Source: a virus
DNA length: 43,862 bases
IMG/VR virus record: IMGVR_UViG_3300047359_000869
Location: 1 to 43,862 of that record
Direction: 5' to 3' (one strand)
Positions 1-43,862 of this stretch are shown piece by piece. How positions within the stretch are numbered: the first letter of the stretch is position 1; each line of letters opens with the position of its first letter. The notes beneath the pieces are model-generated. The model made no database searches. It was not told the DNA's origin and was given only the letters and a program-made list of their open reading frames with translations. The position numbers and the translations under genes are program-made.

Positions 1-2
1 GA

Positions 3-752
3 GTACCTCGCGGTGAAGCACCTGATCCTCCTATGTTCCATCATAGAATTCATTACGATTGTAACACTATGAAATACGAAATTATTGATATGCGTAACCA
101 TTGGTTAGACGTAGCTGATATACAATACACTAATAAAAAATTTACTACGTTAGCAAAAGTAGGACGTAAATTATATGCTCCGCCATACAGCGAAAACCCA
201 GAGTTTGATACTTTATTACGTTTTGACGGAACACGTTGGTTTAGTGAAAACACAGGATTAAAAGAAACAAGCAGAATGTATTATTCACATACTGTTGCAC
301 GTAATGGGAAGATTTATTTTCCACCTGCAGGACATGATGAAGACTGGAGTGAAATGCTTATCATTGACAGCAACATTGATGCATGGTACACACAAGATTT
401 GCATATAGGAAAAGAAAGTAAAAAATACTTTGCTGGTGTAGAAAACAGCCAAGGAAAATTATATTACATTCCTCGAGGTGGTTGTGTATGCGAACCTATA
501 GAAACTTGGAAGAGTCAAGGAGACCTTGCAGAAATATTAGTAGTTGACACTAAAGACGATTCGTACTATACTATAGATGTAGGAGATTATTTTAAAGACT
601 CAACTACAATAGAAAAGTATAACAACTGTTTAATACATGAAGATGTAATTTTTGCATTTCCATATGGAGAAAGTGCATCATTTCAAACTGTATTAGTTTT
701 TGATACAGTAAAAGAACAAGTAGTACATACTGTGGATCTAAATAATGTATAA
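3..752 (+). CDS. Beta-propeller-like repeat protein, 5' end cut by the window edge
   Basis: The frame is open to the left edge. The ten codons before the first ATG (position 33) read VPRGEAPDPP, which is itself a copy of the repeat motif, so the true start lies outside the window. The visible ~249 residues hold five copies of a ~50-residue unit whose core is hydrophobic-x-x-P-x-G/S followed after 5-20 residues by a hydrophobic strand ending in D or FD. Examples are LYAPPYSENPEFDTLLRFDG, IYFPPAGHDEDW and IFAFPYGESASFQ. Regular beta-strand units of this length suggest propeller blades (Kelch-like or WD-like). There is no catalytic motif, signal peptide or membrane segment. It overlaps the next propeller gene by 8 bases. 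A ligand-binding or structural role is plausible but not shown. Confidence 0.75.
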   Translation, partial: VPRGEAPDPPMFHHRIHYDCNTMKYEIIDMRNHWLDVADIQYTNKKFTTLAKVGRKLYAPPYSENPEFDTLLRFDGTRWFSENTGLKETSRMYYSHTVARNGKIYFPPAGHDEDWSEMLIIDSNIDAWYTQDLHIGKESKKYFAGVENSQGKLYYIPRGGCVCEPIETWKSQGDLAEILVVDTKDDSYYTIDVGDYFKDSTTIEKYNNCLIHEDVIFAFPYGESASFQTVLVFDTVKEQVVHTVDLNNV

Positions 753-1872
753 AGCATTTCAAGACTTTTACAAAGAACAATCTATTAAGCATATGCTTCT
801 AGTTGAGCATAACAATGAATTACTGAGCCCTCCGTTTGCTACAGAAAAATGTAAAGACTACAGTAAAGTATTTTACAAAGGTGATTATATTAATTTAGAT
901 TTGCTACCAGCAACTAGCAAGACTAATGCTGTTGCACAAATTAAAGATAGCAGTTGGTTTCTTCCATATGGTATTTGGGACGAATTCAATACTGTTGTAG
1001 AACTACGTGGCACAACACCTTACTATCATACATTACCATTCAAAGGTAAAGGACAATTTTATAGTGTAGCAACAAACGGAAAGACTGCATTTAGTTTTCC
1101 ATTAGGATATGAAGATACAAACTTTGGATTGTACATTGACGGAATAATTAAAACACATGAGTTGCCTATTAAAGGTAAAAAGTTACATATGGGAACTGTG
1201 TACTGCAACGGACGATATTGGAGTATGCCTAGAGGCGATGAACCTGGTTACAATACGCTTTTAAGTTTTGATGGTGAACAATATCAAAGTTATGAATTAG
1301 ATGTTGATCCTAATATTACTAGAAAGTACACAGACATTATTGTTAAAGGTAATACATTATACAGTTTACCGTTTGGAGAAACTAAAGGACTTAACACTAT
1401 TGTAGAGTTTGATACAGAAACAAATACTGCTACGTATCATACTATCGACGGAGTAGACTTTGCTAAAAAATATAACTGCGGTGTATTACTAGGTGATAAA
1501 ATTGTTGCTGTACCTTACGGTGATGAACATGCTAATGATAGTAACTGGGGATTAGTATTTGATACAGTTACAAAAGAAACTACACAGTTTGATATCAAAT
1601 TAGACTTTGGTGGCAAATATAGATTTAGATGTGGTATTGAATACAAAGGCAATGCGTACTTCTTTCCAAGCGGAACACCTAGTTGTCCTGTTATAGTAAT
1701 TGACGATCAAGGGTATATTGTTAAAGACGAAACTTTCAAAGGTTTAATTTTTGGTAGACCTATTATACACAAAGACTACATAAATGTATTAGGATACCAC
1801 ATCGAAACACAGGAACATTTTATCTTTGTTTTTGGTGATAATTTGAAGGTAAAAGAGGTAACCAAAATATGA
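745..1872 (+). CDS. Beta-propeller-like repeat protein
   Basis: This 375-residue protein has the same repeat family as the gene before it. Six clear copies of the P-x-G core occur: FLPYGIWDEFNT, FSFPLGYEDTNFG, MPRGDEPGYNTLLSFDG, LPFGETKGLNTIVEFD, VPYGDEHANDSNWGLVFD and FFPSGTPSCPVIVID. A degenerate copy, PPFATEK, lies near the N-terminus and a last strand (HFIFVFGD) at the C-terminus, so seven or eight blades and a closed propeller are likely. The start is ATG with GGAT eight bases upstream, and it overlaps the previous gene by 8 bases. Its stop overlaps the ATG of the following radical SAM gene (ATGA), so the two are probably translated together. The pairing suggests that the propeller presents or binds something the radical SAM enzyme needs; this is inference. 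No paralogue is visible elsewhere in the window. Confidence 0.8.
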   Translation: MYKAFQDFYKEQSIKHMLLVEHNNELLSPPFATEKCKDYSKVFYKGDYINLDLLPATSKTNAVAQIKDSSWFLPYGIWDEFNTVVELRGTTPYYHTLPFKGKGQFYSVATNGKTAFSFPLGYEDTNFGLYIDGIIKTHELPIKGKKLHMGTVYCNGRYWSMPRGDEPGYNTLLSFDGEQYQSYELDVDPNITRKYTDIIVKGNTLYSLPFGETKGLNTIVEFDTETNTATYHTIDGVDFAKKYNCGVLLGDKIVAVPYGDEHANDSNWGLVFDTVTKETTQFDIKLDFGGKYRFRCGIEYKGNAYFFPSGTPSCPVIVIDDQGYIVKDETFKGLIFGRPIIHKDYINVLGYHIETQEHFIFVFGDNLKVKEVTKI

Positions 1873-2993
1873 AATGTTTTGCTCCTTGGCATAGTATTAC
1901 AGTACGCTTTAATGGTGATATTGTACCCTGCTGTGTGTATAAAGAACGCTATGGTAACGTGCTTAAAACACCTTTAAACACCGTCTTAGACAGCGTTACA
2001 GCGTCATACACAAAGGATAGCTTCCGTAATGGAGTGTTACCGCCAGCTTGTCAACAATGCACGTTAAAAGAAGAATCTGCAGGTCATAGCAGACGTTTAT
2101 TCTTCCGTGATACACTCAATCCAATGTTGGAAAATACCAATTACGACTACTCAAAAAACTTCACAGATATCTACTTTTTGGAGTTTAATATGAGTAATAT
2201 TTGTAATTTGAAATGTCGTATGTGTAGTGGACTTGCTTCTAGTGCCTGGGTTAAAGATGATATCAAATTACATAATTTGGACAGCAATTATCAACGCCCT
2301 GTTGACAGTCCAGAGTTTGGTTACACAAATAAAAGCGAACAAATTATAGAACGGTTGTTTGAAGATCCTACTCCATTTATGAACTTACAATATCTAAGCA
2401 TACTAGGTGGGGAACCTTACATGGAACCTGCTAACAAAATAATATTACAAAAGTTTATTGATCTTGGTATCGCTAAAAACATTACACTTGACTGGACTAC
2501 TAATGGTACTATTGTAGATGAGGAAGTACATGAACTTGCAAAACAGTTTGGTCAAACTAAATGGAATATAAGTGTTGAAGGTACTGAAGGACTATACGAA
2601 TATATTAGAGGTGGTAAAAACTTTACGTTTGCAGAACTAAATGAAAATTTAAAACAGTTTAATTTTGCAACTAGAGTAATTATTACTACAACTGTTATGG
2701 CATATAACATTGCACACTTAGATAAACTGTATTGGTGGTTTGAAGAAAATAAACAAGACAACTGGGAAATATATTTTACAAATGTTGTAGTAACACCGCC
2801 TTACTTAAATCCGCAAGTTTTACCTAACAGCGTATTAGACAAAATTGATTTTAGATTTCCTAATATAAAGTACACTAGCAAAGACGATAGTAAACTGCTA
2901 GACACGTTTGTTAAGTATACAAAAGATTTAGATAAAATTAGAAACGAAAACGTATTAGACTATTGTCCAGAACTTAGTTTTTTATTTAAGTAA
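1869..2993 (+). CDS. Radical SAM enzyme with N-terminal twitch-type Cys cluster
   Basis: The 374-residue protein has the radical SAM motif CNLKCRMC (C112, C116, C119), which binds the [4Fe-4S] cluster that cleaves S-adenosylmethionine, and a GGEP SAM-binding motif at 180-183. Before the barrel, C3, C21-C22, C61 and C64 form the N-terminal cysteine set of the twitch-domain-containing radical SAM class, predicted to hold an auxiliary iron-sulfur cluster. It shares N...P-W, P-x-C-x-x-C and the SV/SID...EYIR stretch with the genes at 4720, 13781 and 14958, and ends in a related tail (YCPEL). The start overlaps the propeller gene by 4 bases (ATGA). Its 3' end overlaps the convergent small ORF by 34 bases. 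The substrate is unknown; members with auxiliary clusters often act on peptides or sugars. Confidence 0.9.
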   Translation: MKCFAPWHSITVRFNGDIVPCCVYKERYGNVLKTPLNTVLDSVTASYTKDSFRNGVLPPACQQCTLKEESAGHSRRLFFRDTLNPMLENTNYDYSKNFTDIYFLEFNMSNICNLKCRMCSGLASSAWVKDDIKLHNLDSNYQRPVDSPEFGYTNKSEQIIERLFEDPTPFMNLQYLSILGGEPYMEPANKIILQKFIDLGIAKNITLDWTTNGTIVDEEVHELAKQFGQTKWNISVEGTEGLYEYIRGGKNFTFAELNENLKQFNFATRVIITTTVMAYNIAHLDKLYWWFEENKQDNWEIYFTNVVVTPPYLNPQVLPNSVLDKIDFRFPNIKYTSKDDSKLLDTFVKYTKDLDKIRNENVLDYCPELSFLFK

Positions 2994-3166
2994 GCCTCTT
3001 CGAATCCCTCTTCCCGTGCATATAAAGGAGCACCATCACTTCCTGCTCTCCACAGCCTTTTAAAATAACTGTCAGCTGATTGTAATGCTGTTTCATCGCT
3101 ACAATCAATATGTCCTTTAACCATCCAAAACAGTCGGTATGCTTCTTTCAGTTCTGCTTCGTCCAT
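2960..3166 (-). CDS. Small protein of unknown function, GC-richer than its neighbours
   Basis: A 68-residue ORF begins with MDEAELKEAYRLFWMV. I chose ATG at 3166 because AAGGA lies eight bases upstream; a longer reading from 3196 has no better ribosome-binding site. The protein is acidic, amphipathic and probably helical, with no membrane segment and a single cysteine. It overlaps the 3' end of the upstream radical SAM gene by 50 bases in another frame and the convergent radical SAM gene by 34 bases. Counting bases, 3001-3060 and 3121-3180 are about 50% G+C, while nearby 3541-3600 is about 25%, so the segment may have a separate origin. I do not recognise the family. Confidence 0.55.
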   Translation of the reverse strand: MDEAELKEAYRLFWMVKGHIDCSDETALQSADSYFKRLWRAGSDGAPLYAREEGFEEAYLNKKLSSGQ

Positions 3167-4076
3167 TGCCACGGTCCTTCCGTATGTATATATCACTCAA
3201 ACATCCGCATACTGTTTTTCCGCATGTAATAGGCTCAGTTGGTAATCTATATCGTTCCATATTTCCTATTGGGCCACCAAATTGACAATCTGCTCTATAT
3301 AGGTTACCCCACATATCTACGTTTACTCCGTCAATGCCTGCCCAACACTTCCAACCAGCAAAGTTATTCATTCCTGATATAATTAAATCGTTTGCTGTAA
3401 TAGGTTGTTCGTCAAGTTTAAGATCGCCACGATGTAGTTTATCATCGTTAACTTCTCTAGCAAATGGCCACTGGCCAATTATTTGTTTTTGTTCGTTACT
3501 ATAAGGAGATACAGTATTAGTAATATGCTCTCCGTCTGTTTTATCTAAAATAACTTTAGGATATATTGACATCCTATCTGTTCTATCATATAGGTATTGT
3601 GCTATTTTATACTGTTCGTCAAATGCTTCTTTGCCTGGTGGCAACATTAAATTAACAATAATTTCACAAGTTGTTGCATTTGCAATTTCTACAAAGTGTG
3701 ATGCACTTGAATATTCTGGGTGGTAACTTATAAGCATACCATCAGTATATGGATCTATCTTTTTAAAGTATTCAACTGATTGACTTCCGTTTGTAACAAA
3801 ACTAAATGTGTGTCCTTGTTCTTTAACAAGTTTTGCAAGATCAATAAAGTGTTTCCAATACGTAGGCTCTCCGCCACTAAGTCTATAACAAATTTCTTTA
3901 GCAGGTACTTTAAAATTCTCAACAAAGTTTTTAACAGTTTCCCATTTAGGTTGTCCTGTTGTTCCATTGTGCAAATGGTCTGGACAATAAGAACACCGAT
4001 AGTTACACTTATTGCTTAAGGTCCAACTAACTAAGAACCAATCTTCTTTTGCTTTATCTTGATAGTCTAGTTTCAT
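3117..4076 (-). CDS. Radical SAM enzyme with C-terminal SPASM/twitch-like cysteines
   Basis: The 319-residue protein carries the CNYRCSYC motif (C24, C28, C31) and GGEP at 68-71. A C-terminal set, C244 (GWKCWAG), C264, C285, C290 and C292 (CGKTVCGC), resembles a SPASM or twitch extension holding an auxiliary iron-sulfur cluster. It is a paralogue of the 319-residue enzyme at 7924-8883: both have VSW before the first cysteine and a GW-x-C-x-AG motif late in the protein. The start codon overlaps the stop of the preceding oxygenase-like gene (ATGA). The last ~24 residues after CLSDI are Arg-rich, unlike the paralogue, and run through the ribosome-binding site and start of the small downstream ORF, so the C-terminus may have been rewritten when that ORF arrived. 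The substrate is unknown. Confidence 0.9.
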   Translation of the reverse strand: MKLDYQDKAKEDWFLVSWTLSNKCNYRCSYCPDHLHNGTTGQPKWETVKNFVENFKVPAKEICYRLSGGEPTYWKHFIDLAKLVKEQGHTFSFVTNGSQSVEYFKKIDPYTDGMLISYHPEYSSASHFVEIANATTCEIIVNLMLPPGKEAFDEQYKIAQYLYDRTDRMSIYPKVILDKTDGEHITNTVSPYSNEQKQIIGQWPFAREVNDDKLHRGDLKLDEQPITANDLIISGMNNFAGWKCWAGIDGVNVDMWGNLYRADCQFGGPIGNMERYRLPTEPITCGKTVCGCLSDIYIRKDRGNGRSRTERSIPTVLDG

Positions 4077-4720
4077 TCGCTCATGCTATTCTTAATAATT
4101 AAATCGTGTGTACGTTGATTTAGTTTAACTGTAAGGATTAATGAATGTAGTCCGTTAGTATAACTAAACACACTATGCTCTTTTTGGAAGTTAATAAAAT
4201 GTACATATTCTGGATCAGGATAAATTAGTTTCTTATCTAGTATATGTGCATAGTTCTCAGGTTGGCATTTACCAAACGTAACTAGTAATCTAAAGTACTC
4301 CGGACCTACTCCTGGAAAATCTCTATGTGGTGGAAAGAATCCTCCCTCATCAACTCTAAGTAAATGTACACGACCAATGTCAGGTGCAAATACATCTACA
4401 AGACTTGCAAGTTGCGGAATGTTCTTGTATACTTCAGTTGGTGTTGTAAAGTTTTCTTCTTTCATTTCAACATCGTGGTAGCGTTGCATATGGCCAAAGC
4501 TATTCAAATGATAGTTGTCCATTACATCACCTGTATGACTTGTTACAGGTAAACCCCAACGGTTGTTGTGTGTATCTTTTTTTGCGTTATAAGGACACCA
4601 ATTATCTTCAAACTGTTCTAACTGTTGTACAAGCTCATGCCCGTTAACTTTTAGTTTTAGTTTTACCATGTCGCCTAAATTACATAGGCTATTCCATAGT
4701 AAGGCTCTTTCGGTATTCAT
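4073..4720 (-). CDS. 2-oxoglutarate/Fe(II) oxygenase-like protein
   Basis: The 215-residue protein has an HxD motif (H132-R-D134, in GGFFPPHRDFPG), R144 in FRLLVTFG and a distal histidine H182 in EHSVFSYTNG. This is the order of iron ligands in double-stranded beta-helix oxygenases, closest to the aspartyl/asparaginyl beta-hydroxylase type. The usual arginine that binds 2-oxoglutarate after the distal His and Asn is not obvious (GLHSLILTV follows), so the co-substrate is uncertain. The start has AGGAG ten bases upstream, and its ATG overlaps the stop of the radical SAM gene by one base (TAATG). It sits between two radical SAM genes, which suggests that hydroxylation belongs to the same pathway. 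The enzyme class is likely; the substrate is unknown. Confidence 0.65.
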   Translation of the reverse strand: MNTERALLWNSLCNLGDMVKLKLKVNGHELVQQLEQFEDNWCPYNAKKDTHNNRWGLPVTSHTGDVMDNYHLNSFGHMQRYHDVEMKEENFTTPTEVYKNIPQLASLVDVFAPDIGRVHLLRVDEGGFFPPHRDFPGVGPEYFRLLVTFGKCQPENYAHILDKKLIYPDPEYVHFINFQKEHSVFSYTNGLHSLILTVKLNQRTHDLIIKNSMSE

Positions 4721-6021
4721 TATATGTGTTCTCCTAATTCGGGAAACGTTTTTCTAAAGTCCGTTCCACGTTGTTCATCTAATACTCTTAAATAATCTTG
4801 TAGTTGAGGTAGTTTATTTGACCAATCTTCGCTCATCATATATTCTATTAATCCTTCAAATCTTCTTTTGCCCATTGCATGTTCGTTCCAAGCACTATTA
4901 AATTTTTGGCTATCAATAAACCGTTCTATATTATCTTTAGCGAACTGTTTATATGCTTGTGGTAGCACACGTATATTTAAGTATGACGGAAAGTATACTA
5001 AGTGTGTACCTATAAGCCCACCACCAAACGGCAATACGTTAATATTATTAAACTGCTGTTGGATTTTCCACTCTGCAAGTTCATGTATATATGCTACATT
5101 TAGCAACTGTACTGCACAGGCCATGTTAACTTTGATATTAGGTCCTGCTTTATCTAATTTATGTAAGTTTGTACTTATATCTTTCCATTTACTTGGATAG
5201 CGTATATAATCATTCTTATCTCCATACGCATCAATACTAAAATTAAATGTTACTTCCTCAAAATGTTTCCACAATGCAAATAACTTATCAGGTAATTCTA
5301 ATCCATTACTGTTATAACGTATACAAATATGTTTACTAAATCCGTTATCAACCATAAACTCTAATATAGCATAATGCTCTGGTATTAGTAGAGGTTCGCC
5401 TCCTGCAAAATACAATTCTTTAATATGTTGTGCTTGGTCTTTCATAGAATCAAGGAAGGATCCTTTCTTGTACCAAGTATAATCAAAGTCTTGATCCCAA
5501 CTTTGTTCTGCAATTAAGTCTTTGTTTTTGTATTTAGGTTTTTGTAGTTTCCATTCTTTAATCCAACTGCTTGAATCATGTGGACTACACATTACGCACT
5601 TTAATTGGCACAAGTTACCAAGGCGTAAATCAAAGTAAGGAATGTTAACAGGTAAGTTACCGTCTGCGTCTGTTTGTTCTACAATACTATCAATGTCTAA
5701 ACGCTTTTCCCACACTTTAGTTTCCCATTGACGCTTACTTACAATACCTTTTTCTTCTTCTGCAAAACATTTACGACAACTTGCAGGTACTTGGTCATTT
5801 AGCATTTGCAATCTTGTGTTACGCATATGCTCACTATTCCATACTTCTTCAATAGTATGGTCACGCATATTCATAGCAATGCCGTCTTTCTTAACAAGCC
5901 CTACTGTTTTGTCATCTTCTATCCCTGCACCTGATGCATTAGCAGTACAACAAACTCTAACGTCACCGTTAGGTCGTGTTGCTAAATGTATCCAAGGTAA
6001 AGGACAAAATGTTTTACTCAT
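4720..6021 (-). CDS. Radical SAM enzyme with N-terminal twitch domain
   Basis: I place the start at 6021 (MSKTFCPLPW) because AAAGG lies seven bases upstream; ATGs at 6027 and 6036 are in frame but badly spaced. The resulting 433-residue protein has twitch cysteines C6, C24-C25, C82 and C85, then the radical SAM motif CQLKCVMC (C138, C142, C145) and GGEP at 207-210. The segments FCPLPWIHLATRPNGD, TIEEVWNSE and FSIDAYG closely match the enzyme at 13781-14974, and both end in a TFPEL tail. N-terminal-twitch radical SAM proteins have an auxiliary cluster ahead of, not behind, the barrel; their reactions are largely unassigned. It overlaps the preceding radical SAM gene by 8 bases in the same operon. 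Confidence 0.92.
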   Translation of the reverse strand: MSKTFCPLPWIHLATRPNGDVRVCCTANASGAGIEDDKTVGLVKKDGIAMNMRDHTIEEVWNSEHMRNTRLQMLNDQVPASCRKCFAEEEKGIVSKRQWETKVWEKRLDIDSIVEQTDADGNLPVNIPYFDLRLGNLCQLKCVMCSPHDSSSWIKEWKLQKPKYKNKDLIAEQSWDQDFDYTWYKKGSFLDSMKDQAQHIKELYFAGGEPLLIPEHYAILEFMVDNGFSKHICIRYNSNGLELPDKLFALWKHFEEVTFNFSIDAYGDKNDYIRYPSKWKDISTNLHKLDKAGPNIKVNMACAVQLLNVAYIHELAEWKIQQQFNNINVLPFGGGLIGTHLVYFPSYLNIRVLPQAYKQFAKDNIERFIDSQKFNSAWNEHAMGKRRFEGLIEYMMSEDWSNKLPQLQDYLRVLDEQRGTDFRKTFPELGEHI

Positions 6022-7012
6022 GCTCATGCCTTTCAAACTGTGCGTTTAGTTTATCAAACGTTCCGCATTGTTTTGAACATTCTTTAAGTCCAGTACTAGT
6101 CCAACAACTACTAATCTTGTTAAAAAAGCCGTTGTCAAAAATCTCTTCAAATGAATGATTGTGTAAATTAGGATATTCTTTAATTTTTGTCATGTAATCT
6201 ATTCTTGAATGAGAGTGTTGTGGTAACCATTCTAAATCTAACCAACAACAAGGACTAACGTTTCCGTTTGCGGCAATATACATTTGTTTATCTTGAACTG
6301 CTTTACAATTAATAGTTGGCATAGATTCGTTCCTAGCTTTTTCTGCTGGAGCAATCATTTCTAAACTCTTTTGTGATGGTAATAGTGTATGCGTAATATT
6401 ATAGTCGTCATCAATTACATCTAACTTACCATCTCTAAAACGTGTAGTATGCTTAATACTAAATCCTTTAAAGCCTAAGTCTTTACTTAATTGTTCACAT
6501 GCACTTACTTGGTGTTCGTTATGTTTGAATACAAGCATATCCCATCTTGCATCTCCACCTGCTTCAATAAATGCTTGTGCGTTTTCTAAAATTTTCTCAT
6601 AGTTTGTACTAATTCTATATAACGCATGAGTATCTCCTAGTCCGTCAATACCAAATACAATTTTTACTCCTACATCTGCAAGACTTTTAAACCAGTCAGT
6701 AGTTCTTGCACTTCCGTTAGTGTGCATTTGCAAGGTCATAAAAGGATTGTGCTTACGTAGGTATTGCATTATGCCTAGTGTGTCTTTGGCCATAATAGGA
6801 TCGCCTAAGTTACCACACATATTTAGAAACTTTAATTGTTGTACAAAACTTACAGGAAACCATTTTGTAAATTGTTGGTAACTAATTTCTGTAAGATCTA
6901 AACTGTCAAGTTCAGGTCCACCATTGATCCTTCTTGGACACATAGGACATCTTGCTTGGCACCTTGTTGTAACTTCTAAATGTATTGATGTAATATCTTC
7001 GTAGTTATACAT
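6014..7012 (-). CDS. Radical SAM/SPASM-like enzyme
   Basis: The 332-residue protein starts with AGGA seven bases before the ATG. It carries CQARCPMC (C18, C22, C25) close to the N-terminus. The GGEP motif is replaced by CGNLGDP at 66-72, a variant seen in SPASM-type radical SAM proteins. The C-terminal half has cysteines in NCKAV, a NGNVSPCCW hairpin and a final CW...CSKQC set, the pattern of a SPASM domain with auxiliary iron-sulfur clusters. The N-G-x-V-x-x-C-C hairpin is typical of that domain. It lies between the methyltransferase and a twitch radical SAM gene and overlaps both by 8 bases. Known SPASM members modify peptides or aminoglycosides; the substrate here is not evident. Confidence 0.9.
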   Translation of the reverse strand: MYNYEDITSIHLEVTTRCQARCPMCPRRINGGPELDSLDLTEISYQQFTKWFPVSFVQQLKFLNMCGNLGDPIMAKDTLGIMQYLRKHNPFMTLQMHTNGSARTTDWFKSLADVGVKIVFGIDGLGDTHALYRISTNYEKILENAQAFIEAGGDARWDMLVFKHNEHQVSACEQLSKDLGFKGFSIKHTTRFRDGKLDVIDDDYNITHTLLPSQKSLEMIAPAEKARNESMPTINCKAVQDKQMYIAANGNVSPCCWLDLEWLPQHSHSRIDYMTKIKEYPNLHNHSFEEIFDNGFFNKISSCWTSTGLKECSKQCGTFDKLNAQFERHEHE

Positions 7013-7616
7013 CTTTTGTTCCTATAATCATAAATCGTTTATATTTTGTTAATTCTAATTCTTTTGCAACTTCAATTTTTAACTTTGATTTCTTTTCAAA
7101 CTCGCCAAGCGTTTCACTACAGTTAACATGTTCTTCTAACTCGGTGTAGTTATTAGATTGTAAAATTATCTTTGTACCCTTTGGTATATTATTTAACCAT
7201 TGCATATATTGTTCTTGTGTAATATGTTCGCAACTTGTATTAATAACAAAATAAGGACTAGTTGTATATTCGTAAGTACACATATCTGCTGTAACTGCTT
7301 CAAACATACCTTCCATCTCTTGACGCTTGTTTACTGTACTTGCAATTTCTTTACAAACAGGATCAAGGTCTACACTTGTAATATGTTTAATACCAATATC
7401 ACTATTGAATAACATATTTGCTAACACACCATTCCAACCGCCATGTATAACAACACTAGCATTACTAATTGTTTTAGCCTTTGCTTGTAGAATATCAACT
7501 AACCAAGTTTTAGATTCTAACTGTCCGCCCCAAAAACTTTCTAAGGTACGGCTTCTGTCATCGCTGTTACGAATAGCGTCCATCCAAAACTTAATATCTT
7601 TAATATCTATTTTCAT
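7005..7616 (-). CDS. Class I SAM-dependent methyltransferase-like protein
   Basis: The 203-residue protein has the fold marks of class I methyltransferases. Residues 55-63 (VVIHGGWNG) match the glycine-rich SAM loop after a beta strand, 81-86 (SVDLDP) match the acidic residue that binds the ribose, and an acidic/hydrophobic pair follows at AD111 and YFVINTSCEH. The glycine-rich loop is unusual (HGGWNG rather than D-x-G-x-G), so activity on SAM is likely but not certain. The gene overlaps the membrane-protein gene by 4 bases and the next radical SAM gene by 8, so all are probably made from one transcript. The substrate could be a sugar, peptide or small molecule; nothing in the sequence decides. 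Confidence 0.72.
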   Translation of the reverse strand: MKIDIKDIKFWMDAIRNSDDRSRTLESFWGGQLESKTWLVDILQAKAKTISNASVVIHGGWNGVLANMLFNSDIGIKHITSVDLDPVCKEIASTVNKRQEMEGMFEAVTADMCTYEYTTSPYFVINTSCEHITQEQYMQWLNNIPKGTKIILQSNNYTELEEHVNCSETLGEFEKKSKLKIEVAKELELTKYKRFMIIGTKDV

Positions 7617-7927
7617 AATTCGTTAACTAACTTATCAAAGGCTTCTTCACCTAATACATTGTATAATACTACTACTAAGAATATAAACCATAATAACCAA
7701 AACACATAATAGCCTAACTTTGTCCATCCTAATCCTAGTATTTTATATACTGTTGGCATAGGCAAATACTTTTCAAATAATGTAGTAATATCCCATACAA
7801 ATTTAAGCATAAAAATCCACATCAATGCTCTAACGTATTTGTTCTTTATATCAGAAACTTTAAAGTTTGCTTGTGCTTCTTTTACTTTTTTATCATGCGC
7901 CTTATAGCGTTCCCATAACTTCTTCAT
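7613..7927 (-). CDS. Small membrane protein of unknown function
   Basis: The 104-residue protein has a charged N-terminal 30 residues (MKKLWERYKAHDKKVKEAQ), a moderately hydrophobic segment at 33-51 and a strong membrane segment at 71-92 (GYYVFWLLWFIFLVVVLYN). It ends in a short acidic tail. AAGG seven bases before the ATG supports the start. It overlaps a radical SAM gene upstream (4 bases) and the methyltransferase gene downstream (4 bases). I do not recognise a family. Sitting in the middle of a soluble-enzyme operon, it could anchor the pathway at the inner membrane or be a stand-alone envelope protein; that is inference. Confidence 0.7.
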   Translation of the reverse strand: MKKLWERYKAHDKKVKEAQANFKVSDIKNKYVRALMWIFMLKFVWDITTLFEKYLPMPTVYKILGLGWTKLGYYVFWLLWFIFLVVVLYNVLGEEAFDKLVNEL

Positions 7928-8883
7928 AGTTGTACCTTTGGTATTTTATTATCTGCACTACTAACACACGTATCAGTTACACACTTAGATGGTGTCTTAA
8001 ACAGCGTAAAACCGTCTTTAAGCGTACCTAGAGGTTCATCGCTACAACTGTAAGCTCTTTTAACTTCATCGCCACGTATGATGCAACTTTGATATCCTGC
8101 GTTACAAGTCCAGCCTTTAAACTTATTAAAGCCAAATGCATTTAATCTTTCTGCTTGGTCAAGTTCGTATTCTATTCCATCATTTGCTTTGAGCCTAACT
8201 TGTGCGGTTTGTTGCTCTGATTCTGTTTGTAGGATTTTTGTTTGTTCTTCCGTGTAACCACTGACCACAAATGACGCAGTTGGGTCGCTTTGTGGCTTAA
8301 GAGTAACATGTATTCCTCTATCAATAAATCGTAATGATCTTTCATAATATTCCTTCCATAGATCGGGTACCATAACTTGATTGATTGTTACTAGTACTCC
8401 TTCTTTCATAAGCTGTAAACACTTGTCTCCAAACTCTTGTTCATTTGCAAACTCTGCATGGAAACTTGCTGTAATACTTCTACGTTGTAATCCTTTAGTT
8501 GCTTCTAACCATTTGTTCCACCATTTACTTCCTGGTGATAAATTTGTAGTCATATGTAAACTTTGATATTCTGGTGCTGTATCACTACAGTAATGCTCTA
8601 TGAGCTCCCCAAAGTCTTTATATGCTGTTGGTTCTCCTCCGCTAAAACTAAAATGAAATTGTGTATACCCATTGTCTCTTGCTTGACTTTTTATTTCATC
8701 AATAGTACTTTTATATAAACTTAATTCTTGATGGTCAGGCTTATCTGTATTTGCATAAGGCCAACAGTAGCTACATTTATAATTACAAAAACGTCCAAGT
8801 ATCCAACTAACATTAAACAACGGATTGTCTAACATTGTTTTTTGTCCTAAAGACGTTATGTTATTAAAAGGAATCGTTTGCAT
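7924..8883 (-). CDS. Radical SAM enzyme with C-terminal SPASM/twitch-like cysteines
   Basis: The 319-residue protein has CNYKCSYC (C33, C37, C40) and GGEP at 82-85. The C-terminal region has GWTCNAG followed by further cysteines (QSC, YSCSD, SKC, DTC), fitting an auxiliary iron-sulfur site. It has the same length and architecture as the enzyme at 3117-4076, with matching VSW-I/T-L and F-x-GW-x-C-x-AG segments, so the two are paralogues within one cassette. Its start overlaps the end of the GT-A-like gene by 20 bases, and its end overlaps the membrane-protein gene by 4. Members with this layout activate peptides or sugars; the substrate is unknown. Confidence 0.9.
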   Translation of the reverse strand: MQTIPFNNITSLGQKTMLDNPLFNVSWILGRFCNYKCSYCWPYANTDKPDHQELSLYKSTIDEIKSQARDNGYTQFHFSFSGGEPTAYKDFGELIEHYCSDTAPEYQSLHMTTNLSPGSKWWNKWLEATKGLQRRSITASFHAEFANEQEFGDKCLQLMKEGVLVTINQVMVPDLWKEYYERSLRFIDRGIHVTLKPQSDPTASFVVSGYTEEQTKILQTESEQQTAQVRLKANDGIEYELDQAERLNAFGFNKFKGWTCNAGYQSCIIRGDEVKRAYSCSDEPLGTLKDGFTLFKTPSKCVTDTCVSSADNKIPKVQL

Positions 8884-9535
8884 ACTGTAGTTCTAACCAT
8901 TCAAAATCGTTTATTAACCCCAAATCAGCGCCGTCAGAAAGGCCAAACTGCATACCAGCATTAGCACCTCGTAACGCATATCTACTATGTATTCCATCAG
9001 CATGAGTAGTCCAAGTTTTAAGTCGTTCATTTGTTTCTTCCTCTAGTTGTCCTTGTATTGTTTTACTTGCCAGCTTTGCACATTCTCTAAACGCACCACG
9101 CCATGTACTTAATGGATCTGTGTTGAACGCAGTAATGTTACTAACTTCTGGCATTGCTTTAAATTTATCACTAATACTAGTAGTCATATCATTTGTTGTA
9201 GTGTCCATCTTTAGTGTAAGCATACGTGGTAATAACTTAACTCCACCATATCCATACTCTAATCCGTTAACAGGATTTCTTGCTCTCCACACATGAACAC
9301 AATCTAAATCGTAACTACTAACTTCGTGATCAAATTTAAAATCGTCTACTATCTGGGCGTCACCATCTACAACCCAAAACATTTTTGTAAAACATTTTTT
9401 AGCACCTGCTACGTGTGCTTGGTGAATTCCTTTAACATCTTTAACACGCTTTGCCATCGGATATTGTTGTTTAAGTTTATCCCAATTACTATCAGCGTTT
9501 GCTTCACCGTAACTTATAAAAACAATATCATACAT
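8864..9535 (-). CDS. GT-A-type glycosyltransferase-like protein
   Basis: The 223-residue protein begins with a Rossmann-like strand (YDIVFISYGEAN). D57-G-D59 in FWVVDGDA is the metal/nucleotide-sugar binding DxD of GT-A glycosyltransferases. It is a paralogue of the 294-residue protein at 16328-17212. Shared stretches include the I-V/I-F-I/L-SY start, P-x-AKRV, VDGD, NGL-x-YG-x-G and WR-x-x-FRE. At 223 residues it is shorter than most GT-A enzymes, so acceptor-binding parts may be reduced. It overlaps the SGNH hydrolase gene (8 bases) and a radical SAM gene (20 bases). Donor and acceptor are unknown. Confidence 0.7.
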   Translation of the reverse strand: MYDIVFISYGEANADSNWDKLKQQYPMAKRVKDVKGIHQAHVAGAKKCFTKMFWVVDGDAQIVDDFKFDHEVSSYDLDCVHVWRARNPVNGLEYGYGGVKLLPRMLTLKMDTTTNDMTTSISDKFKAMPEVSNITAFNTDPLSTWRGAFRECAKLASKTIQGQLEEETNERLKTWTTHADGIHSRYALRGANAGMQFGLSDGADLGLINDFEWLELQYANDSF

Positions 9536-10436
9536 GTGGTGCTATCTCGTTAGCTAGTTCCTCTTGTATTAATCTATCTACATGACAGTTATCTGGGAAC
9601 CTGTCGCTGTCTGTCATAATTTTAATTACTTTTTCGTATTCGTCAACTATAGTTTTAAACTCTGTATCTTCACCTTCTGGTATATGAGGAATATTAAGTT
9701 CAGGTTTTTGTCTAGCAAACATACGTAAACTCTCTGCCGCATTTTCTGTTAGGTCTGGTCTACGTCTACGAACATTTTCTGCTGTACCCCAACTACTAAT
9801 TAATGGTACTGGTCTTCCTATTATTTTATCCATCCACTCACGATGTACATATTTTATAAAAGTATACTTACTAATATCTTTAGGTAGTTTACCCCAACCT
9901 TCAATTACTAACCAAGGTATACCTGTTTGCTCGTAAATTGCTTGTGCGCCATCTAATGCTATTGTAAGTAATTCATCACTTATCTCTTTAATGCTATTAG
10001 CATTTTTAATTTTATCTTCGCTTTGATCGTAATACTTTTGCAAGTCATATAGTCCTGCTTCATCTGGCCATAAACTTCTTTTTAAATCTCTACAAGGCTC
10101 AGTAAGCATCCATATGATTAAATCAGGTTTATAAAATACTGGACTAGTAAAACAAGGTGCAAGACCTAATGCTTCTTCAACTTTAAAAATTGCTTCAAAG
10201 TTACCTGATCCACCAAACGCATAGTTGGCAGTAGCATGACCCATTTGATCTAAGTTGTAACCAAATCCTGGCCATACAACTTGAAAAGGCTTAGGTGCAG
10301 AACCTTCTAAATATTTGTCTTTATTCCACGGTTGAAATAGTTCTGGGTGTTTAGGATTTGCACAAGCAGGTCCTGGAATAATAGTTCCCCACTCACCTAG
10401 TGCATTACTGTCACCAACAATTAAAATTTTCTTCAT
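9528..10436 (-). CDS. SGNH/GDSL hydrolase-like protein
   Basis: The 302-residue protein shows the blocks of the SGNH superfamily: block I VGDSNALGEWG at the N-terminus with the nucleophile serine at position 10, a GGSGN block at 75-79 and a C-terminal D282-N-C-H285 giving the Asp-His pair. Such enzymes are esterases or acetyl/acyl transferases acting on carbohydrates and lipids. There is no signal peptide, so action is cytoplasmic or on assembled particles. The start has GGAA about seven bases upstream and overlaps the nucleotide-sugar dehydrogenase stop by 4 bases. With a sugar dehydrogenase before it and a glycosyltransferase after it, removing or adding an acyl group on a glycan is the likeliest role; this is inference. 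Confidence 0.75.
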   Translation of the reverse strand: MKKILIVGDSNALGEWGTIIPGPACANPKHPELFQPWNKDKYLEGSAPKPFQVVWPGFGYNLDQMGHATANYAFGGSGNFEAIFKVEEALGLAPCFTSPVFYKPDLIIWMLTEPCRDLKRSLWPDEAGLYDLQKYYDQSEDKIKNANSIKEISDELLTIALDGAQAIYEQTGIPWLVIEGWGKLPKDISKYTFIKYVHREWMDKIIGRPVPLISSWGTAENVRRRRPDLTENAAESLRMFARQKPELNIPHIPEGEDTEFKTIVDEYEKVIKIMTDSDRFPDNCHVDRLIQEELANEIAPHV

Positions 10437-11605
10437 CGTGTGTTTCCATAATGGAATACTTCTAACTTTTTAGACTCGAACTCTCTCCAAGGATCAACTA
10501 CAACACTTCCTTCACTAAGATAACAGTAAAGAGTTGGATGTGCTAATAATGCTACGGCTGTAAAAGGACCACGTTGTGGACTAGCCATTGGATCAACTTC
10601 AATACAATGATAGCCTGCTTCTTTACAATAATGTCCTACTAACAAACTATAACTTCCGTCAGTATATGGTACTCCTGGTTTATATGCAATGCCATTTAAC
10701 AAAATAGGTAAAGATCGCTCCTCAGCAATCTTAATCAAATAATTTGCCATATTTTTAGCCTGCACTTCTCTTGCATTCATTATAGCATCAAATATGTCAT
10801 ATTGCAACCCCAAATTTTGAGCCATGTAGCGTAGAGCTATATTATCTCTTGGATGACATGCTCCACCGTCGCCCATTCCTGCTTTCATATAACTTGGACC
10901 CATAATACGCTGATCACTTTTGGCAAGTGCATTAGTTACTACATCAACATTAATGTGTCCTTGCTTTTCTGCAACATCTTGTATCATATTAACTAATCCA
11001 ATTTTTGCACTAATAAATGTATTGTAAAATACTTTGATACATTCGCACTCGTCCCACGTACCAATTTCATAACGTGGATCGTTTTCCATTATAGTTTTGT
11101 AAAAGTCTACTAATTCTTTTGCATCACCTGTAGTACTTCCATCGTCTGTACCAATCATAATCATTTCAGGATTAACCATATCCCAAGCTACTGTACCCAT
11201 AGCAATCAAATAAGGATTATAAACAAATCTAGTATTAGTTACTAGTGGTGCAAATTCTCTACGTACTGTGCCTGGTAATACTGTACTAATTAATACAAGT
11301 AATTGATCTTTATTCATATGCATGTTTGCTTCACGTATGCAATCAATTACAATGTCGTATCCAAAGTCTTTAGGTTCTAAATGAGCCGTAGGTGCTTTGC
11401 CATCATAGTCTGGATGATGTGGAGTAGGTACTGCAATGAATACAATATTTCTATCCTTAACAGCCTCTTTGATACTAGAACAAACTGTTACTTTGTCGCT
11501 CTTAACATTAGCAACATCATACCCTGTTACATCATTCCCCTTTTCGGCAATAACTTCTGCACAAGGTAACCCAAGTTTTCCTATACCAATAAATCCAATC
11601 TTCAC
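10433..11605 (-). CDS. Nucleotide-sugar (UDP-glucose/GDP-mannose family) dehydrogenase
   Basis: I start at GTG 11605 (MKIGFIGIGKLGLP) because GGAG lies six bases upstream; an in-frame TTG at 11617 would overlap that site. The 390-residue protein begins with a GxGxxG NAD-binding loop. It continues through the family's central domain (VFYNTFISAKIG) to a catalytic cysteine, C250, in GGACHPRD, corresponding to the GGxCxPKD of UDP-glucose dehydrogenase relatives. These enzymes oxidise a nucleotide sugar twice to the uronic acid, using NAD. Which sugar is used cannot be told. The gene heads the operon that runs to 2960 and is preceded by a late-promoter-like box. It supplies a sugar donor that the neighbouring glycosyltransferases could use. 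Confidence 0.85.
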   Translation of the reverse strand: MKIGFIGIGKLGLPCAEVIAEKGNDVTGYDVANVKSDKVTVCSSIKEAVKDRNIVFIAVPTPHHPDYDGKAPTAHLEPKDFGYDIVIDCIREANMHMNKDQLLVLISTVLPGTVRREFAPLVTNTRFVYNPYLIAMGTVAWDMVNPEMIMIGTDDGSTTGDAKELVDFYKTIMENDPRYEIGTWDECECIKVFYNTFISAKIGLVNMIQDVAEKQGHINVDVVTNALAKSDQRIMGPSYMKAGMGDGGACHPRDNIALRYMAQNLGLQYDIFDAIMNAREVQAKNMANYLIKIAEERSLPILLNGIAYKPGVPYTDGSYSLLVGHYCKEAGYHCIEVDPMASPQRGPFTAVALLAHPTLYCYLSEGSVVVDPWREFESKKLEVFHYGNTR

Positions 11606-11631
11606 TATGATCTCCAATCATTATATACGTA

Positions 11632-11639
11632 CATAAATA
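11632..11639 (+). promoter_or_regulatory. Putative T4-type late promoter for the rightward gene pair
   Basis: CATAAATA on the plus strand lies 28 bases before the ATG at 11667 and starts the divergent plus-strand pair. A start of transcription near 11645 would give a leader of about 22 bases containing GGAAA. It mirrors the minus-strand box, so both directions may be served by late-type RNA polymerase. Confidence 0.5.
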
Positions 11640-11645
11640 TAGTAG

Positions 11646-11653
11646 TATTTATG
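11646..11653 (-). promoter_or_regulatory. Putative T4-type late promoter for the leftward operon
   Basis: CATAAATA on the minus strand resembles the T4 late promoter TATAAATA at the -10 position. It is 41 bases from the GTG of the nucleotide-sugar dehydrogenase gene. It faces an identical box on the other strand across six bases, forming one inverted repeat (11632-11653). There is no -35 requirement in late promoters. Not proven by transcript data. Confidence 0.5.
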
Positions 11654-11666
11654 GAAAGTTAAACAC

Positions 11667-12953
11667 ATGAAGTTGATTCAAGACTCTATTGCAAAGAATG
11701 ATTATGTAGCTCGACCGCACACTACGCAGTCTATTGAGAAATTAAAAGAAGCTATTAGTGCCGGAAAACACAAGTTAATTGACGCAAGTGCAATACATTG
11801 TTTAATTCAATATCCTGATTGGCATACTGATCTTAACTTGTTTAGATTTGTAAAACCCAAAGCATTAAAACAATTAAAAAACGATCCAAAGTGTTTTTTC
11901 CTTTTTGATACAAGTACAGAAGGCTTTAGTACAATACACGATGTTCCATACTTTGATGTTTTATATTATAGTTGCGAACAAGCAGGTGTTGATCCTGAAA
12001 AAGTTATATTTTTTAGTTCTAACATGTATGACGAAAGTAACATTGTACGTTTTAATATGGAACACAATAAACAAAAATCTATTAAGGTTGTTACGTTTAA
12101 TAACTTTGAATCAATGCTGTTTGGTATAGCCGGTGCTGAAAGTATTGGCGATAGTGTACGACAACAGATTGACGGCGAGACTTGTGACCAGTATGTTGAA
12201 AGACGCATGAAACAAGAAAAACAAGAAGTTGCACAACGCTATAAGGGTAAAATATTTTTAAGTTTAAGTCGTGTTAATAGACCGCACCGTACATTGAGTG
12301 CTTACGAAATTTTTCATAGTGATTTATACTATCACGGATTAGTAAGTCATGATTTGTTTAAAAAGAAAACATTAAAACATTGGCATAGTTATCAAATGCC
12401 AACTGGTTGTAATATATCAGGAAGTGATATTAAAAAGTGGCAGAAGAACGTCCTTCCGCTTACAATCGATACTGATGACTTTATAACTAATCATGCTATG
12501 AGTCTAAGTAGTTACTTGCACCAACAAACATTATTTCAAATAGTAAACGAAACGTTTGCAGAAAATTGGCAAGGTACTAGTTTGTTCTGGAGTGAAAAAA
12601 CTTTTAGAAGTATATATCACTTACAACCTTTCTTAATATTTGGACAACGCCATGCTAATCTAAAACTACAAGATTACGGCTATAAGATCTTTGATAACAA
12701 CTTTGATTATAGCTTTGACGAAGAACACGATACATATAAACGTTGGTCTAAACTTAGAGTAGAAGTTGAAAAACATGTAAATAGAATATCAGCTTTGCCT
12801 ATTACTAAACAGATTGACTGGCGTTGGAGACAAGCTGATCTACTAGCACACAACTTAAAAAATATGGTAGACGAGAATCATACTAAGAGTCAAATGACCG
12901 GCTTAGTTAAATACATGGTAGAGAAAATAAATGAGCAAGAAACTAATACATAA
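11667..12953 (+). CDS. Probable glycosyltransferase-like protein
   Basis: The 428-residue protein has two recognisable parts. Around 195-235 the segment KIFLSLSRVNRPHRT followed by HGLVS resembles an N-R-x-x-R-P-H-R motif. Around 307-361 a conserved block includes FWSEKTFRSIYHLQPFLIFG, then KIFDNNFDYSFDEEHD and KRW. That E-K-T-F ... P-F ... G ... F-D ... Y/F-D-E-x-x-D pattern recurs in phage and bacterial proteins resembling sugar-nucleotide-dependent transferases. There is no DxD or signal peptide, so the assignment rests on pattern memory. It overlaps the next gene by 23 bases, so the pair is probably translated together. Confidence 0.5.
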   Translation: MKLIQDSIAKNDYVARPHTTQSIEKLKEAISAGKHKLIDASAIHCLIQYPDWHTDLNLFRFVKPKALKQLKNDPKCFFLFDTSTEGFSTIHDVPYFDVLYYSCEQAGVDPEKVIFFSSNMYDESNIVRFNMEHNKQKSIKVVTFNNFESMLFGIAGAESIGDSVRQQIDGETCDQYVERRMKQEKQEVAQRYKGKIFLSLSRVNRPHRTLSAYEIFHSDLYYHGLVSHDLFKKKTLKHWHSYQMPTGCNISGSDIKKWQKNVLPLTIDTDDFITNHAMSLSSYLHQQTLFQIVNETFAENWQGTSLFWSEKTFRSIYHLQPFLIFGQRHANLKLQDYGYKIFDNNFDYSFDEEHDTYKRWSKLRVEVEKHVNRISALPITKQIDWRWRQADLLAHNLKNMVDENHTKSQMTGLVKYMVEKINEQETNT

Positions 12954-13803
12954 TACTCCAAAGAGAATTTTTACCTTTGGTTGTAGCTTTACAGGTTATC
13001 AATGGGGTACATGGGCTAATATTATAGGTGTAGAATTTCCCGAAGCAGAGTTTAGAAACTTTGGTCGTAGTGGTGCAGGTAATCAGTATATACACAACAT
13101 GATTATGCAGGCTGATAATGTATACAACTTTACACACGAGGATCTAGTTATTGTACAATGGACTAATGTATGTAGAGAAGATAGATATCTACCTGAAAAA
13201 GACGGATGGCTAGTACCTGGTAATATATTTTCACAAGGTGACTATAATCAAAACTTTATTGAAAACTACTTTAGCGAGTTTGGATCGTATGTTAGAGACT
13301 TTGCACTAATTAAAAGTGCCCACCAATTACTTAAACATCGTTGCAATCATCATATGATTAAGATGTTAGATTTTGAATATTCAAATCAATGGGACTTAAA
13401 ACCAAACCCAGACTTAGATTTACAAACACTTACACATATGTATGAAGAAAGTATAGATCAAATACTACCTAGCTTTTATGCTACGCTGTGGAATAATAAC
13501 TTAGAAGCTAAAATATCAAAAGATAAAAAAATTGTACATAAACTTTTCCATGACGGACATCCTACTCCACTTGAACACTACGACTACTTAAAGAACGTAT
13601 TCAAACATGACTGGAGTGATAAAACTGACAAAGTAGTAGGTGCTACACAAAAGAAATGGGTTAAGTTAATGACAAGTGCATGTTTAGGTCAACCTGGACA
13701 GGGCTTTAGCTTGTATGAAATGAAACAGCGTTGGTTGGATATGTTAAAGTACGAAACTATTATGCGTCCTAATACGCAAATTAATCCGTTAATACGTCAA
13801 TAA
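12931..13803 (+). CDS. SGNH hydrolase-like protein
   Basis: The 290-residue protein has block I TFGCSFTGYQWGTW, with Ser19 as nucleophile in a GCS variant of GDS. GRSGAGN at 45-51 is the oxyanion-type glycine/asparagine block, and D208-G-H210-PTPLEHYDYL is the C-terminal Asp-His block. The family includes carbohydrate esterases and acyltransferases. The start has GAGA about seven bases upstream. It differs in sequence from the SGNH protein at 9528-10436 and is not a recent duplicate. The gene ends tail to tail with the radical SAM gene at 13781, overlapping it by 23 bases. Confidence 0.68.
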   Translation: MSKKLIHNTPKRIFTFGCSFTGYQWGTWANIIGVEFPEAEFRNFGRSGAGNQYIHNMIMQADNVYNFTHEDLVIVQWTNVCREDRYLPEKDGWLVPGNIFSQGDYNQNFIENYFSEFGSYVRDFALIKSAHQLLKHRCNHHMIKMLDFEYSNQWDLKPNPDLDLQTLTHMYEESIDQILPSFYATLWNNNLEAKISKDKKIVHKLFHDGHPTPLEHYDYLKNVFKHDWSDKTDKVVGATQKKWVKLMTSACLGQPGQGFSLYEMKQRWLDMLKYETIMRPNTQINPLIRQ

Positions 13804-14974
13804 GTTCTGGAAACGTTTCGTCAAAAGAACGATTACGTATTTTATCAAAATACATATTTTTAGATTTAAACAAATCATTTGCACTTTGGTCAAACGTTGA
13901 CTTTTGCAAGTAATCAATAACACCATTTACATATCTTAAATGTTCTGTATGCGTTACTGTATTTGCGTATGCTTGTAACTTATCTATTGCTGTGTGTCTT
14001 TGTTCATCTGTTAGTGCATTAAAACTATAATGATTAGGTTCAACAATATTGTAAAGCGTACTATTGTTTACATCAAATCCTTTACCAGACATGTATTCTA
14101 AAAAGTCTACAAGTGTTAGTACATTAAATGCACTTACTACACAATTAAAACTAATAATTACATGCGGACTTTCTTCTTTAATAATTTTTAAGTTCTGTTC
14201 TATAGTTGGCCAGTCAGTACCTTCTCTAATATACTCACCTCTGTTTCCATAGCCGTCAATACTTGCACGTACTTCAACGTGTTTAAAATTATTCCAATAC
14301 TCTGTAATACTTTTCTTCTTAAAAAATAAATTACTTAAATTACTATTATATTGCAGTACAGCATCAGTCTTTTTATTTTCAATCAAATAATCTAAAATAT
14401 CATAATGCTTATCTGTAATAAGAGGCTCACCTCCTGCAAAATAATAATCTTGAATGCCTTTGAGGTATGGCTTAAACTGTTCAAAAAGGTTATCGTTGTT
14501 GTCGCCACCTGCAAAAATGTATACAGGTTTATTTTCACCTTGCTTGTTATCTTCTACAGCCCATGTAGAACTGTAAGTACTACTACAGGTTCTGCATTTA
14601 AAATTACAAATATTACTCCAACGCACATCAAAGTATAACAACTTCATTATATCTAACGAACCGTCAAAATTGGTTTCGTCTTTTATACTAATATGTTGTG
14701 CAAATCTATTATTTTGTGCAATTCTATTGCTTTCTAAACCTGCTTCTTCGTGCTTCCAACATTGTGTACACGCACTAGGCTTTTCGTTGTTTAATAATGC
14801 AAGTCTTAATTTTTTATATTCCTCACTATTCCATATTTCTTCAATAGTGTTGTTACGTGTGTTGCCAAGAGGTTGTCGCCAATCGCCTATACAACAAGGA
14901 AGTACGTTGCCGTCTGGATTAGCATAGAAATGAATCCAAGGAAGTATGCAAAATGTATTACTTTCCGCAGTCAT
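13781..14974 (-). CDS. Radical SAM enzyme with N-terminal twitch domain
   Basis: The 397-residue protein opens with FCILPWIHFYANPDGN, with twitch cysteines C9, C27-C28, C69 and C72. The radical SAM motif CNFKCRTC (C123, C127, C130) and GGEP at 181-184 follow, then a SIDGYG segment and a TFPEL tail. It is the closest relative in the window of the enzyme at 4720-6021. The N-terminal cysteine set predicts a second iron-sulfur cluster. AAGG eight bases upstream of the ATG supports the start. It overlaps the upstream radical SAM gene by 17 bases and the convergent SGNH gene by 23. Substrate unknown. Confidence 0.92.
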   Translation of the reverse strand: MTAESNTFCILPWIHFYANPDGNVLPCCIGDWRQPLGNTRNNTIEEIWNSEEYKKLRLALLNNEKPSACTQCWKHEEAGLESNRIAQNNRFAQHISIKDETNFDGSLDIMKLLYFDVRWSNICNFKCRTCSSTYSSTWAVEDNKQGENKPVYIFAGGDNNDNLFEQFKPYLKGIQDYYFAGGEPLITDKHYDILDYLIENKKTDAVLQYNSNLSNLFFKKKSITEYWNNFKHVEVRASIDGYGNRGEYIREGTDWPTIEQNLKIIKEESPHVIISFNCVVSAFNVLTLVDFLEYMSGKGFDVNNSTLYNIVEPNHYSFNALTDEQRHTAIDKLQAYANTVTHTEHLRYVNGVIDYLQKSTFDQSANDLFKSKNMYFDKIRNRSFDETFPELIDVLTD

Positions 14975-16331
14975 TATAAAAGCCTTCTAGTTCTGGAAAA
15001 GTTTCTACCAAGTTACAGTTACGTCTACGATCAAATTCTTTGAACCAGTTATGAAAATCTCTACGTGCTTGTTCTAGTTTACGTGGTTCATAATGTGTTG
15101 TACGCATATACTCTACTACACGCTTAAACTTTTCATATTCTAATCCTGTAAACTTAGTACGGTCGTTATCGTCTTGGTTGTCTTTAATAAATTGTAAATG
15201 TTTTTCCATATACGGCATGAATTCTTCTTTAGGTAAAATGTTCATGTCATATATGCTTGGTTCTTTTAAATGAGGTGTGTCAAATCTAACACGTTGCCAT
15301 TGTGTAGCATTGTCATCACTATTGTATTTTGTACGCCACTCTAGTATTTTTTCTAATAGTTGCGTAAAACTAGTTACACCAAATATATTAAATGTAATCA
15401 TAAACGTTACAGGCCAGTTTGTATTGCTTAGATAATAATCTAAGTTTTGTTCCCATAACTTAATGTCTAAACCAGTACGTGCATATTCTGCTCTTGGTCC
15501 CCAAGTATCAATACTAGTGTACAATTTAAAACTTTTAATCTTACCTTCTGCTTTTAAACGCTTAACTGTTTCAGTTAGCTTTTCAACTAGCTTAGGCTTA
15601 ACACCCATGTTGCTGTTTACTTCAATTTGTATATGTGGCTTAGGATCGTTGTCTAACTTTTCTAACAGTTTCCAAAAACTTTTATGCATTAACGGCTCAC
15701 CACCTGTAATACGCAAAATGTTTAGTGTCTTACTAAGTTCAGGCCACCATTCCCAGAACGCTTTTACGTATGGATTAGTATCTTCGTCTTTTTGTACTTC
15801 AAACCAATCAATGTCTTGCCTATGTGTGCTTGACATGTCGTATGGTCCATGTTGTTTTATTTCGTTCCAGTACCTACTAGAGGCTTTAGGATGACAGTAT
15901 CCACACTTGAAATTACATTCATTACTAAAACTAATTTCAATATACTCAGGATTTACGTTAAAATCCGCCCCTTTTTGTTTTATTTCCGCTACTCTTTCAG
16001 GTGTGTATATACTTGCAGTTTTAATATGTCTATCACTTATAAAGTCTTTGCCCATTGCTTCAATTTTCCAACAGTAACTACAACCGTCTGGTTTATCTCC
16101 ACATAGCATTTGTTTACGTTGTTCTTTTTTCTCAATAGTATTATGTAACGCACTAGGATTGCCTTCTAATTCTTCTAAAGGAATTTTATGCGGAGCAGGA
16201 TGGTAACAACTATGCGTTTCTCCTGTTGCAAGATAGATAGTTGTGTGATGCCATTTTGCTAAACAGAATGTTGGAGAGGTTTCACTCTCAATTTTAGGCA
16301 TTACTGACTTAATTTTTTCTAATTCATTCAT
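14958..16331 (-). CDS. Radical SAM enzyme with variant N-terminal twitch domain
   Basis: The 457-residue protein has N-terminal cysteines C23, C42, C84 and C87, then CNFKCGYC (C139, C143, C146) and GGEP at 210-213. Unlike its relatives the usual CC pair is SC, leaving the four cysteines needed for one auxiliary cluster, so the substitution shows which cysteine of the pair is probably the ligand. It shares the SID...EYAR segment and ends in ETFPEL near the C-terminus. It is the longest of the four twitch enzymes; the extra length is spread through the barrel and C-terminal part. It overlaps both neighbours by 4-17 bases. Substrate unknown. Confidence 0.9.
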   Translation of the reverse strand: MNELEKIKSVMPKIESETSPTFCLAKWHHTTIYLATGETHSCYHPAPHKIPLEELEGNPSALHNTIEKKEQRKQMLCGDKPDGCSYCWKIEAMGKDFISDRHIKTASIYTPERVAEIKQKGADFNVNPEYIEISFSNECNFKCGYCHPKASSRYWNEIKQHGPYDMSSTHRQDIDWFEVQKDEDTNPYVKAFWEWWPELSKTLNILRITGGEPLMHKSFWKLLEKLDNDPKPHIQIEVNSNMGVKPKLVEKLTETVKRLKAEGKIKSFKLYTSIDTWGPRAEYARTGLDIKLWEQNLDYYLSNTNWPVTFMITFNIFGVTSFTQLLEKILEWRTKYNSDDNATQWQRVRFDTPHLKEPSIYDMNILPKEEFMPYMEKHLQFIKDNQDDNDRTKFTGLEYEKFKRVVEYMRTTHYEPRKLEQARRDFHNWFKEFDRRRNCNLVETFPELEGFYNDCGK

Positions 16332-17212
16332 TTACGAATAACTCTGTCCGTGTTAATATATACTTGTTTGAAAAAATGACTTTGTTCATCGTCAAAAGGT
16401 GTAGACGAGAGAGGTAATCCGCACTCGCTACTAAGACGTTGACCTAATTCTTTACTGTATGCTAACGGATCTTTATTTTTTGTTTCTTCCCACAGTTTAT
16501 TAAGATATACAAAGTCTCTTGTTTGTACAAAGTCCCAATCTGTACACATTGTCATGTAACAACCTTGTCTTGCTCCCATTACACTCCATATGCCATTGTC
16601 TACATCAGCACCAACTTGCATCCATATTAACAAACGTTGATAATTTTGCCACCAAGTATCGTTTGCAAGGTCTTTAACTTTAGCACCTCTGTTCAAACTC
16701 ATCTTGACTCCTTCACGGAACCCTGCTCTCCATGCTTGATGTGGAGTTGCATTTATAAGACTTGTACTATAGTTGTCATTTAATTGATAGTAATTATCAA
16801 AGTAACAAAATTCAATACTAGTATCATCTTCACCGTCTGTGTTTTCATGCGTTTGCATATTTTTTACAAAGTCTTTAGTCCACATTTTTAAACTGCCATT
16901 ACCATATTTTAGTCCGTTAACATTAATATGTCCGCACCAACTAAATTGATAATCATCGTCAACTTTTAATTCGTCTAAGTCTAATACTACGTTTAAAAAC
17001 TCTGGGTCAATAATTGTATCGCCATCTACTGTAACAAAGTGTTTAGTTTCGCTTAATTCAGCACAGGCTTTGTGTGCCGCATCTGATCCTTCTACACCGT
17101 GTACACGCTTTGCCCACGGAACTTTGTTAACTAAATCAACAAAATTCTTTTCACAATTAGGTTCGTCATAAGATAGAAATATAATATCCTGCTCTGCGAT
17201 GTTTATTTTCAT
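16328..17212 (-). CDS. GT-A-type glycosyltransferase-like protein
   Basis: The 294-residue protein starts with IIFLSYDEPN and carries D63-G-D65 in VTVDGDTIIDP, the metal-binding DxD of GT-A enzymes. It is a paralogue of the 223-residue protein at 8864-9535, sharing the AKRV, NGL-x-YG-x-G and WR-x-x-FRE segments. GAGG seven bases before the ATG supports the start. It lies between an unknown gene and a twitch radical SAM gene with 4-base overlaps, so one operon carries the two. The same GT/radical SAM adjacency is found at the other copy, which suggests that these two enzyme types work on one product. Confidence 0.7.
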   Translation of the reverse strand: MKINIAEQDIIFLSYDEPNCEKNFVDLVNKVPWAKRVHGVEGSDAAHKACAELSETKHFVTVDGDTIIDPEFLNVVLDLDELKVDDDYQFSWCGHINVNGLKYGNGSLKMWTKDFVKNMQTHENTDGEDDTSIEFCYFDNYYQLNDNYSTSLINATPHQAWRAGFREGVKMSLNRGAKVKDLANDTWWQNYQRLLIWMQVGADVDNGIWSVMGARQGCYMTMCTDWDFVQTRDFVYLNKLWEETKNKDPLAYSKELGQRLSSECGLPLSSTPFDDEQSHFFKQVYINTDRVIRK

Positions 17213-17799
17213 TTGATTACCTCGTACATATATCTATCAAAGTTTTTAATTGTATATACGCTAACTGGTTTTGCACTAAACTCAAAATCACTATCAAAAG
17301 GCAGTACTACGTATTTTACGTCTGATAAATCAGCAAAACTAAAACTTAATGTTTTTAATAATATATTTGGATCGTCTTTTTCTGTAATACTAAATGTTAT
17401 TGTATTTTTAAAGTTAACTTTCTGTGCTAAAATGTTTGCTTTTAAATCTCCACCAATAGTAATTTTCCAACATGTATCTTTAATATTTTGTAATACATGG
17501 ATATCAGGTGCTTCAGATGATACACTTGGTAATTGGTATATTAAATCATCTACTAGATAACTGTCAATACTAGTATTAGAACGTTGTCTAAGTTCATATT
17601 GTTTAGTACGTTTAATATAATGTACATAATAATAGCTAAGAGGTTCTTCGCCTGAAATCATACCTTTAACTTCATGCTCCTCTACAGGAATATAACTTCC
17701 ATCTTTAGGTTTATAGTTAGGTACTGAAATAACATCTCCGTTAGTAGGATCAAATACTACATACCTTTCTTGTTTAGGTAACTCTACACTTAATTTCAT
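17209..17799 (-). CDS. Protein of unknown function, beta-rich
   Basis: I do not recognise this 196-residue protein. It has no cysteine cluster, membrane segment or nucleotide-binding motif. The sequence alternates hydrophobic and polar residues (FKNTITFSITEKDD, LSFSFADL) as in beta-sandwich proteins, and starts with a short proline-rich segment (YVVFDPTNGDVISVPNYKP). It overlaps the genes on both sides by 4 bases and so belongs to the glycosyltransferase/radical SAM operon. A small binding or scaffold protein of the cassette, or a virion decoration protein, are both possible. Confidence 0.55.
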   Translation of the reverse strand: MKLSVELPKQERYVVFDPTNGDVISVPNYKPKDGSYIPVEEHEVKGMISGEEPLSYYYVHYIKRTKQYELRQRSNTSIDSYLVDDLIYQLPSVSSEAPDIHVLQNIKDTCWKITIGGDLKANILAQKVNFKNTITFSITEKDDPNILLKTLSFSFADLSDVKYVVLPFDSDFEFSAKPVSVYTIKNFDRYMYEVIK

Positions 17800-18629
17800 A
17801 TGTTAAGATACCTTTCGTACTTTTGTATTTTAGATTCATCTAAAAATTCTTTCTCAGTATAGTGGAAAATACCTTGCTGTTGATGATTACCTATTTTTAA
17901 TTTTAAGTCATCAGTTAGATATGCACCTACTCTACTACGCCATGTTTCACTAGGATTATACCAACCTTGAATTCTAGGCTTCATATGTGTAAAACTAGGA
18001 AATGTTACTTTCTTGTTTGTAATTTGATCTTCACAATCTAGTATCTTTGTAACGATTGCTGTACTTGTGTCAACACTTAAAAAGTTTTGATACTCTTTAC
18101 TTGCATAGTGACCGTAAAAGAACTGCCAGTTGTTCATTACAAGCTCTAACCATGAATAAAAGTCTTTAGCAAAGTCACATTTTTTAAAGTAATGAAAGCC
18201 TGCATACACATTTGGCAAGTTATTTGCAATATATGTTTTACGATAGTAAGTATCATTTACTACTTCGCCTCTATATGTGTATACTTTGCTAGTATAGAAC
18301 ACTTCATAGTTGCTTAAAAAGTTCCACCATGAGTCTATGTTTTGTAATACAAGCATATCTGTGTCCATTACAATAGTTTCATCATACGGACTAGCATGAT
18401 ATAACTTCCAACGGTTAGCTACCTTCCATTCCATGTTAGCGGAATCGTCTTCCCACGGTATTTCTTTGATAACATCGAACAGATCTACATACCTAGATGG
18501 CACTTTATCGTTGGTTAACAAACAAACTTTAGTGTCATTAGTAGCTCTAATACTCATAGCTAACGCACACGCTTGTTCTACGTAGTCATATTCGCTGTTT
18601 TGTGCTATTAAAACTATACCTTTAGTCAT
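17796..18629 (-). CDS. GT8-like glycosyltransferase
   Basis: The 277-residue protein has an N-terminal nucleotide-binding strand (GIVLIAQNSEYDY) and D89-T-D91 in YDETIVMDTDML, the metal-binding DxD of GT8-like GT-A enzymes. A later segment, NVYAGFHYFKK, resembles the acceptor side of that fold. It is a paralogue of the next gene upstream, with YDETI-x-x-D-x-D in common. AGGA nine bases before the ATG supports the start. It overlaps the upstream gene by 8 bases and the downstream one by 4. Donor and acceptor are unknown; cytoplasmic, with no signal peptide. Confidence 0.75.
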   Translation of the reverse strand: MTKGIVLIAQNSEYDYVEQACALAMSIRATNDTKVCLLTNDKVPSRYVDLFDVIKEIPWEDDSANMEWKVANRWKLYHASPYDETIVMDTDMLVLQNIDSWWNFLSNYEVFYTSKVYTYRGEVVNDTYYRKTYIANNLPNVYAGFHYFKKCDFAKDFYSWLELVMNNWQFFYGHYASKEYQNFLSVDTSTAIVTKILDCEDQITNKKVTFPSFTHMKPRIQGWYNPSETWRSRVGAYLTDDLKLKIGNHQQQGIFHYTEKEFLDESKIQKYERYLNI

Positions 18630-19470
18630 TATCTATGATCCTATTCAAACTAAACTTGTTCATAACGTGAACACTACTACCTTTAATACGCAAAGGTGTG
18701 TATTCTCCAAGGTGTCCTTCTTTTTCTACTAAAAATAAAAAGTTGTCATCATTTAATTCCCACAATATATCTCTATCTGCTGTGTAATATTTTTTACCTG
18801 GTAAAGAACTTGCAAAACTACCTGTTTGATATCCGTTCATAATATGTATTGCAATACTAAACACCCAATCATTACGAAACGATGATTTGTTAATTTGAAA
18901 AATACTGTTATAGTGTTGCCAGTTATCTTGTATGTGTTGTGTTAAGTTAAAAAATGTTTCTACTTCTTTACTTTTCTTAAAGTATACAACAGTTGCCCAG
19001 TAAAAGTCTACACTAGTTTCACTAATTCTTTGAAACTCTGTAGTATCTCTAAATCCTGTTAGGTCTTTTGCGTCTTTATATATTAGGAAATTGTGTTCTT
19101 GTGTAAAACAATTTTTAAGTACATCATTTGCAATGATATAATCACTATCTAACATTATTGTTTCGTCATAAGGTGTTAGTTCATATGCTTGTGTACGCAA
19201 GTCATTCTTAAAAGCAAGTTGTTTGTAAACACCCGAACCGTCATAATAACGTTTTTCACTTGCCGCTCTAGTATTTGGTACTTCAATGACCTTATCAAAT
19301 ACTGTTTCGTAGTCTGTGTATGTTGCTTTTAAGTAATCAAGACTGTCTGTTACAACAGTTGTTGGTAATCCAAGATATTTTTTAATACGCTTTGCTAGAT
19401 AATGTGCTTGTTTACAATAATCTACTTCTAAGTTATTTCTAGCAAATATTAATGCACCTCTATTCTTCAT
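18622..19470 (-). CDS. GT8-like glycosyltransferase
   Basis: The 282-residue protein starts with RGALIFARNNLEVDYC and carries D108-S-D110 in YDETIMLDSDY, with WATVVYFKKSKE following as in its paralogue. The two form a tandem pair that probably arose by duplication. The ribosome-binding site is weak, so translation may depend on coupling with the 117-residue gene it overlaps by 11 bases. Donor and acceptor are unknown. The pair may add different sugars of the same chain; that is inference from their proximity. Confidence 0.75.
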   Translation of the reverse strand: MKNRGALIFARNNLEVDYCKQAHYLAKRIKKYLGLPTTVVTDSLDYLKATYTDYETVFDKVIEVPNTRAASEKRYYDGSGVYKQLAFKNDLRTQAYELTPYDETIMLDSDYIIANDVLKNCFTQEHNFLIYKDAKDLTGFRDTTEFQRISETSVDFYWATVVYFKKSKEVETFFNLTQHIQDNWQHYNSIFQINKSSFRNDWVFSIAIHIMNGYQTGSFASSLPGKKYYTADRDILWELNDDNFLFLVEKEGHLGEYTPLRIKGSSVHVMNKFSLNRIIDND

Positions 19471-19813
19471 ATTCTACAAGTCCGGAAACCTTTCGCAGGC
19501 TCCTTATCTTTTCGTACTCTGTAAGATACTCGTTTGATGCTGTAAAATAAATGTCTAAAATATCACTTAGGAATGTTTCAATGTCAGCAACTTTTACTGG
19601 AATATCATTGTCGTCAATTAGCACTACAGACTCTTGTCCTGTGCTTACTAACATATTACAAAAATTCATTAGGTCTTTGTTTACTGAGAATTGACCACCA
19701 TTGTGGTAATGGATTGCACTTTCGTAAAACTTTTCTTTTAAGACTCTTTTTTGGTTGTTAAGAGTAGTCATGTAATTGGCAAATTCTAATGCCTTTTCAA
19801 GACGTTCATCCAT
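19460..19813 (-). CDS. Small conserved-looking phage protein of unknown function
   Basis: This 117-residue protein starts MDERLEKALEFANYMTTLNN and has a strong AAGGAG site seven bases before the ATG. It is acidic, mainly helical in appearance, and ends in a charged YEE tail. I do not recognise a domain. It is the first gene of the accessory operon that runs to 13781, with a 17-base palindrome and a late-promoter-like box just upstream. That position and its good ribosome-binding site argue that it is real. Confidence 0.7.
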   Translation of the reverse strand: MDERLEKALEFANYMTTLNNQKRVLKEKFYESAIHYHNGGQFSVNKDLMNFCNMLVSTGQESVVLIDDNDIPVKVADIETFLSDILDIYFTASNEYLTEYEKIRSLRKVSGLVEYEE

Positions 19814-19826
19814 ACTAATTCTCCTT

Positions 19827-19843
19827 TAGTGTATTATACACTA
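19827..19843. repeat. 17-base perfect palindrome in the promoter gap
   Basis: TAGTGTAT-T-ATACACTA is a perfect inverted repeat about one central base in the 51-base gap between the tail-fibre block and the accessory operon. Read on the minus strand it can fold to a six-pair stem with a five-base loop. It contains TATAAT-like DNA and overlaps the late-promoter-like box by two bases. No U-run follows, so it is not a classical terminator. An operator or leader hairpin is possible. Confidence 0.55.
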
Positions 19844-19849
19844 TTTAAG
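19842..19849 (-). promoter_or_regulatory. Possible late promoter of the accessory operon
   Basis: CTTAAATA on the minus strand is two changes from TATAAATA. It lies 29 bases before the ATG at 19813 and its 3' end touches the palindrome, so a factor bound there would block it. Weaker than the other boxes in this window. Confidence 0.35.
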
Positions 19850-19864
19850 GAAGAAAAGCAAGTC

Positions 19865-20758
19865 TTAACTTAGATTTGAACTGCCGTTTGTGGAGTAATT
19901 TGGAGAAGCTACTTCTACTGCCGCTCCGGTTGGACGTAATTGTGTAATTGTACTGTTTAGTACACCTAATACGTTTTCGTCTGTATTTGGGTTACCTGTA
20001 TTATCATCGTTAAATGTAACTTTGAAACGTAAAACTGTATCACTTACTTTGGATCCTTCGATTTTGTAATCGTTTGCGGCATATAGCCCTGATCCTGTTT
20101 TTTCAAAAAGCTGTTGGTAACTAGCATCTAAATCATGATAACCAATTGCACTACCGTTTCCTGATCCTGTTGCTGTAGTTGATGTATAGTTCATACTAAC
20201 TGTACCCATGTTAACTAACATAGTCATCCAGTCAATTGTTTTACTACTTGATCCAACATATGTAATGTTAGAAGCAAAACGAATAGTTCCGCCTGCATTG
20301 AAATAGTGTCTTTGATGATTTGCATCTGCAAATGTTACATCAATAATATGTGAAATTGTACCGTTCCATGAAGTAGTTCTAGTACCTGCAATGGCCGCTT
20401 CAGCTGTAGTTTGACTTCCGTGTGCTACAAATTTATCATTTTCAAGTGTTGTAGCAAGATTTTCAAATTGTACAATACCTTTTTTGTTAATTGTATCACT
20501 GTCTAAAACAATATCAACGTTTTGTGTTACAATGTTAATCTCAGACGGTGTTGCACCTGTTTGATGAATACGTCCGTTTGCCATATCAGTGTATAGTTGG
20601 TTAATGTCAATTGCTTGTACATTATCATTAACGTTTACCTGGGCACTATTTAAATTTTGACCGTAACCGTCATCGCCTGACCCTACACCCATTACAGTAG
20701 CAACACGTGATTGTAAACTGTTGTACCTTGCCGCTGTAATTATATCGCCGACTGCCAT
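19865..20758 (-). CDS. Phage structural protein, probably tail-fibre associated
   Basis: The 297-residue protein begins MAVGDIITAARYNSLQSRV and is rich in Gly, Thr, Ser and Asn. A middle segment NHQRHYFNAGGTIRF resembles one I recall from marine T4-like phage tail-fibre proteins. There are no cysteines and no membrane segment, as expected for an extracellular virion part. GAGG nine bases before the ATG supports the start, and 12 bases separate it from the 496-residue fibre gene. It is the last gene of the structural block. It could be a distal fibre or an attachment protein. Confidence 0.6.
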   Translation of the reverse strand: MAVGDIITAARYNSLQSRVATVMGVGSGDDGYGQNLNSAQVNVNDNVQAIDINQLYTDMANGRIHQTGATPSEINIVTQNVDIVLDSDTINKKGIVQFENLATTLENDKFVAHGSQTTAEAAIAGTRTTSWNGTISHIIDVTFADANHQRHYFNAGGTIRFASNITYVGSSSKTIDWMTMLVNMGTVSMNYTSTTATGSGNGSAIGYHDLDASYQQLFEKTGSGLYAANDYKIEGSKVSDTVLRFKVTFNDDNTGNPNTDENVLGVLNSTITQLRPTGAAVEVASPNYSTNGSSNLS

Positions 20759-20770
20759 ATTCTTTTACCT

Positions 20771-22261
20771 CTATACTTTCAGAATGGCTTCTACTAAGCC
20801 TTCTTCTTCTGCTTCTGGTTCCCAACTCTCTAAGGCAATACCTACTAAAAAGTGTCCTTCAGCTCTAATAGTATGTCCAAGTCCTTGTGAGTCAGCATAA
20901 ATTGCTTCACCTTTATTAACGATGCCTGTTACTCTTACTGGAACACGCCCTTTAAGTGCAACTGCTTGACCTTCTGCTTCGCTGTTCATTAAGAACGCCG
21001 GTTTAGCACTAATTACACCTACTGGAATTTCAGTTGGCTCAATAGCTCTTACTTCTGCGTCTGTGTCTTCGTCAAATTTTGGAACACTAACAATAGTGCC
21101 TGTTGGCAATTCATCTTCTGTTTTGTACATCTCAGCCAAGTCAGCGTATTCTGCTGATGTTGCTGTACCTGTAAATTTGTTTGCTACTAAATTACCACTT
21201 GCATCTCTAACTGCTACTGTGTTATTAGTTGCCGCTGTATCTGCACTACGGTAGTTTACACCAACTTGCATTTTTTGTGCATTTTCCGCTAACCCGTAAA
21301 AGTTAGTGGCATGCATTTCACTGAATACAGCACCTGTTCCGCCAATTGCGTATGTGTTAGTAGAACCAGGCATAATACCTGTGTCTTGTACTGTTGCTAC
21401 ATGTTGCTCAACACCACCTACGTTATCAACTTTAAGTTTAATTTTAGTTCCAACGTCATTTTTAATAACGCCTTCGTTGTCATTTTCAATAAAGATTTTT
21501 AAATCACTTGAGTTACCAATTGAAATACCTGCATCTGCAAAACTAACAAGTGATGTAAATGATCCTGAACCTGCTAATGCAAAGTCAGTAGCACTATAGC
21601 CACCTAGTTTTAATGAGTTACTTGCTGTACCCCAGTAATAATCCTGTGTACTTGTAACACCGCCTGTTGCGTTTGTTGTATTTCTTAGTGTTAAACCTTT
21701 TTTAACAACGTCAAATCCTGTAATAGCATTAAGTGGGTCTGTACTATCAATAGTAAATGTTGCGCCTGAAATAATATAAATTGTTTCATCGTTAACAATA
21801 GCCTTAATAACTAATCTGTTTACGTTAGTTGTATCTCTAACGTTAGCTGAAACCATCTGTGTAACAGTTGTACCTGCACCCTGTGGTCCTACTAGTACAT
21901 AACCTGTACCGCTATATGCATATAATTGTTCGTTTGTTGAATCCCACCATAAGTCGCCAGTTGCTAAACCAGCTGGTGCAGTTGCGGCTACTTCAGCACC
22001 GCCTGTAGTTCTAAACTTAGATCCATCATAAAATTTTAGCTTATTAGCACCTGAGTCGTACCAAACCTGTCCCGAAATGGCTTTTGGAGGCTGGTTAGCA
22101 CCACTAAAGTTTTCTAATAAGTGTAAAAAGTTTTCGTTCTGAATTTCACCGTAACCGGCGTAATTTTTACCAACTAGTTTAATATCACTAGTTTGATCCA
22201 CGGTTCCATCTTCAACAACTGTTAAAGTAGTTCCATTATATCTATCAATAGTATATGCCAT
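20771..22261 (-). CDS. Tail-fibre-like protein with C-terminal processing/trimer domain
   Basis: The 496-residue protein shares its first ~130 residues with the two fibre genes upstream: a KNYAGYGE segment, NENFLHLLENF, then GQVWYDS...LKFYDGS-x-FR and GDLWWDS repeats. The last ~125 residues begin AEYADLAEMYKT and contain GTIVSVP and ALKGRVPVRVTG, a module common at the C-terminus of marine phage fibre proteins. The start has GAGG seven bases upstream and a late-promoter-like box lies just before it. It probably forms a trimeric fibre for host binding; the receptor is unknown. Confidence 0.75.
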   Translation of the reverse strand: MAYTIDRYNGTTLTVVEDGTVDQTSDIKLVGKNYAGYGEIQNENFLHLLENFSGANQPPKAISGQVWYDSGANKLKFYDGSKFRTTGGAEVAATAPAGLATGDLWWDSTNEQLYAYSGTGYVLVGPQGAGTTVTQMVSANVRDTTNVNRLVIKAIVNDETIYIISGATFTIDSTDPLNAITGFDVVKKGLTLRNTTNATGGVTSTQDYYWGTASNSLKLGGYSATDFALAGSGSFTSLVSFADAGISIGNSSDLKIFIENDNEGVIKNDVGTKIKLKVDNVGGVEQHVATVQDTGIMPGSTNTYAIGGTGAVFSEMHATNFYGLAENAQKMQVGVNYRSADTAATNNTVAVRDASGNLVANKFTGTATSAEYADLAEMYKTEDELPTGTIVSVPKFDEDTDAEVRAIEPTEIPVGVISAKPAFLMNSEAEGQAVALKGRVPVRVTGIVNKGEAIYADSQGLGHTIRAEGHFLVGIALESWEPEAEEEGLVEAILKV

Positions 22262-22280
22262 TTCTTTTCCTCTATGTTAC

Positions 22281-22288
22281 TATTTATC
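22281..22288 (-). promoter_or_regulatory. Putative late promoter before the 496-residue fibre gene
   Basis: GATAAATA on the minus strand matches seven of eight bases of the T4 late box. It is 20 bases before the ATG at 22261 and gives a leader of about 14 bases that still includes the GAGG ribosome-binding site. It sits in the 29-base gap between two fibre genes. Confidence 0.5.
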
Positions 22289-22290
22289 TC

Positions 22291-24102
22291 TTACCACAAG
22301 CCGCCGCTTGAACCAAGATCGTTATCAAATACCCATGCACCTGCGGCAACTCTAAAGCGTTTTAAACCACGTGATATAGTAACATTAACGTTACCTGATG
22401 CTGAAGCAAACGCAACGTCTTGTACTACACTCTGATTTAACACACCGTTAGCATCTACTGCAACGTATGAGATGTTTTTAGCCGCGTCTACGTCAATACC
22501 TGTAACTGTTGCTCCTGCAATAGTTGAAGTAGCTATGTACGCATATGTTCCGGTTTTCTTATTACTTGCTGGATAAATGTCTTCGATGATCGTTGCAATG
22601 TTACTGTTAGATAATCCAGTAATATCTAAACTCATTACAACTGGTTCTAAGTTAATCTGATCATCAACATAAAACTTAGTAGCGGCATCTGTATTAGTTG
22701 TTGGTTCCGCTAGTCCAGTAATTTTTTGGTTATTAGTAATTGTAATACTTCCAGTACTTTCTAATTGTAATGGAGTACTAGTTGTAATCTTTGCGCCTTG
22801 GATATTAGTTTGATCAACATTAAGCTGATTCAATGTACCAATGTCTGTAAGTCCAAGTGCTTGTGTTACTGTTGAACCTAATTCTGTTTTGTTTAATACG
22901 TTAACACCTTCAGCTTTGTACCACTTAGTTGCAACAACGTCAATGTTTTCACTTGATGTCCAAGCACCTGTAGCATTTCTCCAAAGCCATTCTTTATCAA
23001 GATCGCTTGATTTAAGAATAACTCCGCCAAGGTCTACGTTTGCATTATCTAATGATGTACTATCACTAGTAATACCTAATTCAATATTTTTATCTTCAAC
23101 TCTTAAATTTTGTGTTTCAATGTTAACAGCTGGTGATGTTAAAAATAAGTTACCATCAACTCTCATATCGCCACCAACGTGTAACGTATGCTGTGGAGTA
23201 TCTTTAAATATACCTAAGAATGATTCTGATGTGTCAATAGTTACTGCATCTACAAAACCTGTTGCTTTTCTAACTCTAATTTTATAATCATGATTTGATA
23301 ATTGGTTTTCGTTAACAACGCTAGTTCCAACTACCTTTTGAATATTGTTTTGTGCAGTACCAATTGTAATACCACCACTGTTAGCAACTGTTACTGTTCC
23401 AGTTGTAACTGAGTTAGAGTCTGCTGATAAAAACTGCGAAGCACTTTTGGCTACGCCTGCATTATCAACTAGTGCCGCGGCACTATCTGCTGAGCCTCTA
23501 AATACAAAGTCTGTAACACTTGAAATAATGTTAAAGCCTTTCTTAATATTATCAAGTCCAGTAATAGCATATGAAGCCGCTGGTGTAAATTCATTGTTCG
23601 AAAATACTCCTATTAGTGTTCCTGCTATTGAAAACTTTATAATAGTTTTACTATTGTTTTGATTATCTAATACTGTTACAGTTTCAAACCCTGACTTGCC
23701 TTGGTCATTTGTATAAATTGGACCTGCTAAATTAAACTGTGTACCATCATAAAAATGTAATTGTCTTGTATCGTTGTTAATCCAAAGATCACCTGCAACT
23801 ACACCAACACCTGGTTGTGAATTTTGTACAATAGGGCCACCACTGGTTCTAAAATTTGTTCCGTCATAAACTTTAAGTCTTGCTTCTGTACTATCAAACC
23901 ATAGCTGACCTTTTAGTGGTAAGCTAGGAGCCGATGTGTTAGCAAAATTTTCTAGTATCTTAATAAAGTTTTCGTTAATACTTTCACCAAACCCTGAATA
24001 GTTTTTACCTATTAAGGAAATATCAGTACTTGTAGTATCTAAACTACCGTCGACTAAGTCTACTAGTAATGAGCCGTCCGTTTTATTTAATTTATAACTC
24101 AT
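22291..24102 (-). CDS. Tail-fibre-like protein
   Basis: The 603-residue protein has the shared fibre N-terminus (KNYSGFGESINENFIKILENF, then GQLWFDS, LKVYDGTNFR and GDLWINN units). The shaft has segments seen in phage fibres: HTLHVGGDMRVDGNLFL, NLRVEDKNIELG, and NTDAATKFYVDD close to the C-terminal domain. No collar domain is present. The start has GGAG seven bases upstream, and its ATG overlaps the stop of the preceding fibre gene by one base. It is likely a component of a multi-part fibre encoded by the three adjacent genes. Confidence 0.75.
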   Translation of the reverse strand: MSYKLNKTDGSLLVDLVDGSLDTTSTDISLIGKNYSGFGESINENFIKILENFANTSAPSLPLKGQLWFDSTEARLKVYDGTNFRTSGGPIVQNSQPGVGVVAGDLWINNDTRQLHFYDGTQFNLAGPIYTNDQGKSGFETVTVLDNQNNSKTIIKFSIAGTLIGVFSNNEFTPAASYAITGLDNIKKGFNIISSVTDFVFRGSADSAAALVDNAGVAKSASQFLSADSNSVTTGTVTVANSGGITIGTAQNNIQKVVGTSVVNENQLSNHDYKIRVRKATGFVDAVTIDTSESFLGIFKDTPQHTLHVGGDMRVDGNLFLTSPAVNIETQNLRVEDKNIELGITSDSTSLDNANVDLGGVILKSSDLDKEWLWRNATGAWTSSENIDVVATKWYKAEGVNVLNKTELGSTVTQALGLTDIGTLNQLNVDQTNIQGAKITTSTPLQLESTGSITITNNQKITGLAEPTTNTDAATKFYVDDQINLEPVVMSLDITGLSNSNIATIIEDIYPASNKKTGTYAYIATSTIAGATVTGIDVDAAKNISYVAVDANGVLNQSVVQDVAFASASGNVNVTISRGLKRFRVAAGAWVFDNDLGSSGGLW

Positions 24103-26132
24103 TATACTGCTCCCGTGTTTTGCCCAGCGTATATGATCATGTTTATTGCCATATATGGATTCATAACATCAATTGGTTGTCCAATTGTGCTATTTGTTAG
24201 TACACCACCTGATGATGGATAAGCCTGTCCTGCTTGTGTTCCTGTTGGAGCATCGTATTGTATACCTTGTGGATCGTTTGGTACTCCGCTAATATCTCTA
24301 GTAGTATAGTACTGGTCTCCACTTGGTCCACGTAAATCATGTTCGTGTTCTGGTAAGTTAGTAAGTCCAATTGATTGTGTTTGTTGTCCTTCAACATTAC
24401 CTAATGTATCTGCCGCCGCACTAGTTACACGGTTAGCACTTTCGCCGCCCATGTTATCTAAGCCTAGCATAAATCTACCACGTAAGTCTGGTAACGCAAA
24501 TTTACCTGCTGTTACAAGTGCTTGTGCTTTAAAGTTATATTCAATAACGTTAAACAAGTTTTGATATTCAGCAATGCTAACTTCTCTACCATCACATATT
24601 AACCAATCTGCTGGTAGTACGCCTGCCGCAAATGCAGTAATCATACCAACTGGTAATTGCGGAATAGCTTTAAACAAGTTAGTTCTTGATATTTTAAATA
24701 CACCAGTGTCACCTTGGACTCTGTTAAACATGTATTCATCTGTTGGTTCACTTAATGCTTGTTCTGTTTTAGCCGCAATAAATGTGTTGTCAATTGTTGT
24801 AGTAAAAGTTTTTACACTAGCATCTTGTCCATCAAAGCTAAACTCAGGAGCACTTACATCGCCAACCATTCTAAATGTTGTTGCACTTGCTAGTTTATCA
24901 GTTGATCCTGATCTACCACTAATTGATCCTGTTACGTTACCTGTTAAGTTACCAACAAAGTTTTGTGAAAATACATTTAAGAACTGTTCGTTTGCAGTAC
25001 CAATATTTCTTGTTGTTGTAATGTTTGGAACAATATTACCTGTAGTTAATAATCCTGCAATGTTTGTATCGCTACCTACATACAATCTTTTAGCAATACC
25101 AACACCACCTCTAGCAATAATACTACCTGTGTTTATAGTTGAACTGTCTGTTGTTCCGTTAACTAATACGCTACTGTCTGTTTGTATATTTCCAACTACG
25201 TCTAATGACTCAACTGGTGCTAAATTATTAATACCAATTTTGCTTGTTGAATCAACACGTAAAACTGTAGTAGTTGTACCTTCGTTGTTAACTCTAATAT
25301 CAATGTTTGATCCACTTGTTTGGTGACCAATAATACCTGCTTGTCCTTCAATACCAATGTTCAATGCACTATCTGCACCTACTGTGATACCTGAATTATT
25401 TTTAACATTAACAGCAACTAGGCTGTTAGTTTCTTTGTCAGCTCTAAGGAAGTTTGCCGCTGGAACATTTTCTGCTCCTATAACTAATGATTCTGCTTTT
25501 TCTGCTGTACCTAAATATTTTGCAGTACCTGAACCTGTAATATCAAACGTACTTAAATTATAACCTGGCTTAATACTTGTAAAGCCTTGTATTGTTGTTT
25601 TAGGTGTAAATGCATCTGTTGAAATAATTGCAAGTGTTTTTGCTTTTACTTCAATAATTAAAACTGTGTAAGTAATATTGTCTGTGCCAATAATAGTTGT
25701 AGGCTTAACACCTGTTGAAAGACCATCACTAAATGTTGGTCCAACTAATATCCATCCAGAACCTGTATACAAATATAATTGTTGGTTGTCTGTATCAACC
25801 CAAAGGTCACCTGTAACTGATTGGTTTGCTTCTGGTGCTGTAGTAGCTTTCTTTAAACCTGATGCACTAACCCAGTTAGTACCATCATATAATTTTAACT
25901 GATCAACACCTGGAGTTGTATCATACCACAACTGTCCTTCTACAGGATTTGTTGGTGCTGTGTTAAAAGCAAAGTTTTCTAATAAGTGTAAAAAGTTTTC
26001 GGCAATAGCTGTACCATACGCAGTTGTATTTCTGCCTGGCAAGTCCAAGGACGTTTGTTGGTTAATAGTGTTGTCTTCAACAACAATAGTACCTTTTTGG
26101 GATAAGTCAGTATATTGTACAGTATATGCCAT
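24102..26132 (-). CDS. Tail-fibre protein with phage tail collar domain
   Basis: The 676-residue protein carries the shared N-terminal module (NTTAYGTAIAENFLHLLENF; GQLWYDT and GDLWVDT units). Its C-terminal ~185 residues are a phage tail collar domain: VGMITAFAAG and WLICDGREVS near 490-515, then LPDLRGRFMLGLD near 550. This is the domain found in T4 short-tail-fibre-type proteins. His-rich and Gly-rich loops near the end (EHEHDLRG) fit metal-binding trimer tips. The start has GAGG eight bases upstream. It probably lies at the baseplate and contacts the host; the T4 gene name is not assigned because the rest of the protein differs. Confidence 0.8.
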   Translation of the reverse strand: MAYTVQYTDLSQKGTIVVEDNTINQQTSLDLPGRNTTAYGTAIAENFLHLLENFAFNTAPTNPVEGQLWYDTTPGVDQLKLYDGTNWVSASGLKKATTAPEANQSVTGDLWVDTDNQQLYLYTGSGWILVGPTFSDGLSTGVKPTTIIGTDNITYTVLIIEVKAKTLAIISTDAFTPKTTIQGFTSIKPGYNLSTFDITGSGTAKYLGTAEKAESLVIGAENVPAANFLRADKETNSLVAVNVKNNSGITVGADSALNIGIEGQAGIIGHQTSGSNIDIRVNNEGTTTTVLRVDSTSKIGINNLAPVESLDVVGNIQTDSSVLVNGTTDSSTINTGSIIARGGVGIAKRLYVGSDTNIAGLLTTGNIVPNITTTRNIGTANEQFLNVFSQNFVGNLTGNVTGSISGRSGSTDKLASATTFRMVGDVSAPEFSFDGQDASVKTFTTTIDNTFIAAKTEQALSEPTDEYMFNRVQGDTGVFKISRTNLFKAIPQLPVGMITAFAAGVLPADWLICDGREVSIAEYQNLFNVIEYNFKAQALVTAGKFALPDLRGRFMLGLDNMGGESANRVTSAAADTLGNVEGQQTQSIGLTNLPEHEHDLRGPSGDQYYTTRDISGVPNDPQGIQYDAPTGTQAGQAYPSSGGVLTNSTIGQPIDVMNPYMAINMIIYAGQNTGAV

Positions 26133-26135
26133 TTA

Positions 26136-26753
26136 TTAAACCTCGTTAAAACCTGTTAAACTCTGTACTCTAACAGTATAATCAATTTGGATTAGTCTGT
26201 TTAGTGACTTCTGTACAGGGTGGAAAATTACGTGTGTTAGCAATCTGCCTGTTCCGCTAGTTGCATAACTTACAAGTCCTAACTCGTCAAACACATACAA
26301 ACTGTCGTTTGCTGTTGCGTTATCAAGAGCATCTTGCCCACTAGGCTCACCGTAGTCTAATAAACAAGTTGCTACAATATCTGTGTAGTTAGTTCCGCTT
26401 ACGTGTCTAGTTTCTAATTTGTTTCTAGTAGGATCAACGTTATTAACATTGTTGTTGTCAATAACTTTAGCATATGTTTGATTATACAAACTAGCATTAG
26501 TTCCTGTTGAGTTTGGTGACAAGTACGTAATAATACCCGTTGGGTCTACGTTAGTACCGCCATTACCAAATGCCATTTGGTAGACCATACCCTGTCCTTG
26601 ATTAGATAAACTTTCCGCTAATGAAATACTCATGTTTTCGTAGTGAATAGCATTACGCTTGTCCACCAAGATTTCACCAGTCTCTGGATTGTGTATCTTG
26701 ATGTGCCCTTGCAAAAGAACACCTTGTTTATCATTAAATTTGTCTGTCATCAT
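26136..26753 (-). CDS. Virion structural protein of unknown role
   Basis: The 205-residue protein contains LQGHIKIHNPETGEIL, then NAIHYENMS and YQMAFGNGGTNVDPTG. It looks like a baseplate- or fibre-connector protein typical of marine T4-like structural blocks, but I cannot name it. It lies between the giant protein and the fibre genes, with three bases to the next gene. Two ATGs in a row (26753 and 26750) offer equal starts after AGGA. A late-promoter-like box overlaps the end of the giant gene 16 bases upstream. Confidence 0.6.
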   Translation of the reverse strand: MMTDKFNDKQGVLLQGHIKIHNPETGEILVDKRNAIHYENMSISLAESLSNQGQGMVYQMAFGNGGTNVDPTGIITYLSPNSTGTNASLYNQTYAKVIDNNNVNNVDPTRNKLETRHVSGTNYTDIVATCLLDYGEPSGQDALDNATANDSLYVFDELGLVSYATSGTGRLLTHVIFHPVQKSLNRLIQIDYTVRVQSLTGFNEV

Positions 26754-26768
26754 TATTTCCTACAAGTG

Positions 26769-26776
26769 TATTTATT
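26769..26776 (-). promoter_or_regulatory. Putative late promoter overlapping the giant gene's stop
   Basis: AATAAATA on the minus strand matches the T4 late box in seven of eight positions. It covers the TAA stop of the giant gene (26772-26774) and ends 16 bases before the ATG at 26753. It would give a very short leader for the small structural gene. Confidence 0.45.
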
Positions 26777-29700
26777 TAGGTAACGCCACCTCTGTTGTTC
26801 TTAAGAACCTTGCAATGTCATTTTCTTGCCTATGTAGAGGAATTCCACTGTCAGTCCAAGGTTTACCAATGCGTCTAACCACCACTATCTTGGTATTAAT
26901 AGGTGGTGTTTCAGCTAATACAACAGTTGAAGTTGTTCCATCGACACTAAACTCCGCGGGCGACACAATATCTGCCTCTGGGCTGTCTAAATCAACAGTT
27001 GGATCATATGTATTTATTGCATTTTTACGCAGGCGCTTACCAGCGACAAATATTTCAAATTCATGTACTGAATTTGGAATAAAGTCTACTACAATGCTAC
27101 TAGTTGAGCCATCTGCTGTAAATGTTTGCTGAAGTGTTCTATCTTGATATGGAACAGTTTGCTTGTTACTCTGATCTATTAGTTCAGTTCCTTTAGCATG
27201 TACTGTTGCAATACCAGTTCCTAGTGTACCTCTACGTAATTGTCTAAGTACTCCGCCTTCTTTTAAGTAATATTCAATACGCTCTCCGTCAATAAACACA
27301 ATACCTGGAATACTACGGTCTTTGTTTGGTTGAGGTAGTGTATCAGAGTTAGTAACTTTGATACTAGTATCGTAATAGTTTAAATCTTCAGCTAAGAAGT
27401 AACGTGATTCATCACCTAAACGTTTAAAGTGTGTTCTATTAAGCATATCTTTAAATTGACTAAATCCAAACTTAGGAATTATAGTGCTATTACTAAAGTG
27501 TATTACTTCCATTTCGTCATTTGCATCAATATCAACTGCTACTCTAATAGTTACTTTGTCTTCTAGTAATGCATATTCAACGTTTGGACTTAATAGTACG
27601 CCATTTTTAGTTAACCATACATAACTTGTATCAATTGCAGGAGTTCTTAGTTTAATAAATCCGTTTGCTAATTGATGATATTCGTTATATTCTTTTGTAT
27701 CTGTTGTAAGTGTAGCTCTTGCAACAACATCTAAATTAATTCTTTCAATTTTTGCAACATCATGATTACTAAATTGATAAACAGTTACCTTTTCACCATT
27801 TTGTGGAGCAGTTGTTAACTGTACTTGATTAGGTGTTTCATTCCAATAACCATTAGCATCAAACACACCAAAGTCATACTCTCCATCACCTAGTAAGTAA
27901 ACATCTAAAATGTCTCCGTTGTTACCAACACCAGCAAATAATTCAACACTTGAATTAAATCTATTCCAAATATAACTTGTTGATAATATTTGCTCTACGC
28001 CGTTTAAGAATACTTTAATTTTTTCTGCTGGTATCTGTGCAAGTCCAACTTGCCAATCACGCAGTTTGTATTCTCTAGTTGATGAAACTGTATACTGTTG
28101 ATTGTATCCAGGTGTAAGTATTTTATTACCTACTTTAACAACTACGCTGTTTGCTAATGGGCGTTGTGTAAATGGTGCATTAGCTAAATTAAATGTTTGT
28201 AATGATCCTGAACCTGTAAACTCATCAATTGATATCTGTGAGAACGACTTAGCCGCACTATCATAAATTACATACTGTATAAGCTCTCCTGGAAGAGGAG
28301 CAATCGGTAGTCTAAGTAATACTTGACCTGCTGTTTCGTATGTTGAATCTGTTTCTGCAAGTACAGCATCAATTGGAGCACCGTCTTTTGTAATAAACAA
28401 ACTTAGTCCTTGTTTAAACTTAACTGATGTAACAAATACTGATGTTGATCCGTCACCTGTAAATGTGTCTGCATCAAGAATGTTTTCACCGTTAGCTGAC
28501 ATTGTAATAATGTTAACACTTTGACCGTTTGCTATTGCAACGCTGTTATCTAATGTTAATGTTTTATCCTGATAATTTACAGTAAACAAACTGTTATTAC
28601 CTGAATCTAAAATTGTTCCGTTAGCTTTAACAAACACATCTTTGCTACTTGCTGGTACTCTATCAAGTTTAAATGTACGGCTTCCTGTGTAAATGTAGTT
28701 GTAATTATTAATTATACTTGAACCATCATTAATTCTATCGTATACTTTAATGTTTACACTATCAAGTAATTGTCCTGGAACAAGTTCTTCAGGTCCTTTA
28801 GATGTTAACGGAGTTACAAACCCATCACCATCAACTACAATTTCTTCTGCACTAATACCTTTTGCAGTTGAGTACGCTATGTCACCACCTTGTAACATTG
28901 TGTCATATGCGTCTGCATCTGGTAAGAAGCTACCATCACTTGTTGATTTTCTAATAACAATTACATCGTTACCTGCTGTTGGAATCTTATCATTGTCAAT
29001 AACAAATGTATCTGTTGTACCATCACCTACTAGTGAATTCATTACTGCATTTGGATTACCTGGAACTGTTGATCCATCATATTCAGGATCGTCAATTCTA
29101 ATACCATTTTTATATACGTTATATGTTACGCCATTAACTAATGGAGCAGACAATGTTAATACTTGTGTACTTCCGTCTAGTTGGAAAATTTCATCTTCGT
29201 ATGTTGCATCATATGAATCCCAAGTAGTTGTGTAATAAGGTTCGTTACCATATCCTGTACCTGTATTAAATGCAAAACTCTTAACTTGTACTCCACCGTA
29301 ATCAACACCGTCCATTAACTGTGAAATATCGTTACCTAACTGTCCTGTTGAAGGATTGTAGAACAAGTTAATTCTATCTTGTGCTTGTAGCATTGATACA
29401 TCTTTTTTGTATGTAACAACAATAACTGCATTGTTTGCCGGAGGATTATCAAATGTAATACGTCCTTTGTATCTTGTGTAAGACTTATCAGTATATTCTT
29501 CATTGCTAACTGAATAGTTACCTTGTAATTCTTCAATGCCGTTAACTGTAATAGTAACTTGGTTACGTCTTACGTCCATTGGCCATTTAACATCAAAAAA
29601 TGTTTTACTGTTATTACCTGCAAACGTTTGTGTTTCTGCTAATGAAGTAATTAAAAATGTTCCTGTTACACGGTCAAACTTACTACGCAAGTGCATAGCT

Positions 29701-32700
29701 CTAATTTTACTATTACCTAGTTGTGCTGATGCTTTAGCAATTCTACTTTCGTTAACAGTTGACAAACTACCTTCAATTTCAATAGTTGGTGCTGACAAGT
29801 AACCTGAACCTGGATTTGTAACTTCAATGCTTACAACACTTCCGCCTGATCCTAATTTAGCAAGTCCTTTAGCACCTGTTCCGCCTCCGCCTACAAATTT
29901 AATAACAGGTATTTCAGTATAGCCTAAACCTTTATCACTAATATTACAACTAGCAACTTCAAAGCCTACATTGTCTAACCAATGCTTGTTTGGATAAGTG
30001 TTTAATGTTGCATCTTGTCCGTAGATTAAATTGTCTTTAACTTTAAGTGATGCTGGTTCAATACGCTGTGTATCTTCGTTGTATTGTGGAGCAAAGTCAA
30101 AGTCGCTAATACTACTTGAAGTTAAATCTGTCTTAGTATAGTTACTTAGGTATTCTCTAATTTTTGTTTTGAAAGGTTTAGTTTCTTTAACAAATTCTTC
30201 GTAACTTGGTAAGCTATCATTTTGGAATGTAACTTTTTGCTGTAAATCACCAGCATTGTGTTTTGCTTTAATGAAACTAGTTTTAAATGCCCAATCAACA
30301 AACGGTTGCTCTGCAAACGCATATCTAATACTTGCTAGGAATAACTGATTGTATTCTACTTCTAAGCCATCAACAAATATATCATCTCTAAGTGATTTTA
30401 AAATAATACGCAATTCGTTAGTTGGTTGATTATCGTAGAATGCTGTATCATAACTTAATCCGTCAAAGCCTACAAAGCTCTTAGTAAAGTTATACAGTTC
30501 TTCTTTAAATTCTATAGTTCCGTCTTGTCTACCAATAGTTCTATAGTTACTTGTGTAATCACTTGCTTCTTCATTACTAATTTTTTCTAGTAACAACCAA
30601 CCACCAGTACCGATGTTTTTAATTTTAATAATATCACCAATGGTGTCATTCAACGATGTTAGTAAGTAACTTTCATCAATAGTAAAATCAATATCAGTAA
30701 ATTTACTGTAACCAGCATCGTACCAATCAATGTAGTTCCACCAGTTGCTTACATCATATGCTTGAGTTGCTGTTCTTTGGTACTCAGCTAATACTGTGTT
30801 ATATGAAAATATTGACCATTTACTGTTTACAGTTTCATCACTCTTAACAAGTACACTAAACAATCTTACTGATAAGTTTGTGTTTGGTGAATAGTTTTTA
30901 CCTGGATTTCTAACTGTTACGCTACCAATACCACCTGCGGTATTAAGTGTTAATGTAACTTGTGCTTTTTCACCATCACCAACTTGTTCAAACTCGTATG
31001 TTGGTACTGTGATATAGCCCGAACCTGGATTTGTAATATCAACTCTAACTAATTTTCCTTCTTCAAATACAGGAGTTAGTGTTGCTGGCTTAACCTTTGA
31101 AATATTAACAAAACTAAGTTCAGAATATGTATCAATTGCTACATCATATTTAGAACTAATAATATCTGGTTGTGGATCTGATGATAACAAATTAGTAAAG
31201 CTGTATTCATCTACAATTAATTCTTTAGCCAACACTCTATTAGTACGTTCAATTACTTGTTTAAGTGCTTCAGTACTATTTTTAAACATTGACTGTCTAG
31301 GTCTATTAAGTACACCGTATTTCTGCTTAGGCGATAACGCTGGATCAGGAACTGGTCTATTATAAATGTCTACACCAACTAAACTATCAATCCATTTAGC
31401 TTCTAAGTCTTTGTTAGGTTTACTCGTTGCTAATCCATCAGTAATAAGTTGATATTGATTATGTTGATTAATTTCTTGATTAGGGATTGTCCAGTATCTA
31501 AAGTTAATTGCTTTTTTATCTTCTTCAACTAAACTACCACAGTTGTATAATCCAAATCTATCATTAGAGTAAACTGCAACAAATTTATAACCTTGTCCTG
31601 CAGGATCATTAATTAATTGTGCAACATCGTATGCACTTGATCTTCTGTTTTCAAGTGTTGGAATAATTTTAGTATTTTTAACCCAATAGTAATATTTGTT
31701 ATAGAAACTTGAACTTACACTATTATATAATCTTTTAGTTACAAATGTAGTAGTTCCGTATTTAGGTGTTCCACTAATACCTCTTGCTAATCCATCTTCT
31801 GTATCAGCTAGTTCTAACCACTGTGTTGGTGTTAATGATGTTTCAACCCATTCATATACATCTATACTAGATCCAACCATTTGTTGATTAAAGTTAGCTG
31901 TGTTATAAATGATATTGTTTTGATATGGTTCAATCCATTGTACTGTACTAATATCCCACCATAGTTTACCTACATGCTCGTTAGCCCAATAATTTTCTGT
32001 ATCTACATTTACATTAGATTGATCAGTTTGTGTATAAGTTGCAGGATCAAACGGAGTTGTAAATGCTAATTCTTCTTCAGCCGGTCCAGCAATTTTTCCT
32101 TGAATAGGATCAATATAATCTAATTGTGTTGCTGTTCCGCTTCCGTCTTTACTGTAAACAAATACTCCTTTGAACTTATCTAAGTCAACTTGTCTAGTTG
32201 GACTTCTATATGTTTTCCATGGAAGTTCGTTACGTTGACGTTTGTAATCTACAACTGTACCAATAAAATTATTACCTGTATTAGATGCACTAAGCTCTGG
32301 CATTGAAACATATATGTGGTTGTTTGACGCATGGATAAATTCTCCAAAGCGTTCAACGTTGCTGTTATTAAATGCTAATTTCTCTGCATATAATAAGTAT
32401 CCACCAACATACTGGTAAATGAATACTTCACCACTGTCTAAGTTTTCTTTACTAAACTGTGTTAAGTTATTATCATATGTAGTTTCAACTGCTAAATCAG
32501 ATTCTTTACTGTTAACGTATTGTGCCGTAACAAGTGTACTATCATCTAAGTACGTCTGTGGTTGCGGATCCATTGCGGCTGTATATCTATCAAAGGAAGT
32601 ATTATCAACCAAGTTACCACCTTGTGATGATATCATTAGTTCGTTACCTGAGAAGTCAACTGTTTGACCAAAGCGTTCTGCTACAGAACTATCTGGACTA

Positions 32701-35700
32701 TAAAGCTCTTGGAATAAGTTAAATGTACCTTCTGTATTTTTGTATACATAAACTTTACCGTTGTCATTTGCTATTGAGTCATCTAACGGAGCACCAACTG
32801 CAATTAATTCACCATCGTCACTTATTGCTATTGCTGATGCATATTTTGTAGACGCAACAGGAGTATCAATAACTTGTGAATATTCATAATGGTTATTGTT
32901 AAATCTATAAATTGCAATCTTAGGAGTTGCATTTTCAAAGTCAGCTACAGTTGCTAATACGTTTCCGTTTTTATTTACAGTAAACGGATGTGCAAAATTA
33001 TATAAAGTGTTGCTTTCGTTATCAAATGTGCTATCGCCATCTGGCTGATAACCTGTATCATTTGGAACATAACCTATGAAATCAATATTCTGTGCTAACA
33101 ATATCCAACTTGAACTAAACGCACTTGCTACTTGGTTAGTTAAACTTTTGTAAAACTGATTATTATAAAGTACAATGTCATCTGTGTAATATGGTACTGC
33201 ATCACTAAACACACCCTTGTATGAAGGATTATTAGTAAATGCCCAATTAAATTCACTACCGTTACTATCAACACCGTGTTTAATAAAATGTATTCTACCC
33301 GGATTAGTTCCGTTGCCGGCGCCTGGCGCACTTACAAACAATCTGTATAGATTGTCTTGTTTAGTCATTTCAATCTGTGTACCTAGGTTTTTATTATTAC
33401 CTCTTTCAAGATTTGTATAACCGTGTTGTAAACTGTATTCACCACTGCCTGTTTTATTATAGATAAAGTATGCACCTTCATTACTGTATGAACTTGCAAC
33501 ACCGTCTTTAGGGTCAATTGGCAAATTAAATATTTGTGTATATTCTTTGTTTAACGGACTTGGAATATTTGCTGTACGTGCCGCACCTGTTACAGAGCGG
33601 TTTGTATAAAACTGGAATTCAATTTCATTTTTAAATGATGGTGTTACAACTTGCAACAACGTACTATCGTTATTTCTAACAACAATATACTTACCTGAGA
33701 AATCAGTTGTTAAGTCTGTAGATTCAATACGTCCTGTTAATCTATTAAATCCTTGGCCTTGCCAGTTACTAATATGTAAGTCGCCAGTTGCACCATGTGT
33801 GTTACCATATGCAAATACTCCTGCACTTGTGTTTAAGTTTTTAACAAATACTCTTGCACCAAGTAATCCTTCTTGTACATACGCTACTTCTGCATAAGCA
33901 CCTGTAAATAATTGTGTTACAATATCTCCTTCAACAGGAACATATGGTACTTGGTTTGGTGGTGGTGTAAAGTTAGTAAATGTAATATCAATATAACCGT
34001 CCCACAAGTCATGTACTGTGTGAGGTGAATTTATATAGTTAAAAGACAATCCTAATGCTGACGGATCATAAAGTGTATTCAAGCTATCTCTAACTTGGTT
34101 CATTGACATTGTAAAATTATCTGTAGGACTTAATGTATCCGTAATTGCTTTTGGTGCTCTAACAAACCAATACGGCTCTGTTACTGGAAGTCCTTGTTTA
34201 TCGTAATAACTTAGTATTCCAATCTTACCGCCCTTAGTTGGGTTACCAATGTCGTTGTTAAACGCATTTACATCGTCCATTGTATTTGCCGCAACTTCTG
34301 GTGTTCTACTTTCTGTTTCAAGTATAAAGTCACCTATTACAAGGTTTGGAACTGTAATTGTTTTTTCTGTAGTTGTAAAGCTATTAATACCATCAATTCT
34401 CCACCAACCGCCATACGTTGTATTTGGATTAGCAAATTCAACAGCTTCATATGTACCCATATCAACGCCGTTAGTTATTAATGAACCTGTAGACTCAAAC
34501 TCACCATTAACATCTGTCATGTACAACATTGCTGAGTTAACATTATCAATAATGATATCTTGTACTGTACCAATTGCTGTTGGTGTAGATACAATGTCGC
34601 CTACTGCTGGTGTTCTTAAAATATTATCAACATATAAGATAGCATCAATCTTTCCAGCAATAACTTTAGTGCCTTCAAATGACGCAGTACCTGGACCATT
34701 AACACCAAACGGTAAAATACCATTTGGATAGTTTTGTGAATATTGATTCCATTGTAAACTAATTTTATCGTTAACGCTTGAACCTTCGTAAGGATCTTTT
34801 GGAGCTCTAACTAATATATGATCTGTTGCTCCATCAAAACTGTAACGTCCTCTAATTGCATATACTGTTTCTGGATATGCTCCGTCGGCATAACTTGCAA
34901 CTGCAACATCATGTGATGCTTGGTAGCTGTTAAATGTAAACGACCCTGATGCCGCTGTAATACCATAATTTGCTTTCCATAGATTCTGTTTATATGATAC
35001 AATATCGTTTGTTGCATAGTTTGAAGAATCTGAAAACTCACCTTTGTATAATGTTTTAACATTACTTGCTTGTGGTGCACCTATTGCTAAAAATTCTCCA
35101 TCTTCTGCAATAGCAACTGACTTACCAAAGTTTCCGTTACCGGAGTAATAAGTTGAACCTGGATCTTCAATTGTTTGAAGGTGTGTAAAATCTGTTGTGT
35201 CTGTAGTTCTGCCAAACAAGTATACTTCACTGTTGCCTGGCGCACTAATTGCAAGTGTTGTGTTTCTTTGGTCTGCCGCAATTACTTTACCAAACTCTAC
35301 ACTTGAATCACTAGTTTTAATATTTGATAAAACCTGTTGCTCAGAGTGTACAGGCTCATTTTTTAATACTAGCCAGTTGTCTGTAATATCTTTATCAATC
35401 CAAATAGTTTCTCCAACTTTTAGATCGTTGTTATAATCTGATAGCAATAAGTTTGCACTATCAAAACTAGTTGTTCTATTAGAATTAAACTTAGTAACAA
35501 AACCATTAACAAGTTCAGCATCTTCAACTGTACCGTTAGGATAACAAATTAATGTATCAAGTTCGTTACGTTTAACTTTGAAAAACTTCTCAGCACCTTC
35601 AACGTCAACTATACCAATAATTTCATCAACTTCGTATTTTGATTGTTTACCAAGTGTAATTACAAATTCTTCTACACCAGTAATTGATGTTGTTTGAATA

Positions 35701-38700
35701 GCAAGTACTCTATCATTAGATCTAATATACTTTAGAACGTCCCATTCAATACCCTTTTTACCAATCCAAACATAATCACCAACGTTAAGTGCTGACGGTG
35801 ATTCTGCTAATAAATCCTCATAGGTTGGTACTGATAATTTTACATCTTGCGGATTTACATATCCTGCTGTCGGTAAAACATTTTTTTGAACATCGTTAGT
35901 TGGAAACGGTTTATGATTATATCCTTGAGGTTTTAGATATGTTTCAAAAGGACGTATTCTATAAATTAAATCTGTTTCTTCACCTGTAACTGTGTCAACT
36001 AATTCAACAGGCTGTGGACTTAGTCTAAAGTTTGCTTCGTCAAGTGTATATTCAACTTCATCAAACGCTGTTGATGATCCATATTGACCTAATCTAAATC
36101 CCCATTCTTCATAAAAGTCTAAACTGTCTGCATCTGTGTTAGACAATGCATCAAACAATTTAGTTAAACTGTTTTTTGTACCTTTATCTTGAATAAATCC
36201 TTGATAGAATTTATACTGACTTACATCATCATTAATAATGTTTTCTAAGTACTTACGCTTTTGATATCCAATTAAATGCTGTGCTAGTCTTTGCTGATCA
36301 TTATCAAAGTTGTCTGTATCAAGATCATAAAAATCTCCAAACTGTTTTGCTTTATAATCTAAGTTTGCTTTCAATCCTGCTTCAGGACGAACTTCTAACT
36401 TTTCCCAGTCTGCATTATTAAATATATTTGTTCCAGGTATCTTTACCTTTGCAACATAATAAAATTCTTTATATTTAACTGTGTCGCCAACTGCATAATC
36501 TTTCCATTGCTCCCAAACAGTAGTAGTAGCACTATCGTAAATAAATCCTGGAATATTAAATCCACCTGTCCAAGCATCAGTTCTATATCCCATGACTTTA
36601 AGTCTTGCTTGACGATAGCCTGGAGCTTGGTCGTAAATTACATCTTTGAATACTGTTGTATTATCAAGTATTACTACATGTTCTTTTTGTACTAAAGGAA
36701 TATTAACATTGTAAATACCATCAGCAGTATTTCTAGTTGATACTGTAAATTCATTATCATTATCTCTACCAACTCTTACATATTCTGGTATTAATTTCTT
36801 ACCGTCTGCTTTTAATAAACTGTAGTCGTAAAATGTATCAAAAATATTGTCTGCTACATTTTTCTCTTTGTAAAACTTTAATTGGTTTGCACCCGGACTT
36901 AGTGTAATAACACTATTTTCTGCCCAACCTTGTGTTGTCCAGAATAAAAATTCTTTAGCACTTACTCTCCAGTTTTCTACATCTAAAATCTTATCACTAA
37001 AGTTATTAAATGAAAATCCTTCACTTTCTAAATACTTGCTATAACCTAATAAAAAGTCAACCACTTGCTGTACTGTTCTAAACATTGTACCATATGCAAG
37101 TTCTGCTGGCTCTTTAATTAGTTCAGTATTAAACTCACGTCTAAAGAATGCACTACGGCCGCCTTTCATAGGAAGTTCAGGTAACTTTTGATATAATGAC
37201 TGGTCAAAGTCTGATCCAGCTACGTGTTGAGCTTTAGCAACATAATATTCATTGCCAAATTGAATAATAGAACCTTCAGCGTATGTTTTATTCTCAGTCC
37301 ATTTTACAAAATCTTCACTAATACCGCCTACTGTAACAATTGGATCATCTGCTTTTGGTGTTGGTGTAAAATACTTAAAGTACGGATTAACTTTATCGTA
37401 TCCTCTAATAATAAATCCTTCAGCTTTCTTTTCAATAATTACACCACTGTACGAAACTAGTTCTGTAACAGAACTTGTGTTTAAGAAAATTTGATAATTT
37501 TCTTCTGGTACAAAAACATTGCCTTCATTGTAAGGAGTTCTTGAATCAAGTATTAATTTAAATTTACTCTTTTCAGTAAATCCACCAAGTTTAATTCCTA
37601 ACTTGTTGTCAACAGCTTTTATATTTGTTCTGTACTTTGTATAAACATCAGTATCTTTACTGTTTAAATAGTTTGCAATTACGTTTATTAATCCACAAGT
37701 GTTTACTCTTGTTTCATCTGTTGAAGTATTTGGAAATACTAAATCTTCTAATCTTAAACGCTTGCCTGTTGGACTATAAACAATAGTGCCTGCACTATCT
37801 CTAACAATTCTACTTCTATCCCAACCAAGACCACATACTCTACTTGGCTGATTTAACATTAAGGAAATTAATAATGCAAATGGATATTCGCTACTTCTTC
37901 TCCAAGCAGTTTCTGTTGGTCCTTCGTCACCAAAGTTAAATGGATTTTTAGTACTACCTAATACAAATTCTTTTGCATAGTTAGCATCAACAGGACTTAA
38001 TAAATTACCTGCATCATCAACCGGTATCCAATTAGTAAGACCTGGACGTTTGTAATGTTCTAAGTATTCTGCCGGAGCACCTGGCTTTCTGCATATACCA
38101 TCTTCAAGGTCTTGCCATAGCAACATGTTTTCACTTGTGTATGGTGCTTTACCATATTCTGTTTCCCACCATGTAGGCTTAACACTTAGTCCTAACATTT
38201 CCCATGGATGTGTATGTGGACGATCAGTATCAAATGCTTGTTTGTAAACTGCTCTCCAGTATCCTGGATTAGTAGTATTGTTTGCTCCTAGTGTTGAAGA
38301 ATAGTTATACGTAAATGTATCTGATGCTTCATAGAAATCATAGTTTGTATAATCTGGATTTCCTACAATTGATAGCCAATCAATAAATTCTGTAATCATT
38401 CCTTTATCAATAGCCCATTTAGGAATGCCTGTTTCTCTATTTGAGCCGCCAACAAAATCGTGTATATCAAATAGTGATGTGTTGTATGGAACTTTTAAGT
38501 TGTTATAAATTCTTTTTTCTAATTCAAGTAATAACTCATCTCTAAAGTCATTGTATGCTACAAAGGTAGATCCGTCATGTCCTCTAATAACAGTTTGGTC
38601 AACTCCGTAAGTGTTGTCAATAAACTTTTCAGGAACATATGCAGGATATAAACCTAACTTGGTAGGTGTTTCTGGAATATACGATCCGTCTGTGTTTTCG

Positions 38701-41606
38701 TATTCATATATTGTAATAACATCGTTAATAGCATTTGGAGTTAAAAACTTTACAAAGCCTTCAAACCCTACTTCAAATTCATAATCTTGTCCGTGGCAAA
38801 GTAACTCTCCGTTACGGTAAACACTTATTGCTTGGTTTGATAATGAACGCAAACTAAACTCTGCTGTTAAGCTATAGTATTCTTGCGATGCACTAAAAAC
38901 TGTATGAACAATTTCATTACTAATACCATGACCGATCATATCACTAAAGTAAAACGGCATGTCATTTGTTTTGTTTAAATTTAGTTCAGTTATTACTTTA
39001 TCAAAATGGATTCTTGATGATCCATCATAACCTAAGTTTTCAGCTATTTGTAAAAACTTTCTTCTAAACTTACCATACTCTGCTCTTGAAAATTTTAATG
39101 CGTTAACAATGTTTGCAGTTTTATCTGTTATATGATATACTGCAAGGTTAGCTAATCCACTATGCTGTGTAAATCTACTTCCGTATGGTGATAAGTTTCC
39201 TAAATCTCTTAGGTTACTTGTTCCAGGAAAAGATCCTGTCCAATCATTTCTAAATTCAGTAATACTTTCAACATGGTCATTAACTTCGCCTAGTGTAAAC
39301 GATTCAATATTTTCGTTCTTAGGATTACGCTCATAGTTAATTGGAAATTCGTAAACACCGTTAGCATTTTTCTTTGTAGCACTATCAGTTTTAATTACTA
39401 AAATATCGTCTTTTACAAGATCTTTTGTAAACGTAACATATGCTACACCATTGATTCTGTTTATAGCATAGTCTGTATTTTCTAATTTACGTTTATCGTT
39501 AACATAAACTCTAACCCAAAGGTCGTTTAAGTCTCCACTGCGATCATATACGTCAATAGCAAAATCATTAAACTGTGTTGCTACAACATATTGCCTGTTG
39601 ACTAATTGTTTACTTTCTGTATTACCTTTTATCCAACCACTTACATATGTAAATGTTTCTCTGTCGCTATACTGTCTTAGTACACCGTTATCAGACTTTG
39701 CAGTAATAACTGCATTATTTTGTTGGTATGTATGTGTTGTGTTTAACAAGTTAAAGTCAAACTCAATATCACCTGTATTTTCTAATGCTCTATAACTTAA
39801 AGGAAATCCTAATTCAACATCATTAGTTCCTGTACCTTGCTTGTAACTAAACAGTTTATTACCAATGAACGTTGTGCTAGGATATGTTGTTGTATTAGAA
39901 AAACTAACACCATTAGTATCAAACAAGTCAAACATTGGTGTTTGATTAGTTGCTGTTTTTTCTTGTGCTACACACCATTTAGTTCCGTTGTAATACCACA
40001 TTTTACCTTTGTTAGTATTACCAGCTTCAACTAGTACTACTTCATTTAACAATGGTGCTGTATCAGTTTCTTCAATTAAACTAATTTGTCTAATATTGTT
40101 ATGAGTAATAAAGTTTACTTTGTAAATTTTACCGTTAACTCTTGTATCAGGATCACCTGTAAACAAGATACGCATACCGTCTGCAATATCAACTCCGTCA
40201 ATATTATAACCTAATGAACCTTCAATAGTACTAAACACATCAGATGTAAATGTATCAATTAAGTCTACATTATCTTTTGCTGAAGTTCCAAACTCATGTA
40301 ATTTAATATTTTCGTTAAATTCAACGATTGGACGTTTGGCTCTGTTTGCTTGATCTATTTCTGGAACAATTCCATTAATAGTTGCTGTAGTTTCGATAAC
40401 AGATTTGTGTGTCCATCTGTTATATCTTGACCATGGATTTAAATCATTACTTGATCTGTTCATACAAACATAATCTTTTGTACCTGCAAAACTATTTGCA
40501 TTACTAAACGGTACTCTGTCAAATGCTTCTGAATCAAACGGTACTGGTTTGTCTGTAGAATATGTTCCAGGTATTTGTACGTTTGCTTCGGATACTAATT
40601 TAATTTTATCTCCTACACCTTCAACATACCATTCGCCTTCGGCATATTTTGCAGGAGTTACATCACCTTGGAAATATACTTTCATTCCATTTGATAACGC
40701 ATACCCGTTTGACATTGTATAACTTTGTTTGCCAAGTATTTCTGCTTCAACATCAATTTTACTGTTTTCTACAATATCATAAATTTTAATTAATCCACTT
40801 GTATTAATATCATTACCATTAATATAATATAATGTATCTGGTGCATTAATATCAACTTCAAATGTAATTGTACCAACATCAGTTGTTTGTGTACTATCGT
40901 CAACGCCAGTTGTATATAATACTTCAGCATCTAAACTTCTAGCAGTTCTAAATGTTAAAGGCATACCTGGAGTATTAAGAACAAACGTATATGTTTGTCC
41001 TCTATATAATTTTAATGATGGGTTTTGTGTTTTGCCATCTGGGGAAAATACATATGCAGTATTATCAAGATTGTCTTGACTAGTAACAGTAAATGTACTG
41101 TCAATATCTTTGGCTTGTCCTGCAACACCAATACCTATTGGACCGTTTGGTAACCAATAATATTCTCTGTAGTTAGTAAACTTATCCCAATTAATATGTG
41201 GGTTCCAAGAATAGTATTCTTGTTTGTTTAGTACGCTATCGTTATTAACTGTACCATTGAATGCTTTAATTTGATTTTTAAAATCGTTATAATCTTTGTA
41301 GAATGTAACGTTGTTTAATTCATCTTGAACTATTGTAGCAGGTTCAAACTGATAGTTTTCTCTATCAGCATTAGTATCTGAAATATAATTATCAGATGCA
41401 ACTCTAGCTTTTGCAATACGTCTTCCGTAGTATGCTGATATCTTTTCAGCAACTCCTGGATTTAAAAGTTGATCGAGTGTAGCACTAAGAAACTTTTTAT
41501 TCGACTCCGTTCTAAAATACTTAGGTAGGTGATCTGCACTAGTTCTTTTAGATTGATTTGCTCCAACTGGAAGAGCAGTATCGGATTGATTATCGTTAAA
41601 AGCCAT
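26772..41606 (-). CDS. Giant virion structural protein (4,944 residues), in the gp7 position
   Basis: This single uninterrupted frame of 14.8 kb encodes a protein of roughly 540 kDa. Residues 24-175 (HLPKYFRTESNKKFL, YYGRRIAK, EYYSWNPHINWDKF and EYYWLPNGP) resemble the N-terminus of large structural proteins in marine T4-like phages. Four W/Y-rich units of the kind Y-x-x-GD-x-V-x-Y-x-x-x-Y-Y-x-A near 1450, 1710, 2200 and 2815 look like carbohydrate-binding modules. FG-GAP-like blades occur near 2155, 2930, 2980 and 3090. GSGY-type motifs occur near 3535 and 3900. The C-terminal ~900 residues repeat a GDGST...F...VVVNG beta unit. It follows the gp6-like gene by 13 bases, where T4 has gp7, so a baseplate wedge role is inferred. 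Start: ATG after AGGGG. Confidence 0.8.
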   Translation of the reverse strand: MAFNDNQSDTALPVGANQSKRTSADHLPKYFRTESNKKFLSATLDQLLNPGVAEKISAYYGRRIAKARVASDNYISDTNADRENYQFEPATIVQDELNNVTFYKDYNDFKNQIKAFNGTVNNDSVLNKQEYYSWNPHINWDKFTNYREYYWLPNGPIGIGVAGQAKDIDSTFTVTSQDNLDNTAYVFSPDGKTQNPSLKLYRGQTYTFVLNTPGMPLTFRTARSLDAEVLYTTGVDDSTQTTDVGTITFEVDINAPDTLYYINGNDINTSGLIKIYDIVENSKIDVEAEILGKQSYTMSNGYALSNGMKVYFQGDVTPAKYAEGEWYVEGVGDKIKLVSEANVQIPGTYSTDKPVPFDSEAFDRVPFSNANSFAGTKDYVCMNRSSNDLNPWSRYNRWTHKSVIETTATINGIVPEIDQANRAKRPIVEFNENIKLHEFGTSAKDNVDLIDTFTSDVFSTIEGSLGYNIDGVDIADGMRILFTGDPDTRVNGKIYKVNFITHNNIRQISLIEETDTAPLLNEVVLVEAGNTNKGKMWYYNGTKWCVAQEKTATNQTPMFDLFDTNGVSFSNTTTYPSTTFIGNKLFSYKQGTGTNDVELGFPLSYRALENTGDIEFDFNLLNTTHTYQQNNAVITAKSDNGVLRQYSDRETFTYVSGWIKGNTESKQLVNRQYVVATQFNDFAIDVYDRSGDLNDLWVRVYVNDKRKLENTDYAINRINGVAYVTFTKDLVKDDILVIKTDSATKKNANGVYEFPINYERNPKNENIESFTLGEVNDHVESITEFRNDWTGSFPGTSNLRDLGNLSPYGSRFTQHSGLANLAVYHITDKTANIVNALKFSRAEYGKFRRKFLQIAENLGYDGSSRIHFDKVITELNLNKTNDMPFYFSDMIGHGISNEIVHTVFSASQEYYSLTAEFSLRSLSNQAISVYRNGELLCHGQDYEFEVGFEGFVKFLTPNAINDVITIYEYENTDGSYIPETPTKLGLYPAYVPEKFIDNTYGVDQTVIRGHDGSTFVAYNDFRDELLLELEKRIYNNLKVPYNTSLFDIHDFVGGSNRETGIPKWAIDKGMITEFIDWLSIVGNPDYTNYDFYEASDTFTYNYSSTLGANNTTNPGYWRAVYKQAFDTDRPHTHPWEMLGLSVKPTWWETEYGKAPYTSENMLLWQDLEDGICRKPGAPAEYLEHYKRPGLTNWIPVDDAGNLLSPVDANYAKEFVLGSTKNPFNFGDEGPTETAWRRSSEYPFALLISLMLNQPSRVCGLGWDRSRIVRDSAGTIVYSPTGKRLRLEDLVFPNTSTDETRVNTCGLINVIANYLNSKDTDVYTKYRTNIKAVDNKLGIKLGGFTEKSKFKLILDSRTPYNEGNVFVPEENYQIFLNTSSVTELVSYSGVIIEKKAEGFIIRGYDKVNPYFKYFTPTPKADDPIVTVGGISEDFVKWTENKTYAEGSIIQFGNEYYVAKAQHVAGSDFDQSLYQKLPELPMKGGRSAFFRREFNTELIKEPAELAYGTMFRTVQQVVDFLLGYSKYLESEGFSFNNFSDKILDVENWRVSAKEFLFWTTQGWAENSVITLSPGANQLKFYKEKNVADNIFDTFYDYSLLKADGKKLIPEYVRVGRDNDNEFTVSTRNTADGIYNVNIPLVQKEHVVILDNTTVFKDVIYDQAPGYRQARLKVMGYRTDAWTGGFNIPGFIYDSATTTVWEQWKDYAVGDTVKYKEFYYVAKVKIPGTNIFNNADWEKLEVRPEAGLKANLDYKAKQFGDFYDLDTDNFDNDQQRLAQHLIGYQKRKYLENIINDDVSQYKFYQGFIQDKGTKNSLTKLFDALSNTDADSLDFYEEWGFRLGQYGSSTAFDEVEYTLDEANFRLSPQPVELVDTVTGEETDLIYRIRPFETYLKPQGYNHKPFPTNDVQKNVLPTAGYVNPQDVKLSVPTYEDLLAESPSALNVGDYVWIGKKGIEWDVLKYIRSNDRVLAIQTTSITGVEEFVITLGKQSKYEVDEIIGIVDVEGAEKFFKVKRNELDTLICYPNGTVEDAELVNGFVTKFNSNRTTSFDSANLLLSDYNNDLKVGETIWIDKDITDNWLVLKNEPVHSEQQVLSNIKTSDSSVEFGKVIAADQRNTTLAISAPGNSEVYLFGRTTDTTDFTHLQTIEDPGSTYYSGNGNFGKSVAIAEDGEFLAIGAPQASNVKTLYKGEFSDSSNYATNDIVSYKQNLWKANYGITAASGSFTFNSYQASHDVAVASYADGAYPETVYAIRGRYSFDGATDHILVRAPKDPYEGSSVNDKISLQWNQYSQNYPNGILPFGVNGPGTASFEGTKVIAGKIDAILYVDNILRTPAVGDIVSTPTAIGTVQDIIIDNVNSAMLYMTDVNGEFESTGSLITNGVDMGTYEAVEFANPNTTYGGWWRIDGINSFTTTEKTITVPNLVIGDFILETESRTPEVAANTMDDVNAFNNDIGNPTKGGKIGILSYYDKQGLPVTEPYWFVRAPKAITDTLSPTDNFTMSMNQVRDSLNTLYDPSALGLSFNYINSPHTVHDLWDGYIDITFTNFTPPPNQVPYVPVEGDIVTQLFTGAYAEVAYVQEGLLGARVFVKNLNTSAGVFAYGNTHGATGDLHISNWQGQGFNRLTGRIESTDLTTDFSGKYIVVRNNDSTLLQVVTPSFKNEIEFQFYTNRSVTGAARTANIPSPLNKEYTQIFNLPIDPKDGVASSYSNEGAYFIYNKTGSGEYSLQHGYTNLERGNNKNLGTQIEMTKQDNLYRLFVSAPGAGNGTNPGRIHFIKHGVDSNGSEFNWAFTNNPSYKGVFSDAVPYYTDDIVLYNNQFYKSLTNQVASAFSSSWILLAQNIDFIGYVPNDTGYQPDGDSTFDNESNTLYNFAHPFTVNKNGNVLATVADFENATPKIAIYRFNNNHYEYSQVIDTPVASTKYASAIAISDDGELIAVGAPLDDSIANDNGKVYVYKNTEGTFNLFQELYSPDSSVAERFGQTVDFSGNELMISSQGGNLVDNTSFDRYTAAMDPQPQTYLDDSTLVTAQYVNSKESDLAVETTYDNNLTQFSKENLDSGEVFIYQYVGGYLLYAEKLAFNNSNVERFGEFIHASNNHIYVSMPELSASNTGNNFIGTVVDYKRQRNELPWKTYRSPTRQVDLDKFKGVFVYSKDGSGTATQLDYIDPIQGKIAGPAEEELAFTTPFDPATYTQTDQSNVNVDTENYWANEHVGKLWWDISTVQWIEPYQNNIIYNTANFNQQMVGSSIDVYEWVETSLTPTQWLELADTEDGLARGISGTPKYGTTTFVTKRLYNSVSSSFYNKYYYWVKNTKIIPTLENRRSSAYDVAQLINDPAGQGYKFVAVYSNDRFGLYNCGSLVEEDKKAINFRYWTIPNQEINQHNQYQLITDGLATSKPNKDLEAKWIDSLVGVDIYNRPVPDPALSPKQKYGVLNRPRQSMFKNSTEALKQVIERTNRVLAKELIVDEYSFTNLLSSDPQPDIISSKYDVAIDTYSELSFVNISKVKPATLTPVFEEGKLVRVDITNPGSGYITVPTYEFEQVGDGEKAQVTLTLNTAGGIGSVTVRNPGKNYSPNTNLSVRLFSVLVKSDETVNSKWSIFSYNTVLAEYQRTATQAYDVSNWWNYIDWYDAGYSKFTDIDFTIDESYLLTSLNDTIGDIIKIKNIGTGGWLLLEKISNEEASDYTSNYRTIGRQDGTIEFKEELYNFTKSFVGFDGLSYDTAFYDNQPTNELRIILKSLRDDIFVDGLEVEYNQLFLASIRYAFAEQPFVDWAFKTSFIKAKHNAGDLQQKVTFQNDSLPSYEEFVKETKPFKTKIREYLSNYTKTDLTSSSISDFDFAPQYNEDTQRIEPASLKVKDNLIYGQDATLNTYPNKHWLDNVGFEVASCNISDKGLGYTEIPVIKFVGGGGTGAKGLAKLGSGGSVVSIEVTNPGSGYLSAPTIEIEGSLSTVNESRIAKASAQLGNSKIRAMHLRSKFDRVTGTFLITSLAETQTFAGNNSKTFFDVKWPMDVRRNQVTITVNGIEELQGNYSVSNEEYTDKSYTRYKGRITFDNPPANNAVIVVTYKKDVSMLQAQDRINLFYNPSTGQLGNDISQLMDGVDYGGVQVKSFAFNTGTGYGNEPYYTTTWDSYDATYEDEIFQLDGSTQVLTLSAPLVNGVTYNVYKNGIRIDDPEYDGSTVPGNPNAVMNSLVGDGTTDTFVIDNDKIPTAGNDVIVIRKSTSDGSFLPDADAYDTMLQGGDIAYSTAKGISAEEIVVDGDGFVTPLTSKGPEELVPGQLLDSVNIKVYDRINDGSSIINNYNYIYTGSRTFKLDRVPASSKDVFVKANGTILDSGNNSLFTVNYQDKTLTLDNSVAIANGQSVNIITMSANGENILDADTFTGDGSTSVFVTSVKFKQGLSLFITKDGAPIDAVLAETDSTYETAGQVLLRLPIAPLPGELIQYVIYDSAAKSFSQISIDEFTGSGSLQTFNLANAPFTQRPLANSVVVKVGNKILTPGYNQQYTVSSTREYKLRDWQVGLAQIPAEKIKVFLNGVEQILSTSYIWNRFNSSVELFAGVGNNGDILDVYLLGDGEYDFGVFDANGYWNETPNQVQLTTAPQNGEKVTVYQFSNHDVAKIERINLDVVARATLTTDTKEYNEYHQLANGFIKLRTPAIDTSYVWLTKNGVLLSPNVEYALLEDKVTIRVAVDIDANDEMEVIHFSNSTIIPKFGFSQFKDMLNRTHFKRLGDESRYFLAEDLNYYDTSIKVTNSDTLPQPNKDRSIPGIVFIDGERIEYYLKEGGVLRQLRRGTLGTGIATVHAKGTELIDQSNKQTVPYQDRTLQQTFTADGSTSSIVVDFIPNSVHEFEIFVAGKRLRKNAINTYDPTVDLDSPEADIVSPAEFSVDGTTSTVVLAETPPINTKIVVVRRIGKPWTDSGIPLHRQENDIARFLRTTEVALPK

Positions 41607-41619
41607 TTAGCTTATCCCC

Positions 41620-43860
41620 TTAATAAGATGAACTACTGTAAGTAGTGCCACTTGTAATTCCGCTGTTTGTTGACGTACTTGACGCTGTTACAACATTTCC
41701 TGTTGCTTGTATTCTACTTGCCGTAATTGCATCAATAACTTGAACATCATCAACTGTCGCACCACTGATAAAAATTTCATCTGATTCGCTACGTATTTCA
41801 AACAAACTACCAAATGCTTGTCCTGTTTGTTTTGGAACAATAATCAAACTTACTAAGTCCGGGTTAACTGCGTTCATTACGTATGTGCTTAATTCTGTAA
41901 AGTAAAAAGTATCACCAAAGTCCCAGTTCTCTAATGCAAAGAATTGGTTGATTGCATTAATAACTTTTGATTTAATATCATTATCATTAACAACTTGTTC
42001 TGGGTTTTTTACAATTTTAAATGTTGCCTGCATATTAGTTTCTGCTTTATCTCCGAACAGTACTTTATACTTAACTGGATGATAAATTAGCTCATCACTA
42101 ATTGACTTAATTTTATTAATTTCAGCACCATAACTATTAAACAAGTTATCACTACTTGGAGGCAATGGTAAACTTGATGTTACACCACTTAAATATTGTC
42201 TAAAGTTTGTATCGTATGTTTTTGTTAACAAGTAACAATCATTAATATTAGAACTACTTGGATCAATACGAGCATCATCATCTGCTGTATGCACATAATG
42301 GAATTTTAATTTATCTCTACCTGTGAATGCTTTGTAGTCTGTTGTTTGTGTTAGTAACAATGTAGTTGCATCATACTTTTTAAATACATCTGTTTTTACA
42401 ACATAAAATACTTTTCCTGTTGGCATGCCTGAAGTTTGAATAAAACTATCATTAGTAACAACTGTAATTTTTTCAATATCATTGTCAACATATTTAAAAT
42501 CTTCAATATTATCTGATGTTATGTATTTCTTTAAGAAAACAAATTTATCATTAACATTAGTTTCAGGTGCAATTAATACGTTAAATGTATCTGGATCATC
42601 AACAACTGAATCATCGTCTGTATCAAAGAACCCAACTTCAACTTTTTTGCTATCAATATATCCTTCAGGATCTCTATACTCTTTTGTAATTTGCCAAGGA
42701 TAATCAATAGTAAATGGTGTAATAGCATCTGGAACTGTATTAATAGATAGTACTTCAATTTTATCTTTAACAATTTGTCCTGTTTTATTATCGTAAATTT
42801 TTTGTTCGCTATCGTAAAAGAATTTAATTTCTTGATTACTTTCAAACACATATCGTAACCCTCTGTAACTTACAGTATACTGAGCTCCGTCTGTTTCAAA
42901 TAGTAACAACCAACTTGCATCTAATTGCTGGTTAGTAATATCACCTGTTTTACCTGTACTAAAGTTACTTGTGATATCTAAATTGTTTTCTGTAATTAAA
43001 CGCCATTGTCTTAAATTCGTATCGTATCTTAATCCAAATGTTTTGTATGCAAAAATTTGATCAATAATTTGTGTTTTAACATCAGTAACAAGTGCTTTAC
43101 TAAACTTTGGTCTAATCTCTGAAAGTACTGCACCTGTTGGTATTACATCGTTAAATGCAATTGGTCCACTACCGTCAGTATTATCAGTTCTGCCATCGCC
43201 TACTACAGAAATAACTTTAGTCCAAGAATATGTTTTTGTTCCTGCTGGTAAAATATTTCCAGTTGCAAGTGTACCATCTTTAGCAAAATACTGTCCTGCT
43301 GGTGCAACAAATTTAATTAAACTTCCTGGTTCAATAAAACGTAATCCACTACCTGTAAATGTTCCAACTTGGTATGTAGAACTAACTGAATCTAAAAACT
43401 TACCTGTACTGTAATTTGTACTTGTTGACGACTGTGACCAACTTGCTTGTAAATCAGAAACTAAAACTTTTGGAAACTTATCTAAGTAATAATTAATAAC
43501 TGATGTTTTTGACAGTATTGGAGTAATTGTATTTTCAATAGTACCTTCAACATCTGTTCTAGTACTAAAAGTAAACGACTCTTTACTGTCTGTTAATTCT
43601 TTGTATAGCAAACCGTCTGTACCAAACAAACTAGTATTTGAATACTTTCCTGTTGCATCAAGTAAATCGTAATATCTACTAATACCACTTGCTGTTCTAT
43701 TAACAGTTTTTACTTTAATAATTTCTTGGCTAACTCCTAATGGTGCAACTTGGTAATCTTCACCAGTTACCATTCTATTTTGTGTGTAGTACGTTGCAGG
43801 AGCATTTGCTTTAATACTTGCGTTTGATTCACTTAAACTTGCATTGTCAACTGTATACTT
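41620..43860 (-). CDS. Baseplate wedge protein, gp6-like, 5' end cut by the window edge
   Basis: The frame is open to the right edge: 29 codons before the first ATG (43773) continue as KYTVDNASLSESNASIKANA and then PATYYTQNR, so the true start is outside the window. The segment YYTQNRMVTGEDYQVAPLGV, the following ISRYYDLLDATGKY, and FYFTELSTYVMNAVNPDLVS near the end match my memory of gp6 proteins of marine T4-like phages. gp6 forms the dimeric ring linking baseplate wedges. The Ser/Thr-rich tail (last ~25 residues) is low complexity. The next gene downstream is the giant protein. The identification rests on remembered sequence, not a search. Confidence 0.68.
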   Translation of the reverse strand, partial: KYTVDNASLSESNASIKANAPATYYTQNRMVTGEDYQVAPLGVSQEIIKVKTVNRTASGISRYYDLLDATGKYSNTSLFGTDGLLYKELTDSKESFTFSTRTDVEGTIENTITPILSKTSVINYYLDKFPKVLVSDLQASWSQSSTSTNYSTGKFLDSVSSTYQVGTFTGSGLRFIEPGSLIKFVAPAGQYFAKDGTLATGNILPAGTKTYSWTKVISVVGDGRTDNTDGSGPIAFNDVIPTGAVLSEIRPKFSKALVTDVKTQIIDQIFAYKTFGLRYDTNLRQWRLITENNLDITSNFSTGKTGDITNQQLDASWLLLFETDGAQYTVSYRGLRYVFESNQEIKFFYDSEQKIYDNKTGQIVKDKIEVLSINTVPDAITPFTIDYPWQITKEYRDPEGYIDSKKVEVGFFDTDDDSVVDDPDTFNVLIAPETNVNDKFVFLKKYITSDNIEDFKYVDNDIEKITVVTNDSFIQTSGMPTGKVFYVVKTDVFKKYDATTLLLTQTTDYKAFTGRDKLKFHYVHTADDDARIDPSSSNINDCYLLTKTYDTNFRQYLSGVTSSLPLPPSSDNLFNSYGAEINKIKSISDELIYHPVKYKVLFGDKAETNMQATFKIVKNPEQVVNDNDIKSKVINAINQFFALENWDFGDTFYFTELSTYVMNAVNPDLVSLIIVPKQTGQAFGSLFEIRSESDEIFISGATVDDVQVIDAITASRIQATGNVVTASSTSTNSGITSGTTYSSSSY

Positions 43861-43862
43861 TA

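Follow-up and report, generated by a model that had tools for sequence, protein, structure and literature searches.

What might a phage do with a dense block of radical SAM (rSAM) genes lying beside the genes of its tail fibres? The window analysed here is the whole stretch of 43,862 nucleotides of IMG/VR record IMGVR_UViG_3300047359_000869, from an aquatic phage, and seven rSAM open reading frames (ORFs) are found in its positions 1869-16331, next to tail-fibre genes. In our reading, to which we give a probability of roughly 40%, they belong to a soluble, late-expressed decoration cassette of a phage of the T4 superfamily, perhaps acting on the tail fibres. Phage rSAM clusters as such are already known, and the new part is a core set of genes which our sequence comparisons show within the cassette: the predicted GT-A-like proteins 16328 and 8864, the rSAMs 7924, 6014 and 4720, and the methyltransferase-like 7005 (genes are named by their first coordinate; Table 1).

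Table 1. Coordinates of the cassette genes, promoter-like motifs and flanking fibre block in the window.
Feature	Position	Strand	Basis or occurrence
rSAM, N-terminal twitch, accessory	1869..2993	+	NF033640 245 bits; 7/11 maps
rSAM, 319 aa, conserved late cysteines, accessory	3117..4076	-	PF04055; 8/11 maps
Aspartyl/asparaginyl hydroxylase-like	4073..4720	-	PF05118 in 1/7 family members, not the window protein
Core rSAM, N-terminal twitch	4720..6036	-	NF033640 427 bits
Core rSAM, C-terminal SPASM, CGNLGDP	6014..7012	-	PF04055, PF13186
Core methyltransferase-like, NTSCEH motif	7005..7616	-	weak Methyltransf_25, E 0.056; family alignment with bacterial loci
Small protein, TM-like segment	7613..7927	-	4/11 maps
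Core rSAM, twitch-like C-terminus	7924..8883	-	PF04055; model
Core GT-A-like, short form	8864..9535	-	same family as 16328-17212
SGNH-hydrolase-like	9528..10436	-	GDSN motif by eye; no family match
UDP-glucose/nucleotide-sugar dehydrogenase-like	10433..11617	-	PF03721, PF00984; phrog_9148 325 bits
Promoter-like motif ATAAATA	11633..11639	+	upstream of 11667-12953
Promoter-like motif ATAAATA	11646..11652	-	upstream of gene run 11617 to 3117
Recurrent cassette protein, no assigned function	11667..12953	+	recurs in related cassettes
Recurrent cassette protein, SGNH-like by eye	12931..13803	+	recurs in related loci
rSAM, N-terminal twitch, accessory	13781..14974	-	NF033640 386 bits; 5/11 maps
rSAM, N-terminal twitch, adjoins long GT-A-like gene	14958..16331	-	NF033640 328 bits; 10/11 maps
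Core GT-A-like, long form	16328..17212	-	model pLDDT 93.0; GT-A-type fold matches
Recurrent protein, no assigned function	17209..17799	-	recurs in related loci
Putative glycosyltransferase	17796..18629	-	DTD motif by eye; phrog_1903, without assigned function
Putative glycosyltransferase	18622..19470	-	by eye only
Tail-fibre and structural block, candidate substrate	19460..26753	-	tail/virion PHROGs for 20771, 22291, 24102

The seven ORFs called in an earlier sequence-only reading were all recovered at their starts. In the profile search which that reading had proposed, PF04055 matched exactly seven places (E-values 1.7e-14 to 1.2e-6), six of them over the cut-off; 13781 fell below it, yet clearly passed NF033640 (cut-off 170 bits). 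The translations carry C-x3-C-x2-C in all seven, GGEP in six and CGNLGDP in 6014. The proposed division into three architectures also holds. Four rSAMs pass the N-terminal-twitch model NF033640, which 3117, 6014 and 7924 do not reach (26, 54 and 40 bits, respectively); the C-terminal SPASM of 6014 passes PF13186 (26.5 vs 21.5 bits); and late cysteines are conserved in 3117 and 7924, neither of which gave a SPASM match in the profile search. The output for the NCBIfam subfamily model NF033640 names no reaction, and the model does not cover an association of its members with 7924, 6014 and the GT-A-like genes.

Loss of the cysteine motifs in relatives had been named as an observation that would speak against the cassette. 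Of 358 unique viral relatives that passed a score limit and were almost complete in length, 353 retain the three core cysteines and the other five are gapped there. Auxiliary cysteines are conserved in the rSAM alignments; in relatives of 3117, C244, C264, C285 and C290 are present in 23/23 and C292 in 22/22. Relatives of 1869, in contrast, often lack the twitch cysteines (C21 in 2/22, C22 in 12/22) and keep those of the core (23/23). The dN/dS of the seven genes against the related record G003 was 0.06-0.15, and they are under purifying selection. A recent duplication of one rSAM is not favoured, as clustering at 33% identity left the seven in seven families. A near-identical record (G019, 100% identity over three rSAM queries) holds nine PF04055 matches, of which two fall outside the window, beyond its left edge; therefore, the window cuts the cassette short, and the cassette is a block of at least seven rSAM enzymes which continues beyond it.

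The statement that no phage region of such density was known had to be dropped, given two published cases (PMC2853527, PMC5332604) and the 3-12 rSAM genes per record in the 20 related viral records examined here. According to the available text of PMC2853527 (2010), the Campylobacter phages CP220 and CPt10 have 11-12 rSAMs per genome, with five in each cluster of 10-12 genes, reported without a tested function. These phages are, like ours, distantly related to T4, with nucleotide-diphospho-sugar-transferase-like genes adjoining their rSAMs. They differ in the amidinotransferase that is part of their cluster, for which no Pfam match was obtained among the 20 window ORFs scanned (33 to 18629) or in the best 25 of 38 families in 64 related-cassette proteins. 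In a profile search of a CP220 stretch (L241), the matches were limited to 6014-type relatives (83-92 bits) and weak rS38-type ones, with none for the core genes 7924 and 4720 or the GT-A-like family. The second case, the marine T4-like genome TARA_ERS488813_N000010, is similar to ours in having many rSAMs, 12 in its case; the available part of PMC5332604 discusses it with iron-sulphur metabolism.

A parallel in position is the host recognition cluster of pelagimyophages, described in the accessible portion of PMC7029224 as a variable region that adjoins the tail fibres and contains glycosyltransferases and rSAM cassettes, and defined as lying between VrlC and neck gp14. In the related record G001, one side of the cassette has fibres, a giant protein and a baseplate wedge, and the other flank has an HNH endonuclease, an ATPase and an exonuclease among nine proteins scanned, none of them named as a neck protein and several without assigned function. 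Unlike pelagimyophages, the best 12 of 60 baseplate relatives listed are from jumbo phages. Pelagibacter phage Mosig (MT647606) has distant 6014-type (83 bits), 7005-type (76 bits) and 4073-type hydroxylase (182 bits) proteins. Among 50,697 phage records searched at E 1e-3, 7924 and the long GT-A-like protein had no match. In phage-record searches with other cassette proteins, 14958 matched two distant Vibrio phage records, and 6014 three Campylobacter phage records and Mosig. Homologues scattered singly had been named as a sign against one system: close homologues do cluster, whereas distant relatives of 4720 (21-26% identity) occur at one place per record in 21 phage records, 20 of them from Vibrio phages.

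Recurrence of the same neighbours had been set as the test of one system, and it was observed for 7924, 7005, 6014 and 4720, which share a strand in each of the 11 mapped records. These records were recruited with 4720 or 7924 and hand-picked from 20, and two of them represent almost the same virus. The order of the four genes is the same in ten maps, G014 having 6014 and 7005 swapped. The GT-A-like family is present in 10/11 (none in G018, a single gene in G011). When loci were recruited by 14958, a GT-A-like gene was found in 80/80 (sample not dereplicated); in the 53 with 9 kb downstream, 7924 was present in 43, 6014 in 42, 7005 in 35 and 4720 in 29, so that 10 were without 7924 and 24 without 4720. 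Among 42 loci recruited by 7924, four had no 4720 and six no 6014 within 5 kb. In 82 non-redundant loci, the GT-A-like gene and 7924 were at most two genes apart in 51 of 52 co-occurrences. The claim that all seven enzymes serve one product is not supported by the accessory rSAMs 1869, 3117, 13781 and 14958, which are each present in only some maps (Table 1); in record G264 the 14958-type protein is the sole NF033640 protein. One system thus fits the core, as far as gene content can tell, and not all seven rSAMs. Strict coevolution of the core genes was also considered and failed for 7924 within phages, where distance correlations were r = 0.04 with 6014 and 0.09 with 4720, against 0.67 for 6014 with 4720 and 0.46-0.70 in bacteria.

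Core members were shown, by profile matches, to sit together in bacterial genomes too, mostly in Bdellovibrionota groups. Of 22 bacterial loci, most of which carry titles of such groups, 15 contain all three core rSAMs; identities to the bacterial proteins are 50-57% for 7924, 43-48% for 4720 and 35-40% for 6014. Across 235 genomes of one bacterial phylum (five chosen ones being left out; the co-occurrence P-values ignore phylogeny, and the profiles were partly built from such loci), 7924 occurred in 11, 4720 in nine (9/9 with 7924), 6014 in 11 (10/11 with 7924; limit of 500 bits, set after seeing a gap from 508 to 342 bits) and the GT-A-like gene in ten (8/10 with 7924). No GT-A-like match was obtained in three of the 16 bacterial genomes that have 7924. 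In one bacterial protein, a single ORF of 635 aa, a 6014-type paralogue is fused to a GT-A-like domain, and the core 6014 copy of that genome lies elsewhere. Other fusions join the 13781 type to the 14958 type (L194) and, in an ORF flanked by 4720 and 7924, one GT-A-like domain to another; this last ORF is on the same contig as L312, which may derive from a phage. That predatory bacteria, too, carry part of the cassette as a set speaks more for a chemical decoration pathway, so far undescribed, than for random cargo, and the core probably forms one pathway. Among the literature matches listed, this core was not found described, subscription journals and preprints lying outside the scope of that search.

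With respect to chemistry, the glycosyltransferase-like and sugar-dehydrogenase neighbours pointed out earlier were supported by GT-A-type fold matches, GT2 neighbours in bacteria and the Pfam matches of 10433. The model of 16328 matched GT-A folds in Foldseek at E 8e-5 but with a TM of about 0.3-0.4; VIA Z reached 9.2, with most values under 8 and an rmsd of 4.4 over 212 residues. As for a DxD-type metal motif, D63 is nearly invariant and D65 invariant in the family, whose sequence search of solved structures gave only matches of E 0.19 or worse. The 7924 model (pLDDT 90.1) resembles MoaA, BlsE and SkfB, and also EpeE and anSME. The 4073 protein aligned at 99.7% in hhalign, in thin alignments, with two Asp_Arg_Hydrox-annotated Mosig proteins, and had no relatives in a sequence search of solved structures. 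In the fibre block, PHROG matches of the genes not named in Table 1 were weak or of no assigned function.

The motif ATAAATA is common to cassette and fibre genes, with fibre-block copies at 22281 and 26769, and therefore suggests late expression. T4 late promoters read TATAAATA; full TATAAATA was found 0 times against 8.6 expected. For ATAAATA, 69 of 100 copies lie at most 80 nt upstream of an ORF, compared with 8-20% for six permuted motifs. Sigma-70-like promoters (80 found vs 89.8 expected) and terminators (8 vs 9.0) gave no signal in positions 1-20000 of the window.

In the decoration pathway that we favour, the gene run 11617 to 3117 would be transcribed late in infection from the same kind of promoter as the fibre genes. 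An activated sugar may be supplied with the help of the dehydrogenase; the rSAMs would cut S-adenosylmethionine and abstract hydrogen from carbons that are otherwise inert, in an acceptor that would be either a sugar or the side chain of a peptide; the auxiliary clusters would help them to complete the change; and the GT-A-like proteins would attach the sugar. Accessory, exchangeable genes around the core include the four other rSAMs and the Asp/Asn-hydroxylase-like, nucleotide-sugar dehydrogenase, SGNH-like and further putative transferase genes. The acceptor, the least certain step, would most likely be a cytosolic phage protein, with the neighbouring tail fibres as best guess; that the target is a fibre or another virion protein is put forward tentatively. 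A modified fibre surface would tune adhesion or hide the fibres from degradation or recognition. If the virion is the target, tail fibres carry chemistry invisible in sequence, a point that matters when host ranges are predicted from metagenomes. In any case, the recurrent core, its co-occurrence in bacteria and the fusion among relatives turn unexplained cargo into a defined, assayable gene set.

A broader proposal would have aquatic phages and predatory bacteria share this pathway, three rSAMs and two GT-A-like transferases providing proteins of adhesion or of the surface with a new, carbon-radical-derived and glycosylated modification and so tailoring phage tail fibres post-translationally. 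We consider it somewhat unlikely. Bdellovibrio has fibre-like adhesins. No papers on Bdellovibrio rSAMs together with adhesins were found in the literature, and the available text of PMC12619734 has glycosyltransferases and not the word 'radical'. Since fibre-block profiles matched only one of 22 bacterial loci (L312), a target in the fibres leaves the bacterial copies unexplained. The bacterial context does not name the product either, because families besides GT2 (15 of 99 neighbours, the commonest class, a frequency given without background control) are scattered, with 1-3 of 99 proteins each.

Instead of the virion, the cassette could remodel a host surface glycan (LPS or capsule) and block superinfection or re-adsorption, as proposed in the consulted portion of PMC7029224 for the glycosyltransferases of pelagimyophage host recognition clusters. 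The nucleotide-sugar dehydrogenase, the GT-A-type fold, the GT2 neighbours in bacteria and, among the matches listed, epimerase and GDP-mannose-dehydratase-like matches in related cassettes agree with this. However, in a simple hydropathy scan only 10 of 348 cassette proteins had a TM-like segment, one each, which leaves no sign of a multi-span flippase or polymerase among them; late expression and the Asp/Asn-hydroxylase-like proteins, which point to a peptide, also argue against it, and we hold it to be rather doubtful. It is unlikely that the rSAMs are auxiliary metabolic genes with no relation to each other, carried as cargo of a variable region. PMC2853527, in its available text, suggests as much for CP220, whose cluster it takes as a likely non-essential, interchangeable module of possible advantage to the host cell, and the accessory rSAMs in 5-10 of 11 maps, the 7924 distances and the single distant relatives in Vibrio phages agree; against this, the core stays together in all 11 maps and co-occurs in bacterial genomes, an rSAM is fused to a GT-A-like domain, and the cysteines are intact.

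A cluster in which SPASM/twitch rSAMs mature a precursor peptide (RiPP), perhaps antibacterial, would suit these architectures and the likeness of the 7924 model to SkfB, EpeE and anSME as well as to BlsE and MoaA. The overlapping genes leave little room for a precursor, none of three frames of 15-59 codons outside genes in positions 1-27000 of the window being an evident one, though it may lie at a distance, and no multi-span protein that could export a peptide was seen, so that we regard this as very unlikely. Least probable of all is a modification of nucleic acids or nucleotides, queuosine-like or viperin-like, given that the 3117 scores (viperin NF038283 50.4 bits at best, QueE 32 bits) lie far below the cut-offs (180 and 206 bits) and that the motif and neighbourhood shared with the fibres, the SPASM/twitch clusters and the GT-A-like partners point elsewhere. 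A minus-strand frame that starts at 3124 was followed over 48 codons with no stop and is, by eye, unlike the protein of relatives at that place.

The seven radical SAM (rSAM) ORFs which the sequence-only reading had placed at 1869, 3117, 4720, 6014, 7924, 13781 and 14958 were correctly positioned, and a PF04055 (radical SAM) scan of the window, a viral record of 43,862 bases, recovered those seven and no others. Their division into three architectures also held, with four N-terminal-twitch proteins (NF033640), one C-terminal SPASM protein and two proteins of 319 residues with late cysteines. Loss of the cysteine motifs in relatives, named as a ground for rejection, was rare: of 358 unique relatives from viruses, 353 kept the core cysteines. 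The auxiliary cysteines C11, C29, C30, C87 and C90 of 4720 were retained in all 56 of its viral relatives, and C260, C280, C301 and C306 of 7924 in all 83. ORF 1869 was the exception, with C21 present in 2/22 and C22 in 12/22 viral relatives. Given that the twitch cysteines of the 1869-2993 relatives were often missing (e.g., CC read as DG) and the core motif was kept, their sequences suggest that the auxiliary cluster has been lost or altered. Against record G003, the dN/dS of the seven rSAMs ranged from 0.056 to 0.150.

The rSAM density had been considered to be without phage precedent, which must be corrected. The Campylobacter phages CP220 and CPt10 are described as having one five-rSAM cluster each and 11–12 rSAMs per genome, termed highly unusual (PMC2853527), a T4-like marine genome as having 12 rSAM genes (PMC5332604), and pelagimyophages as having a single variable region where rSAM cassettes are found along with fibers and glycosyltransferases (PMC7029224). 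Therefore, this kind of cluster was already known. Among 20 related viral records, a non-random sample because they were recruited by 4720 or 7924, PF04055 matches numbered 3–12 per record; the record with 12 (G010) had the 11 listed within 15016-32472. A second set of 16 records gave 1–12 NF033640 matches each, of which the number alone is informative, given that recruitment by NF033640 proteins guarantees presence. The cassette is truncated by the window, since G019, a record matching it at 100% across three rSAM queries and reaching further left, holds nine rSAM matches, two of them beyond the left edge of the window (G019 5195-7340, locus L133).

The recurrence of neighbors, which had been put forward as support for one system, was found in the gene maps of 11 records, in which rSAMs 7924, 6014 and 4720 and the methyltransferase-like gene 7005 occurred together on one strand; these records include two nearly identical viruses (G000 and G019). 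The order 7924-7005-6014-4720 was present in 10 of the maps, sometimes with inserted genes (six in G018), while in G014 6014 and 7005 were swapped and an additional rSAM was inserted. The GT-A-like family, represented in the window by a long (16328) and a short (8864) form, appeared in 10/11 maps, with both forms in nine. In a sample recruited by 14958, all 80 loci carried a GT-A-like gene; among the 53 with at least 9 kb downstream, 7924 was present in 43, 6014 in 42, 7005 in 35 and 4720 in 29, and 48/53 had a member of the fiber block or of its two adjoining putative transferase genes. When 7924 was used for recruitment, 42 loci with 4.5 kb downstream had 7005 in 42, 4720 in 38 and 6014 in 36. 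Within 82 non-redundant loci out of 204, close same-strand neighbors were GT-A-like and 7924 (51/52 co-occurrences), 7005 and 6014 (51/55), and GT-A-like and 14958 (49/53). Locus L238 represents the simple end, with 14958 and GT-A-like genes adjoining fibers and one NF033640 match in its record. Scattering of single homologs, the other ground for rejection, was seen in part, as distant lone relatives of 4720 in Vibrio phages, and is opposed by the grouped recurrence of the core genes. No core carrier was found among the phage isolates of the collection searched. In addition, one product for all seven rSAMs, as first proposed, is unsupported; the distance test within phages failed for 7924, which is compatible with exchange of this gene among them.

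The core was also found in bacterial genomes. A species-genome collection scanned once with an N-twitch alignment yielded 154 relatives. The best 80 of these, at 73 loci, were retained, and 54 of the loci bore titles of Bdellovibrio-, Bacteriovorax-, Halobacteriovorax- or Oligoflexia-type. A strong 4720-type protein was encoded at 22 loci, and all three core rSAMs were present at 15 of them; some of the contigs concerned (L290, L274, L296) are hundreds of kilobases long. Identities to the window proteins were 50–57% (7924), 43–48% (4720) and 35–40% (6014). We then surveyed 240 genomes from the phylum of the L290 genome (Bdellovibrionota, judging from its title) and found 7924 in 16, 4720 in 14 (all with 7924), 6014 above 500 bits in 15 (14 with 7924; 17 genomes matched at the preset limit, the 500-bit limit being adopted afterwards) and GT-A-like in 15 (13 with 7924). 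Excluding five hand-picked genomes, overlaps with 7924 were 9/9, 10/11 and 8/10 for 4720, 6014 and GT-A-like, respectively, about 0.5 being expected (P 1e-15 to 3.5e-11), and that of 4720 with GT-A-like was 6/9 (P 8e-8), values which ignore phylogeny and come from profiles partly built from such loci. The bacterial genomes G021-G024 show an expansion, with 29–45 PF04055 matches each and numerous N-twitch types at the loci examined. Locus L255 (Gammaproteobacteria MED685 contig), phage or bacterial, held ten rSAM-type ORFs together with GT-A-like and 7005-type genes and the three core rSAMs in ~21 kb. In L312 (Bdellovibrionales SI034_bin15) core genes adjoin phage-type fiber-block genes on a bacterial-titled contig, possibly a prophage or a mis-binned phage. 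Loci L243, L246 and L247 (titled Rhodobacteraceae, Rickettsiales and Pelagibacter) have fiber-block genes, a GT-A-like gene and several N-twitch rSAMs, and are probably phage sequence in bacterial bins.

The core may instead act on a surface glycan, a less likely reading sustained by its bacterial copies, which lie near GT2 genes and mostly lack fiber-block matches. GT2 (PF00535) matched 15 of 99 dereplicated neighbors at 17 bacterial loci, where non-GT families gave at most three matches each. In the phage cassettes, the families listed (25 of 38) in a scan of 64 proteins from several records included Asp/Asn hydroxylases (PF05118, six proteins), epimerases (three), TauD (two) and a halogenase (one).

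With respect to fusions, a 635-residue bacterial ORF joined a 6014-type rSAM to a GT-A-like domain; this rSAM is a paralog, the core copy of the same genome being on a different contig. A second ORF, which lies between 4720 and 7924, had two fused GT-A-like domains; its contig, that of L312, may be phage-derived. In phage locus L194, 14958 and 13781 formed one 862-residue protein. The model of the long GT-A-like protein (pLDDT 93.0) matched GT-A enzymes, including the PBCV-1 capsid glycosyltransferase, with low TM-scores; the VIA Z was at most 9.2, with an rmsd of 4.4 across 212 residues, and fell below 8 in the majority of rows. The model of 7924 (pLDDT 90.1) matched MoaA, anSME and EpeE, as well as BlsE (Z 16.6, with an rmsd of 3.8 across 265 residues) and SkfB (Z 15.7, with an rmsd of 3.9 across 251). 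By its predicted fold 7924 is a twitch/SPASM-type enzyme, and these matches fit a peptide or a sugar substrate alike.

Most cassette genes overlap on the minus strand and are co-directional with the fiber genes; 745-2993 and 11667-13803 run in the opposite direction. The motif ATAAATA, which from T4 biology we take to be a late promoter, was depleted about five-fold in the window (5 found, 27.5 expected), and four of the five copies lay 22–35 nt upstream of a gene. Across ten records, 69 of 100 copies preceded an ORF by no more than 80 nt, vs. 8–20% for six permutations, and the divergent pair was retained in 5/11 records (G000, G019, G001, G003 and G005). The motif is placed as would be a promoter motif. 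The window had no copy of the full TATAAATA, and no excess of sigma-70-like promoters was seen in 1-20000.

Positions of ATAAATA motifs in the window
Feature	Position	Context
Divergent ATAAATA pair	11633-11652	Opens rSAM gene run
ATAAATA	22281-22287	Upstream of fiber-block gene
ATAAATA	26769-26775	Upstream of fiber-block gene

A simple hydropathy scan of partly overlapping records gave a TM-like segment in 10/348 cassette proteins. Taking together gene content, conservation, grouping, fusions and motif, which are read directly from the genomes, with the predicted folds, the few TM segments and the partners, we favor a decoration pathway of soluble, late-expressed enzymes that is built around the rSAMs and GT-A-like proteins of the core. 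The cassette would be expressed late in infection, sugar transfer would be one step, and radical chemistry would act on one acceptor, conceivably the tail fiber. We give a probability of about 0.75 to the core being one pathway, reduced from 0.8 because one map was reordered, the rSAM::GT fusion involves a paralog and GT-A-like genes are absent from some records; for the same reasons this explanation, and the case for a pathway shared by phages and predators, were slightly lowered.

Between the fiber genes and the baseplate wedge lies a 4,944-residue protein (26772-41606), whose last ~1,000 residues (26772-29771) had no PHROG match. The 12 relatives of the wedge (41620-43773) listed, of 60, were jumbo phages at 32–34% identity, including Sinorhizobium phage Phosso and PBECO4, and therefore the virus is regarded as a T4-superfamily relative of uncertain family.
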